Source: Candidatus Falkowella caecavicola
GTDB taxonomy: Bacteria > Bacillota > Clostridia > Oscillospirales > Ruminococcaceae
DNA: 47,468 nt
Direction of reading: 5' to 3'
Assembly: GCA_904420125.1 (NCBI GenBank)
Contig: CAJFUK010000066.1
Coordinates: 1-47,468 of the forward strand
The notes under the pieces were generated by a model. It did not search any database, was not told the DNA's origin, and saw nothing but the letters and a program-made list of their open reading frames with translations. A program made the translations under genes and the position numbers. Within the stretch, counting starts at the first letter, position 1, and each line of letters begins with the position of its first letter. This document shows, piece by piece, positions 1 through 47,468 of this stretch.

Positions 1-17
1 ATGAGTGAGTCAAGCGC

Positions 18-341
18 TTAATCGCAGTCGTTTTGATCGTCTTGATCGTCCGCTGTATCTGCTGGATATAAATCTTTGCAGCTGAGCCATGTTGGGTGAC
101 TGAAGGAAGGCCAGAATGGATCTCTGTTTGCTTCATTGACGCAGAAACAGCATCCATCCGCATCTGTACAGAGACGGTAACGTACATGCGGTTTGCAGTC
201 CGGCTTTTCTATCGGTACACAGCAACCGGTATAACACTGGTCATCTGGATGGCAGTGTGCCTGATCCTCAGTCAAGGCATATGCTATATCGGTAAAATAC
301 GCTGGATTTTGTAAGGTCGAATCATTATTTCTACAAGCCAT
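18..341 (-). CDS. Cysteine-rich acidic small protein of unknown function
   Basis: This 107-residue protein is not recognised. It has about 12 cysteines, including CC and CCFC clusters, several histidines, and a strongly acidic tail of alternating D and Q/N that ends in DCD. There is no signal peptide and no membrane segment. The ATG at 341 is preferred because AAAGGA lies nine bases upstream; an in-frame ATG at 350 touches that site and is less likely. The gene lies downstream of the CD3324-family gene, separated from it by a strong hairpin, so it probably has its own promoter in 351-442. The cysteine and acidic content suggests metal binding or a disulphide-rich fold, but this is speculation. 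Confidence 0.55.
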   Translation of the reverse strand: MACRNNDSTLQNPAYFTDIAYALTEDQAHCHPDDQCYTGCCVPIEKPDCKPHVRYRLCTDADGCCFCVNEANRDPFWPSFSHPTWLSCKDLYPADTADDQDDQNDCD

Positions 342-442
342 TGGCTCCATTCCTTTCGACTGGATGCTTTGATATCCATCCGCCCGGAGGAAGGAGCGGA
401 TGTATCTTATTTTATGCAGCCTGCCTGCAATTGGTTCCTGTC

Positions 443-492
443 TGGTTAAAACAAGGCCGTTTGTTTTTACAAACGGCCTTGTTTTAACCAGC
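443..492. terminator. Bidirectional terminator hairpin with 22-bp perfect stem
   Basis: Arms at 443-464 and 471-492 are perfect complements around a six-base loop. The stem contains A/T-rich ends that could serve as T tracts on both strands. It overlaps the stop codon of the CD3324-family gene (484-486). Confidence 0.75.
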
Positions 493-771
493 AGCACGTT
501 CACGCTGCCTTTCTTTTTGAATAATCTTCCGTACACTGTCGGTTGAGAGGAAAAAAGTCTGTGCCAGTGTGTGAATATCTTCTCCTGCCTGATACATTGC
601 ATGAATCTGGCGATTGCGGCGCTGCAACTGTGCACTGCTTCCGCTTTTACTTCCCCAGCCAGCACGTTGTTCAGCTTGATTCGGTATATAGAGCATTCCA
701 CCTTGTATATACCGTTGGATCTGACAAATCAGGCTTTCCGGCAGTATATCCCTTGCATTCATATACTTCAT
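484..771 (-). CDS. CD3324-family helix-turn-helix protein
   Basis: This 95-residue protein matches the CD3324 family of small Clostridia proteins. It has the N-terminal ARDILPESL and YIPN segments, a basic Q/R-rich middle, and a C-terminal helix-turn-helix-like segment (about residues 62-90, DIHTLAQTFFLSTDSVRKII). The start is the ATG at 771, preceded by an AGGGAGA ribosome site; longer readings upstream have no such site. The family is presumed to bind DNA, and its targets are unknown. Its leader (772-1021) holds a palindrome, a 12-codon ORF and a hairpin, which suggests regulated expression. The stop lies inside the terminator stem. Confidence 0.8.
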   Translation of the reverse strand: MKYMNARDILPESLICQIQRYIQGGMLYIPNQAEQRAGWGSKSGSSAQLQRRNRQIHAMYQAGEDIHTLAQTFFLSTDSVRKIIQKERQRERAAG

Positions 772-827
772 TTGGAATCTCCCTTGGAAAGCAGGTATTA
801 ACACTGTCCATTCAAATAAATCCGCAC

Positions 828-856
828 AGGGCATGACGCAAAACACATCATGCCCT
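828..856 (-). other. Hairpin in the CD3324 leader
   Basis: A perfect 9-bp inverted repeat (AGGGCATGA / TCATGCCCT) with an 11-base loop lies between the 12-codon leader ORF and the CD3324-family start. It has no T tract, so it is more likely a translational or mRNA-stability element than a terminator. Confidence 0.45.
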
Positions 857-882
857 ATACGAAGCAACATCAGGAGTCGGCC

Positions 883-921
883 CTAAAAGCCGACCACCTC
901 ACTTGTCGTTGTTGTTACCAT
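883..921 (-). CDS. Possible 12-residue leader peptide MVTTTTSEVVGF
   Basis: A 13-codon ORF starts at ATG 921, eight bases after a good AAAGGAGG ribosome site, and ends at TAG 883. It encodes MVTTTTSEVVGF, with four consecutive threonines. It is the first ORF after the promoter at 993-1021 and precedes the CD3324-family gene. The strong ribosome site is the main evidence that it is translated. It could be an upstream regulatory ORF or a small peptide; it matches nothing I recognise. Confidence 0.4.
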   Translation of the reverse strand: MVTTTTSEVVGF

Positions 922-968
922 CACACCAACCTCCTTTCACAAATAATAGGAAGATGCTGCATACAGCT

Positions 969-988
969 TTACAGTTCCGGAACTGTAA
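969..988. promoter_or_regulatory. 20-bp perfect palindrome, probable operator
   Basis: TTACAGTTCCGGAACTGTAA is a perfect palindrome located just downstream of the -10 element on the minus strand, so it overlaps the expected transcription start of the CD3324 leader. That is the usual position for a repressor operator. Confidence 0.6.
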
Positions 989-992
989 ATTT

Positions 993-1021
993 ATTATACT
1001 TCTTTTTTGGTTTTCCTGCAA
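993..1021 (-). promoter_or_regulatory. SigA-type promoter for the CD3324 leader
   Basis: On the minus strand, TTGCAG (1021-1016) and a consensus TATAAT (998-993) are separated by 17 bases. It directs transcription through the palindrome and the small leader ORF. Confidence 0.6.
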
Positions 1022-1055
1022 GGGGGGGAAAACAAATATACCCGTTTTCTCCTGC

Positions 1056-1736
1056 CTATTTAGCGGATGGGAAAAAAGCGCGCAGAGAACCGGCTACAGC
1101 ACTGATGGGCAAAGTCTGCAAAATGATTTTTCCTGGTCCTGTCACAATAGTATTAAAGATACCTTCCCCGCCGAACAGCATATTTTTGACTCCTGGCACC
1201 GTTTTGATCTCCATGGTGCAGGTATCCTCCATTGCAGCCAGATATCCGGTATCCACTATCATGGATTGGCCAGCCGCCAAATCATATTCCACCGCATGTC
1301 CATCAATTTCGACAAAAGCCGTACCTCGTCCGGACAATTTCTGCATAATAAAACCTTCTCCACCGAAGATGCCGGTACCCAGCCGTTTCTGGAAATAAAT
1401 CGATAGCTCCACTCCGGTTTCCGAAGCCAAAAATCCAGATTTCTGTACAATGATTCCCCGCTCAGGTGTAATATCGAATACGCGGATTGATCCCGGAAAA
1501 CTGGATGCAAAGGCAATCATCCCTTCCCCGCCTCTTGCCGTATATCGGTTCTGAAACATCGAATCTCCAGAAAACATCCGGCCAAAAACTTTTCCGATTC
1601 CACCGTTGGAAGTAGTCTCCATCTGCATATTCGGCGACATCCAGGCCATCGATCCGCTTTCTGTAATCATTGCCTCACCATCATTCAACCGGCACATGAC
1701 TACCGGCAAAGGAGTCCCTTCAATTTTCCACTGCAT
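1056..1736 (-). CDS. AIM24 / TIGR00266 family protein
   Basis: The 226 residues are typical in length for bacterial AIM24-family proteins. The protein is rich in Gly and beta-strand repeats, with family-like segments such as SGSMAWMS (about residue 27), GGEGMIAFAS (about 68) and GTAFVEIDG (about 136). It has no signal peptide. The bacterial family folds as a beta-prism or double-stranded beta-helix and its role is unknown; the yeast homologue affects mitochondrial membrane organisation. The gene lies 30 bases downstream of tyrS on the same strand and could be co-transcribed with it. Confidence 0.85.
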   Translation of the reverse strand: MQWKIEGTPLPVVMCRLNDGEAMITESGSMAWMSPNMQMETTSNGGIGKVFGRMFSGDSMFQNRYTARGGEGMIAFASSFPGSIRVFDITPERGIIVQKSGFLASETGVELSIYFQKRLGTGIFGGEGFIMQKLSGRGTAFVEIDGHAVEYDLAAGQSMIVDTGYLAAMEDTCTMEIKTVPGVKNMLFGGEGIFNTIVTGPGKIILQTLPISAVAGSLRAFFPSAK

Positions 1737-1766
1737 AAACCATTCTCCTTTTTCACACCGGTCTGA

Positions 1767-2993
1767 TTATTTCAGTATTGCCTTATGGTAAACTTTTTTA
1801 CCTTTTTTAATGATAACATGGCCTTTTTCAAAAGCCGCTTTCGGCACAGAAAATGCCGGATCTGTCATTTTTTCATCATCAAGCATAATGCCACCTTGCT
1901 GCACCAAACGACGCGCCTCTCCCTTGGAAGGGCAAAGGCCGGTTTTCACCAGCAGATCGAGCAAACCAATATGCCCGTCTGCCAGATCTTCCGCCGAAAG
2001 CTCTGTAGAAGGCATATTCGCAGCATCCGCGTTGGCGGTAAAAAGAGCACGCGCTGTATCCAAAGCCTTTTGAGCTTCTTCTTCGCCATGTACCATTTTG
2101 GTAACTTCAAAAGCCAGGATTTCTTTGGCCTGGTTGAGCTGGCTGCCTTCCCAGTTTTCCATTGCCTCGATTTCCTCAATCGGTAGAAAAGTAAGAAGCT
2201 TAAGGCATTTCACAACATCGCTGTCATCTACATTTCTCCAATACTGGAAGAATTCATATGGCGATACCTTTTCCGGATCCAGCCAAAGCGCACCCTTTTC
2301 GGTTTTCCCCATTTTCTTTCCTTCACTTGTTGTCAGCAGCGTAAAAGTCATACCATAGACTTCCTCACCCTCAACCTTGCGCACCAAATCGATCCCGCCG
2401 AGAATATTGGACCACTGATCGTCGCCGCCCAGCTCCATTTTACAGCCGATACTTTTGTACAGATGCAGGAAATCATAGCTCTGCATCAACATATAGTTAA
2501 ATTCCAGGAAACTGAGACCACGTTCCAGCCGTGTCTTGACGCTTTCCGCCGTTAACATTTTATTCACGGAAAAATAACGTCCGACATCCCGGAGAAAGTC
2601 GATATAATTCAGATTAAGCAGCCAGTCTCCATTGCGGAGGATTTCTGCCTGTCCGTCAGAAAAATCAATAAAGCGGGACATCTGCCGCCGGAAGCACTCT
2701 GCGTTATGATTAATCTCTTCCGGAGTCAACATTTTTCGCATATCGGTCTTTCCGGTAGGGTCACCGATCATGGTCGTACCGGTTCCCAGCAGTGCAATCG
2801 GCTTATGACCCGCCATCTGCAGCCGCTTCATCACCACCAGTTGGAGGAAGTGCCCCACATGCAGGCTGTCCGCCGTAGCATCAAAGCCGATATAAAAGGT
2901 AACTTTTTCATTTTCCAGCAATTCTTTAATTTTTTCTTCATGCGTCATCTGCGCAATCAGTCCGCGCCGTTTCAGTTCTTCAAATACTGTCAT
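1767..2993 (-). CDS. tyrS: Tyrosine-tRNA ligase
   Basis: A class I aminoacyl-tRNA synthetase of 408 residues that charges tRNA-Tyr. The HIGH signature appears as HVGH (about residue 46) within [13 protein letters not shown], and the KMSKS loop as KMGKT (about residue 228). The C-terminal segment (from about residue 340, [13 protein letters not shown]) is an S4-like RNA-binding domain. The ATG at 2993 is preferred over one at 3005 because the AAAGGA site overlaps the latter and sits eight bases from the former; MTVFEEL also matches family N-termini. Expression is controlled by the upstream T-box leader. Confidence 0.96.
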
Positions 2994-3048
2994 ACCAAAC
3001 GCCATCCTTTCTGTTATCCAAATTGTTTTGGGAAACGGGAGTCGGGCA

Positions 3049-3360
3049 TAATAAAAAGCCCTCCCATTTCCCTGTTATCACCCGTTCGGGTACAGAGAAA
3101 TTAGAGGGCGTAAATCTACGCGGTACCACCTCTATTTACCGCTTTCTCACAAAAGCAGCCTCATCGGGTACAATCAATACCCTAATGCTGTAACGGGCAT
3201 TCCCGACGGCGTCTACTTGTGAATCATCACTTTCCACGCCGCAGCTCCAGGATGTATTCGTTTCGGCCGTCAGGCCATTCTGTTCTGCCGCGTTTTTTCA
3301 CCAGCCAAACGCTCTCTGCATGCAGGATACAGAACCTACTGATTCCCTTCTTCGCTGTTA
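3049..3360 (-). promoter_or_regulatory. Tyrosyl T-box leader
   Basis: The minus-strand leader of tyrS carries the T-box sequence AGGTGGTACCGCG (3131-3119), followed by a GC-rich terminator stem ending in GAGGGCTTTTT near 3049. A GAATACA context places a UAC tyrosine codon at 3256-3254 as the probable specifier. Uncharged tRNA-Tyr is expected to stabilise the antiterminator and allow read-through into tyrS. Confidence 0.92.
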
Positions 3361-3365
3361 TCATT

Positions 3366-3394
3366 AGGTTAGCATAAATATTGCAGAATGTCAA
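3366..3394 (-). promoter_or_regulatory. Promoter of the tyrS T-box leader
   Basis: A consensus TTGACA (3394-3389) is followed after 17 bases by TAACCT (3371-3366) on the minus strand, just upstream of the T-box leader. Confidence 0.6.
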
Positions 3395-3491
3395 GAAAAT
3401 TCATCTTATTTTGGATTTGGACCATCTGACTGGATCCAGCAGCCCGGCTCTTTTCAATATCCTGTACAGGACGCGGTGATTTTATGCCTGT

Positions 3492-5168
3492 CTAATCTGC
3501 CTTTTCCGCGCCCATCCGGATCATTTGTTCCGCGTTTTGAAGCATCAGATCGGTAATTTCGCCGGTGGACATAATCCGTGCTACTTCGTGAACCCTGCCG
3601 GCAAAATCCAGTTTTCTCACATCTGTATAGGTCTTTTCCGGACTGAAACGCTTAGCAATCAAGAAATGCGTATCGGCCAGCGCCGCAATCTGCGCCAGAT
3701 GGGTTACACTCAAAATCTGCCGGTTTTGTGCGACCTGTTTGAGTTTCAGGCCGATTTTCTGGGCGGCCTTGCCGCTCACACCGGTATCTACCTCGTCAAA
3801 AATCAGGGTAGGAATCTCATCTTTATCCGCCAGAGTGTTTTTGATAGAGAGCATAATCCGGGAAAGCTCTCCTCCGGAAGCGATTTTCGCAAGCGGTTTA
3901 GGCGGTTCACCGGGATTGGTAGAAATCAGAAATTCCACCCTGTCTGTTCCTTTTGGACCAAAATCCTCTGCCGTGATCTGTACTTCCAACCGGACGTTGG
4001 GCATATCCAAAAAGCGAAGTTCAGCCGATACAGAGCGGACAAAACGGTCCGCCGCATTCCGGCGCATCCGCGACATCTGATCTGCCAATCCTTCGGCACG
4101 TTCCCGAACCCGTTTTTGATCCAGCAGCAATTCATTCTGCCGGGCATCAAAAGTCTCTATCCGTTCCAGTTCCGCCTGGGCATCGCCCAAAAATCCCAGA
4201 ATCTCATCAATAGAATTGCCATATTTATGTTTGAGCCTGTAAATCAGATCCAGCCTTTCTTCAATCGCGTTGAGCCGGGCAGGATCGCAGTCAAACTCTT
4301 CTGCAAAAGAGGCCACTTCACCGGCGATATCCGTGAGTTCATACGACAGGTTTTCCAGCCTCCCTGCCACTTCTTCCAGCCCGTCATGATATTTGGCCGC
4401 ATAGGATAAAGCGGCGGAAGCAGCGCTGACCTGATCTGCCGCCCCCTCAAAGTCTTCTCCTCCGCTTAGATTCTGATAAGCCGTACTCAAGTTTTCCACG
4501 ATTTTAGTCGCATTTTTCAAAGCTTTGGCTTCGCTTTCGAGTTCTTCCTCTTCGCCCAGCTCCAATTCCGCCTCTGTGATTTCTTTAATTTGGTAGGTCA
4601 GCATGTCCAGTTTCTGCTCTTTGACTGCCTGCTGTTCCCGAATCTCTGTCAGTTCTTTTTCAATCCTATGCAGCATGTGATACTGTTCCTGATATTCCGC
4701 AAGGACTTCCTGCAAATCTCCGAAACTATCTAAAATATCAATATGGCGTTCCGGGGAAAGTAAAATCTGATTATCATGCTGACCGTGAATATTGATCAGA
4801 TCGTTCCCGATCTCCCGGAGCATATTGACCGTGACCGGCCGGCCGCAGACTCGTGCACCCGTGCGTCCGTCCGCGGAAATCTCCCGCTGAATCAGCAGTT
4901 CATCCTCATCCGGCTCCATGCCGTACTCTGCCAGGCGTAGGCGCACTGAAGCGGGAATCTGATCGAACACCGCGCTGATCACGGCCTTTTCTTCCCCTGT
5001 CCGCACCAGGTCACGGGAAGTACGGCTGCCTAATACGGCGTTGATCGCGTCGATCACAACGGATTTTCCAGCACCGGTTTCTCCGGTAAAAATATTGAGG
5101 CCTTTGTCAAAATCAATATACACTTTTTCAATCACTGCTACATTTTGGATGTACAGATGTGTCAGCAT
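3492..5168 (-). CDS. recN: DNA repair protein RecN
   Basis: An SMC-like ATPase of 558 residues involved in double-strand-break repair. Walker A is GETGAGKS (about residues 30-37). A long E/K/Q-rich coiled coil spans roughly residues 150-350. The ABC-type signature is ASGGELSR and Walker B is LIFDEVDTG, followed by the conserved VTHLAQIAA segment. Length is normal for the family. It follows nadK by 40 bases on the same strand. The argR/ahrC gene that often sits between nadK and recN in Firmicutes is absent here. Confidence 0.96.
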   Translation of the reverse strand: MLTHLYIQNVAVIEKVYIDFDKGLNIFTGETGAGKSVVIDAINAVLGSRTSRDLVRTGEEKAVISAVFDQIPASVRLRLAEYGMEPDEDELLIQREISADGRTGARVCGRPVTVNMLREIGNDLINIHGQHDNQILLSPERHIDILDSFGDLQEVLAEYQEQYHMLHRIEKELTEIREQQAVKEQKLDMLTYQIKEITEAELELGEEEELESEAKALKNATKIVENLSTAYQNLSGGEDFEGAADQVSAASAALSYAAKYHDGLEEVAGRLENLSYELTDIAGEVASFAEEFDCDPARLNAIEERLDLIYRLKHKYGNSIDEILGFLGDAQAELERIETFDARQNELLLDQKRVRERAEGLADQMSRMRRNAADRFVRSVSAELRFLDMPNVRLEVQITAEDFGPKGTDRVEFLISTNPGEPPKPLAKIASGGELSRIMLSIKNTLADKDEIPTLIFDEVDTGVSGKAAQKIGLKLKQVAQNRQILSVTHLAQIAALADTHFLIAKRFSPEKTYTDVRKLDFAGRVHEVARIMSTGEITDLMLQNAEQMIRMGAEKAD

Positions 5169-5208
5169 ATCCTACCCTCCCAGCTATTAATCTGCGTTCT
5201 GACCGTCA

Positions 5209-6042
5209 TCAGGACTGGGTCAGAAATTTTCGGTGAATCATCTCGTAAAATGGGGGTTGGCTCAAAGAAATAAACTCTGCGTAATGGGTGCTTTTCTGAA
5301 TCAAAAGCTGACTTCCCGACTGCAGGGGTATGTTTTGTTCCCCGTCCACCGATACATGCGCATCTTCTCCGCGCACAATAATTTTCAGCTGTTTGTCCGG
5401 CGCAAATAACAACGGACGTGAAAACAGAGAATGCGAACAAATCGGCGTCACCAGAATACTGTCCACCGCCGGATCCACAATCGGCCCCCCCGCAGACAGC
5501 GAATAGGCTGTCGAACCTGTGGGCGTAGACAGAATCAGGCCATCTGCCCGAATCTTCTGCACCAGATGTTCATCACAGAGCAGCATCAAATCAATGGTGT
5601 GGGAAGACATCCCCTTGGAGACTACCACATCGTTAAAGGCAATTTTGGGCGAAGCAGCATCCTCCTGATCAAATACAGCCAACATCATCCGGCGATCCAG
5701 GGAATAGGCCCCACTTTTAAGGTTTTCCAGCAGATGCAGTTCACTGCGTTCGAGCGCCGCCATATATCCCAGCCGCCCGGCGTTGATGCCAAGAACTGGT
5801 TTTTGATAAACGCTGGCGTGCTTGGCATAGTGCATAATGGTGCCATCCCCACCAATGACCAACAAAAAATCACAGGCAGCCAGTTCCGTATAAAACTCTC
5901 CAAACCGGCAGGACAGGCCTGTTCCCGCATAAATTTTGTCCATATGGACAGCGATCCCCAACTTTGTCAGCACAGCAATCACTTCTCTGGCCGTATCCAT
6001 AGCTTCCGGCCGTTTTGGGTTTGGACAGAGCATAGCCCGCAT
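5209..6042 (-). CDS. nadK: NAD kinase
   Basis: Phosphorylates NAD to NADP in the cytoplasm. The 277 residues carry the GGDGT motif (within LLVIGGDGTIMHYA, about residues 80-95), the FNDVVVSKG segment, and the glycine-rich TPTGSTAYSLSAGGPI motif (about residues 175-190) that binds NAD. Length fits the family. It lies 15 bases after tlyA and before recN, the usual Firmicutes order. Confidence 0.95.
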   Translation of the reverse strand: MRAMLCPNPKRPEAMDTAREVIAVLTKLGIAVHMDKIYAGTGLSCRFGEFYTELAACDFLLVIGGDGTIMHYAKHASVYQKPVLGINAGRLGYMAALERSELHLLENLKSGAYSLDRRMMLAVFDQEDAASPKIAFNDVVVSKGMSSHTIDLMLLCDEHLVQKIRADGLILSTPTGSTAYSLSAGGPIVDPAVDSILVTPICSHSLFSRPLLFAPDKQLKIIVRGEDAHVSVDGEQNIPLQSGSQLLIQKSTHYAEFISLSQPPFYEMIHRKFLTQS

Positions 6043-6057
6043 TTTGATCTTCTCCTT

Positions 6058-6891
6058 TCAGCAATTCTCCGGTTCTTTTTTTCCCTCGTTGAGCTCTGCA
6101 TGGGAACGCCGCACCAGCGCATTCACATCCTCTGCCGTCAAGGTTGTTGTTTCGGTCGATTTCCGGATATAAAACAAATATTCGATATTTCCTTCCGGCC
6201 CTTTGATCGGAGAAAAATCGATCCCAGATACTGAAAATCCGATTTCCCCGCAAAAAGAAAGGATCTTCTGTACGACCTCACAATGAATACTTTCTTCTCG
6301 GACAACGCCTTTTTTCCCCACTTTTCCTTTGCCGGCTTCAAATTGAGGTTTGACCAGAATCACTGCCTGCCCATTTTCCTTTAAGAACCGGTATAATACG
6401 GGAAGAATGATGGTCAAAGAAATAAATGAAACATCCACGGAGGCAAAATCTATCAGTTCCGGTACCTGTTCCTGTGTCAGATAGCGGAAATTCGTCCGTT
6501 CGAGATTGACGACCTTCGGATTCATTCGGAGACTCCAGGCAAACTGGCCGTACCCCACGTCAATTGCATAGACTTTTTCCGCACCATTTTGCAGCATACA
6601 GTCGGTAAAACCTCCCGTAGAAGCGCCTACATCCATGCATACGCAGCCGCTTAAATCCAGTCCGTACAGATCAATGGCCTTTTCCAGCTTGAGGCCGCCC
6701 CGGCTGACATACCGCAGCCTTTTTCCTCGTACATCAATCTCACTCTCTGGCCTGACCGCAGCTCCCGCCTTATCGCAGCGATCCCCGTCTACAAAAACCT
6801 CGCCTGCCATAATCAGCGCCTTCGCGCGTTCGCGGCTCTCGCATAGACCGCGTTCCACCATCGCTACATCCAACCGTAATTTATCCGCCAT
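6058..6891 (-). CDS. tlyA: TlyA-family rRNA 2'-O-methyltransferase / hemolysin-like
   Basis: The 277-residue protein has an N-terminal S4 domain (RLDVAMVERGL, SRERAKALIMAGEV) and a C-terminal Rossmann methyltransferase domain with the SAM motif DVGASTGGFTDC (about residues 88-99). Characterised family members methylate 16S and 23S rRNA. The start at 6891 follows an AGGCAGGA site and overlaps the dxs stop by about 11 bases, which suggests translational coupling. A longer in-frame reading upstream lacks a ribosome site. Confidence 0.92.
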   Translation of the reverse strand: MADKLRLDVAMVERGLCESRERAKALIMAGEVFVDGDRCDKAGAAVRPESEIDVRGKRLRYVSRGGLKLEKAIDLYGLDLSGCVCMDVGASTGGFTDCMLQNGAEKVYAIDVGYGQFAWSLRMNPKVVNLERTNFRYLTQEQVPELIDFASVDVSFISLTIILPVLYRFLKENGQAVILVKPQFEAGKGKVGKKGVVREESIHCEVVQKILSFCGEIGFSVSGIDFSPIKGPEGNIEYLFYIRKSTETTTLTAEDVNALVRRSHAELNEGKKEPENC

Positions 6892-8749
6892 GGCTGTCCT
6901 GCCTTTCTGCGCAAATCTTTTGAACCATAGACTCTGCATCCAGTCCCAATTTTTTCATGGCACGTTCCGGGCTGGCCTGCGGGACAAATTCATCCCGAAT
7001 GGCCGTAATTTCATATTCCCCGCGAAACCCACGGGCATACAATTCTGCCAACATATGTTCTGCCACGCCTCCGGTTTGCATGCCTTCTTCAAAAAACAAA
7101 ATCCTCCGGTATGCGAGCGCTTCCTGCAGCGCCTGCTCCGGAAAGGGTGCCAGCCGGGTGAGTTTCAGGATAGAAACGGCTTTACCCATACTCTTTGCTT
7201 TTTGCACCGCCGTATATACGTTTTCAAACAAACGGCCATATGTCACTACCAACGTGTCGGCCCCTTCGGCCGGAATATGAAAAAAGTCCCCGGCATAAGC
7301 GCTGCTGTCCATGGTTTCCCGCCCTTTGGGATAACGCACCGCCGCCACCCCTGTACAGTTGTACAGCGCATGCTGCATACAGCTGCACAGTTCTGCATAT
7401 CCGCAGGGAGAATCCAGGGTGATCCCCGGAATATTGAGTAAAAAGGATACGTCAAATATACCCTGGTGGGTCTCCCCGTCCCTGCCGACAATGCCTGCAT
7501 GGTCCACTGCCAGCACCACATGGCGCTGTTCAATAGACGCATCATGAATCACCTGATCATAGCCGCGCTGCAAAAAAGAAGAATAAACGGCAAAGACCGG
7601 ACGCATCCCCGCCGCTGCAAGGCCCGAAGCAAAGGTGACAGCATGCGGTTCAGCAATGCCCACGTCAAAAAAGCGGCTGGGATGCGCGGACTTAAAAAAC
7701 TGCAGGCCCGTTCCATATTTCATGGCGGCCGTGATCGCGCAAAGCCGGTCATCCAGCCGTCCACGATCCGCCAGATAGCGGCCAAAAGCTACTGCATAAC
7801 TGTCCTCCCCGGCAATATCTGAATCTCCTGTTTGGATATTAAACGGAGCAACGCCATGGAAAGCGCCCGGATTCTGTTCAGCATAGGGGTAACCCTTTCC
7901 TTTCACAGTACGCACATGGATGAATACCGGCGTATCCAATTGCTTAGCCCGCTCAAACATAGCCGTCAATGTTTCCAGATCATGCCCGTCCGCCGGCCCA
8001 AAATACGTAAAACCCAAATCAGTAAAAAAATTGGTATGGTAAATCAGCTCTTTGAGGGTAGATTTGGAAGAAGACAGAAGCTTTTTAAGCGGCTCTCCAA
8101 CAATCGGCGTATGATCCAGCATATTTTCTATTGAACCCTTGGTTTTCAGATAGGCCGGCCGGGTCCGCAGTCTGGAAAGATAGCGGGCAAAAGAACCGAC
8201 ATTTTTGGAAATAGACATATTGTTGTCATTGAGCACTACGATCAGATTTTTTAATCCGATTGCGTTATTCAGCGCTTCATACGCCTGTCCGCCGGTCAAT
8301 GCGCCGTCTCCGATGACCGCAATCACTTTATGAGGATCCCCCTGCAGCAACAGAGCCCGCGCCATCCCACAGGCAGCAGAAATAGAAATACTGCTGTGCC
8401 CTCCGATAAAGGAATCATGTATACTTTCGGCTTCTCTTGGGAATCCGGCCAGTCCATCTTCCTGGCGCAGGGTATGGAATCGATCCCTTCTGCCGGTCAG
8501 CAATTTATGCATATAGCATTGATGCCCGACATCCCAAATAATTTTATCCTGCGGCGTATCAAAAACCTTATGTAGTGCAACCGTCAGTTCCACAACCCCC
8601 AGATTAGAAGCAAGATGGCCGCCTGTATGTGAAACCGACTGGATCAGATAATCTCTTCCTTCTGCACAAAGGCGGGTCAGGTCTGAAAGCGGCATTTGCT
8701 TTAAATCCTGCGGACTGTTGATTTGATTTAAAAGGTTAAAATCTGGCAT
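6881..8749 (-). CDS. dxs: 1-deoxy-D-xylulose-5-phosphate synthase
   Basis: Thiamine-diphosphate enzyme that condenses pyruvate and glyceraldehyde 3-phosphate, the first step of the MEP isoprenoid pathway. At 622 residues it has family length. The TPP-binding motif is GDGALTGG with the downstream LNDNNMSIS. The central transketolase domain has DVGIAEPHAV with the catalytic Glu, and AVDHAGIVGRDGETHQG. The ATG at 8749 is chosen because AGGA lies seven bases upstream; ATG 8785 and a GTG at 8788 are alternatives that overlap the DUF212 stop. It is clustered with ispA, which uses its downstream products. Confidence 0.96.
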   Translation of the reverse strand: MPDFNLLNQINSPQDLKQMPLSDLTRLCAEGRDYLIQSVSHTGGHLASNLGVVELTVALHKVFDTPQDKIIWDVGHQCYMHKLLTGRRDRFHTLRQEDGLAGFPREAESIHDSFIGGHSSISISAACGMARALLLQGDPHKVIAVIGDGALTGGQAYEALNNAIGLKNLIVVLNDNNMSISKNVGSFARYLSRLRTRPAYLKTKGSIENMLDHTPIVGEPLKKLLSSSKSTLKELIYHTNFFTDLGFTYFGPADGHDLETLTAMFERAKQLDTPVFIHVRTVKGKGYPYAEQNPGAFHGVAPFNIQTGDSDIAGEDSYAVAFGRYLADRGRLDDRLCAITAAMKYGTGLQFFKSAHPSRFFDVGIAEPHAVTFASGLAAAGMRPVFAVYSSFLQRGYDQVIHDASIEQRHVVLAVDHAGIVGRDGETHQGIFDVSFLLNIPGITLDSPCGYAELCSCMQHALYNCTGVAAVRYPKGRETMDSSAYAGDFFHIPAEGADTLVVTYGRLFENVYTAVQKAKSMGKAVSILKLTRLAPFPEQALQEALAYRRILFFEEGMQTGGVAEHMLAELYARGFRGEYEITAIRDEFVPQASPERAMKKLGLDAESMVQKICAERQDSHGG

Positions 8750-8784
8750 TCTGTTCATCCTAACTTTTGCAAAATCCAGGCTCA

Positions 8785-9273
8785 TCACCGAACCGGTACC
8801 AGCATCGCAATAATGATCCCCAGCAAAGCGCCTGCCAATACCTGAACCGGCGTGTGTCCGAGAAATTCCTTGAGTTCTTTCATATCCGGATTTTCTGTTG
8901 GATCATCCTCCTCTTCCAATCCGATATCAATCCCCTGCTTTTTAAAGTGAGAAAGAATTTGGTTGAGCCGTCTTGCCTGTTCTCCAGCCGCCCTGCGCAC
9001 ACCGGTTGCGTCATACATCACCACAAACGCGACGATACAACAGATGGCAAACTCCGGAGAATTGAATCCGGAAATCCGGGAAACCGCAATCGTCATGGCA
9101 CATACGGTAGCCGAGTGTGCGCTGGGCATCCCGCCCGCACCGATCAACCGTTCCTTCTGGAACTTTCCTGTTGTGCTCCATGTAATCAGTGTTTTTAACA
9201 CCTGTGCCGAAATCCAGGCAAAAATTGATACATTCAATACATAGTTATTCAGCAGGTGATATAAATAATCCAT
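8785..9273 (-). CDS. DUF212 family divergent PAP2-like membrane protein
   Basis: The 162-residue protein has the family-defining GGMPSAHSATV segment (about residues 47-57), which resembles the PAP2 phosphatase motif, and three or four hydrophobic segments. A charged loop near residues 105-140 separates the last helix, which ends in MLVPVR. The family is widespread between isoprenoid genes in Clostridia. A role in polyprenyl phosphate turnover is plausible given its position between ispA and dxs, but this is inference. Confidence 0.88.
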   Translation of the reverse strand: MDYLYHLLNNYVLNVSIFAWISAQVLKTLITWSTTGKFQKERLIGAGGMPSAHSATVCAMTIAVSRISGFNSPEFAICCIVAFVVMYDATGVRRAAGEQARRLNQILSHFKKQGIDIGLEEEDDPTENPDMKELKEFLGHTPVQVLAGALLGIIIAMLVPVR

Positions 9274-9393
9274 CCCTAATCATTCCTTTCCCGCAGAAAC
9301 TGGGCCATACCATTTTCTGCTGCATCGGAACTATACTGTCTGTTCGTTATGACCGACACAAAGGCGGTCAGGCAGCCGTTCTTTTCCATCCTG

Positions 9394-10272
9394 TCAATTT
9401 TGACGCTGCAACAGCATATCCGTGAGAAAAAGCAAAAATCCATTATCCGGAAAATCAGCCAGCGCCGTTTTGGCCCGAATGCTTGCTTCTTCTGCCAGCC
9501 GCCGGGCCTGTTCCAAGCCAAAAAGTGTCACATAGGTCGTCTTATGCTGGCTGGCATCGCTGCCGACCGGCTTGCCCAACGCAGCTTCATCGCCGGTCAC
9601 ATCAAGAATATCATCGGTGATCTGAAAGGCCAGTCCCAGTGCCTCTCCATAGGCAATGCAGGCCTGTTCTTCCGCCTCAGTTGCCCTGGCCGCAATGGCA
9701 CCTAACTGGCAGGATGCCCGAATTAATGCACCTGTTTTTAAACGATGAAGCGTTTGCAGATGCGAATAGTCAACCGATCTGCCCTCGCTTTCCAGATCAA
9801 CCACCTGCCCGCCGATCATTCCCTCCATCCCGGCACCATGTGCCAGTGTTTTCACAGCGCGGGTCAGCTGCATTCCATCTGCACCGGAATCTGCCAACAC
9901 CTCAAATGCCCGGATAAATAATGCATCGCCTGCCAGCAGCGCCGTCGCCTCGCCGTACTGCTTGTGACAGGCCGGCCGGCCCCGCCGGAAATCGTCATTA
10001 TCCATACAGGGAAGGTCATCCTGAATCAGAGAGCCGCAATGAACCATTTCCATTGCACAGGCAAATTCCAGCGCCATTTTTGTATCTCCGCCCAGCATGC
10101 GGCAAAATTCCAAAATCAGCGCCCCCCGTATTCTTTTTCCCCCTGCCAGCAGGCTGTAACGCATCGCATCGGCGCCGTTTTGATACAGGGCCGGTTGCAT
10201 CTGCATATGAAAAGCAAGCCGCGCATTGATCTGTGCCGCATATTGGTGCAGCCGATTTGTAAAATCCATCAT
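9394..10272 (-). CDS. ispA: Short-chain polyprenyl diphosphate synthase (farnesyl/geranylgeranyl)
   Basis: A trans-isoprenyl diphosphate synthase of 292 residues. It has GGKRIR (about residue 45), the first aspartate-rich motif DDLPCMDND (about residues 84-92) and the second DDILD (about residue 224). It builds farnesyl or geranylgeranyl diphosphate from IPP and DMAPP. Product length cannot be fixed by eye. The gene follows xseB and precedes the DUF212 gene and dxs, a common Clostridia arrangement. Positions 9274-9393 after its stop hold no gene. Confidence 0.94.
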   Translation of the reverse strand: MMDFTNRLHQYAAQINARLAFHMQMQPALYQNGADAMRYSLLAGGKRIRGALILEFCRMLGGDTKMALEFACAMEMVHCGSLIQDDLPCMDNDDFRRGRPACHKQYGEATALLAGDALFIRAFEVLADSGADGMQLTRAVKTLAHGAGMEGMIGGQVVDLESEGRSVDYSHLQTLHRLKTGALIRASCQLGAIAARATEAEEQACIAYGEALGLAFQITDDILDVTGDEAALGKPVGSDASQHKTTYVTLFGLEQARRLAEEASIRAKTALADFPDNGFLLFLTDMLLQRQN

Positions 10273-10360
10273 GGTTGTTGATCGCCTTTCTTTCCTGTTC
10301 CCTTGATCTCAAAATACTTCTTTCCATCGTATAGATATAAAATCTGTGTTCAAAGGCTGA

Positions 10361-10618
10361 TTATTCCCCGTCTTCTTTTTCTTCCGGATTGTCACTTTCC
10401 ATTTCTGAGAGCCTGAGCTGCGCCTTGGCCAGTGTTTTTCCGCATATATCTGCCAGTTGAATTCCCTGCTGATAAAGTTTCATGCTCTGCTCAAGACTTA
10501 AATTTCCCTTTTCCAGTTTGGCTACCAGCGCCTCCAGGCGAAGCATTGCCTTTTCAAAAGAGAGCTCCGCTGGTGTCTGCACGGTTTCTGTCCCTATTGT
10601 CTTCATCTCTTCTGTCAT
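10361..10618 (-). CDS. xseB: Exodeoxyribonuclease VII small subunit
   Basis: The 85-residue protein matches XseB, which binds the large subunit to form the single-strand-specific nuclease. The conserved core is FEKAMLRLEALVAKLEKGNLSLE (residues about 20-42; two helices), followed by SMKLYQQGIQLA. The tail is acidic. The ATG at 10618 sits seven bases after GGAGG; a TTG at 10624 is too close to it. The gene starts just after the xseA stop. Confidence 0.94.
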   Translation of the reverse strand: MTEEMKTIGTETVQTPAELSFEKAMLRLEALVAKLEKGNLSLEQSMKLYQQGIQLADICGKTLAKAQLRLSEMESDNPEEKEDGE

Positions 10619-10636
10619 TATCAAACCTCCTGTTTC

Positions 10637-11839
10637 CTATTTCGGATAAATTTCGGTGACCTTTGCAGTTGCTGTGCCATCCTGCATTCGGATTTGTATC
10701 GGTTGATTCATAGGCAGCCGGGATACGGTGGATATCAGATGGTCTGCCTGATCAAACACGGCAGCATAGCCACGTTTTAAAACCGAAAGCGGGTTAAGGG
10801 TTTCCAGCTTGTCCAGCGTACTGGTGTATCGCTGTCTGGCATTTGTATAAGACGCTGTTCCTGCCAAATGCAGGCGTTTATGCAAACCGGATAAACGTTC
10901 CTCTCCCTGCAGCAGCATCTGACGGGGGGATAAAAGATGCAGCCGGTTTTCCAGGTCTGCCAAACTACGCAAACGATAGTCAATTTCACTGCGCATCGTA
11001 TTCTGTAAATATTCCCTGACTCCCTGCAACTGGCTCTGTAGCACCTGCGCATCAGGCGTGGCCAGTTCTGCCGCCGCGGTCGGTGTCGGCGCACGCAGAT
11101 CCGCAGCAAAATCCGCAATTGTAAAATCAATTTCATGCCCGACTCCGGTCACGACCGGCACAGGACAAGCCCGGATCGCACGCGCGACCCGTTCGTCATT
11201 AAAACACCATAGATCTTCCAGAGAACCGCCGCCACGAACCAGCAAAAGAACGTCCAGCCGGGCATTGCCCGCTGTTCGAAGCGCTGCACAGACCGAGGGA
11301 ACCGCCTCTGCCCCCTGCACCAGCGCTGGAATCAAAACCGCTTCTGCCACTGGATACCGGCGGCGAAGAACATGCAGAATATCCTGTAGCGCCGCACCTG
11401 TTTTAGAGGTAACGACGCCGATCCTTTGGGGATACCGTGGAAGGGGACGCTTGTTTTCCTTTGCAAACAGCCCTTCTTTTTCCAGGCGCTGTTTGGTCTG
11501 TTCGTAAGCCAAATATAAAGCCCCGACCCCATCCGGCTGTATGTCTGTGCAATACAACTGATAAATGCCGTCCCGCTCAAACACCTGGATATCGCCCTGT
11601 ACAACAGCGCGCATCCCGTTTTCCGGCATAAATCGCAGCCGTATCGCATTGGAACGGAACATCACGCATTTCAGTGCGCTGGTTTCATCCTTGATGGTAA
11701 AATAAAAATGCCCGGAACGAACATGATTGACAAAATTTGAAATTTCACCATGAATGGATAAGCCGTTGAGTCTCTGGTCAGTCAAAAACATATTTTTAAT
11801 ATACCGGTTGACCTGTGTCACCGTTAAAGCCTGCTGCAT
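10637..11839 (-). CDS. xseA: Exodeoxyribonuclease VII large subunit
   Basis: The 400-residue catalytic subunit has an N-terminal OB fold (about residues 5-100) and the nuclease core with RIGVVTSKTGAALQDI (about residues 135-150), VRGGGSLEDLW and GVGHEIDFTIADF. A helical C-terminal region follows. The ATG at 11839 has AGGA eight bases upstream; the frame remains open for another 51 codons, but those codons are translated tandem repeat and are not credible protein. It forms an operon with xseB and ispA. Confidence 0.95.
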   Translation of the reverse strand: MQQALTVTQVNRYIKNMFLTDQRLNGLSIHGEISNFVNHVRSGHFYFTIKDETSALKCVMFRSNAIRLRFMPENGMRAVVQGDIQVFERDGIYQLYCTDIQPDGVGALYLAYEQTKQRLEKEGLFAKENKRPLPRYPQRIGVVTSKTGAALQDILHVLRRRYPVAEAVLIPALVQGAEAVPSVCAALRTAGNARLDVLLLVRGGGSLEDLWCFNDERVARAIRACPVPVVTGVGHEIDFTIADFAADLRAPTPTAAAELATPDAQVLQSQLQGVREYLQNTMRSEIDYRLRSLADLENRLHLLSPRQMLLQGEERLSGLHKRLHLAGTASYTNARQRYTSTLDKLETLNPLSVLKRGYAAVFDQADHLISTVSRLPMNQPIQIRMQDGTATAKVTEIYPK

Positions 11840-11895
11840 TCTCATTGTCCTTTCATTCCTGTAAAACAGACTGTCTCCGCCGTTTCCTTTGTGCA

Positions 11896-12092
11896 ATTGT
11901 TGTTTATGGATTTTTCGCTTAGCAATTTTGCTTATGCAAATTTTGTTTAGCGTGCTTTGCTCAGCTGGCTTTGCTTCACTGACCTTGCTCAACAGGCTTT
12001 GCTTCGCTGGCCTTGTTCAGCCGGCTTTGCTTAGCCGGCCCTGCTCAGCTGGTCTTACTTAGCAGGTTTTGTCTGGCTGGTATTGTTTATGC
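11896..12092. repeat. 14-bp degenerate tandem repeat, about 14 units
   Basis: From 11953 to 12092 ten consecutive 14-base units can be aligned without gaps, with a plus-strand consensus near GGCTTTGCTTAGCT. Weaker units extend back to 11896, with one extra base at 11938. The repeat fills the gap between the TsaD-like gene and xseA and forms the last 12 or so codons of the TsaD-like gene. A 14-base period does not preserve a reading frame, so it is not a protein repeat. Confidence 0.85.
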
Positions 12093-13023
12093 CGTGAGCG
12101 GCCAGAACCGCTATCCCTGCCGCATTGTCTGCCGAGTACTGGGGTTGGGCAAAAAGCGCGCCGTATTTTTGCGAAAAATATTGACGGATCATACGATTGG
12201 ACATCACGCCCCCGGCAAATATAATCGGCCGTTCTCCATATTGCCGAAGGACCGCTTCCAACATTTTCTCCAGTGTAGCCTGAATAAAGCGGATACAGTA
12301 ACAGGCCGTTTCCTCCCGGCTTTTACCATTTTCCAGCATTCGCAAACACTGATTTTCCAATCCGGACAAACAACAATCTGCGCCCTTGATGACCGGATAA
12401 ACCTTAACGGGGCCTGTCCATTGCAGTGCAAGCTGTTCCAGTTCCGGTCCAGCCGGAAAATGCAAACCCATTTTCACGCCAATCCGGTCAATGGCTTGTC
12501 CCGCTTTCAGATCCAGTGAAGAAGCCGCACAAAAAATTTCGATGCATCCGTCTTGTCCGGGAGAAACCAGCAGGCAGTCTGTCGTTCCCCCCGATACATG
12601 GAAAGCAATACATTCTTTCTGTAATAAATCGAGCCTTCCGGCAGAATACAGTGCCGCGGCAATATGCCCCTCCTGATGAGAGAAACGGAATAACGGCACC
12701 CGCAACACCCCGGCAACTGCCTGGGCCGCCATTTCTCCCGTCAAAAAACAGGGCATGTAGGAGCCGGCCAGACGGCGGGGCCAACAGGAGACACCGATGC
12801 CACAAATCATGTCCGGCGAAATCGTTGTTTCTGTAAAAAGGGCCTCAATCAGGCCGCCCAACTGCTTGACATGGGCAAAAACAGCATCGCTCTGCTTTAG
12901 ACCAATGCTGTTCTCCCGCACAGGCAACAGTTTTTTCTGCATTCGCATATCGCCGGAATCGGCGTCGTACAGTGCAGCAGAAGTGGTATAATTGCTGGTG
13001 TCGATCCCCAGGTAAATTCCCAT
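12055..13023 (-). CDS. TsaD-like (Kae1/Gcp family) paralogue
   Basis: The 322-residue protein belongs to the ASKHA fold. It opens with YLGIDTSNYTTS, has the metal motif SHQEGH (about residue 113) that corresponds to the HxEGH of TsaD, then FHVSGGTTD and IFAGGVMSNRM. True TsaD makes t6A in tRNA with TsaB and TsaE; this copy is divergent, lacks tsaB/tsaE neighbours, and lies between nusB and xseA, a known location for a second TsaD-like gene in Clostridia. Its substrate is unknown. Start ATG 13023 follows GGAGGAG. The C-terminal dozen codons are encoded by the 14-bp tandem repeat. Confidence 0.82.
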   Translation of the reverse strand: MGIYLGIDTSNYTTSAALYDADSGDMRMQKKLLPVRENSIGLKQSDAVFAHVKQLGGLIEALFTETTISPDMICGIGVSCWPRRLAGSYMPCFLTGEMAAQAVAGVLRVPLFRFSHQEGHIAAALYSAGRLDLLQKECIAFHVSGGTTDCLLVSPGQDGCIEIFCAASSLDLKAGQAIDRIGVKMGLHFPAGPELEQLALQWTGPVKVYPVIKGADCCLSGLENQCLRMLENGKSREETACYCIRFIQATLEKMLEAVLRQYGERPIIFAGGVMSNRMIRQYFSQKYGALFAQPQYSADNAAGIAVLAAHGINNTSQTKPAK

Positions 13024-13092
13024 ATTTCTCCTCCTTCTGCCCGATCCGCAAAACCTTTCCAAACAAGCCTCTGTGTACACTTTTAGTGTATT

Positions 13093-13572
13093 TTATTCCA
13101 AATGGGTTTTTGCTGTCTCTTCCCCTGCTTCTGTATCTTTACGGCTTTCTGCAGCACATGCCTCTGTCCTGCTCAACCTGCGGCTGACAGCGCCCAGCAC
13201 CCCGTTAATGAAAGCAGCATCTTCCGGCGTAGAATATGCCTTGCCCAGTTCAACCGCCTCATTGATGACAAAAGAAACCGCCAGCCCTTTCTCATAGCAA
13301 AGTTCATAAACGGCTACTCGTAAAATACTCAGTGAAATCTTGGAAATTCTCGCAATACTCCATTTATTACTCAAATTTTCCGCTATATTCTTGTCAATTT
13401 CCGATTTTTTCTCACAGGTTTTAAGAAAAAGATCCCGCACTTCCGGCGTAACCTCCAAAGCCCCTGATTCCTCGGCCAGCAGTAGGATTTCTTCTGGTTC
13501 CTCCTGCGAAAAGAGAGACTCAAACAGCAGCATAAAAGCATTTTCTCTAATCTGATATCGTTTTAATTTCAT
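13093..13572 (-). CDS. nusB: Transcription antitermination factor NusB
   Basis: An all-helical RNA-binding protein of about 159 residues that acts with NusE in rRNA antitermination. It has the family pattern RENAFMLLF near the start, then ILRVAVYELCYEKGLAVSFVINEAVELGKAYSTPEDAAFINGVL in the C-terminal half (only key parts quoted: VINEAVELGK, FINGVL). It is slightly longer than usual because of a charged tail. ATG 13572 fits the family N-terminus; its AAAGG site is rather far, and a GTG at 13584 directly beside that site is less likely. Confidence 0.93.
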   Translation of the reverse strand: MKLKRYQIRENAFMLLFESLFSQEEPEEILLLAEESGALEVTPEVRDLFLKTCEKKSEIDKNIAENLSNKWSIARISKISLSILRVAVYELCYEKGLAVSFVINEAVELGKAYSTPEDAAFINGVLGAVSRRLSRTEACAAESRKDTEAGEETAKTHLE

Positions 13573-13634
13573 CGGTGTATACACGCCTTTCCGTTCTGCC
13601 TTCCTTCTTACTGATTAGCGGCGTTGGCCGCCTG

Positions 13635-13982
13635 TTAGGCAGAAATTCCTGCTACATAAATATTAACTTTTGAAACCGCAATCCCCGTCATGGTCTGTAC
13701 AGCATTTTTTACATTCTGCTGTACCTGCTCTGCCACTTCACAAATTTTATAACCTGTTTTCAACACTACACTAATATCCATCTGCACAGCATCTGTTTCC
13801 CGGCTAACATGAATCGGCTCTGTGTTTTTTCCCCTGATGAACAGATCCTTGGCTGTTGCCCTGGCCTTTTCCAGGCTGTGTACCCCGGCAACTTCCCGTA
13901 CCGCCTCTGCCGCTAATATTTTCAATACATCTTCTGAAATCTTCAGGCTGCCTACCGGTGTTTGATTGACTGCTTCCCGCAT
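13635..13982 (-). CDS. Asp23/Gls24 family envelope stress protein
   Basis: The 115-residue protein matches the Asp23 (DUF322) family: GSLKISEDVLKILAAEAV near the start, the central AVQMDISVVLKTGYKI, and the C-terminal VSKVNIYVAGI. Gram-positive members associate with the membrane and influence cell-envelope homeostasis. It begins the minus-strand run leading to nusB, as in many Clostridia. The start follows a clear AGGGGGT ribosome site. Confidence 0.92.
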   Translation of the reverse strand: MREAVNQTPVGSLKISEDVLKILAAEAVREVAGVHSLEKARATAKDLFIRGKNTEPIHVSRETDAVQMDISVVLKTGYKICEVAEQVQQNVKNAVQTMTGIAVSKVNIYVAGISA

Positions 13983-14292
13983 CTTCTTTACCCCCTAAAA
14001 TATGAAGAATAAAGCCCTGCAAATGCAAAACATTGCAAAGCTTTTGAATCCGTTATTTTATACGATTCCAGTGTACCACAATTTTTGTAAAAACACAAGC
14101 AGAAAATCATGAATCCTCCCGTCCTGGACATCTGTTTATACTCGGTATCAGATGTTTTTTCTCTGGAACAACATATCACGGCAGCTGTAGAATTTGCAGG
14201 TTACACCCTTTGGAGAACAAGTGCATAAAATAAATATGAAAGCAAACTTATACTGCTTTTCTGACCTAGACCTGAAAGGAGACTTTGCTCTT
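13983..14292. other. Divergent intergenic region between asp23 and cotJA
   Basis: A 310-base A/T-rich region that must hold the divergent promoters. On the minus strand there is a TATAAAAT element near 14060. On the plus strand TTATACTGCT near 14250 loosely resembles a SigE -10 box, but I could not pair it with a confident -35. No gene is supported. Confidence 0.4.
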
Positions 14293-14526
14293 ATGGATAC
14301 TAAAAAGCTGGATTCCGTCTGGCTGACTTCAAGAATAGATGCTGAACATGCTGACGATTGTGTGACCTCTGCTATGGAAAGACCAGTCGACAGCATGCAG
14401 CTGGCAATGGCTTATGTTCCATGGCAAACTTGGAATAAGACTTACGACGCGGAAACTGCATTAGATCGAGGCACGATTTCACCGGAATTAGACTTTCCAT
14501 TCCTTGGTGAGGAGGTGTGCGACTGA
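14293..14526 (+). CDS. cotJA: Spore coat-associated protein CotJA
   Basis: A 77-residue CotJA. The family core is AMAYVPWQTW, then the C-terminal ALDRGTISPELDFPFLGEE. ATG 14293 follows GAAAGGAG at about 11 bases; an upstream ORF extension lacks a site. CotJA is needed for CotJC assembly into the Bacillus subtilis spore coat, where the cotJ operon is transcribed by SigE in the mother cell. It overlaps cotJB. Confidence 0.92.
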   Translation: MDTKKLDSVWLTSRIDAEHADDCVTSAMERPVDSMQLAMAYVPWQTWNKTYDAETALDRGTISPELDFPFLGEEVCD

Positions 14527-14783
14527 TGACAGATAATCGCACAAAGTTATTAAAACGAATTCAAGTATGCCATTTTGCTGTTGTCGATGCTTCCCTCTAT
14601 CTGGATACACATCCAAACTGTCAACCGGCATTGGAATATTATAGAAAACATCAAAAAATGTTACGTCAAGCACAGGATGAATATGAAAAACTTTATGGTC
14701 CTTTAACCCGGGAATCTCTTCCGGAACATGCTTCCAGATGGGAATGGGTCGATGAGCCATGGCCGTGGGAACTACAGGATTAG
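14526..14783 (+). CDS. cotJB: Spore coat protein CotJB
   Basis: An 85-residue CotJB: KLLKRIQVCHFAVVDASLYLDTHP at the N-terminus (key part VVDASLYLDTHP), LEYYRKHQKMLRQA in the middle, and the WEWVDEPWPWE tail. The ATG overlaps the cotJA stop (TGATG) and GGAGG lies ten bases upstream, so the two genes are translationally coupled. CotJC follows 12 bases downstream. Confidence 0.93.
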   Translation: MTDNRTKLLKRIQVCHFAVVDASLYLDTHPNCQPALEYYRKHQKMLRQAQDEYEKLYGPLTRESLPEHASRWEWVDEPWPWELQD

Positions 14784-14795
14784 GAGGCTGGACAT

Positions 14796-14999
14796 ATGTG
14801 GACTTATGATAAAAAATTACAATACCCTGTAAAAATTACAAAAACAAACCCTTCTCTTGCGAAAGTCATTATCAGTCAGTTTGGCGGGCCGGATGGCGAG
14901 CTGGCTGCATCTCAAAGATATCTTAGCCAGCGTTATACAGCAACCGACGGTCGTATTAAAGGCGTACTCAACGATATAGGTACGGAAGGGTCAGAATGA
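14796..14999 (+). CDS. cotJC: cotJC, 5' part: N-terminal fragment of Mn-catalase-like coat protein, interrupted
   Basis: Codons 1-61 are genuine CotJC (MWTYDKKLQYPVKI..., GGPDGELAASQRYLSQRY) and include the first Mn-ligand Glu in DGELAA. After NDIGTE the reading leaves the family and stops at 14997-14999 with three foreign codons. The rest of the gene is 17.4 kb away at 32441-32869. The break is immediately before the ExxH metal-ligand motif, so this 67-residue product cannot bind a dimanganese centre. AGGAGG precedes the ATG, so the fragment should be translated. Joining codons 1-61 to 32441 onward gives a 203-residue protein, close to the usual CotJC length. Confidence 0.93.
   Translation: MWTYDKKLQYPVKITKTNPSLAKVIISQFGGPDGELAASQRYLSQRYTATDGRIKGVLNDIGTEGSE
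14977..14983. other. attL core of the cotJC element
   Basis: TAGGTAC here is repeated at 32439-32445. The next base differs (G here, A at the right end) and is followed by GAAG in both. Left of the core is cotJC; right of it is element sequence. The differing base is the third base of a Thr codon, so crossover on either side restores the same protein. Confidence 0.8.
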
Positions 15000-15123
15000 T
15001 ACACGACTTTGAAAAATGGCGGTATACTACCATTTTTCGCACTTGAATTTTCCGAAAAAACGTGCAAAACATCGGGTTCACAATGACGCACAGGCTTTTT
15101 CTTTGTGTTTTGCTGTTTTTCAT
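14979..15123 (-). pseudogene. 5' part of an ORF that spans the circular junction (attP)
   Basis: On the minus strand the frame that reads KKKPVRHCEPDVLHVF ... VVYHSDPSVP runs into the left end. If the element ends are joined, the same frame continues without a stop into 32440-32179 (TGGSQWRTDA ... PLKGGEDK) and ends overlapping the parB ATG. The ATG at 15123 is in another frame, and an eight-base extra segment just after it could explain this, so the gene may be frameshifted near its start. Product unknown. Confidence 0.5.
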
Positions 15124-15463
15124 GGTATATTCTTTTCTCTTTGCGAAGTAAAGTTGCCTTATTTCCGGAATTGTGCGATTCACCGTAAAGTGAATTGCCG
15201 ACAACGTCAGCAAAGCACAAAACGGGCGTTTGAAAAAATTCAAACGCAAGGCTCCATTGTTTTATGTATGGCGGGTCATCCCGCCTTTTTATTGATCCCC
15301 AAAAGCAAAGCCTTCTTTGCTTTTGGGATACTCCCAGTGTAGCCAAGAAGGCCGTAGATGGCGAATGTGCGAGCTGATTTATTAAAGTAAATATTTATTC
15401 TGCTGAAATAAGGGAACTCTATGTATATCTTAATATGAATTATTTGAAAGGTAGAAGACCAAA
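15000..15463. other. Left-end non-coding region of the element
   Basis: Apart from the junction-spanning frame, this stretch holds inverted repeats: AAAAATGG/CCATTTTT near 15011-15036, TTCAC/GTGAA near 15178-15194, and a long ATCCC...GGGAT hairpin at 15295-15329. These could be recombinase-accessory or termination structures. I see no other gene. Confidence 0.5.
15270..15290 (+). terminator. Rho-independent terminator at the left end
   Basis: GGCGGG and CCCGCC flank a four-base loop and are followed by TTTTT on the plus strand. It would stop transcripts entering from the cotJ operon before the element cargo. Confidence 0.7.
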
Positions 15464-15835
15464 ATGGAAGCCTTTGAAGAATATCTGTCGAAAATTGAAA
15501 ATGACGCGCACCGTTCCCGAATGCGGGAAGTGCTTACCTGGGTGAAAAGCACTTTTCCGATGCTAATGCCGAAAATTGCCTGGAATCAGCCGATGTTTAC
15601 CGACCATGGCACGTTTATCATTGGATTCAGCGCCGCCAAAGGGCATTTCGCCGTCTCACCGGAGGCACAGGGAATGGCGGCGTTTTCCGATGACATCGCA
15701 AAATCGGGATATAGCCAGACGAGCAATCTTTTCCGCATCCAATGGGACGAACCAGTGGACTTCCCCTTGCTGGAGCGCATTATCCGGTACAATATCGAGG
15801 ACAAAAAAGACTGCACCACCTTCTGGAAGAAGTAG
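15464..15835 (+). CDS. DUF1801 domain protein (YdhG/frataxin-like iron chaperone family)
   Basis: The 123-residue protein matches the DUF1801 family: MREVLTWVKSTFP, PKIAWNQPMFTDHGTFIIGFSAAKGHFAV (key parts WNQPMF, FIIGFSAAKGH), then a C-terminal FWKK. The Bacillus relative Fra (YdhG) has a frataxin-like role in iron handling. The start follows GAAAGG. It is directly followed by the AlkD-like gene, with only 23 bases between, so the two are probably co-transcribed. Both lie between the left end and the recombinase. Confidence 0.85.
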   Translation: MEAFEEYLSKIENDAHRSRMREVLTWVKSTFPMLMPKIAWNQPMFTDHGTFIIGFSAAKGHFAVSPEAQGMAAFSDDIAKSGYSQTSNLFRIQWDEPVDFPLLERIIRYNIEDKKDCTTFWKK

Positions 15836-15858
15836 CCACCACGATCGGAGGAATGAGA

Positions 15859-16566
15859 TTGGATTTAGCATCCGTTATGGCTGAACTGGAAGCGCTAGGG
15901 ACAGAGCAAACCAGAAAAACCTATCGAAACCACGGGGTACAGGAGCCCCTGTTTGGAGTAACGCTTCGGGACATGAAGCCTCTGGCCAAAAAGATCAAAA
16001 AGGACCATGCCCTTGCCATGGAGCTTTACGCCACCGGTAACTACGACGCACAAACGCTGGCGGGAATCCTTGCCGAGCCGAACAAAATGACCGCCGCGGA
16101 TTTCGAACTTTGGATGAAGGTGGCAAACTGCCGGGCTACAGCGGACTACGTGGTGGCGGTCACATTGGCGGAAACCGACTTTGCGGAGGAACTTGCCGAC
16201 CGCTGGATTGACAGCGGGGATACGAACTACCAGTCCACCGGGTGGAACTGTTATTGCCGACTCCTCGCCAGCCGCCCTGACGAGCAGTTTGACCGAGAAA
16301 AGCTGAGCAAGATGCTGCAACGCGTAATTCGGGACATCCACGGGCGGTCCAACTGGGTGAAATATGCCATGAACAGCTTTGTCATATCGGTTGGTATTTC
16401 CTATCTCCCATTACACGAAGAAGCAATGGAAGCCGCCCTGAAAATCGGTGCTGTTTCGGTCGACCACGGGAATACCACCTGTAAAACACCGCTGGCAGCA
16501 GAGTATATCCGCAAAGCAGAAGAAAAACAGCGTCTGGGCTTCAAAAGGAGAAAGGCACGATGCTAA
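15859..16566 (+). CDS. DNA alkylation repair protein (AlkD-like HEAT repeat)
   Basis: The 235-residue protein resembles AlkD-family glycosylases, built of HEAT-like helices. Family segments include NHGVQEPLFGV, TGNYDAQTLAGIL, STGWNCY, VKYAMNSFVISVG and DHGNTTCKTPLAAEYI. Members excise N3- and N7-alkylpurines. TTG 15859 is the likely start, seven bases after GGAGG; an ATG at 15853 touches that site. It ends six bases from the convergent recombinase stop. Substrate is inferred from family only. Confidence 0.85.
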   Translation: MDLASVMAELEALGTEQTRKTYRNHGVQEPLFGVTLRDMKPLAKKIKKDHALAMELYATGNYDAQTLAGILAEPNKMTAADFELWMKVANCRATADYVVAVTLAETDFAEELADRWIDSGDTNYQSTGWNCYCRLLASRPDEQFDREKLSKMLQRVIRDIHGRSNWVKYAMNSFVISVGISYLPLHEEAMEAALKIGAVSVDHGNTTCKTPLAAEYIRKAEEKQRLGFKRRKARC

Positions 16567-16572
16567 ATTCGC

Positions 16573-18150
16573 TCAACCATCTCTTGACGTCGCCAAGTTT
16601 TCCAGCACATAGGTCCATTTGGTAGGCAACAGCTTCAAATGTACCTCCATGCGCCGATCAGGGTAGGCGGTGATGTGGTCGAGCAGATTGCCATAGAAAT
16701 TGCCGGAGGTGGTCTCTCCCCTGACGATGCCCGTTACCTTGGCGCGGATATCCTTCTCCAGTGTGGCGGTGTCGTAGGACAGGCTTTCCCGTTTCTCCGC
16801 CGTCGCAATTTTTTCGGTGAGTTCTGCGATATGGCGGTCGTATTCGGCATTCATCAGCTTCATGTCCTCTTTGGAAATACTTTTGGCGAAAAAGGCGTCC
16901 AGCATCGCCGCTTTCTTTGCCTCAATCTGCTCCAGTTCTTTTTGCAGCCGCTGGGCGCTGAGCTGGCTACTGTCCTGAGAAGACTGGATGGCCTCCAGCA
17001 CCATACGGGTAATGTCGCGGACAATGGCGTCTGTATCCAGCTTTAGCATTCCCACCGCCTGCCGCACCATCTCCATCCCCACTTCGTCCCGAAGTTGATA
17101 GCTCACGTTGCAACCGACCTCATTGCCTGCCGGATCGATGTGGTACTTGCCCTGCGCTGTGGTGGTGCCGCACCGCCATGCCTTGTAGCGGCTGTCGTCC
17201 TTTCGCCGGCGGCTGCGGGAGACAAAGCTCTGTCCGCACTCGCTGCACTTGATTTTTCCCGACAGCGGATAACGGTTACCGTGGCCGGTGCCGCATTTGC
17301 CGTCAATGTCCCGTCGGACGATCTCGCGCTGAGCTTCTTCCCACAGCTCCCGGTCGATGATGGGCTCGTGGTGGTCTTTGAGAAAGACGAATTCCTCCTC
17401 ACCTCGGTTGTATTTCTTCTGATGAGTGAGATAGTCTGGGGTGATGGTCTTTTTCTGCTTCAAGTCCCCGCAGTATTTCTCGTTGCGAAGGATTTTTAAA
17501 ATCACGGTATTCCGCCAGCTTGTGCTGCCGGTAAGAGTCTTGTATCCCGCCTCCCGCAGTTCCCTGGCGATCATCGTGGTGCCTTTTCGCTCATGGACAT
17601 ACTTATGGAAAATCAGACGGACAATCTCCGCCCCCTGCGAATTTACAGTCATTTTGCCGCCCTGCACATCATATCCCAGCAGGGAACGGCCGAACACCAC
17701 ACCCTGTTCCATCTGGCGGGTCTGGCCCCATTTGACTCGGGCGCTGGTGGAACGGCTTTCCTCCTGCGCCATAGTGGATTTGATGGCCAGCAGCATTTCG
17801 GAGTCCTCTTTGAGGGTGTTCATGTTGTCATTCAGAAAGAAAACGCCGATTCCCATTCGCTTGAGTTCCCGGGTATAGGTAAGGCTGTCCAACGTATTGC
17901 GGGCAAAACGGGAAATCTCTTTTGTCACGATCAAATCGAACCGGTGAAGCCGGGCGTCGCTGATCATACGGTTAAATGCCGCGCGCTTTTGGGTGCTGGT
18001 GCCGGTGATGCCCTCATCGGCGTAAATCTTATATAGCTCCCAATCCGGCTGGTGGTCGATGTATTCCCGAAAATACCGCTGCTGGCTTTCAAAGGAATTG
18101 ACCTGATCCTCTTTATCTGTGGAAACACGGCAGTAGGCTGCAACTTTCAT
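16573..18150 (-). CDS. Large serine recombinase / site-specific integrase
   Basis: The 525 residues show the full large-serine-recombinase layout. The N-terminal resolvase domain has YCRVST with the catalytic Ser (about residue 10), ISRFARN and the DSEMLLAIKSTMAQEES segment. Next is a recombinase domain with ARELREAGYKT and LKILRNEKYCGD. A zinc ribbon follows (CSECG about residue 293, then WRC and GCNVSY). A coiled coil covers about residues 395-460. No frameshift or missing catalytic residue is visible. A GAAAGGAG site precedes ATG 18150. It is the only recombinase seen in the element and so the candidate for both insertion into and excision from cotJC. Confidence 0.95.
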   Translation of the reverse strand: MKVAAYCRVSTDKEDQVNSFESQQRYFREYIDHQPDWELYKIYADEGITGTSTQKRAAFNRMISDARLHRFDLIVTKEISRFARNTLDSLTYTRELKRMGIGVFFLNDNMNTLKEDSEMLLAIKSTMAQEESRSTSARVKWGQTRQMEQGVVFGRSLLGYDVQGGKMTVNSQGAEIVRLIFHKYVHERKGTTMIARELREAGYKTLTGSTSWRNTVILKILRNEKYCGDLKQKKTITPDYLTHQKKYNRGEEEFVFLKDHHEPIIDRELWEEAQREIVRRDIDGKCGTGHGNRYPLSGKIKCSECGQSFVSRSRRRKDDSRYKAWRCGTTTAQGKYHIDPAGNEVGCNVSYQLRDEVGMEMVRQAVGMLKLDTDAIVRDITRMVLEAIQSSQDSSQLSAQRLQKELEQIEAKKAAMLDAFFAKSISKEDMKLMNAEYDRHIAELTEKIATAEKRESLSYDTATLEKDIRAKVTGIVRGETTSGNFYGNLLDHITAYPDRRMEVHLKLLPTKWTYVLENLATSRDG

Positions 18151-18465
18151 TGCTTTTACTCCTTTCCTTCTTGCGATGTTTTGGCGGTTTCGGCTTGCCG
18201 AAATCGTGGCCGTTCCGGCTGTAAAGGCACAAAACTCGTTGTATGAAAAATTTATCTTTCACACTGCCCTTGTCTCTTTTCATTGTAACGGGTCTATCTC
18301 AAAAACACGAATGTGCGAATTTGATTTTTTCTCTATGTAAAGCGGGAAAAGGGACGTGTAAAATCTTTTATTTTTCACGGCCCCGAAAAAACTCTTGCGG
18401 GTCATAAAAGGGACCCGCGTTTCGCATCGATTAGATGCGAAACGCGCTTTTTCTCCAACATAAGT
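18151..18465. other. Recombinase upstream region
   Basis: This 315-base stretch contains the presumed recombinase promoter region, with a TTACAAT element near 18280 on the minus strand but no clear -35, and the terminator listed at 18416-18452. No gene is supported. Confidence 0.4.
18416..18452. terminator. Terminator between small element gene and recombinase
   Basis: A 13-bp perfect stem, CGCGTTTCGCATC with its complement around loop GATTA, is followed by CTTTTT on the plus strand and a weaker T tract on the minus strand. It lies just downstream of the 58-residue gene ending at 18466. Confidence 0.75.
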
Positions 18466-18642
18466 TCAATTTTGATGATTCAGTGTGTCCAAACAGTGCT
18501 GAATTTGTACTTCGTTTAAAACGCCCTGCTCTTTCAGAGCAATCAAAACCGACTGCTGGTACAGCCGGTAGAATTCCGGTGTGTCCGTTTTGCTGACTAC
18601 GATTTCTTCGGTACATTCCAAAAATACCGCTTTATTCCCCAT
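18466..18642 (-). CDS. Small conserved element protein of unknown function
   Basis: The 58-residue product (MGNKAVFLECTEEIVVSK ... LIALKEQGVLNEVQI) resembles a small protein commonly found beside serine recombinases in Clostridia mobile elements. ATG 18642 is preceded by an excellent GGAGGTGAGG ribosome site; an ATG at 18675 is too far upstream to use it. There is no domain I can name. Its position, transcribed toward the recombinase, leaves a regulatory or directionality role open, but nothing in the sequence proves it. Confidence 0.7.
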   Translation of the reverse strand: MGNKAVFLECTEEIVVSKTDTPEFYRLYQQSVLIALKEQGVLNEVQIQHCLDTLNHQN

Positions 18643-18771
18643 TGGCCTCACCTCCCGCGTCAGCACAAATTCCATTTTTCTCGGGATGACTTTAAAAAGT
18701 TATCCCTCGATCATTCCGCTGTGCTTCCTTTCCCCCAAAAGCCTTCGGCTTTTCAGGGGTCCCATAAATAC

Positions 18772-19265
18772 TTATGAGGAAAAATGTTTGGCTTTGCCTG
18801 TCCGTTGCTTCTTTTTTGGATGGAAGTGCTTGACATAGCGAATGTAGGAGCGAATGGAGAGATCGTCTGTGGAAATACCGGTTCCAAATAACTTTTTTCT
18901 CAGTTGCATCAAGTCGCGTTGGATGCTGCGGCGGACGGCACTTTCGTCCACGTCTTCACTTCTGGCAATCTGAGAGTAGTTTTCCTCACAGAAAAAGTGC
19001 CGGTAAATAATGCGGACAGCCTGCTTACCCGGCAGACTGTTCAGAACGTCGTATAAAATGCGATAGGATTCCATCCGAATAAAAATTCGGCAGGGATCTA
19101 CGTCGTAAGCCATACACCGGCTTTTCAGATAATCTCGAAGTCTTTCATCATCGAGTGAAAAGACAAGCCTGTTCTCCGATCCCGTTCTTTTTGGGCGTGC
19201 TCCGCTTTGTCGAATTCCTTCACAATGGCTCTCCAGATGGTTATACTTTTTGCTTCACATGTCAT
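18772..19265 (-). pseudogene. Sigma-70 region-4-like element regulator, frameshifted near the start
   Basis: The frame from about 19250 to 18772 encodes a protein opening SKKYNHLES, then GARPKRTG and VFSLDDERLRDYLK, and a C-terminal sigma-like DNA-binding segment (YSQIARSEDVDESAVRRSIQRDL). The only good ribosome site, AGGAGG, leads to ATG 19265, which is in a different frame; the shift is in an A5 run close to the start. A shorter product from ATG 19113 (113 residues) is still possible. Similar proteins are common on Clostridia conjugative and mobilisable elements. Confidence 0.6.
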
Positions 19266-19452
19266 ACGGTATGACCTCCTGTTTCTACACAGCTCACGGC
19301 TATGTACCGCAAGAGAACAGAAAAATTCATTTTTTATGCAGGAGGGACCACCTGTCCGTCGGTTCCTCTGGATTTGTATAGCCTCCTAATTTAAAGCAGA
19401 CTTTCGGAGTAATTTCAGACGGCCTTTTCCGATTCCATACGGGAAGAAAGAG

Positions 19453-19818
19453 CTAAACCACGTATTCATTAAGTCCTACGCTAATCGCCAATGCATGGTT
19501 GATACTGTGGAGATGGCACTCTTTCAAATGCCCGACAAAGGCGCCAAGCCGTCTTTTGTCAATGGTGCGAATCTGCTCCAAAAGGACAAGGGCCGGAAGC
19601 TGTAGACCACTTTCCGGTTGAAGCAAGTAATGAGTAGGCAACTTGGCTTTGGCATTTATCTTGCTGGAAATAGCCGCGACAATCACCGCGGGGCTGTGCC
19701 GGTTTCCCATGTCGTTTTGAATAATCAAGACAGGGCGATGCCCCTCCTATTCCGAACCGATTTCCCGGCCAAAATCGGTAAAATACAAATCGCCGCGCAA
19801 ATAGGTGCGTTGCATCAT
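19453..19818 (-). pseudogene. mazF: MazF/PemK-type endoribonuclease toxin with an in-frame amber codon
   Basis: From ATG 19818 (after AAGGAAG) the frame reads RGDLYFTDFGREIGSE, then TAG at 19749-19747, then EGHRPVLIIQNDMGN to the family-typical C-terminus. The MazF consensus here is GSEQEGHRPV, so the TAG replaces a Gln codon by one C-to-T change. The remainder is intact. A downstream restart would lack the catalytic N-terminal strand. No mazE-like antitoxin is adjacent. Confidence 0.85.
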
Positions 19819-19970
19819 GAGACTTCCTTTTGAATGGAAGACGGGATAAACCGCCTATGTAGGGGAACCGGGCAGGACAATCACAAAATTGCCGCGACGA
19901 AAGAAAAACAGGTGGAAGGAGCCTTATCCTTTCACCTGTTTCCTCACGCAAGGGTGTTTTTTCAACCGCC

Positions 19971-20440
19971 TTATTTCAAAATATTTTTCAATCTCTTTTC
20001 TGCGTTGCCACCGATTTTGCAACAGCTTGAAACGGACACCTCTCCCTTTTTGCAATCTGCTTATAAGTCACACCTTTAAAATAATACAGAATCAATCTGC
20101 GCCGCTGTGTATCCGATAATTGGGAGATCGCATGATGAAGTCGTCCGTACTCCAGTTTGCGGATAACGGCATCCTCAAAGGATTCAGATTTATCTATAGC
20201 CCGTAAATTGAGGGAAGTCTCCGTCTGTGCCGATTGTTCATAATGCCTGTCCACTGCGTTGAGATAAGAGAAATCTTCCAGTTCAAAGCGATCCATAAGA
20301 TTGAATAGTTCCCTATACATCGTGATTTCCCGTAATGCTCCTTGTCCGTCTCGAAAGAAAAGGAAGTGCTGGCCCTCAATTTTGGCAAGGGTGTAGAGGT
20401 TATCTTTGGCTTTTCTTCGTTTAAGACGTTTTTCGTCCAT
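19971..20440 (-). pseudogene. Sigma-70-like factor of the mobile element, C-terminal frameshift
   Basis: ATG 20440 begins MDEKRLKRRKAKDN, followed by LEDFSYLNAVDRHYEQS and a region-4-like QRRRLILYYFKGVTYKQIA. The frame then departs after AVAKSV and stops at 19988. In the next frame GNAEKRLKNILK ends at 19971 and matches the usual C-terminus, so one base has been lost. A mostly intact protein of about 150 residues could still be made. A GGAG site upstream partly overlaps the hairpin at 20452-20489. Confidence 0.65.
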
Positions 20441-20451
20441 AGCCTGTGGCT

Positions 20452-20489
20452 CCGACGATCTGAATTTCAAGAGAAATTCAGATCGTCGG
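20452..20489. promoter_or_regulatory. 16-bp perfect hairpin upstream of the sigma-like gene
   Basis: CCGACGATCTGAATTT and its exact complement flank a six-base loop. On the minus strand the 3' arm ends in CGG, which forms part of the GGAG ribosome site of the sigma-like gene, so the hairpin could limit translation. Confidence 0.5.
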
Positions 20490-20493
20490 TGAA

Positions 20494-20832
20494 CTACGGC
20501 AACCTTTGCCAGAAGCAGGCTTGTCCTGCGTTCTGGCAAAAAAACGACGCAAAAAAATCCGCAAAGGCCGTCAAGCCATTGCGGATCTCGGAAAAGCAAC
20601 TTCTATGATACAGAGATTTGGCTTCTCCATTTAAGGTATAGATCTGCCATGCAAGCTCGGAATTTTTTAATAGATGATGCCCATGTTCATACAGGGCTAT
20701 GTAGGTAACTGCTGCTTCGAATCGGCAGCAAAGCGCAGGTTGCCCAGCGTATAAAAAGTCCCTCCTATCTAAAAAAACAAATTTGGAGGGATTCACAAGA
20801 TCAGGGTAAAAAGAGGTATCCCTCCAAATCAC
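20494..20832 (-). CDS. Hypothetical element ORF, possibly decayed
   Basis: The 112-residue frame has a protein-like middle (VTYIALYEHGHHLL, NSELAWQIYTLNGEA, NGLTAFADFF) that reminds me of small accessory proteins on Clostridia elements, but I cannot name a family. The N-terminal part lies inside a 12-bp inverted repeat (20781-20792 / 20818-20829) and has only a GTG start with no ribosome site, so the true start is uncertain and the gene may be a remnant. Confidence 0.3.
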   Translation of the reverse strand: MIWRDTSFYPDLVNPSKFVFLDRRDFLYAGQPALCCRFEAAVTYIALYEHGHHLLKNSELAWQIYTLNGEAKSLYHRSCFSEIRNGLTAFADFFASFFCQNAGQACFWQRLP

Positions 20833-20900
20833 TATTTTTTCTTTTGTCGCTCTATATTCTCTTTTAATCGTTTTCTGTCGTGGAACGACGTTAATCCCAG

Positions 20901-21365
20901 TTATTCAACCGTCACGTGTAGTGTACCATGAAATTCTTCGCCTTCAAAAACTAGATAGTTATCTCCTGTCGTCAGCGTAAGTGGATGACTTCCATTCCCT
21001 TCTGTTTCGGTAAGCATATATCGATTGTCTTTATCTATCCAGTAAAGCTCTGCGGAACCGGACTCTACTGTTAATTCATAGGTCACAGTCAGTTCGTTCC
21101 CGTTTTCCCGTTCCAGTCCGGTTCCGCCAAAGAGATATTCTGTACCGCTGAAATCTTCGTAATCGGCTGTGTAGGAACCGATATAGGTATCCTCGCCTTC
21201 CATCTTCTCACCTTTCAGTTCTTTTTCATCGGTCAGGGCATATTGGCTGACATGATGGAGCAGACCGTTAAATTTGTCCAAAATGGAATCCTTGCTGCAA
21301 CCTACCATTGTAATTGCCAGGCAAAGGAGCAGCGCGGCAGCAGTTAAGCACTTTCCTTGTTTCAT
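20901..21365 (-). CDS. Putative lipoprotein downstream of the lantibiotic ABC genes
   Basis: The 154-residue protein starts at ATG 21365 after AAGGAGG. It has a signal peptide with lipobox (ITMVGCSK, Cys about residue 23), then an acidic beta-rich domain. Accessory lipoproteins often occur with lantibiotic immunity transporters, where some bind the peptide outside the cell; that role here is inferred from the operon only. The gene follows the small membrane protein by 13 bases. Confidence 0.7.
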   Translation of the reverse strand: MKQGKCLTAAALLLCLAITMVGCSKDSILDKFNGLLHHVSQYALTDEKELKGEKMEGEDTYIGSYTADYEDFSGTEYLFGGTGLERENGNELTVTYELTVESGSAELYWIDKDNRYMLTETEGNGSHPLTLTTGDNYLVFEGEEFHGTLHVTVE

Positions 21366-21378
21366 AGGAACATCCTCC

Positions 21379-21660
21379 TTAAAACAGGCTTGCAATCGCC
21401 AGACCGACAATTGCAACCGCACCAACCGCGTAAATTCCATTGATCACTGTGCAGACCTGCATCCATTTGTTTTTCACCTTACCCTTGGTGTAAGCCAGGA
21501 TGGAAAAGACGCCGGAAAAAATCATAAAGGCAGCGTAACTGTAAACCATAATTTCCGCCACTGGAGATTCCAGCGCCCAATCAAAGGTGCGCATGGGAAG
21601 GATCGTCCACGGGACAAAGAGCATCATGGTAGCAATCGCAGTACAAATTTTGTTTTTCAT
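21379..21660 (-). CDS. Small membrane protein of the ABC operon
   Basis: A 93-residue protein with about three hydrophobic helices (CTAIATMMLFVPWTILP, IMVYSYAAFMIFSGVFSIL, GIYAVGAVAIVGLAIASLF). ATG 21660 follows GGAG at nine bases. It sits between the second permease and the lipoprotein gene. Not assigned to a family; a helper in peptide resistance or sensing is possible. Confidence 0.65.
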   Translation of the reverse strand: MKNKICTAIATMMLFVPWTILPMRTFDWALESPVAEIMVYSYAAFMIFSGVFSILAYTKGKVKNKWMQVCTVINGIYAVGAVAIVGLAIASLF

Positions 21661-21665
21661 CAAAG

Positions 21666-22436
21666 TTATCTCCTTTCAGTAGCGCTAAACCGCACACAGG
21701 CGATTCCCAGTGCAATCACGGTAATCAAAACAGCTACCGGCAGCCAGGGTAGCCAGGCGATTTGGGTTTCATAAACTCCTTCGGCAGAGCGTCCGTACTC
21801 CACCATCAGCAGGTAGAAAGGATAGCTCATCGGATAGGCAAACCAGATCTTCGTGTTAATCATTAGAACCGACGGAACAATGGAAGCAAGGCCAATCCCG
21901 ACCGAGAAGACCGGTGTCTGAATCAGGTTGGCAATCATCCAGAACACCGCTGCCATGGGGATAGCTCCGGCATAAAGACTGAAAACAACCCGGCAGACAT
22001 AAAGTGGATTCAGAAAGAAGCTGTAGTCTTGCATCTGAGAAGCAATTGCTGCGCTGCCGTAATAAGCAGCGATGGTCATGACCATCTGGGCAAAAGCCAG
22101 TAAGATAAGCACTGTGAATTTAGCTAGGCAGAGCTTTGCGGTATTCACCGGCAAGGAGAGCATTTTCAGAATGCCTTTGTTGGAACGCTCAGTTTGAGTG
22201 AGCAGTACCGTACCGACCACCAGCGACGCGGGAATCATAAACCAGACCATTCCCATGAAGCCCTGAATAAAGAAGTTATTCTCCGGGGTAATGGGGATTC
22301 CCCGTGTATCGAAGTTCATGTCAGCGTTGATGATGCTTGGAATCCACATGATAATGACCGGTATCAACAGAATCAGCAGGATTTTGGAACGGCGTATTTT
22401 CTTTAACTCTACGCCTGCAAGAGAAAATAGGTTCAT
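21666..22436 (-). CDS. Lantibiotic immunity ABC transporter permease, MutG/CprC type
   Basis: The 256-residue permease has six predicted helices and begins MNLFSLAGVELKKIRRSK, typical of ABC-2 lantibiotic-protection permeases. Its ATG overlaps the stop of the preceding permease gene (ATGA), with GGAGG eight bases upstream. With its partner and the ATPase it forms a CprABC-like complex that removes antimicrobial peptides from the membrane. Confidence 0.85.
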   Translation of the reverse strand: MNLFSLAGVELKKIRRSKILLILLIPVIIMWIPSIINADMNFDTRGIPITPENNFFIQGFMGMVWFMIPASLVVGTVLLTQTERSNKGILKMLSLPVNTAKLCLAKFTVLILLAFAQMVMTIAAYYGSAAIASQMQDYSFFLNPLYVCRVVFSLYAGAIPMAAVFWMIANLIQTPVFSVGIGLASIVPSVLMINTKIWFAYPMSYPFYLLMVEYGRSAEGVYETQIAWLPWLPVAVLITVIALGIACVRFSATERR

Positions 22437-23158
22437 TCTGCACACCTCCTGATCTTTTGATAAACAAGCTCCAGCACCCCAAAAGCCACGGTTTCAGCGG
22501 TACAGATCCCTAAAAACAGCAGAACACGGCTACTTTCCGCTGCCATAGCTAGGGTTTGATAGGGTGAGCTGAACGGGCAAAGGCTTAAGATCAGGTTATC
22601 CTGCGGGAAGATGGACATTGTAAATACCAAAATCACGCCAATTCCCAAAGATACCCACATGTTTTTGCAGGCGGAAGCAATCACCAGCATCAGCATGACT
22701 GTAGGGAGGGTAACAAACCACTGGAAGCCTGCACTCTTCAAAAGCTCCAGCGCGTCAAATTCATAACTTGGAAACCAGTGAATGACGCATCCGGCAAGGA
22801 CAGCGGTTTCTATTGCTACCATCAGGGCAAGCACCAGCGCGGCAATCACAAACTTCATCCAAAACAGATTGCCTGTCCGGACCGGCAGGACATCCATTTT
22901 CTGTGCTCCGTTGTCGGCATACTCGGTGTGGTACATCAGGCAGGCACCGCAGATGCAAACCAGAATGTTGAGCATGGCCATCATCTGCCAGTTAGCGTCC
23001 ATCAGGATGATAAAGGGGTCCCCCGGCAGGGTGGTAAAGGTTTCCGCACGGACCAGCATATTGATGAGCGGGAACGCCGATGCCAGCAGCCCGCCCGCCA
23101 GAAAGGCAGGAAAATACCCTGTCCGTTTCAGCTTTTTCGTTTCCAGTGCCACTGTCAT
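22433..23158 (-). CDS. Lantibiotic immunity ABC transporter permease, MutE/CprB type
   Basis: A 241-residue ABC-2 permease with about six helices. It starts within an ATGA overlap with the ATPase stop, so it is translationally coupled. Two small permeases with one ATPase is the classic lantibiotic-immunity layout (LanEFG, CprABC). Confidence 0.85.
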   Translation of the reverse strand: MTVALETKKLKRTGYFPAFLAGGLLASAFPLINMLVRAETFTTLPGDPFIILMDANWQMMAMLNILVCICGACLMYHTEYADNGAQKMDVLPVRTGNLFWMKFVIAALVLALMVAIETAVLAGCVIHWFPSYEFDALELLKSAGFQWFVTLPTVMLMLVIASACKNMWVSLGIGVILVFTMSIFPQDNLILSLCPFSSPYQTLAMAAESSRVLLFLGICTAETVAFGVLELVYQKIRRCAE

Positions 23159-23910
23159 CTTCCAGCACCTCCCCTGCGGTTGTCCTCGTCAATCATGGCA
23201 AGGAAGGTATCCTCCAGATTGTCGGTGGGAAACCCGGCGGAACGAGCGCTGGTTTTCAGATCCTCCATTGTCCCCTCAAAGAGCAGGCGGCCGTGGTTGA
23301 GAATCCCGATATCGTCCGCCATCAGCTCCACTTCCGGTAGCAGATGAGAGGAAACCAGCACCGTGCAGTCATACTGCTGAGGCAGGGACTTAATCAAGGT
23401 GCGAATCTCGTGGATTCCTACCGGGTCTAAGCCATTGGTAGGTTCATCGAGGATAAGGATAGGCGGCCGGCCGATCAGCGCGCCTGCCAACCCCAGTCGC
23501 TGCTTCATACCCAGGGAATATTTTTTCGCCAGACGCTTGCGGAACTGGGTCAGCCCCACCAGCTCCAGCGCGTCGGAAACACTACTTTTCGGCAGACCGA
23601 GAATTTTTTGGATGATCTCTAAATTTTCCTCCCCAGTCAGATTACCATAGAAAGCGGGCGCCTCAATAAAGGAACCGACTTCTTTCAAAATGGCCACCCG
23701 GTCGGAGGGATAGGTTTTTCCATCAATGTGGAAGCACCCCTCAGTCGGATGCGTCAAGCCGAGAAACATCTTCATGGTGGTGGACTTCCCCGCGCCGTTA
23801 GGACCGAGAAAACCGTAAACGCTCCCCTTTCGGATATGCAGATTCAAATGGGAAACTGCTGTAAAGTCCCCATAGGTTTTGGTGAGATCTTGAGTTTCGA
23901 TTATATTCAT
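23155..23910 (-). CDS. Lantibiotic immunity ABC transporter ATP-binding protein, CprA type
   Basis: The 251-residue ATPase has Walker A GPNGAGKS (about residue 37), a Q-loop region near VGSFIEAPAFYGNLTGEEN, the ABC signature YSLGMKQRLGLA (LGMKQ variant typical of lantibiotic transporters), Walker B LILDEPTNGLDP and the switch His in VSSHLLPEV. It starts the minus-strand operon, divergent from the two-component genes, under a weak TATACT promoter next to phased repeats. Confidence 0.93.
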   Translation of the reverse strand: MNIIETQDLTKTYGDFTAVSHLNLHIRKGSVYGFLGPNGAGKSTTMKMFLGLTHPTEGCFHIDGKTYPSDRVAILKEVGSFIEAPAFYGNLTGEENLEIIQKILGLPKSSVSDALELVGLTQFRKRLAKKYSLGMKQRLGLAGALIGRPPILILDEPTNGLDPVGIHEIRTLIKSLPQQYDCTVLVSSHLLPEVELMADDIGILNHGRLLFEGTMEDLKTSARSAGFPTDNLEDTFLAMIDEDNRRGGAGR

Positions 23911-23941
23911 GCTTCATAAGCTCCTTTCCTTTGATGATGTC

Positions 23942-23999
23942 AGTATAAGCCAGCAACCTTGTGCCAACCTTCTCTCAACCTTACATTTGCTTTACATTT
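23942..23999. promoter_or_regulatory. Divergent control region with 11-bp phased repeats, probable response-regulator box
   Basis: CAACCTT occurs at 23954, 23965 and 23976, exactly 11 bases apart. TTACATTT follows at 23981 and 23992, also 11 apart. One unit per helical turn suits tandem binding of an OmpR-type regulator. The repeats overlap the -35 position of the minus-strand promoter (TATACT at 23947-23942), which has a poor -35, as expected for activation. Confidence 0.65.
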
Positions 24000-24028
24000 G
24001 AGATCGATTACGGCAGGTGTGGAATTTC

Positions 24029-24039
24029 TATGCTATAAT
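24029..24039 (+). promoter_or_regulatory. Extended -10 promoter of the two-component genes
   Basis: TATGCTATAAT contains the consensus TATAAT (24034-24039) with an extended TGn motif. No good -35 is visible. The AGGAGGG ribosome site follows shortly. Confidence 0.5.
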
Positions 24040-24061
24040 TAAGAAATAGGAGGGACGAACG

Positions 24062-24763
24062 ATGGATCAACATTATTACAAACAGAAAAAAATCCTTCTC
24101 GTAGATGATGAGAAGGAGCTTTTAGATATGGTTTCTGACTTTCTACGGGAGGATGGCTATACACAGATTCAAACGGCAAGTACCGCTACGGAGGCAATAA
24201 CCGCAGCAAAAGAATGGAACCCGGATTTCGCTATCCTCGATGTCATGCTGCCAGACATGGATGGCTTTTCCCTGTTTGAACAGCTGCGGAAGTTTACAGA
24301 GATTCCGGTATTATTCCTGACCGCCCGCGGTGAAGATGAAGACAGGCTCCGGGGCCTCGGCCTTGGCGCCGACGATTATATGGTAAAGCCGTTTCTGCCC
24401 AAGGAATTGCTGCTGCGAATGGGAATCATCCTTCGGCGATATTACAAGGAAGAAAACCCGCTGGTGCGGCTTGCCGGGAGCCAGATTGATTTTTCCCGGG
24501 CAGAAGTCATCAAAAATGGCGAGCACATGCCGTTGACGGCCAAAGAGCACGATATTTTACAGGCTTTATATCGCAATGCTGGCCGGATTGTGACCATTGA
24601 CCAGCTCTGCGAGGCGGCTTGGGGCGATAACCCGTTTGGCTATGAAAACAGCCTGATGGCTCATATCCGCCGGATCCGGGAAAAGATTGAAGAAAATCCA
24701 TCCAAGCCGGTATCCCTGATCACGGTCAAGGGGCTGGGATATAAGCTGGTGCTGGAGGGATAA
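24062..24763 (+). CDS. OmpR/CprR-type response regulator
   Basis: The 233 residues comprise a receiver domain (VDDEKEL, phospho-acceptor Asp in FAILDVMLPDMDG, TAR, and VKPF) and a C-terminal winged helix (LTAKEHDILQALYRNAGRIV, MAHIRRIREKI, VKGLGYKL). The start follows AGGAGGG. The adjacent kinase and divergent ABC operon imply that it activates peptide-resistance genes on antibiotic stress, as CprR does in Clostridioides. Confidence 0.92.
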   Translation: MDQHYYKQKKILLVDDEKELLDMVSDFLREDGYTQIQTASTATEAITAAKEWNPDFAILDVMLPDMDGFSLFEQLRKFTEIPVLFLTARGEDEDRLRGLGLGADDYMVKPFLPKELLLRMGIILRRYYKEENPLVRLAGSQIDFSRAEVIKNGEHMPLTAKEHDILQALYRNAGRIVTIDQLCEAAWGDNPFGYENSLMAHIRRIREKIEENPSKPVSLITVKGLGYKLVLEG

Positions 24764-24766
24764 GCG

Positions 24767-26167
24767 GTGAAAAGTACATTCAAACTCATCCGGCGGTTTA
24801 TAAAGATCCTGCTGCTGTCGTTCATCGGCTTGATGGTATTGAATATCGCGCTGCTTATTTTCGTTGTTTCGAGATCGGAGTCCAACTCCGGCGGCTGGAA
24901 GGCCACGGAACAGCTTGGAATGGAATTAACGGAAACAGAAAACGGCGGGTATATGCTGTCGGAAAAGGGGCAGGAAATTTTACAGAAAAGAAATGCCTGG
25001 GCAATTTTGGTCGAAGATGAGACCGGCGATGTGGTCTGGCACAGCGATAATCTTCCGGATGACATTCCGCTTCATTACTCGGCGGCGGATATCTCCTACT
25101 ATACACGCGGGTATATTGAGGATTATCCTACGACCACCGCTGCCCGCGGAGACGATCTGATTTTTATGGGACATCCGAAAGATATGTACTGGAAGCATAT
25201 GTGGCCAGCCTTTGATTATCAGCTGATTGCCAATTCACCGAAAATCATCTTGATGTTCCTAGTGGTCAATTTACTGGCGATCCTGGTCATTTATTTTGTG
25301 TCCACATCGGGCGTTTTGAGATCGGTGAAGCCGATCGTTTCAGGAATTGAAGCTTTGCCGGAGGGCAAGGAGATTTACATTAAAGAAAAGGGCCTGCTGT
25401 CGGAACTGGCTGCTGCGATCAACCAAGGCTCCGAAAAACTTATGCAGCAGGACCGGGAACTGAAGAAAAAAGAGAGTGCCCGGGCTAACTGGATTTCTGG
25501 CGTTTCTCACGATATTCGCACCCCGCTTTCCATGGTAATGGGTTATGCCGGACAGTTGGAAGAAAGCAGCGCACTTTCCGAAGAAGACCGCAGGAAAGCG
25601 TCCATCATCCGGCAGCAGAGTCTCAAAATGAAGAACCTGATCAATGACCTGAATTTAGCCTCCAAACTGGAATACAATATGCAGCCGCTGCATCCGGAGC
25701 CGGTGAATTTGGTGGCGGTAGCAAGGCAGTGCGCGGCGGATTTCATCAATGCGGATTTAGAGGGTAAGTACCCGGTAGACTGGAAGACGGACGAAGACCT
25801 AACCGCCTGTGTGATACAAGGAGATAAGGACTTGCTGCGTCGTGCGGTTAACAATCTGCTGAACAATGCCCAGTCACACAACCCGGAGGGATGTGCCATT
25901 TCTGTGGAAGTCCGGGAAGAAACAGACAGCTATTGCATCTCCGTGGAGGACGACGGCGTGGGCATTTCCGATGAACAGCTGGAGAAACTGCGGAACACGC
26001 CGCATTATATGATGAGCGACAGCGGGACAGAGGAACCGCGTCACGGCTTGGGACTGCTGATTGTCCAGCAGATTGTAAAGGCGCACGGAGGGTCTATATC
26101 GTTTCATCATGGGAAAAGTGGTGGATTTATGGTTCAGATGATTTTCGCGATCTCTGCTCCCAAATAA
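24767..26167 (+). CDS. Sensor histidine kinase, CprK-like
   Basis: The 466-residue kinase has one N-terminal transmembrane helix (about residues 12-34), an extracellular domain of about 120 residues, a second helix (IILMFLVVNLLAILVIYFV) and a linker. The HisKA domain has SHDIRTPLS with the phospho-His, and the ATPase domain has NNLLNNAQSHN, EDDGVGIS and HGLGLLIV. It starts at GTG three bases after the regulator. Its ligand is unknown; by context, an antimicrobial peptide. Confidence 0.92.
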   Translation: MKSTFKLIRRFIKILLLSFIGLMVLNIALLIFVVSRSESNSGGWKATEQLGMELTETENGGYMLSEKGQEILQKRNAWAILVEDETGDVVWHSDNLPDDIPLHYSAADISYYTRGYIEDYPTTTAARGDDLIFMGHPKDMYWKHMWPAFDYQLIANSPKIILMFLVVNLLAILVIYFVSTSGVLRSVKPIVSGIEALPEGKEIYIKEKGLLSELAAAINQGSEKLMQQDRELKKKESARANWISGVSHDIRTPLSMVMGYAGQLEESSALSEEDRRKASIIRQQSLKMKNLINDLNLASKLEYNMQPLHPEPVNLVAVARQCAADFINADLEGKYPVDWKTDEDLTACVIQGDKDLLRRAVNNLLNNAQSHNPEGCAISVEVREETDSYCISVEDDGVGISDEQLEKLRNTPHYMMSDSGTEEPRHGLGLLIVQQIVKAHGGSISFHHGKSGGFMVQMIFAISAPK

Positions 26168-26176
26168 TGTCAGGAA

Positions 26177-26205
26177 AAGCAGCAGGCTATGGCCTGCTGC
26201 TTTTT
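26177..26205 (+). terminator. Terminator after the histidine kinase
   Basis: AAGCAGCAGGC and its complement around a TATG loop, followed by TTTC, lie ten bases after the kinase stop. Confidence 0.85.
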
Positions 26206-26425
26206 CAATGCTGTTATACCTAGTTTTATAGAAGTGCCTTGTGCGTTAAGATAGAAAGAGGCTCTCATTCTTTATAGAAATAAAGTGTAGGTGTTTATAG
26301 ACTTAAACATATCTTGAATATTGCTTTTCCCTTTTATATTTTTATCTGTATTCTTAAACAATCTGACTGATCCCTCACCGCTTTTGCAATTTTTCAAATT
26401 CCTACCAGCTGGCCGATTGCCTCTG

Positions 26426-27596
26426 TCATACATCCCGGCGTTGTATTCGTTTCGGTAACCGATCATCATCCTTGCACCGGCTGATCTGCTTATACACACG
26501 ATCCCGTTCCTGAATTAGGGCAGGAATCTTCTCTTGCATATTCTCTATAAAAGTCTGTAACTGCTCTGCCGTGTCGATCTGCTCGCGGTAGAGCAGTCTT
26601 GCCTGTTCGGAGTATTTCTCCGCCCTGCGGATTTCGGCGCGGAGGGCGGCGCTATAATGCGGGTGAGGATTTTTACGGATAATACCCAACAGATAGCAAT
26701 AATGGAGATACAGCCCCCGAAAGCTATTCTTACTAACTGTAAATGGACGTATCTTCGGCGGTGGAGGCAACGGACGGCTGGGCGTTCGGCTTTGTAAAAT
26801 ACGTCGGCGGATGGCCTCTTCGGTGTAATCCTCCCCCAGCGTCTTAAAACGCGCCGGATGTTTGGTGCCGGGGATTTGCAGCGTGTTGTACTTGCATTGG
26901 GAATCGTAACGCACCAGATATCCCATTCGCTGAAGCGCCTGATAAAAAACCGCTCGGTAAAGGATCGGCTAAGGGCATTGTCGATGTCCTGCCGCATGAG
27001 GTTAATACTGGGGTGGACAACCCGGCCTTTTCCGCCAGATACAGACTGCGGGGTGTTTTGCTTTTCTGCGGATTTTCGACGACGGACAGCCCATATTCGC
27101 GGCAGATTTCGTCCGACAGGCGGCGGAATTCCCAATAAGTGGTTTTGTAATCGTTGTAGCGCTTGCCATCCATGAAGGAGACACAATTGAGCACGAAATG
27201 GTTATGCAGGCAATTGGTGTTCAGATGAGTAATCACGACAACCTCGAACCGGCCTCTCCATAACTTCCGGGCCAACTCCACGCCGATTTTGTGGCACTGA
27301 GCCGCCGTGCCCTCGCCAGGCTGAAAATTCTGGTAAGCATGAAAAGCCATGTTGCCGCCTGTTTTCCCAAAGCGCAGTTTCATCATCGTCATATGCTCCG
27401 CCACTGTTTCAGGAATACAGTTGATCCCCGTTACATAACAGAAATGATCGGTTTTGTCGGTATTCTCCGCATAGTCTAATACCTGCGTGAGGTCATGCTG
27501 CAAAACAGCATTATTGGTAGTCTTTTCCGGATTCATGATATAAACCACCACCCGCACGATACTGTCTTTGATGTTCCAGATTTTTGTGACTGCCAT
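26426..27596 (-). pseudogene. Relaxase / mobilisation protein, two frameshifts
   Basis: ATG 27596 begins MAVTKIWNIKDSI, and the frame carries HAYQNFQPGEG and the metal-binding HLNTNCLHNHFVLN motif of relaxases. It leaves the family after LYLAEKAG near 27015. The next frame continues with INLMRQDIDNALSRS, then a second shift in a T6 run near 26948 restores MGYLVRY ... IPGTKHPARFKTLGEDYTEEAI to the stop at 26426. The catalytic N-terminal domain alone (about 195 residues) could be made, but the full protein of about 390 residues cannot. This marks the element as a former mobilisable element. Confidence 0.88.
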
Positions 27597-27648
27597 AGGG
27601 TTTCCCTTTAAAAGCCAAGCGGAGAGATGAAGCCCTCCGCTTGGCCGC

Positions 27649-27939
27649 TTAGACATCTTTGAATAAACGTTTGTGTTCCGTAAGAAAGGTATCCCGCATA
27701 AAGCCGGCACCGAGAATAAAGCCATCCAAAAAGCTCTCATATGCGGCAATGCCGTTTATCTCACTCTGAGTATTGACAAGATCCAAAAACTGGCTTTTCA
27801 GTTTTCCTTCCAGTTCTTCTGTAAGAATGTCCTCATTTTTTGAAATCACCGAAATCGCCTTTTCATACTGGGAATCCTGTGAAAAGCTCCGTTCGTTGGG
27901 GTGGATATTCCCATAGAACAGCTCCTCGATAAAATTCAT
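27649..27939 (-). CDS. DUF6809-like small protein
   Basis: The 96-residue protein opens MNFIEELFYGNIHPNERSF and ends with FILGAGFMRDTFL, a layout typical of small helical proteins found next to the mobilisation genes of Clostridia elements. It lies between mobC and the relaxase gene. Function unknown. Confidence 0.7.
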   Translation of the reverse strand: MNFIEELFYGNIHPNERSFSQDSQYEKAISVISKNEDILTEELEGKLKSQFLDLVNTQSEINGIAAYESFLDGFILGAGFMRDTFLTEHKRLFKDV

Positions 27940-28004
27940 TCTGCATCCCGCCTTTCGCTCTCACTATAATGCAAAAGGAAAGATGGCACCACTTTACGAA
28001 AAGC

Positions 28005-28298
28005 CTATTTTTCAGATTTGACAGGTTCGGGTAGTGTGACGGCGGCCTGTAATTGCAGGATGAAGCGTTACGGTTCCCCTCGTTCCAACGCAGATTGGGG
28101 CAGCTTGGCATTCAGCTCGTACAGACCAGTCATCAACTTATGATAGTCTATCGGCGGCGTTTCCTTGGGATGGAAGCCGTTGATCAGTAGTCGCACATAA
28201 GCGGAAACTGTCAGTCCGGACTTGCGGTTGTGCTGTTTTAAGCGTTGGTTCTCCGCTTCAGTGGGGTGGATATTCAGTTGTACGGTTCGTTTTCTCAT
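28005..28298 (-). pseudogene. mobC: MobC-like relaxosome protein, truncated
   Basis: ATG 28298 begins a ribbon-helix-helix type protein (RTVQLNIHPTEAENQRLK, LTVSAYVRLLINGFHPKE). It stops at TAA 28068 after 76 residues. In the same frame after the stop, LQLQAAVTLPEPVKSEK to TAG 28005 resembles the family C-terminus, so an internal deletion and a stop have damaged it. The DNA-binding domain remains. Confidence 0.7.
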
Positions 28299-28427
28299 GG
28301 AGAAAACACTCCTTTCATAGCAGGGGTCAGAGGGGGTACGCCCCCTGCAAACGGCAGTTTACGGCAAGGAAAGACACGGCCGCGGCTTTACAAAGCCAGT
28401 ACTCATTACAGAGCGGACAGGCGTCCG
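28299..28427. other. Candidate oriT region
   Basis: The region directly upstream of mobC holds the hairpin AGGGGGTACGCCCCCT (28331-28346) and CAAACGGCAGTTTACGGC. A GC-rich hairpin beside mobC is the usual place for a nick site in mobilisable elements. The nick site itself cannot be identified by eye. Confidence 0.4.
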
Positions 28428-28737
28428 TCAGTCGATTTGGTGCACTCTGGTTAATCTGATGTTTCCTTTTCGGTTTCGCTCAAAGGTAAAGGCGGATTCG
28501 TGGCCAAACGGTATATCGGGAATACCCAAATAGTCATCCGGCTCTGAAAAGCGGTACACAGGATTTTTCGTCCGTCGTCAAAATCCACATAGGCGATGAC
28601 ATTGTCTTTCTGTCCCCATTTTTGCAGACCAGGGTGTCGGTGAAACTGCCCTTATTTTCGTTAAAAGCATATTCTGCAGCATGAAATCCGGATTTTTCAA
28701 ATTACTCTTTGGAATAGGCTGGGATTCGATTGTTCAT
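28428..28737 (-). pseudogene. Broken small element gene of unknown function
   Basis: From ATG 28737 the three minus-strand frames together read MNNRIPAYSKE, stop, FHAAEYAFNENKGSFTDTL, then in another frame NVIAYVDFDDGRKILCTAF, then DYLGIPDIPFGHESAFTFERNRKGNIRLTRVHQID. At least one stop and two frameshifts separate the parts. The family is not recognised, but the last part is clearly protein-like. Confidence 0.55.
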
Positions 28738-28812
28738 GATAAAACTTCTTTCTTTTTAACCAGCAAAAAGCCGCCGGATTGCTCCGACGGCTTTCGTGGT
28801 TTTCATTTGATT

Positions 28813-29631
28813 TTACATGGCTTTCTGGCGGGTCAGAATACATGTGGTTACGCGATCTGTGATGATGCCCCGGTCACGAACCGGGTAATATTCCAGTAGG
28901 GGCTGCACGGCCTCCTGGATATCCGCCCCGCTTATCTTAGGCAGCATCAGTTGCTTGCCGGTCAGGCTCCGGGCGGCGTTCATCTGCCGAGTGAAGGTGG
29001 TGTTAAAGGGTCTTGCCCGCAGGACAGCGATCAGCGCTTTTGGAGCAATGTCCATTTGGGAAAGCTGGGTGTTGGAGAGTAGCCCCGCGCCGTTGTCGAA
29101 GATTGGGCAGTAGTCATAACGGCCGCCCTGCTCGATAACCGCGATGTTATTGAGATGCCGGTCATCGTTGCAGAACAGCGCGTCCACCTCAAACAGCAGG
29201 GTCAGATACTGGGGAAACTCTCGAAGCCTCGTATATTCCGCCGTTGCTTCTGCCAGAAAGGCCACCCGACGTTTGTCGCTGGGGAGCTGGGCCAGCTTCT
29301 GCTTGAGAGGAGTGCCAAGATAATTTGTCAACAGCCGGTTGACAGTAATCAGCGATTGCCCCGGCTTCAGAAAATTTTTGCTGGCACAGCCAGTTCGATC
29401 CCACCCGTGGACATGCAGTTTTTCCATCCGGTAGCGCACAAAGGTAAATGGCGTGTCAATTTCGATGTTACTCTGTTCCAGCAGGGTGGAAACCAGCGTT
29501 TCCGCCAGCGCCTCATAGCCGAACTGGTCCAGCTTGTACCAGTAGTTTGCTACAGTGTCCAGCCATTTTTCCTGATTGCCCTTGCTGGACGTTTCGGCAA
29601 TTTTTTCGTCTGAAACAAGGCGTATGATCAT
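28813..29631 (-). CDS. HipA-like (CtkA-type) protein kinase
   Basis: The 272-residue protein carries HipA-type kinase motifs: catalytic NDDRHLNNIAVI (about residues 159-170) and metal-binding PIFDNGAGLLSN (about residues 180-191). It lacks the N-terminal subdomain of classical HipA, as in the short CtkA-like kinases. AAGGAGG precedes ATG 29631. It is transcribed directly after an AbrB-like protein gene, so the pair resembles a toxin-antitoxin module. Substrate unknown. Confidence 0.75.
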   Translation of the reverse strand: MIIRLVSDEKIAETSSKGNQEKWLDTVANYWYKLDQFGYEALAETLVSTLLEQSNIEIDTPFTFVRYRMEKLHVHGWDRTGCASKNFLKPGQSLITVNRLLTNYLGTPLKQKLAQLPSDKRRVAFLAEATAEYTRLREFPQYLTLLFEVDALFCNDDRHLNNIAVIEQGGRYDYCPIFDNGAGLLSNTQLSQMDIAPKALIAVLRARPFNTTFTRQMNAARSLTGKQLMLPKISGADIQEAVQPLLEYYPVRDRGIITDRVTTCILTRQKAM

Positions 29632-29660
29632 TTTGAAATCCTCCTTGCGTGAAAAAATTT

Positions 29661-30197
29661 TTACACATCCTCTACTTCAATCCACTGCTGATCTTCCGCT
29701 ATTCGTCCGCCGGTCTTCTGGATGATCGCCAGTGGATCGTATTCATCAAGATCCAGCGCTTCCAAATACTCCCGTAATCCAGCACGTTCTTTGGGGATGC
29801 AGCGTTCCTGCAAAAAGGTTTGAAAGTCCTCCCAATTGGGGACCGGGTTGTTTCCAAAAGCGGTTTTCACCGGATCATCTACATGGTTTTCTGCCGCAAG
29901 GGTCTCGTCGGTAAAATCCGCGTAGATGGTGGTGCAGAGCCGGTCGCCATCGTAAAAGCACAAGCGCCATACTTTATGCCCCAGTGCACGCTTCTGCTTG
30001 GCAAATTCTGAACAGGACAAACGGCAGGTCAGAATGATTTGATTTCCGTCAAAAAAAAGTGCCACATCCCGCTGCTCCAGACTAATCCCCATCGCTTCGA
30101 CCCAGGCAGTGGGCAGTGTGACCTTGCAGGTTTTTGCGCCCTTCGCCGCCGTACCGCCCGCCGCACTGATATTGATTTTTGCCAACCGTTTTTCCAT
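29661..30197 (-). CDS. AbrB-like partner of the HipA-like kinase
   Basis: The 178-residue protein begins MEKRLAKINISAAGGT, then TCKVTLPTAWVEAMGI, a swapped-hairpin AbrB/MazE-like DNA-binding signature, and a longer acidic C-terminal domain ending IAEDQQWIEVEDV. ATG 30197 follows AGAGGTGATC; an earlier in-frame start has no site. It probably represses its own promoter through the palindrome at 30228-30240 and counteracts the kinase, by analogy with toxin-antitoxin pairs. Confidence 0.7.
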   Translation of the reverse strand: MEKRLAKINISAAGGTAAKGAKTCKVTLPTAWVEAMGISLEQRDVALFFDGNQIILTCRLSCSEFAKQKRALGHKVWRLCFYDGDRLCTTIYADFTDETLAAENHVDDPVKTAFGNNPVPNWEDFQTFLQERCIPKERAGLREYLEALDLDEYDPLAIIQKTGGRIAEDQQWIEVEDV

Positions 30198-30217
30198 ACA
30201 GATCACCTCTTGTATTT

Positions 30218-30246
30218 ATTATATACTATTCGGTACGAATAATCAA
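30218..30246 (-). promoter_or_regulatory. Promoter and operator of the AbrB-HipA-like pair
   Basis: TTGATT (30246-30241) and TATAAT (30223-30218) are 17 bases apart on the minus strand. The spacer contains the inverted repeat ATTCG-GTA-CGAAT (30228-30240), well placed for autorepression. Confidence 0.65.
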
Positions 30247-30312
30247 TAATTATCTAACCAGCAAACCATTCGTCTCGATTTTCTTTCCCAATGCACCAAA
30301 GGTGAAAATCTG

Positions 30313-30338
30313 TGCTATAATAGTTTAAAGGTTTAAAC
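30313..30338 (+). promoter_or_regulatory. Promoter and palindromic operator of the ArsR-nitroreductase pair
   Basis: An extended -10 TGCTATAAT (TATAAT at 30316-30321) is followed at once by the palindrome GTTTAAAGGTTTAAAC (30323-30338), which overlaps the transcription start. This is a plausible ArsR-family operator. Confidence 0.6.
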
Positions 30339-30377
30339 CATTGGGCATATTTCATATGTCTTCAAAGGAGGATGGGT

Positions 30378-30743
30378 ATGGACGAGTGTAGAGTACAGCG
30401 GCAGTCACTGGCGGAGGAATTCAAGGCACTGCAAGGCTCCTTTGTGGCGCTGGGAGATGAGACCCGCCAGCAGATCTTTATCGCCCTGCTGGAGTATGAA
30501 ACTGTGGGCATGCGTGTGCCTGAAATCACCAAGCGCACCCATCTTTCCCGCCCGGCCGTGTCCCACCACCTGCGTATCCTCAAGGACGCCGGGCTGGTCA
30601 ACGTCCACCGCCAAGGCACCATGAATTATTATTACGTGGATGCCAACCTAGGCAAATGGAGTGAGATCAAGGCACTGGTGGATCACGTGTGTCAGGTGGC
30701 ACAGGATGCCGCACGAGCCCATTACCCCCATTTAGAAGAATGA
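30378..30743 (+). CDS. ArsR-family winged-helix regulator
   Basis: The 121-residue regulator has ALQGSFVALGDETRQQIF and the recognition segment THLSRPAVSHHLRILKDAGLV. ATG 30378 is six bases after GGAGG; an ATG at 30372 is adjacent to the site. There is no obvious Cys metal cluster (only one early Cys), so it may sense something other than a metal. It is 13 bases upstream of the nitroreductase gene. Confidence 0.85.
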   Translation: MDECRVQRQSLAEEFKALQGSFVALGDETRQQIFIALLEYETVGMRVPEITKRTHLSRPAVSHHLRILKDAGLVNVHRQGTMNYYYVDANLGKWSEIKALVDHVCQVAQDAARAHYPHLEE

Positions 30744-30756
30744 AAGGATGATTGTC

Positions 30757-31431
30757 ATGACGATTTTAGATGCGATACAAGCCCGCCATTCGGTGCGCAG
30801 CTACAAGGATATCCAGCTGAAGCCGGAGGATATCCAGATCCTGCAAAAAGAAATCGACGCCTGCAACAAGGAGGGCGGACTGCATATCCAGCTGGTGACC
30901 AACGAGCCAAAGGCCTTTGACAGCTTCATGGCTCATTACGGCAAGTTCTCCGGCGTGCAAAATTACATTGCACTCATCGGAAAAAAGAGCGCCGACTTGG
31001 AGGAGCGCTTGGGCTATTACGGGGAGCGGCTGGTTCTGTTGGCCCAGACACTGGGACTGAATACCTGCTGGGTGGCTATGACCTTTGGCAAAGGGGCGGC
31101 CAAGAGTCGCTGCACCATCGCGTCCGGGGAAAAGCTGGTGTGCGTGCTGTCCCTTGGTTACGGCGCCACACAGGGAATCGCCCACAAGAGTAAGCCCATG
31201 GATGCTCTATGCCAAGTGGAAGGCGCTATGCCAGAATGGTTCCGCAAGGGCATGGAAGCGGCGATGCTGGCCCCTACGGCCATGAATCAGCAGAAATTTA
31301 TGATTTCTCTCAGCGGAAACACCGTCACAGCAAAATCTTTGGGCGGCTTTTATTCCAAAACAGACCTGGGTATCGTCAAATACCATTTTGAGACCGGTGC
31401 AGGAAAAGAAAACTTTACTTGGGCAAAATAA
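30757..31431 (+). CDS. Nitroreductase-family FMN protein
   Basis: The 224-residue protein opens with ILDAIQARHSVRSYKDI, the FMN phosphate-binding start of nitroreductases, and has GLNTCWVAMTFGKGA and the C-terminal APTAMNQQKFMISL. Family members use FMN and NAD(P)H to reduce nitro compounds or quinones. Pairing with an ArsR regulator suggests induction by a toxic compound. ATG 30757 follows AAAGGATG. Confidence 0.87.
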   Translation: MTILDAIQARHSVRSYKDIQLKPEDIQILQKEIDACNKEGGLHIQLVTNEPKAFDSFMAHYGKFSGVQNYIALIGKKSADLEERLGYYGERLVLLAQTLGLNTCWVAMTFGKGAAKSRCTIASGEKLVCVLSLGYGATQGIAHKSKPMDALCQVEGAMPEWFRKGMEAAMLAPTAMNQQKFMISLSGNTVTAKSLGGFYSKTDLGIVKYHFETGAGKENFTWAK

Positions 31432-31445
31432 AAAACATATAGGTT

Positions 31446-31484
31446 ACTGTCTGCAATGCAATAAGTATTGCAGACAGTATTTTT
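31446..31484 (+). terminator. Terminator after the nitroreductase gene
   Basis: ACTGTCTGCAAT and its exact complement flank a nine-base loop and are followed by ATTTTT. Confidence 0.88.
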
Positions 31485-31500
31485 ATGCGTAAATCAGTTC

Positions 31501-32182
31501 CTAGCGTATGATTTCCTCCGCTTCAATCAAGCTTCACAGCTCCGCCTGCTCTTCTTTGGTGAGATATGAAAGCTCCACCACTGGGGAAAAAGCGATGCGT
31601 TTTTGATCGATCAGTTCCAACAGCGGCGAGGCAAGCTCGGTCAGGCGGATATAACGTAACACTTGGTTACGACTTTCACCAGTCTGTTCTTCAATTAAAG
31701 ATGCAGTATCCGTTTTTTAGACTTCGTCACAATTTGTGACGAAGTCGCTTTTCCCTGATGCTTCAATGCTTCCAGTTTCATCTTATAGGCAAAGGCCTTT
31801 TCACTGGGGAGCAGGTTCTCCCTCTGAATGTTGCTATCCACCATCAGAATTACCGCCTCATCATCGGCTGTCCCGTACCAGAACGGGCAGCTTTTCCATC
31901 CTCAGCACTCCGCCTCCATCTTGCGCCGGGGTGGTCACTGACGATCTCATACCCACCCTCCACCGGCCTTGCCATCAGCGGGGAGAGCACGCCGTATTCT
32001 TTCATGCTCTGGCACAGCCTGTCCATTTTCTCGTCCTGCAAGACCTTGAAAGGATGGTTTTGAAAAGGGTTCAGTTCTACTACCGGGATTTCCTGCACCC
32101 GTTCTAGTTTTGCGTCCTGCTGTTCTTCAATAAAAAACAGGTCACCGAAAGAGGACAGCGGCAAATCCAGCTTCTTGCTCAT
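31501..32182 (-). pseudogene. parB: ParB-like partition protein, frameshifted
   Basis: ATG 32182 starts MSKKLDLPLSSFGD, then IPVVELNPFQNHPFKV and GGYEIVSDH of the ParB/Spo0J N-terminal domain. The frame is lost in a G/C-rich stretch near 31915. Further parts appear in other frames: DEAVILMVDSNIQRENLLP, then GESRNQVLRYIRLTELASPL and IAFSPVVELSYLTKEEQ, to TAG 31503. At least two frameshifts and an early stop are present. The start overlaps the stop of the junction-spanning frame. Confidence 0.82.
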
Positions 32183-32440
32183 TTATCTTCACCACCTTTT
32201 AAGGGGGTGAAGATTTTTATGTCACCTTTCGCGACGGTAAAGTTCCTTGCGCCATCTTCCGGCAGGGCGACCAAGACATCCACCTGCCAAAAGACATTGG
32301 ATGAACGGGTTTTACTCTCCAACGTAAAGGAAAACAGGCAATTTGGTTTTCGCACATTCCCGTTTTCCGGCTTATCCGCGCCCGCAAACCCGCATAGGAC
32401 AAGGCTTTGTGCGTCCGTGCGCCATTGTGACCCTCCGGTA
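32179..32440 (-). pseudogene. 3' part of the ORF that spans the circular junction (attP)
   Basis: The minus-strand frame entering from the right end reads TGGSQWRTDAQSLVLCGF, KPENGNVRKPNCLFSFTLES, NVFWQVDVLVALPEDGA and PLKGGEDK, then TGA inside the parB ATGA overlap. It has no start of its own here; joined to the left end it continues VVYHSDPSVP in frame. The product would be about 125-130 residues and is unknown. On the integrated element it is promoterless. Confidence 0.6.
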
Positions 32441-32445
32441 GGTAC
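32439..32445. other. attR core of the cotJC element
   Basis: TAGGTAC, identical to 14977-14983. Element sequence lies to the left, and cotJC codon 62 begins at 32441. The next bases, AGAAG, differ from the left end by one base. Confidence 0.8.
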
Positions 32446-32869
32446 AGAAGAACTGGGTCATATGGAAATGGTCTGCGCCATTATTTATCAGCTGACCAAA
32501 GACCTGTCTATTGACGAAATTAAAAAAAGTGGTTTTGACACTTATTATGTAGACCATACAACAGGTTTATATCCTGTCGCCGCATCCGGTGCGCCTTTTA
32601 CCGCTTCCTATTTTCAATCAAAAGGAGATACACTGACCGACTTGCATGAAAACCTTGCAGCAGAGCAAAAAGCGCGTACAACATATGATAATATTTTGCG
32701 TCTGGTAGATGATCCTGAAGTCAGAGATCCGATTAAATTCCTGCGTGCACGGGAAATTGTTCATTATCAAAGATTCGGTGAAGCACTTCGGATTGCGCAG
32801 GATAACTTGAATTCAAAAAATTTCTATGCATTTAATCCTTCGTTTGATCAAAGAAAAAAATTCAAATAA
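32441..32869 (+). CDS. cotJC: cotJC, 3' part: C-terminal fragment of Mn-catalase-like coat protein
   Basis: The frame from GTEELGHMEM to the stop at 32867-32869 is CotJC residues 62-203. It holds the ExxH metal motif ELGH and the second REIVH motif (E and H ligands), plus the family segments YYVDHTTGLYPVAASGAPF and NLAAEQKART. No stop or frameshift is present in 142 codons despite the lack of a promoter and start of its own. An upstream in-frame ATG at 32207 would fuse 78 foreign residues and is not credible. A terminator follows. Confidence 0.93.
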   Translation, partial: GTEELGHMEMVCAIIYQLTKDLSIDEIKKSGFDTYYVDHTTGLYPVAASGAPFTASYFQSKGDTLTDLHENLAAEQKARTTYDNILRLVDDPEVRDPIKFLRAREIVHYQRFGEALRIAQDNLNSKNFYAFNPSFDQRKKFK

Positions 32870-32884
32870 TTGAATTGCACATAT

Positions 32885-32926
32885 AAAGGGGCATACTGCA
32901 ATAAAAACTGCAGTACGCCCCTTTAT
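32885..32926. terminator. Terminator shared by cotJC and the cellulase gene
   Basis: AAAGGGGCATACTGCA pairs with TGCAGTACGCCCCTTT with one mismatch, between the convergent cotJC 3' part and the cellulase gene. Confidence 0.75.
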
Positions 32927-32957
32927 GATTACTGTTTAAAAACAAGCAACTGTTTTT

Positions 32958-35378
32958 TTAAGCAGACTGTCGGTAAAGATTCATCAGAACCATAAGATCC
33001 CGTAACGTGATGTCTGTAGAATTTCCGTCTAAAGCAGCTGCCGCCATTCCCTCCATAGAAGCTGTAACACTTCCCTTTTTATACATATTCAGTGCCAGCA
33101 TGAGATCCTGTAAAGTAATTTTATCATCGCCATTTATATCGCCCAACTGGTTTCCGGTTCTGACTGCAAATTCCCCTGCTTTTTCACAATAAACAGTTGC
33201 TTTTCCATCCTTGACAATTGCCGCATCTGTTTCCAGTAAAATATTCAACGCGGATATATAGTTGGAAACATAAATGGTTTTTCCATTATAAGCATCCCCT
33301 ACTTCAATCGTCACTGGAGTTCGTTTTTCCAAGTCTTTAGAAACCAGCAGACCGGTCACATATCCAGTACCAGCAAGCTGCTTGATTTTTTCGGTGTTGT
33401 TTGTAGTACCTGTTGTCACTTCAGCAACCGATGTCGCCTGATTAGTCGATGTGCTATCGCTGGAGACGGACGAACCGCCGCCTCCACCTCCACCGCCGCC
33501 CCCACCAGAGGGACGACCGCCGGACGGATTGCCGGAACTGCCGCTATCATCCGGTTCAACCGGTATACCGTCTGCCAGCCTGATTCCATTTAACAACGCA
33601 GTAACTAAACCTGGATACTGCCATTGTAACTTCCTTCGGTCAAATATGCCAAAACTTTCATGTCCGCTGGACAAACCTCCGTTGTCCCACCAGATACAAG
33701 CTATATTTCTTCTGCGCGCCTCCTGTGTATAATAGGTCGCCCAGATTTTTCGCTGATCGAGGTTGTTTTTGTTGATGCTGCCGAATTCTCCGATCACAAC
33801 TGGAATGCCGCGTTTTACATACCGCTCATATACCCTGTCAAATTCTGCAACCAGTTGTCTTTGGTCTGAAGCCGTCCCCCATTTAGTTGTTCCATTCTCA
33901 TCCATTGCAAAGGAATAAGGAGAATAACTATGAACAGAAACAATCAGGCGGTCGTCGTCCGGCAGTACCAGATCATTCAGAGTTTCCGTACTTAAAGAAG
34001 CACAATATGGCGGCACCATAATATAACGGTATTCGTTATTTCCGCCCGCCGCACGAATTGCCTGTACAGCGACATCGCTAAAATGATTGACGACCTGCCT
34101 GGATTCCGGCGTTCCGCCAGTCCATTCATAAGGCGTACCGGCAAGCCGCGGCTCATTCATAACCTCAAAAATCAAATGATCCCCATAATCCTTAAAATGC
34201 TCGGCCACCTGTGTCCAAAGTTTTTCGAGCTGCACCACGGCATCGGCTTCCTTTTCCGGGCTTGGATACAGCCAGTCATTATCATTGTGTGCGTTTATAA
34301 TTGCATACATTCCTTGATCCAGTACATATCCGACAATTTCTTCCACTCGACTCATCCACGCAGGATCGATTGTATAATTTGGAGCCGGCCCCATATGCTG
34401 CCCCCAAGATACTGGGATACGAACCGTATTAAAACCAGCATCTTTCACCGCTTTGATCATCGCCGCAGTCGTCACAGGATTGCCCCATCCGGTTTCAAAA
34501 GACTGCACGCTGCTGCCCTGTAACCAGTCTCCGCTGGTGTCGAGGGTATTGCCAAGATTCCAGCCTAACCCCATGTCCATCACTAACTCCAGAGCTGTTA
34601 TGTCCTGAATGTCATCCGGAAAATTTTCAGCGTCTTTTTCCCACTTTGCATACAGGATCAAATCCTCTTCAATAGCCGTATCTATGGAAAAAAGGTTCTG
34701 AAATGTCTTGTTATCGGTATACCATCCCTGAAACAGATATCCTTTGCGTTCAGGCTCCGGCAAAACCGAAAGCCGTTCTGATTTCATGACCTGCACAGAC
34801 GCTACTGGGGTTCCGCCGTTGCTGTTAAAGGTAACAAAACGGAGGTTTTTCATGCTTTCCTCCGGGAACATAGAAACCTTTGTCACCGTTAACGGTTTAC
34901 CTCGATCCCCTACATAAAGAATATGAAGAAACGGGAAGTCCATTCCATAAGACGCATAATTGGGAACCGATTTCTGGTAACTTGCAATAATATCTTCATA
35001 ATAAAAATAAGCCGTTCCCGCTTCTATTTTTGCAGGAGCTACTTTCAGCCAGTAACCATTCTGTAACTGTCCACTGCCCCAGTCTGTCTGAATCTCCTCA
35101 GACCAGCTTTGCAGGATTAATTCCGGCGTAGCCTCCGACTGATAGTCGACAGCAATGACGCTGCCCGGCCGAATCGTTTCCAGATGAATATCCGTCCCCG
35201 CACTAAGCGAAACAGCCTGCTGCCATCCACCGTTCGTTGTGCTTTCCCCTTCAAACCATATACTGATTCCGATCGTCTCTTCCCTGACCGTATCATCCGA
35301 AGCCTGAACTGCCGGCAGACAGCAGGAAAGAGCCACAGCCCAGGTCAGCAGCATGGACAGAATCTTCCTTTTTTTCAT
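32958..35378 (-). CDS. Secreted GH5 cellulase with InlB-type repeat and dockerin
   Basis: The 806-residue protein has a signal peptide (about 1-26), an N-terminal beta-rich domain (about 35-175) that is probably carbohydrate-binding, and an InlB/Listeria-Bacteroides repeat (VTFNSNGG ... LILYAKW, about 178-245). The GH5 domain follows (about 265-600) with the acid/base Glu in FEVMNEPRL and the nucleophile Glu in VVIGEFGS. A Ser/Gly linker includes 11-12 consecutive Gly. An uncharacterised small domain precedes a C-terminal dockerin with two Ca-binding repeats (GDINGDDKITLQDLM and LDGNSTDITLRDLM). It hydrolyses beta-glucan, probably docked to a cohesin scaffold encoded elsewhere. GGAGG precedes ATG 35378. 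Confidence 0.93.
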   Translation of the reverse strand: MKKRKILSMLLTWAVALSCCLPAVQASDDTVREETIGISIWFEGESTTNGGWQQAVSLSAGTDIHLETIRPGSVIAVDYQSEATPELILQSWSEEIQTDWGSGQLQNGYWLKVAPAKIEAGTAYFYYEDIIASYQKSVPNYASYGMDFPFLHILYVGDRGKPLTVTKVSMFPEESMKNLRFVTFNSNGGTPVASVQVMKSERLSVLPEPERKGYLFQGWYTDNKTFQNLFSIDTAIEEDLILYAKWEKDAENFPDDIQDITALELVMDMGLGWNLGNTLDTSGDWLQGSSVQSFETGWGNPVTTAAMIKAVKDAGFNTVRIPVSWGQHMGPAPNYTIDPAWMSRVEEIVGYVLDQGMYAIINAHNDNDWLYPSPEKEADAVVQLEKLWTQVAEHFKDYGDHLIFEVMNEPRLAGTPYEWTGGTPESRQVVNHFSDVAVQAIRAAGGNNEYRYIMVPPYCASLSTETLNDLVLPDDDRLIVSVHSYSPYSFAMDENGTTKWGTASDQRQLVAEFDRVYERYVKRGIPVVIGEFGSINKNNLDQRKIWATYYTQEARRRNIACIWWDNGGLSSGHESFGIFDRRKLQWQYPGLVTALLNGIRLADGIPVEPDDSGSSGNPSGGRPSGGGGGGGGGGGSSVSSDSTSTNQATSVAEVTTGTTNNTEKIKQLAGTGYVTGLLVSKDLEKRTPVTIEVGDAYNGKTIYVSNYISALNILLETDAAIVKDGKATVYCEKAGEFAVRTGNQLGDINGDDKITLQDLMLALNMYKKGSVTASMEGMAAAALDGNSTDITLRDLMVLMNLYRQSA

Positions 35379-35568
35379 TTCTCCGCCTCCATTTATCCGA
35401 TATTATAAAAGTCAACGAAAAATTTTAAAAAAGATCAACACGCTTAACACCTGAATATCAAATGTTATATCCTATACTTTTGAAACTTTTCGCCGAACAT
35501 TTATTTTATTAATTATACAAAATACAGTATTTAATGTCAACTAATATTAACTATTTAGCCTAAAAATT

Positions 35569-35601
35569 AAAAGAAGAAGAAATAAAATTTCTTCTTCTTT
35601 T
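35569..35601 (-). terminator. Terminator of the membrane-protein gene
   Basis: AAAAGAAGAAGAAA and its complement flank a five-base loop just after the stop at 35607, with T/A-rich flanks. The remaining 35379-35568 is A/T-rich and holds the cellulase upstream region without a clear promoter. Confidence 0.65.
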
Positions 35602-35606
35602 ATCAT

Positions 35607-36356
35607 TTATAAATCCATATACCCCGGCTGATACTCACGACTGGCAGGGCTGACGGATACAATCACATAATCCTGCCCGTTTTTGCGCAGTTCGTATTCC
35701 ATAAATTTGACGGGTTCCATAACAGCCTGATCACTGCTCATCCCGCTTCCCCAAATGGTGCGTGGCAGATAACCAACCGTCAGCAGCAGTTGATCATTTT
35801 GCCATTCTACCTCATAAATTTTAGGGCTATAGCTGATATACTCAATCATCAAAGGAATCTGGTAATATTTTTTCTCAGCATCATACCGAAATGTCAGTTC
35901 CGCATCGCCTACCGTACTATGCTGATACAAAACATCCGGCCCAAACAGATGCACAACATGTGCCTCTATCACTTCCTGAGGCACACACACATACATACCG
36001 TCCTCCAGCGGATAATCCGCCCGATTTTCATGCAGAATAATATCCCAGATCGAAGCGGTCAGAATGGTTGCATTGTCTAAGGTGGCAGCATCATTAAAGG
36101 GTGCCAGATCCAGCATAACCAACGGCTGAATAAAATTTTCCATCCGCTCTTTGAAGTCCGTATCGTCTGTCAATATGCCAATTCCACGTACTACCAGCAC
36201 AAGAAACATGACCAGTCCAAATACCGCAAATGCAAATACCGTACCGCCCAAAATAACAGCCCGGTCTGAACGCCGTCTGACCTTACCGTTATGACTACGT
36301 ATATCCGCCTCCTGCATGGTGGTCACTGGCAGCGCCTGTTTTTCTGTTTCAGCCAC
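35607..36356 (-). CDS. Single-pass membrane protein of unknown function
   Basis: The 249-residue protein has a short cytoplasmic N-terminus, one transmembrane helix (about residues 38-60, GGTVFAFAVFGLVMFLVLVV) and a beta-rich extracytoplasmic domain. GTG 36356 is seven bases after GGGGG, so it is the likely start. It lies 26 bases after proA and is probably in the proBA transcript. The family is not recognised. Confidence 0.72.
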   Translation of the reverse strand: MAETEKQALPVTTMQEADIRSHNGKVRRRSDRAVILGGTVFAFAVFGLVMFLVLVVRGIGILTDDTDFKERMENFIQPLVMLDLAPFNDAATLDNATILTASIWDIILHENRADYPLEDGMYVCVPQEVIEAHVVHLFGPDVLYQHSTVGDAELTFRYDAEKKYYQIPLMIEYISYSPKIYEVEWQNDQLLLTVGYLPRTIWGSGMSSDQAVMEPVKFMEYELRKNGQDYVIVSVSPASREYQPGYMDL

Positions 36357-36382
36357 TCCGTATCCCCCTTTCAAGAAATACT

Positions 36383-37627
36383 TTATCGAATCTGTCCTTC
36401 TCCATGAATAATATATTTGATTGTTGTCAGTTCTTTCAACCCCATCGGCCCACGTGCATGCAATTTCTGAGTAGAAATACCGATTTCCGCTCCCAGTCCA
36501 AACTCACCGCCATCTGTAAAACGGGTAGAAGCATTCACGTACACAGCCGCTGAATCCACAGCCTGCGTGAAACGCTCTGCAGACTCCAGACTGCGTGTAA
36601 TAATAGAGTCGGAATGATGCGTAGAATATTTTGCAATATGATCAATCGCTTCTTCCAGACTATCCACAACCTTTACGGACATTTTAAAATCCAGATATTC
36701 CGCCGCGTAATCTTCTTCCGTCGCCGGCAAAGCGTCTGAAAGAATTGCACAGGTACGGGGACACCCATATAAAACGACATGAGAGGCGTCCAGTATATTT
36801 TTCACCATCGGCAAAAATTGTTCTGCCACATCCGCATGGACCAGCAGGCTTTCTGCTGCATTGCATACAGACGGACGGCTGACTTTTGCATTGTTGGTAA
36901 TCGCCGCCGCCATATCCAGATCGGCAGAAGCATCGACATAGATATGACAGTTTCCTGTGCCGGTTTCAATCACCGGTAAGGAGGAATTTTGTATGACAGC
37001 CTGAATCAGTCCAGCACCTCCGCGTGGAATCAGCACATCAATATATCCATTGAGCCGCATCATTTCCTGGGCGATATCCCGTCCGGTATTTTCGACCAGC
37101 TGCATAATATCAGCAGGCAGTCCAACGCTCTCTACCGCCCGACGCATCACCTGCATTAAAGCAGTGTTGGAGTGGATGGCTTCTTTTCCGCCACGAAGCA
37201 GCGAAACATTGCCGGATTTCAAGCAAAGGCAGGCCGCGTCTACTACTACATTCGGACGGGACTCAAAAATAATGCCGACGACACCCAGGGGTACCCTGAT
37301 TTTTACAATCCGCAATCCGTTGGGCCGCGTCGAACCGCTTTCAATCAATCCCACCGGATCTTCCAATGCAATGAGTTCCTCGACCGAAGAAGCAATCCCC
37401 TGGATCCGTGCCTCCGTTAAACGCAGACGATCCATCATAATTTTGTTCATGCCGGCAGCCTCTGCATTCTCCAGATCTTTTGCATTAGCATTCAGGATCG
37501 CTTGCATTTCTGTACGCAAGGCCGCTGCAATCGCTGCAAGGGCCTGATTTTTCTGCCGGGTACCCGCACATGCAAGACCCGGCTTCGCCGCAAGACTGCG
37601 CGCTCCCAATTCTGTCATATAAGACAT
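36383..37627 (-). CDS. proA: Glutamate-5-semialdehyde dehydrogenase (gamma-glutamyl phosphate reductase)
   Basis: An NADPH-dependent enzyme of 414 residues, the second step of proline synthesis. It has GVVGIIFESRPNV, the nucleophile Cys in SRPSVCNAAESLL, and the C-terminal GGEFGLGAEIGIS. Length is normal. GGAGG lies upstream of ATG 37627. It follows proB by 32 bases. Confidence 0.97.
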   Translation of the reverse strand: MSYMTELGARSLAAKPGLACAGTRQKNQALAAIAAALRTEMQAILNANAKDLENAEAAGMNKIMMDRLRLTEARIQGIASSVEELIALEDPVGLIESGSTRPNGLRIVKIRVPLGVVGIIFESRPNVVVDAACLCLKSGNVSLLRGGKEAIHSNTALMQVMRRAVESVGLPADIMQLVENTGRDIAQEMMRLNGYIDVLIPRGGAGLIQAVIQNSSLPVIETGTGNCHIYVDASADLDMAAAITNNAKVSRPSVCNAAESLLVHADVAEQFLPMVKNILDASHVVLYGCPRTCAILSDALPATEEDYAAEYLDFKMSVKVVDSLEEAIDHIAKYSTHHSDSIITRSLESAERFTQAVDSAAVYVNASTRFTDGGEFGLGAEIGISTQKLHARGPMGLKELTTIKYIIHGEGQIR

Positions 37628-37659
37628 ATGTATATCCTCCGTTCTTATTGTTTACTCTG

Positions 37660-38448
37660 CTATCTGCCGTTTAAGAAAAGCGTTCCCACTGGAGTGCCTT
37701 CAAACAGATCATACATGGACTCTGCCTTGCTTCCATTCATGATGACGGTTGAAAACCCCGCATTCCCAGCCATTTCGGCTGCTGCAATTTTGGTAATCAT
37801 ACCGCCAGTGCCCAATGTACTTCCTTTGCCTTCAGCAAGCGCACGAATTTCCGGCGTAATGCTGGTCACTTCCCGAATCAGCTTTGCATCTGAAAATTCA
37901 TGAGGGTTTTTATCATATAAACCATCAATATCGGTCAAAATAATCAATAAATCGGCATGGGTTAATCTACCAACAATCGCAGAAAGCGTGTCATTATCTC
38001 CGAATTCAATTTCCTCAACCGAGACAGTATCATTCTCATTGACAATGGGAATCACGTTCATCTGCAATAAACGTTCAAAGGTATTGATAACATTTTCTTT
38101 TCTTTGTGTGTCCTCTACAATGTCACGAGTCAAAAGCACCTGTGATACTACATGATTATATTCACTGAACAGCTTGTCATATATGTACATCAGCTCGCAC
38201 TGTCCGACCGCTGCACAAGCCTGCTTGGATGGGGTATCCTTCGGTCGCTCCTTTAACCCCATTTTACCCATGCCCACTCCGATGGAACCAGAAGAAACAA
38301 GGATGATTTCTTTTCCGGAATTTTTGAGATCCGCCAGTACTTTAACCAGTTCCTCTACTCTCCGAATATTCAACATGCCTGTCGGATGCGCCAGTGTAGA
38401 CGTGCCTACCTTAATCACAATCCGATGACAGTCCTGTATCTTTTTCAT
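37660..38448 (-). CDS. proB: Glutamate 5-kinase without PUA domain
   Basis: A 262-residue amino-acid kinase that phosphorylates glutamate in the first step of proline synthesis. Motifs: VIKVGTSTL, VSSGSIGVGMGKMG, NENDTVS with FGDNDTLSA, and GTGGMITKIAAAEMA. The C-terminal PUA domain of the 365-residue enzymes is absent; the gene ends normally after the kinase domain. Compact ProB forms of this size are known in Firmicutes. Confidence 0.95.
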   Translation of the reverse strand: MKKIQDCHRIVIKVGTSTLAHPTGMLNIRRVEELVKVLADLKNSGKEIILVSSGSIGVGMGKMGLKERPKDTPSKQACAAVGQCELMYIYDKLFSEYNHVVSQVLLTRDIVEDTQRKENVINTFERLLQMNVIPIVNENDTVSVEEIEFGDNDTLSAIVGRLTHADLLIILTDIDGLYDKNPHEFSDAKLIREVTSITPEIRALAEGKGSTLGTGGMITKIAAAEMAGNAGFSTVIMNGSKAESMYDLFEGTPVGTLFLNGR

Positions 38449-38479
38449 GATGAAAGTCCTCCCTCATAAAATAAAACAA

Positions 38480-39397
38480 TTAGCGGACACGAACCGATAC
38501 CGCCGGCACTGCAATCGTACGGGCAGACATCTCCTTTCGATCAGCATATATTTGTTCTCTCTTTTCCCGTATATAACGCGCAGCAAAAAATGCCTGTACT
38601 GTCTGAAAATATGGATATACAACACCAAGCGGGATAACCAGCGCAGATAATAGAAACCATGGAACAAATGAAAAACGAAGCAGTAAAATTTCTTTTCTTT
38701 TTCCGTCCATCAGCCGCATGGATATCCGGATAGCCTGTGCCGCTGTCTGGCCCTTAACCCCTGCCCCCTGCAAATAGGGGGCCAAAAAATAGCCCAGAGA
38801 ATGATAGAAAGTAAACAGAATACCAATCAGCAGCAAGAGGCCGGATAATAAGCCCAACGGAGCACGCATTGCCTCCGCCTGCACAGAAGCGGTTTGACAG
38901 CTTTTCCACCAAACAGCCAGGACCAGCAATCCCGGCAGATGAAATAAAAGCGCCCAGCAAAAAGTTCTGCACCAAACCTGTAACTGTAAAGATACTGCAT
39001 ACCGAAAAGCATGCGTATGCTCATAATAATACCACAATTTGGACAATTTTGGTTTTTTCTCATATACGGCGCTCAAAAAAAAGCGGCGAAGCCCCAAAGA
39101 AAGCGGCGCATAAAGGACAAAAATCAACAGGCTGATTCCAGCCGCTGTGACCGCAGCAGAAGGACGCGGAACTGCATGGCCAAACCGGATCACAAAGGCT
39201 TCTTCTGGTATAGTAATACCTGCTATAGTATAACACAATTGCTGTAAAAAGAAAAGGCCTATTCCCAAAACCAGAAATAACAGGCAAAGAACCACTCCCT
39301 GTTTCCATATCTGCCGGTAAATGATCCGTGCGGTCCTTTTGCTGTGTCTTCGCAATTGATGGATGGAAAATGCATCCGCTTTGCCCAATCTTTCCAT
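38480..39397 (-). CDS. Multi-pass membrane protein, DUF975-like
   Basis: The 305-residue protein has about six hydrophobic segments, for example VVLCLLFLVLGIGLFFL, ISLLIFVLYAPLSLG and GLLSGLLLLIGILFTF, and ends in a basic tail. The layout resembles DUF975 membrane proteins of Clostridia, but the match is by general pattern. ATG 39397 is eight bases after GAGGGA; an extended frame upstream has no site. It is 31 bases upstream of proB. Confidence 0.7.
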   Translation of the reverse strand: MERLGKADAFSIHQLRRHSKRTARIIYRQIWKQGVVLCLLFLVLGIGLFFLQQLCYTIAGITIPEEAFVIRFGHAVPRPSAAVTAAGISLLIFVLYAPLSLGLRRFFLSAVYEKKPKLSKLWYYYEHTHAFRYAVSLQLQVWCRTFCWALLFHLPGLLVLAVWWKSCQTASVQAEAMRAPLGLLSGLLLLIGILFTFYHSLGYFLAPYLQGAGVKGQTAAQAIRISMRLMDGKRKEILLLRFSFVPWFLLSALVIPLGVVYPYFQTVQAFFAARYIREKREQIYADRKEMSARTIAVPAVSVRVR

Positions 39398-39475
39398 ACA
39401 GAAAATCCCTCTTTCCCGTTCTTTCCTTGTTTTGGTATCAGCATTGGGCAAATTGCTAAAAATTATACATGCAAG

Positions 39476-40174
39476 CTATTGGTCTTCCTCTTCTTCCAAT
39501 TCTTCTAAACCGGTATTGTCCCAGTCCGCTGTGACATAATCCGGGGAACCATACACCTGACTTTCGTCAAACGGAAGCGGTGTATATACCTCAAACAAGC
39601 CGTCTCTCGACCACATCTGCGCTGATGTCACTAATGTATAACCGTGCCCAGGATCGCAGGCCCATTCTAAAGGCTGTTTTTTTGGCAAGCAGAGCCCGCT
39701 CAATACAGTCATTAACACGCCGCCGTGTGTAATCAAAGCAGCGTCAAAAATCTGCAGGTGCATCATATCCTGTAAGATTTTCTGTATTCCCGTAATAATG
39801 CGCCGGGTAAACGCATCCCGTTCTTCCCCCTTAGGCGGTTTCCCAACACCATTGACCGCCCATTGGATAAAGGCGGGATCATTTTTCAATTTTTCCAATG
39901 GCATTCCATCAAAAATTCCAAAGTCATATTCCCGCATTTCCTCAATTTTTTCCATAAAAACATCCGGATAAATAAGAGCCGCCGTTTCTGTACAGCGGGC
40001 CAAAGGGCTTGTATAAACCTTCTGGACAGGCGGATATTCAAATTGTTCTGTCAAATGTATGATCTCATCGGTTCCGGCAGAGGAAAGCGGCTCATCCGTT
40101 ACCCCAATATAGCGCCCGTCTTCATTCGCAGCGGTTCGGCCGTGCCGGATAATATACAGTTTATAATTCCTCAT
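39476..40174 (-). CDS. Histidine phosphatase family protein
   Basis: The 232-residue protein has the family phosphohistidine motif YIIRHGRTAANEDGRY at the start, YTSPLARCTETA, the acid-base region GIFDGMPLEKL, and the second His in LITHGGVLM. The family contains phosphoglycerate mutases, alpha-ribazole phosphatases and others; the substrate cannot be told from sequence. An acidic tail LEELEEEEDQ closes it. Confidence 0.88.
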   Translation of the reverse strand: MRNYKLYIIRHGRTAANEDGRYIGVTDEPLSSAGTDEIIHLTEQFEYPPVQKVYTSPLARCTETAALIYPDVFMEKIEEMREYDFGIFDGMPLEKLKNDPAFIQWAVNGVGKPPKGEERDAFTRRIITGIQKILQDMMHLQIFDAALITHGGVLMTVLSGLCLPKKQPLEWACDPGHGYTLVTSAQMWSRDGLFEVYTPLPFDESQVYGSPDYVTADWDNTGLEELEEEEDQ

Positions 40175-40470
40175 TTTGTCACTCCATCCTTTTTATTGAT
40201 CCTGATAAACAGGTTTTTTATTCTTGTGTTTCCTGATATAGGAAGCATGAACCGGCCTTTAATAAAAATCAACAAAAAACAGCAAAAATCTTCTTCGACA
40301 ATGCACAATCTTTTTCTGGGAAATTCTATTTACAAAAAGTATGAGATATAATATAATTTACTATACGTTGTTTATTCCCTGCTGTCTGTACAAGACAGTT
40401 TTTTACTGTAAAAAAATTATACAAGGTCAGGGATAAACCGTTTTGTTTATGGAAAGGATTGTATGTAGCC
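40175..40470. promoter_or_regulatory. Leader of the XRE regulator with nested inverted repeats
   Basis: On the plus strand GTTTATTCCCTG (40370-40381) pairs with CAGGGATAAAC (40428-40438) with one bulge. Inside it CTGTCT-N5-AGACAG (40382-40398) forms a second hairpin. A TATAAT lies at about 40348. These are candidate autoregulation sites. No gene is seen. Confidence 0.5.
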
Positions 40471-41157
40471 ATGAAAGCGGATTTCCCAAGAATTTTAACT
40501 TTGCTGCGTAAAGAACGCGGTATCAGCCAGAAAAAGGCTGCTGAAGAACTGGAGATTTCTCAGGCACTCCTGTCTCATTATGAAAAGGGAATCCGTGAAT
40601 GCGGTTTGGATTTTATCATCAAAGCCGCTGCTTATTACCAGGTATCCTGCGATTATCTTCTGGGGCGTTCCCCGCAGAAAACCGGCAATACATTAACGAT
40701 AGATGATATCCCGGAAACGGATGCATCTCAGGATAAATATCTCAAACACAGCATGCTTCCGACATTAAATAAGCGATTGCTTTCAAATTCTCTTATTATT
40801 TTATTTGATTTGTTGGATAAATGCAATAACAAATCGCTTACAAATGAGGTTTCTACGTTTTTGATGTTGTCTGTATACCGGATGTTCCGTACCCTATATG
40901 GAGCCAATCCCAACAATAATCAGGAAATGTTCAAAATTCATCCTGCTTTGGCGAGTGCCAAAGCAGCGGCCTGTATGGCGGTAGCAGAAGCCAATGTCAA
41001 AGCGATTGCAAGCGGATGGGGGCCAAAAGAACTGCCTCTTTGCAAAGATCAGTCTCCTTTAGAGTTTCACTCTTCTCTTTTGGAAAATGAATACAAACCG
41101 TATGCCGCATCCCTACTCAACGTAATTCAGAATAGCGAAAAGCAGATGGAAAACTGA
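40471..41157 (+). CDS. XRE-family transcriptional regulator
   Basis: The 228-residue protein has an N-terminal HTH (about residues 8-65: LRKERGISQKKAAEELEISQALLSHYEKG, key part SQKKAAEEL and SQALLSHYE) followed by YYQVSCDYLLGRS. The C-terminal 150 residues are helical and unassigned. AAAGGA is about 12 bases before ATG 40471; a TTG at 40459 abuts it. Likely autoregulated through the inverted repeats upstream. Confidence 0.85.
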   Translation: MKADFPRILTLLRKERGISQKKAAEELEISQALLSHYEKGIRECGLDFIIKAAAYYQVSCDYLLGRSPQKTGNTLTIDDIPETDASQDKYLKHSMLPTLNKRLLSNSLIILFDLLDKCNNKSLTNEVSTFLMLSVYRMFRTLYGANPNNNQEMFKIHPALASAKAAACMAVAEANVKAIASGWGPKELPLCKDQSPLEFHSSLLENEYKPYAASLLNVIQNSEKQMEN

Positions 41158-41196
41158 TGCGTCTGTTTTTCAGCAATGCATGGAGGATCAAAAATT

Positions 41197-41625
41197 TTGA
41201 ATCAACATTATACTTTAAAGCAGGAATTGCCGGATTTAGATGAATGGCTGAACCTGCGTCGGCTGGTCGGTTGGCATGTATATGAAAGAACATCTGCACA
41301 GGCAGGATTAAGCCATAGTTTATTCGGCGTCTGCGCTTATGCAAAAGACGGTACACTGGTCGGAATGGCGCGTGTCATCGGAGACGGGGGTACCTGCTAC
41401 TATATTCAAGATGTGATTGTACATCCTGACTGGCAAGGACTTGGAATCGGGAAAGCTGTTTTGGGCAGCGTGATGGAATATATCCTTTCTCATGCGCAAA
41501 AAGGAAGTGTCGTTGCTTTGATGTCAGCGATTGGCCGGGAAAGCTTTTATGAAAAGTTTGGATTTCATCGTCGTCCCAATCATAAATTAGGATGCGGCAT
41601 GAGCTGGATCTGGGAAAATGAATAA
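41197..41625 (+). CDS. GNAT-family N-acetyltransferase
   Basis: The 142-residue protein has the acetyl-CoA-binding motif DVIVHPDWQGLGIGKAVL (Q/R-x-x-G-x-G/A as QGLGIG) and the C-terminal FYEKFGFHRRP. TTG 41197 is the likely start, ten bases after GGAGG; ATG 41176 would place that site inside the gene. Substrate unknown. Confidence 0.86.
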   Translation: MNQHYTLKQELPDLDEWLNLRRLVGWHVYERTSAQAGLSHSLFGVCAYAKDGTLVGMARVIGDGGTCYYIQDVIVHPDWQGLGIGKAVLGSVMEYILSHAQKGSVVALMSAIGRESFYEKFGFHRRPNHKLGCGMSWIWENE

Positions 41626-41739
41626 TCGATTGTCCGTATGCGCCGCTGTCGTGTATACGGATTTTTATATAAAATCAGGGGATCGCATCCATCCGTCTTT
41701 TACTGCCGGTTGCATGCTATTCAAATAAGGAGAATTTGT

Positions 41740-42942
41740 ATGTTGGATAAACAAAGCAAGCGAATCCTGTTGATCGTATTTCTTTCCATTTTGCTGTTTG
41801 TAGGACTGCTCAATCTGTCGGTGCTTTTGCAGGCTGCCGGATTTTTATTAAAGCTGCTGATGCCTTTTTTAATCGGATTCTGTATGGCTTTTATTATCAA
41901 TGTGCTTTTGCGTGCAATTGAAGAAAAGATGTTTGCACCAGTCAACCGCCGGTGCGGCAGGAAATGGAAGAGAATTCGAAGACCACTCTGCCTGGTTTTA
42001 ACGTTTACACTGGTCGCAGGTGGATTATTTGTTCTTTTATTTCAGATCATTCCTGAACTGAGCCGGACGATTCAAGGACTGGGACAAAGGCTGCCCGAAT
42101 ATATGCAGCAGGTTCAGGGATGGATCCAGGAGCTGCTGCTTACCCTGGGGCTGTCGGCAGACACTTTATCTCTGAGCAATATACAAATCGACTGGGCAAA
42201 ACTCGCAGAATCTGTTTCCGATTTCCTTCAATACGGATCTACTAATTTATTTCATACCACCGTTGGTATTACCACTTCGATTTTCAGCGGATTTTTTAAT
42301 TTGATTCTCGGAAGCGTTTTTTCCATCTATCTGCTTTTACAGAAAGAACGGCTCTGCCTGCAGGCTAAAAAGCTTTTATTTGCTTATCTGCCGGAGCAAC
42401 GTGTGCATACCATCCTGCGGATTGGTTCGCTTTCCAACAAAACATTCTCCGGGTTCGTCACCGGGCAAGTCGTGGAAGCAGCGATTATCGGCATACTCTG
42501 TTTTATCGGCATGAAAATTTTCTCCATGCCCTATGCTTCCATGATTTCATGTCTGGTAGGATTAACGGCATTGATTCCGATTTTCGGCGCCTTTATTGGT
42601 ACAGCGATCGGCGCCTTTCTGATTCTAATGGATAACCCCATGCAGGCAGTCTGGTTTATTCTGTTTATTATTATTTTGCAACAGGTAGAGGGCAATCTGA
42701 TTTATCCGAAAGTTGTCGGAAAATCTGTCGGTCTGCCCGGGATCTGGGTGTTAACGGCGATTACAATTGGCGGCAGTACCTTTGGAATTGCCGGCATGTT
42801 GTTCAGTGTTCCCTTATGTTCTGTTCTCTACTGCATGCTGAAAGAATCGGTCGCTAAACGGTTAAAAAATAAAAAAATAACGGTTCAGGAAATGCGCGCG
42901 GAAAAGTCGCCGATTCCTCCTAAACCGTCTGTAAAAAAATAA
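41740..42942 (+). CDS. AI-2E family transporter (TqsA/PerM type)
   Basis: A 400-residue multi-pass protein with about eight helices. An N-terminal pair (ILLIVFLSILLFVGLL; FLLKLLMPFLIGFCMAF) is followed by an extracytoplasmic helical region and the C-terminal segment IPIFGAFIGTAIGAF ... GNLIYPKVVGKSVGLPGIWV (key NLIYPKVVG). Family members export small molecules or Na+; substrate here unknown. AAGGAG precedes ATG 41740. Confidence 0.9.
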   Translation: MLDKQSKRILLIVFLSILLFVGLLNLSVLLQAAGFLLKLLMPFLIGFCMAFIINVLLRAIEEKMFAPVNRRCGRKWKRIRRPLCLVLTFTLVAGGLFVLLFQIIPELSRTIQGLGQRLPEYMQQVQGWIQELLLTLGLSADTLSLSNIQIDWAKLAESVSDFLQYGSTNLFHTTVGITTSIFSGFFNLILGSVFSIYLLLQKERLCLQAKKLLFAYLPEQRVHTILRIGSLSNKTFSGFVTGQVVEAAIIGILCFIGMKIFSMPYASMISCLVGLTALIPIFGAFIGTAIGAFLILMDNPMQAVWFILFIIILQQVEGNLIYPKVVGKSVGLPGIWVLTAITIGGSTFGIAGMLFSVPLCSVLYCMLKESVAKRLKNKKITVQEMRAEKSPIPPKPSVKK

Positions 42943-42954
42943 ATTGATCTGCTT

Positions 42955-43680
42955 TTATTCGCCGTCTGCTTTTTCAATTTCCCGTTTGAGCCTTTTGATG
43001 ATTCGTTTTTCCAAACGTGAGATATACGATTGAGAAATGCCAATGATATCGGCTACTTCTTTTTGCGTATGTTCCCTGCCATCCAGCAGTCCAAATCGCA
43101 GCTGCATAATAACCCGCTCCCGCTCCCCTAAATGATTGACGCAATCAATCAACAAACTTTTCTCTGCTTCCGCCTCAATGCCGCGGTTAACAGAATCATT
43201 CTCCGTACCCAATATATCAGAAAGCAGCAGTTCATTGCCATCCCAGTCGACATTAAGGGGTTCATCAATAGACACCTCATTTTTGAGTTGTACATTTTTT
43301 CTCAAATGCATCAAGATTTCATTTTCAATGCAGCGGGAAGCATATGTTGCCAGTTTGATATTTTTATCAGGACAGAAGGTATTTACAGCTTTGATCAGTC
43401 CAATGGTTCCAATCGAGATTAAATCCTCTACGCCTACCCCGGTCGACTCAAATTTTTTGGCAATATAAACGACCAGACGCAGATTATGTACAACCAGTTC
43501 TTCCCTTGCCTTTTCCTCATTTGTTTTGAGCAGTGCGAAAACTTCAGCCTCTTCCTCTCTGCTTAAAGGGGGCGGTAGCGTTTCCGGACCATTGATATAG
43601 TATAAATCCTTTTGCAACTGTAATTGTTCCAATATCCGAAACCACAAGTCTTCTAATCTTGATTTTGTCTGTAGCAACAT
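42955..43680 (-). CDS. sigE: RNA polymerase sigma-E factor, early mother cell
   Basis: The 241-residue factor matches SigE closely: an N-terminal pro-sequence (about residues 1-29), [27 protein letters not shown], region 2 [17 protein letters not shown] and [13 protein letters not shown], then [15 protein letters not shown] and region 4 [22 protein letters not shown]. It directs early mother-cell transcription in sporulation. ATG 43680 lies nine bases after AAAGGA; ATG 43689 abuts it. It is processed by SpoIIGA, encoded just upstream. In Bacillus subtilis SigE drives the cotJ operon. Confidence 0.97.
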
Positions 43681-43708
43681 ACTTTTCATTCCTTTCTGCT
43701 AATATTCG

Positions 43709-44581
43709 TCAGGCCGCGCTGCGTCCTAAAATAGCACTGTAAGCACCATCAGAAAGCTTTTCCGGAGTGACTCCAATCAATACTTTCCGTTTTACTTTCC
43801 GCCCATGTTCTTCAATCATTACATCATCCGGACGAAAAGCTGCCAGAAGCCCCTGATTTCCCACAGAATGATACGGAACGACCCGAATTCGGGAGGCCCA
43901 TCTATGCCCTGTAATTCCTCCATTTGCAGAAAGGGAGCCTGATAAAAAAAACGGATAAAGTTCCATTGGCAGCAGTGATTTTATACTGTCAAAACTGCAT
44001 ATAATAACCGGCATGCCAGTAAAAATGTCTTCCAGATGATTCCCCGTATCATACAAGCCCGATATTTCTGCTGTTTTTCCATCCGCCGTAATCCAGATTT
44101 TCCGCAATTCCTGCTGGTGAATTCCACGTCCGGCAAGATAGCGAACCGCTGAAATTACCAGATAGGTTAATATCGTAGCAACCGCCAATGTCCATGCGGA
44201 AATTGAAAAATACACCGTACCATTACGAAACACCATTCCCTGAGGAACACAGAAAAAGTAAAGTGCCAGCATGGCTCCTCCAAACAGGAAACTAAAGCCC
44301 CAGAATGCAAACACAGCCTTCAGATACCCCTTGGCAGAAGGTATGCCAAAAGCAACGGCAGTAATGAGCCCGGAAAGAAGCAGTTTTATAATAAAAAGTA
44401 AAAAATCCGGTAAAGCAGGCAGCAAAATAAGAAATGAAGAAAGGCTTCCCACTGCCGCACCGGCCAATAGACGAAGTCTTCTGACATGGAAAGCCGTAAA
44501 ATGTTCAACGGACAGCAGCAGGAAATAGTTGACCAGCAAATTGATCAGCAGCAGCACATCCAGATAAATAACTGTCTTCAT
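43709..44581 (-). CDS. spoIIGA: Sigma-E processing peptidase SpoIIGA
   Basis: The 290-residue protein has five N-terminal membrane helices (VIYLDVLLLINLLVNYFLL first) and a C-terminal aspartic-protease-like domain with the catalytic Asp in GLYDTGNHL (about residue 180). It cleaves the SigE pro-sequence after a forespore signal. ATG 44581 follows AAGGAAG; an extension of seven codons lacks a site. It is 28 bases upstream of sigE, the canonical operon. Confidence 0.95.
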   Translation of the reverse strand: MKTVIYLDVLLLINLLVNYFLLLSVEHFTAFHVRRLRLLAGAAVGSLSSFLILLPALPDFLLFIIKLLLSGLITAVAFGIPSAKGYLKAVFAFWGFSFLFGGAMLALYFFCVPQGMVFRNGTVYFSISAWTLAVATILTYLVISAVRYLAGRGIHQQELRKIWITADGKTAEISGLYDTGNHLEDIFTGMPVIICSFDSIKSLLPMELYPFFLSGSLSANGGITGHRWASRIRVVPYHSVGNQGLLAAFRPDDVMIEEHGRKVKRKVLIGVTPEKLSDGAYSAILGRSAA

Positions 44582-44710
44582 CTCTTCTTCCTTCTTTGTC
44601 AATGATTATTTTGAATCCGCATGTCCATATTATAAAATACGCTGACAGATTTTCCTGTCAAAAATACAGCCACGATTGAAAAATTTTTATCTATTATTTT
44701 TTATCTGCTC

Positions 44711-44760
44711 TTGACAAAGAAATAGATATATGCTAACATATGAATGTAAGTTCATATGTT
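44711..44760 (+). promoter_or_regulatory. Promoter and ArsR/SmtB operator of the metal-efflux operon
   Basis: TTGACA (44711-44716), 17 bases, then TAACAT (44734-44739). The perfect inverted repeat AACATATGAA-N6-TTCATATGTT (44735-44760) overlaps the -10 and start, and matches ArsR/SmtB-type operators. Confidence 0.85.
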
Positions 44761-44793
44761 CATTTTATCATTTATAATAAAGGAGGCGTTCTC

Positions 44794-45147
44794 ATGGGAG
44801 AGCGAATCGATACACCTGTGATCCATCATGATATTGTTGAGCTGGTAAAGTGCAGTATGCCGCAGGAAGAATGCCTATATGATCTGGCTGAACTGTTTAA
44901 GGTTTTCGGAGATACAACCCGTGTAAAAATTTTATCTGCTTTAGAACTGCACGAAATGTGCGTATACGATCTGGCTGCATTGTTTAATACCACTCAATCC
45001 GCCATCTCCCATCAGCTACGGGTTTTACGGCAGGCGCGCCTGGTGAAATTTCGCAAAGATGGAAAAGTTGTATATTATTCTTTAGATGACGCGCATGTCA
45101 GCCATATTTTTAAAGAAGGCCTCGTTCATATTCGTGAATTGTCATGA
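44794..45147 (+). CDS. ArsR/SmtB metalloregulator (CadC/ZiaR-like)
   Basis: The 117-residue repressor has an N-terminal KCSMPQEECLYDLAELFKVFGD segment (two Cys for metal; key part CSMPQEEC), then the ELHEMCVYDLA helix and recognition helix NTTQSAISHQLRVLRQARLV, and a C-terminal DDAHVSHIFKEGLVH metal site. AAGGAGG precedes ATG 44794. Metal binding should release the operator at 44735-44760 and induce the ATPase gene. Confidence 0.92.
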   Translation: MGERIDTPVIHHDIVELVKCSMPQEECLYDLAELFKVFGDTTRVKILSALELHEMCVYDLAALFNTTQSAISHQLRVLRQARLVKFRKDGKVVYYSLDDAHVSHIFKEGLVHIRELS

Positions 45148-45172
45148 GATCACATCAGAAAGGGATGGACTT

Positions 45173-47305
45173 ATGCAAAAAGTGATGATTTTGGAAGGAC
45201 TGGACTGTCCGAACTGTGCAATGAAGGTACAGGATGCTGTGCAAAAATTGCCGGCTGTGGAAACTGCGAATGTCGATTTTTCCACTACACGGTTGACGGT
45301 TTCCATTAAACCGGAACACGCGGAAGAAACAATCCAGACGATCTGTAAAAAAATTCATGCTTTGGAATCACAGATTTTAATCCGTGATGAAGCAGACGGA
45401 AAGATTCTCCTCAACTCTCAATCCGACCACGAGCATACCCCAGATGAAAACACCCATGATCATGGACACTCTCATGCACATACAAATGGGAAATCCCTGT
45501 TACTGCGCATAGGCGTTAGTCTGATTTTCTTTTTAGCTGCTTTGTTATCAGGTCTGGAAGGAATTCCGGTTTTATGTCTGTATATCATAGCCTATCTGAT
45601 CATCGGGGCTGATGTCCTATTTAATGCATTGCGCAACCTGATCCATCTCCGGCCTTTGGATGAAAGTTTTCTGATGTCGGCAGCAACCATTGGTGCATTC
45701 TGTATCCGTGAATATCCAGAAGCCGTTCTGGTTATGCTTCTGTATCAATTAGGAGAATATTTACAGTCTTTGGCTGTTCAGCGGTCTCGTAAGTCAATTG
45801 AAGAATTGATGGATATACGGCCGGATACCGCTAATTTGGAACAGAATGGCGAAATTGTCAGCATACATCCTTCCAGTGTACATCCGGGTCAGCAAATTAT
45901 TGTGCGTCCGGGAGAACGCATTCCGCTGGACGGTACGATTATCGAAGGAAATTCCAGCCTGGATACGGCTGCGCTGACCGGAGAATCGGTCCCCAAGGAT
46001 GTCAAGCCTGGAGACAGTGCATTATCCGGCTCAGTCAATCTCAGTCATGTGTTACGCATCCGGGTAGAGAAGGACTTTCAGGAATCCACGGTTTCAAAGA
46101 TTCTACATCTGGTGCGGGAAGCTGGCAGCCGGAAATCAAAAACAGAAAACTTTATTACCAAGTTTGCCCGGTGGTATACGCCCACCGTCGTGCTGGCGGC
46201 CATCGTGTTGGCTATATTTCCTCCATTACTCGGTTGGGGTGATTTTTCAGCATGGCTGCATCAGGCATTGGTATTTCTGGTTATCTCCTGTCCGTGCGCA
46301 TTAGTTATCTCGGTTCCCCTAAGCTTTTTCAGTGGATTAGGCGCCGCTTCCCGTCAGGGAGTATTGATCAAAGGCAGTAATTATCTGGAGGCACTGACAA
46401 AAATAAAAACAGTCATTTTTGACAAGACGGGCACTTTGACAGAGGGCGTATTTGCCGTTACTGCTGTAGAGGGTGCGCCGGAACTGCTGGAATATGCTGC
46501 ACTCGCTGAATCCTATTCCACCCATCCGATTGCCCGCTCAATCTGCCATGCTTATACAGAACGCGGCAACCAGATTGAACAAAACCGAATTACGGATTAT
46601 CAGGAATTCCCCGGAAAAGGGATTCAGGCTGTCATTGACGGAAAAACCATTCTTGCAGGAAACCAGGTCCTATTAAATGATATCGTATTTGAGCAGCCGG
46701 ATATTCCCGGTTCTGTCGTCTACGTTGCCGCGGATCATCAATATTTGGGTTATATTGCCGTATCAGACCGCATCAAAAAGGACAGCCAGCAAACAATTTC
46801 AGATCTCCGCAGTCTGGGCGTGCAAAATATTATTATGCTGACCGGTGATACCCATGCATCTGCCCAGAAAACAGCCTCTGAGTTAGGGATTGATCAGGTT
46901 TATGCAGAACTCCTGCCGACTGATAAAGTGGAGAAGGCCGAAAAGATCAAAGCACAGAGTCATGGAACGACTGTTTTTGTCGGCGACGGAATCAACGATG
47001 CACCTGTGCTGGCTCTGTCCGATATTGGCATTGCTATGGGGGGTGTTGGCTCAGACGCTGCCATCGAAGCAGCCGATGTAGTTCTGATGAAAGATGAACC
47101 TTCCGCGCTTTGCAAGGCCATCCGGCTTTCCCGGTACACCCGCAGGATTGTCACGCAGAATATTACCTTTGCACTGGCTGTAAAAGCTTTGGTCCTTGTG
47201 CTGGGATTCATAGGAAAAGTCAATATGTGGGCCGCTGTTTTTGCGGATGTAGGAGTGACTCTATTGGCTGTATTAAACGCCATGCGGATCACCAGATATC
47301 ATTAA
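45173..47305 (+). CDS. cadA: Zn/Cd/Pb-exporting P1B-type ATPase
   Basis: The 710-residue pump has an N-terminal HMA domain (GLDCPNCAMK), a His-rich linker (EHTPDENTHDHGHSHAH), eight membrane helices with the CPC motif in ISCPCALVIS, the phosphorylation motif DKTGTLT, HP in YSTHPIAR, TGD in MLTGDTHA and GDGINDAPVLA. The CPC plus His-rich linker indicates Zn, Cd or Pb; the gene could equally be called zntA. AAAGGGATGG precedes ATG 45173, 25 bases after the regulator. Confidence 0.94.
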   Translation: MQKVMILEGLDCPNCAMKVQDAVQKLPAVETANVDFSTTRLTVSIKPEHAEETIQTICKKIHALESQILIRDEADGKILLNSQSDHEHTPDENTHDHGHSHAHTNGKSLLLRIGVSLIFFLAALLSGLEGIPVLCLYIIAYLIIGADVLFNALRNLIHLRPLDESFLMSAATIGAFCIREYPEAVLVMLLYQLGEYLQSLAVQRSRKSIEELMDIRPDTANLEQNGEIVSIHPSSVHPGQQIIVRPGERIPLDGTIIEGNSSLDTAALTGESVPKDVKPGDSALSGSVNLSHVLRIRVEKDFQESTVSKILHLVREAGSRKSKTENFITKFARWYTPTVVLAAIVLAIFPPLLGWGDFSAWLHQALVFLVISCPCALVISVPLSFFSGLGAASRQGVLIKGSNYLEALTKIKTVIFDKTGTLTEGVFAVTAVEGAPELLEYAALAESYSTHPIARSICHAYTERGNQIEQNRITDYQEFPGKGIQAVIDGKTILAGNQVLLNDIVFEQPDIPGSVVYVAADHQYLGYIAVSDRIKKDSQQTISDLRSLGVQNIIMLTGDTHASAQKTASELGIDQVYAELLPTDKVEKAEKIKAQSHGTTVFVGDGINDAPVLALSDIGIAMGGVGSDAAIEAADVVLMKDEPSALCKAIRLSRYTRRIVTQNITFALAVKALVLVLGFIGKVNMWAAVFADVGVTLLAVLNAMRITRYH

Positions 47306-47468
47306 TTTTTCTGAATGATTGCCGGATATCCTTTCTCATACAGATCTTGCTGTAATTGTTCTGCATTCTGGCGGCTGTGAAAGGCCCCAACCTGTACCCG
47401 ATAAACCGTGTCTGTCTGATCGGCAGATGCGGTTTTTTCGTTCCATTCTGTTCCCGCCGCTTTGCAGA
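47302..47468 (-). CDS. SPOR-domain protein, C-terminal part (runs off the window)
   Basis: The last 54 codons end at TAA 47302, overlapping the ATPase stop convergently. They encode VYRVQVGAFHSRQNAEQLQQDLYEKGYPAII, the beta-alpha-beta core of a SPOR peptidoglycan-binding domain (key part VQVGAF, GYPAII). The N-terminal part lies beyond the window. SPOR domains bind denuded septal glycan; in sporeformers they occur in cell-wall amidases such as CwlC. Confidence 0.75.
   Translation of the reverse strand, partial: CKAAGTEWNEKTASADQTDTVYRVQVGAFHSRQNAEQLQQDLYEKGYPAIIQKN

Follow-up and report, generated by a model that had tools for sequence, protein, structure and literature searches.

Elements that interrupt sporulation genes and are removed during spore formation have, in the papers cited here, been reported gene by gene, in Bacillus and in a few pathogenic clostridia. 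The skin element of Clostridioides difficile, a large serine recombinase element splitting sigK, is excised in the mother cell and has a 72-aa recombination directionality factor, CD1234, controlled by sigmaE (PMC5025042). In Bacillus subtilis, sporulation-time excision of SP-beta, an active phage, rebuilds the envelope gene spsM (PMC4191935), and gin in Bacillus cereus gerE is a 28.6-kb non-phage element with three recombinases, for which a serine recombinase and an extra factor do the rejoining (PMC5595907). A further clostridial sporulation gene, yabG of Clostridium botulinum, contains the recombinase element yin, with a putative small directionality factor and a possible SigK promoter for it (PMC10747680).

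The locus described here lies in a 47,468-bp window (the whole stretch of DNA analysed) from Candidatus Falkowella caecavicola, and resembles each of these systems in part. It has the general plan of skin, although its target is a coat enzyme gene, cotJC, rather than sigK, and whereas the skin recombinase is constitutive, the recombinase here adjoins a small ORF with which it often has a common sigmaE-like promoter (PMC5025042). Unlike SP-beta, the element in the window is an island of mobilizable type whose relaxase frame is interrupted (PMC4191935), and unlike gin it has a single recombinase, with relatives as small as 2.4–2.9 kb (PMC5595907). Here one coat gene is targeted across the Clostridia, at three sites and by three recombinase clades, in contrast both to skin (PMC5025042) and to yin, which the available text reports as unique to one strain (PMC10747680). 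The phi027 prophage of C. difficile is also found at a CotJC-family gene, but the portions available describe it as adjoining the gene, which lies downstream of attR, without split and rejoining (PMC11222575, PMC12122855). A literature search for cotJC-splitting elements found no description of one.

A cotJC gene divided by a recombinase element

The window's cotJ genes, together with a sigma factor gene that lies elsewhere on the contig, beyond the element, are as follows.

14194..14526, plus strand: cotJA, which opens the cotJ operon and has an uncertain start codon (PF11007 CotJA, E 3.8e-17)
14517..14783, plus strand: cotJB (PF12652 CotJB, E 2.1e-30)
14796..14978, plus strand: cotJC N part, codons 1–61 (PF05067 positions 1–65)
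32441..32869, plus strand: cotJC C part, codon 62 to stop (PF05067 positions 62–198, E 1.5e-31)
42970..43650, minus strand: sigE, the mother-cell sigma factor gene (TIGR02835, over the curated cut-off)

The N-part frame continues past 14978 into element DNA and meets a stop at 14999. Joining the halves in silico gives an open frame of 203 codons with GTEELGH restored; the element is thus inserted within a sporulation gene whose pieces are in frame, and if it were excised precisely the gene would again be intact and of family length. TAGGTAC occurs only twice in the window, at 14977 and 32439, a distance of 17,462 bp. The original prediction had placed the two cotJC breakpoints exactly to the base, and its further claims, that TAGGTAC stands at both junctions, that the joined gene is in frame with the ExxH motif regained, and that the element has a complete large serine recombinase, were likewise borne out. 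It had named a second intact cotJC as grounds for refutation; in the window's assembly (2.45 Mb in 78 contigs) the Mn-catalase profile PF05067 matches nothing but the two pieces, though at 92.2% completeness another copy may lie in the sequence that is missing. Both sigE and spoIVA are found in the host.

Within the element the following features were identified.

15464..15835, plus strand: cargo, DUF1801 protein (PF08818)
15844..16566, plus strand: cargo, DNA alkylation repair protein, ORF opening at 15742 (PF08713)
16573..18150, minus strand: large serine recombinase, 525 aa, 3' end towards the cotJC N part (PF00239, PF07508, PF13408)
18466..18675, minus strand: small ORF upstream of the recombinase, 69 aa, inner Met start possible (no Pfam or NCBIfam match)
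18772..19113, minus strand: sigma-70 region 4-like regulator (PF08281, below the curated cut-off)
19988..20599, minus strand: sigma-70 region 4-like protein (PF08281)
21666..23910, minus strand: cargo, three ABC transporter-like ORFs, two permease-like and one ATPase-like (named by reading the sequence, without a family library)
24062..26167, plus strand: cargo, two ORFs, response regulator-like and sensor kinase-like (named in the same way)
26426..27749, minus strand: MobA/VirD2-type relaxase region (PF03432, E 1.5e-36 on 26844–27749)
27649..27939, minus strand: DUF6809 protein (PF20648)
28068..28298, minus strand: NikA-like mobilization protein (PF21983)
30372..30743, plus strand: cargo, ArsR-type regulator (PF01022, NF033788)
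30748..31431, plus strand: cargo, nitroreductase (PF14512)
31850..32182, minus strand: ParB N-terminal domain protein, 110 aa, apparently truncated (PF02195)

The recombinase has its Resolvase, Recombinase and Zn-ribbon domains. We infer that the small ORF upstream of it is a candidate recombination directionality factor; a profile of such ORFs finds a match upstream of 73 of 81 recombinases in clade A, the group of the window's own recombinase, 41 of which had contributed to the profile. An integrative mobilizable element with a large serine recombinase would have relaxase and mobilization genes and att sites besides, and the window element has a relaxase domain and a NikA-like gene. The relaxase domain ORF (26844–27749) nevertheless stops early, with a possible continuation in another frame (26426–26926) that has no family match, and since this frame is interrupted and the ParB-like protein is short, the element's own mobility is doubtful.

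Attachment sites and relatives of the element

Comparison of the 26 clade A elements, the window's among them, for which both ends could be read gave the following attachment site features.

14979..14980, plus strand: attL crossover dinucleotide GG, the first two bases of the Gly62 codon
14981..15000, no strand: left end of the element, one arm of a dyad attP
32421..32440, no strand: right end of the element, the other arm of attP
32441..32442, plus strand: attR crossover GG, at the start of the cotJC C part

The Gly62-codon GG is present at both junctions in 26/26 elements, and the deduced attP is a dyad: on average 13.5 of its 20 bases are symmetric, compared with 5.6 when the arms are shuffled and 5.9 in attB (15/20 in the window, against 5.1 when shuffled). 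By these comparisons both the junction GG and the dyad exceed chance. Viral contigs searched for the excised circle gave no match to the window's attP 30-mer, and the cotJC N part was found there at one locus.

Three clades of large serine recombinases are involved in cotJC splits. A cotJC piece is present in the fetched locus for 74 of 80 clade A relatives of the window recombinase, within 1 kb of the recombinase in 61 of the 74; the corresponding counts are 18/19 loci for clade C and 14/30 for clade B, the latter including 12 of the 13 closest to the query. Among genomes of the window's family that have the gene family, roughly one in three (46/134, by a threshold of our own) has cotJC only in pieces, and in 35 loci picked and fetched the breaks lie near codons 30, 62–65 or 136. 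The joined length is 180–230 codons in 20 of 27 N/C pairs (window included). Split genes are also present in a one-contig genome (G348) and in the cultured Lactonifactor longoviformis DSM 17459, where a 9013-bp element lies in cotJC and the joined frame has 207 codons; one genome has cotJC in three pieces, all on one contig. Judged from these loci, the window element belongs to a numerous group of cotJC-intervening elements, and the phenomenon, as far as sequence can establish it, reaches across the class Clostridia, with at least three sites, three recombinase clades and one gene that can be cut into three pieces, none of which was visible to the original prediction, made from the window's sequence alone. 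Our survey of the class lists best matches, and no split count was drawn from it.

The comparisons that the original prediction had proposed did not refute it either: many relatives are split at the same few places in cotJC, a recurrence that suggests rejoining of the gene during spore formation, uninterrupted sites occur in congeners of other carriers (2/7 species), and the decayed halves that would have spoken against it were mostly not met with, the halves being still open in most related genomes.

Selection on the divided gene

Informative pairs for selection were taken from congeneric genomes. Two sister species (G178 and G525), in each of which an element of one and the same family splits the gene at codon 62, with both element ends in common, differ in cotJC by 38 synonymous and no non-synonymous changes over 176 codons compared, a pattern with a probability of about 3.5e-24 under neutrality. 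Purifying selection, as inferred from this alignment, acted on a cotJC gene that is now split in both species. The element's history is not simple, since G178 carries the left end twice, on separate contigs and with 96% identity between the copies, and the recombinase ends of the two species are 82% identical where the host flank is 90%. A second pair, sharing one clade B element, has identical proteins, with 28 synonymous changes and one non-synonymous by path count over 110 C-part codons.

Many of the splits may nevertheless be recent. In some clade A pairs recombinase dS is 0.13–0.36 and cotJC dS either saturated or about 1.9, as expected if the elements move between hosts, and because of this movement no clear pair showing long-term vertical inheritance was seen among the first loci sampled. 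The clade C elements of one genus (g93), with recombinases 47–76% identical, look like separate arrivals.

It is possible that cotJC is merely a landing pad, a conserved gene needed at most in a doomed mother cell, where insertion is cheap; excision would then be rare and serve transfer, and the spore would do without this catalase. Recombinases 98–99% identical occur in hosts with widely different cotJC genes, so the elements are mobile, the window element carries relaxase and NikA-like genes, and C. difficile mutants in CotJC homologues, in work cited in the part of PMC11222575 available to us, have less catalase and no significant coat defect. We nonetheless think this unlikely, as it does not account for the absence of non-synonymous changes (0/38) between the two sister species with split genes, for the sigmaE-like promoters on many clade A recombinase operons, or for the retention of recombinase and dyad att sites by most small elements; of 12 elements below 5.2 kb, the recombinase frame is 480 codons or longer in 10, and attP symmetry reaches at least 12/20 in 10.

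Promoters and a model for excision

In Bacillus subtilis, cotJ is driven by sigmaE. Upstream of the clade A operon, the pattern ATA-N13-18-CATA is present in 19 of 36 non-redundant loci, against 2.6 expected from shuffles, 3 on the reverse strand, and 15/283 before other genes of the same loci; with a spacing of 17 it is present in 14/36, where 0.6 pairs are expected. TATAAT is not in excess (2/36, against 50/283 for other genes). The motif was chosen after the upstream sequences had been seen, and two of the 36 loci have no cotJC piece (L091, which has the motif, and L118). The motif is absent upstream in a near relative of the window (L041) and in two cultured carriers (L126 and L127), and in the window's own operon a -10-like CATAAGTA stands without an ATA at -35 spacing. 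Before cotJA the full motif is not enriched (15/63, against 11.0 in shuffles and 15 reverse), whereas the -10 alone, CATA[CT]A[ACT]T, is (15, against 3.4 in shuffles and 5 reverse). Clades B and C give no signal clearly above control, as counted over a span of 400 bases (6/20 against 2.6 in shuffles and 3 reverse; 6/30 against 2.7 and 6). These counts support a putative sigmaE-like promoter on many clade A recombinase operons, the window's own being a -10 match only.

Excision might instead be spontaneous during growth, leaving an intact gene in some cells on which selection acts. Yin was found excised at all time points, according to the part of the report available (PMC10747680), and both the incomplete window promoter and the lack of a clear sigmaE-like promoter in clades B and C would fit; the sigmaE-like pattern in 19/36 clade A upstream regions, without an excess of TATAAT, makes us regard this as improbable.

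We consider it likely that the window holds a cotJC-intervening element which its recombinase excises in the mother cell during sporulation, restoring cotJC. The skin-like reading of the original prediction is supported by selection in the split sister species and by the clade A promoters, both of which fit such a system; excision in the mother cell, as known for skin, is what we consider most likely for the cotJC elements, although neither excision nor its timing has been observed and the window's own promoter evidence is weak. In the model we propose, the recombinase would recombine the dyad attP with an attB made up of cotJC's conserved Gly62–Glu65 stretch, and the GG in the Gly62 codon would be the crossover point. 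At sporulation sigmaE, acting in the mother cell, would activate the operon of small ORF and recombinase, and the small protein would direct the recombinase to attL x attR excision, as CD1234 does for C. difficile skin; the element would be lost as a circle and cotJC restored in the cell that needs it, while the forespore retains the element. Sequence alone shows the split and its in-frame join, the att anatomy, the strong link of the recombinase clade to cotJC, purifying selection between the two split sister species, and sigmaE-like promoters in many clade members; the identity of the directionality factor, the mother-cell timing and excision itself are inferred.

The open halves in most carriers would also allow a split enzyme, its parts translated separately and assembling without excision. 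We rejected this as very improbable: in the window the C part can be read only at the end of a frame that begins at a GTG at 32207, in element DNA, or from inner Met codons, the breaks lie by the motifs GGPDGE and GTEELGH and near ENLAAEQ, which we take to include the metal ligands, and one gene is in three pieces. Many source genomes are metagenome-assembled, but an assembly or binning artefact is refuted by the split in G348 and in L. longoviformis DSM 17459 and by identical junction bases in 26/26 elements.

A broader reading, on which we are evenly divided, is that cotJC is a class-wide programmed-rearrangement gene of the Clostridia, with three or more recombinase clades that have each become specific for a single conserved motif, elements ranging from mobile islands to cassettes of 2.4–2.9 kb made up largely of recombinase, which at the DNA level resemble introns, and, in some species, two independent mother-cell excisions needed for a three-piece gene. 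If excision is confirmed, developmental DNA rearrangement would be common in the gut flora, and the elements would offer a comparative system for why mother-cell genes are targeted, as well as a sizeable collection of recombinases together with their att sites and possible directionality factors; genes split like cotJC may meanwhile be annotated as broken. Away from contig ends, 6 of 88 recombinase frames are shortened, and in these the cotJC split would be locked. One locus (L128) has a weak half, a short C part, with an open recombinase, and in the smallest element (L136) the recombinase is likewise open beside an N part with just 41% identity and without a full-length start.

The split cotJC gene of the window

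The original prediction placed a break in cotJC, the spore-coat Mn-catalase gene (PF05067), after codon 61 at 14978, with codon 62 resuming at 32441, and our coordinates agree. The proposed TAGGTAC repeat and in-frame join also hold: the motif occurs in the window solely at the two junctions between element and gene, spaced 17,462 bp, and joining the pieces in silico gives a reading frame of 203 codons.

cotJA and cotJB, cotJ operon genes leading into cotJC, which begins at 14796
14796-14978, cotJC N part, codons 1-61
18466-18675, 69-aa ORF upstream of the recombinase
32441-32869, cotJC C part, codon 62 to the end
42970-43650, sigE, on the same contig as cotJC

Searching the window's assembly (92.2% complete) for a second intact cotJC, we found no PF05067 match beyond the two pieces; spoIVA is present in the host genome. 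The large serine recombinase (525 aa) is complete, as predicted, with its 3′ end towards the cotJC N part, and the element also holds regulators and cargo genes. Its mobilization module is apparently decaying: besides a NikA-like protein it contains a relaxase domain whose frame is interrupted and a ParB-like protein that is short. The relaxase ORF ends early, with a possible continuation in another frame (26426-27749), either a broken gene or an assembly error. Adjoining the cotJC C part is a long secreted protein (32958-35378, reverse strand), which by eye looks like a glycoside hydrolase ending in a dockerin-like stretch.

The prediction knew of no such case in cotJC, and our literature searches likewise returned no description of a cotJC-intervening element; they did not cover most subscription papers or any bioRxiv preprints, and novelty is hence unproven. 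The nearest reported case is phi027 of Clostridioides difficile, which adjoins a CotJC homologue (PMC11222575, PMC12122855). The initial observation is right, and the window case is part of a much larger phenomenon.

Recombinase clades and their target sites

The recombinases form three clades on three branches (SH-aLRT 100) in a quick tree of 111 rows, which carried a warning that long branches meet. For clade A, which includes the window's recombinase, we scanned named genomes with its family, which gave 582 confirmed places, and took the best 80. Of these, 73 have a cotJC piece, at a distance from the recombinase of up to 1 kb in 61 and of 1.4 to 8.2 kb in 12, and one more was spotted by eye at a contig end. 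The other six comprise two loci whose sequence stops no more than 222 bp from the recombinase and four that show no cotJC. Clade B, distant from clade A, has its crossover near codon 65. Of its 30 fetched loci, 14 have a cotJC piece, among them 12 of the 13 nearest the query; clade C uses codon 30 (cotJC piece in 18/19 loci). These recombinases are specialists for cotJC. In the joined protein the break sites lie at GGPDGE (30-35), GTEELGH (62-68) and near ENLAAEQ (131-137), regions that in Mn catalases hold metal ligands; codons for such ligands, being conserved, would provide attB sites that last. At some clade A loci (L041, L142, L156 and others) the recombinase is nearer the C part than the N part, and the arrangement of element ends therefore differs.

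At each of the 26 clade A loci where both ends were read, GG stands at codon 62 in both junctions. The attP inferred from these element ends is a dyad, with a mean of 13.5 of 20 bases symmetric (15 in the window) against 5.9 for attB and 5.6 for shuffled arms. Joined cotJC has 180-230 codons in 20 of 27 pairs; the exceptions are a clade B locus with a misread register (L050), three loci whose first piece begins at codon 28-29 and which we infer to carry a second split (L084, L088, L159), one without a full-length start (L136), and L121 and L128, whose C part is short. A clade A-type recombinase is present at 88 loci, and at 81 of them at least 480 of its codons are open; the gene is shortened at one contig end and at six loci away from contig ends, among them L121, whose C part is decayed. 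For the short C part of L128, where the recombinase is open, we have no explanation.

Twelve of the 26 elements are under 5.2 kb, the fetched regions being biased towards short elements. In ten of these the recombinase frame still spans 480 codons or more (exceptions L116, L157), and ten have an attP symmetry of at least 12 (exceptions L084, L154). The smallest, L136 (2437 bp), has only the recombinase and a small ORF as evident genes, but its cotJC N part is a weak match, at 41% identity. L137, at 2932 bp, is the smallest whose joined cotJC is full (206 codons). A profile made from 41 of the small ORFs matches upstream of 73 of the 81 clade A recombinases, and we infer, by analogy with CD1234 of the skin element (PMC5025042), that this ORF is a candidate directionality factor.

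A promoter motif and the proposed timing of excision

Promoter motifs were tested after 42 clade A upstream regions had been viewed, and the test is post hoc. ATA-N13-18-CATA occurs in 19 of 36 non-redundant regions (shuffles 2.6 ± 1.3; reverse strand 3) versus 15 of 283 upstream of other genes at the same loci (Fisher p 3.8e-12), a comparison set not purged of any recombinase or cotJ genes; CATAnAnT occurs in 15 of 36 (shuffles 1.7; reverse strand 1), and TATAAT in 2 of 36 versus 50 of 283. The commonest distance between ATA and CATA is 17, with 14 pairs versus 0.6 expected, distributed over 14 of the 36 loci, a pattern that we take to be a sigmaE-type promoter from its consensus. The window's upstream region has CATAAGTA without ATA at spacing 17. 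Among the cultured carriers examined, L143 has a match overlapping the end of the cotJC C part, and none was found in L126, L127 or L094; in clades B and C a promoter signal was sought, with nothing clearly above control. For the class of cotJC elements, sigmaE-timed excision in the mother cell is most likely the mechanism, a reading we consider probable with excision itself unobserved; we hold it less firmly for the timing of the window's own element.

Spread and selection among relatives

The window's family is represented by 197 genomes, its own included, and PF05067 has a match in 134. Among the matches listed, at least 46 of the 134, again with its own, have pieces only (best match weaker than 1e-45, a threshold chosen in this analysis); some of these could reflect truncation at contig ends or poor relatives. 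At 35 loci (L033-L067), chosen for matches stopping near profile positions 28-30, 56-66 or 150, the breaks lie within contigs: 22 near codons 62-65, eight near codon 30, three near codon 136 and two at both 30 and 136. Since the sample was chosen, the rarity of other break points is not shown; examples of listed matches stopping elsewhere, whose DNA was not fetched, are G034 (1-90), G038 (1-161) and G120 (100-197). The breaks near codon 136 are at L061-L065, of which L064 and L065 are those also broken at codon 30; at L061 a recombinase adjoins the codon-136 break.

All three species of one genus have a split cotJC: in two species the breaks are at codon 30 and about codon 136, and in the third the break is near 62-65. 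The suggested search of relatives for uninterrupted genes and the same insertion point found both in genus g93, where cotJC is intact in two of seven species, split at 30 in three, at 62 in one and at both in one. In the g93 species split at both sites (genome G525), a single contig bears all three pieces in their proper order; the first gap holds a clade C recombinase and the second one of clade A.

Some recombinases that are 98-99% identical come from hosts whose cotJC genes are at or near saturation at synonymous sites; the elements therefore move, and many splits may be young. G178 and G525 each have a clade A element at codon 62. Their left ends, in both cases fused to the N part, share 91% identity over 722 bp, similar to the host flank (90%), and their recombinase ends, fused to the C part, share 82%. 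Because dS is 0.58 for the recombinase and 0.38 for cotJC, a recent shared transfer is unlikely. The element of G178 is not simple, since a second copy of its left end is present on another contig (L041, L267); over 536 bp the copies are 96% identical, and they perhaps represent tandem or nested elements within one cotJC. The cotJC genes of G178 and G525 differ by 38 synonymous and no non-synonymous changes over the 176 codons compared, for which the simplest reading is selection on the gene in its split state. For a second pair, sharing one clade B element, the path count over 110 codons gives 28 synonymous changes and one non-synonymous change (the proteins are identical), and the intact g93 pair has a similar omega to the split pairs, 0.025, at high dS (2.37).

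L114, a MAG labelled Bacteroides in which a clade A recombinase occurs together with a cotJC piece, is probably mis-binned or mislabelled. Several unannotated gut 'Bacteriophage sp.' records (H33, H34, H39-H41), including MT839280.1 and MT837874.1, have single cotJC pieces; these two also match the clade A recombinase and may thus be ends of bacterial elements. The sole viral contig match with a cotJC piece (codons 25-60), IMGVR_UViG_3300017589_000256 (L160), also has a clade C recombinase.
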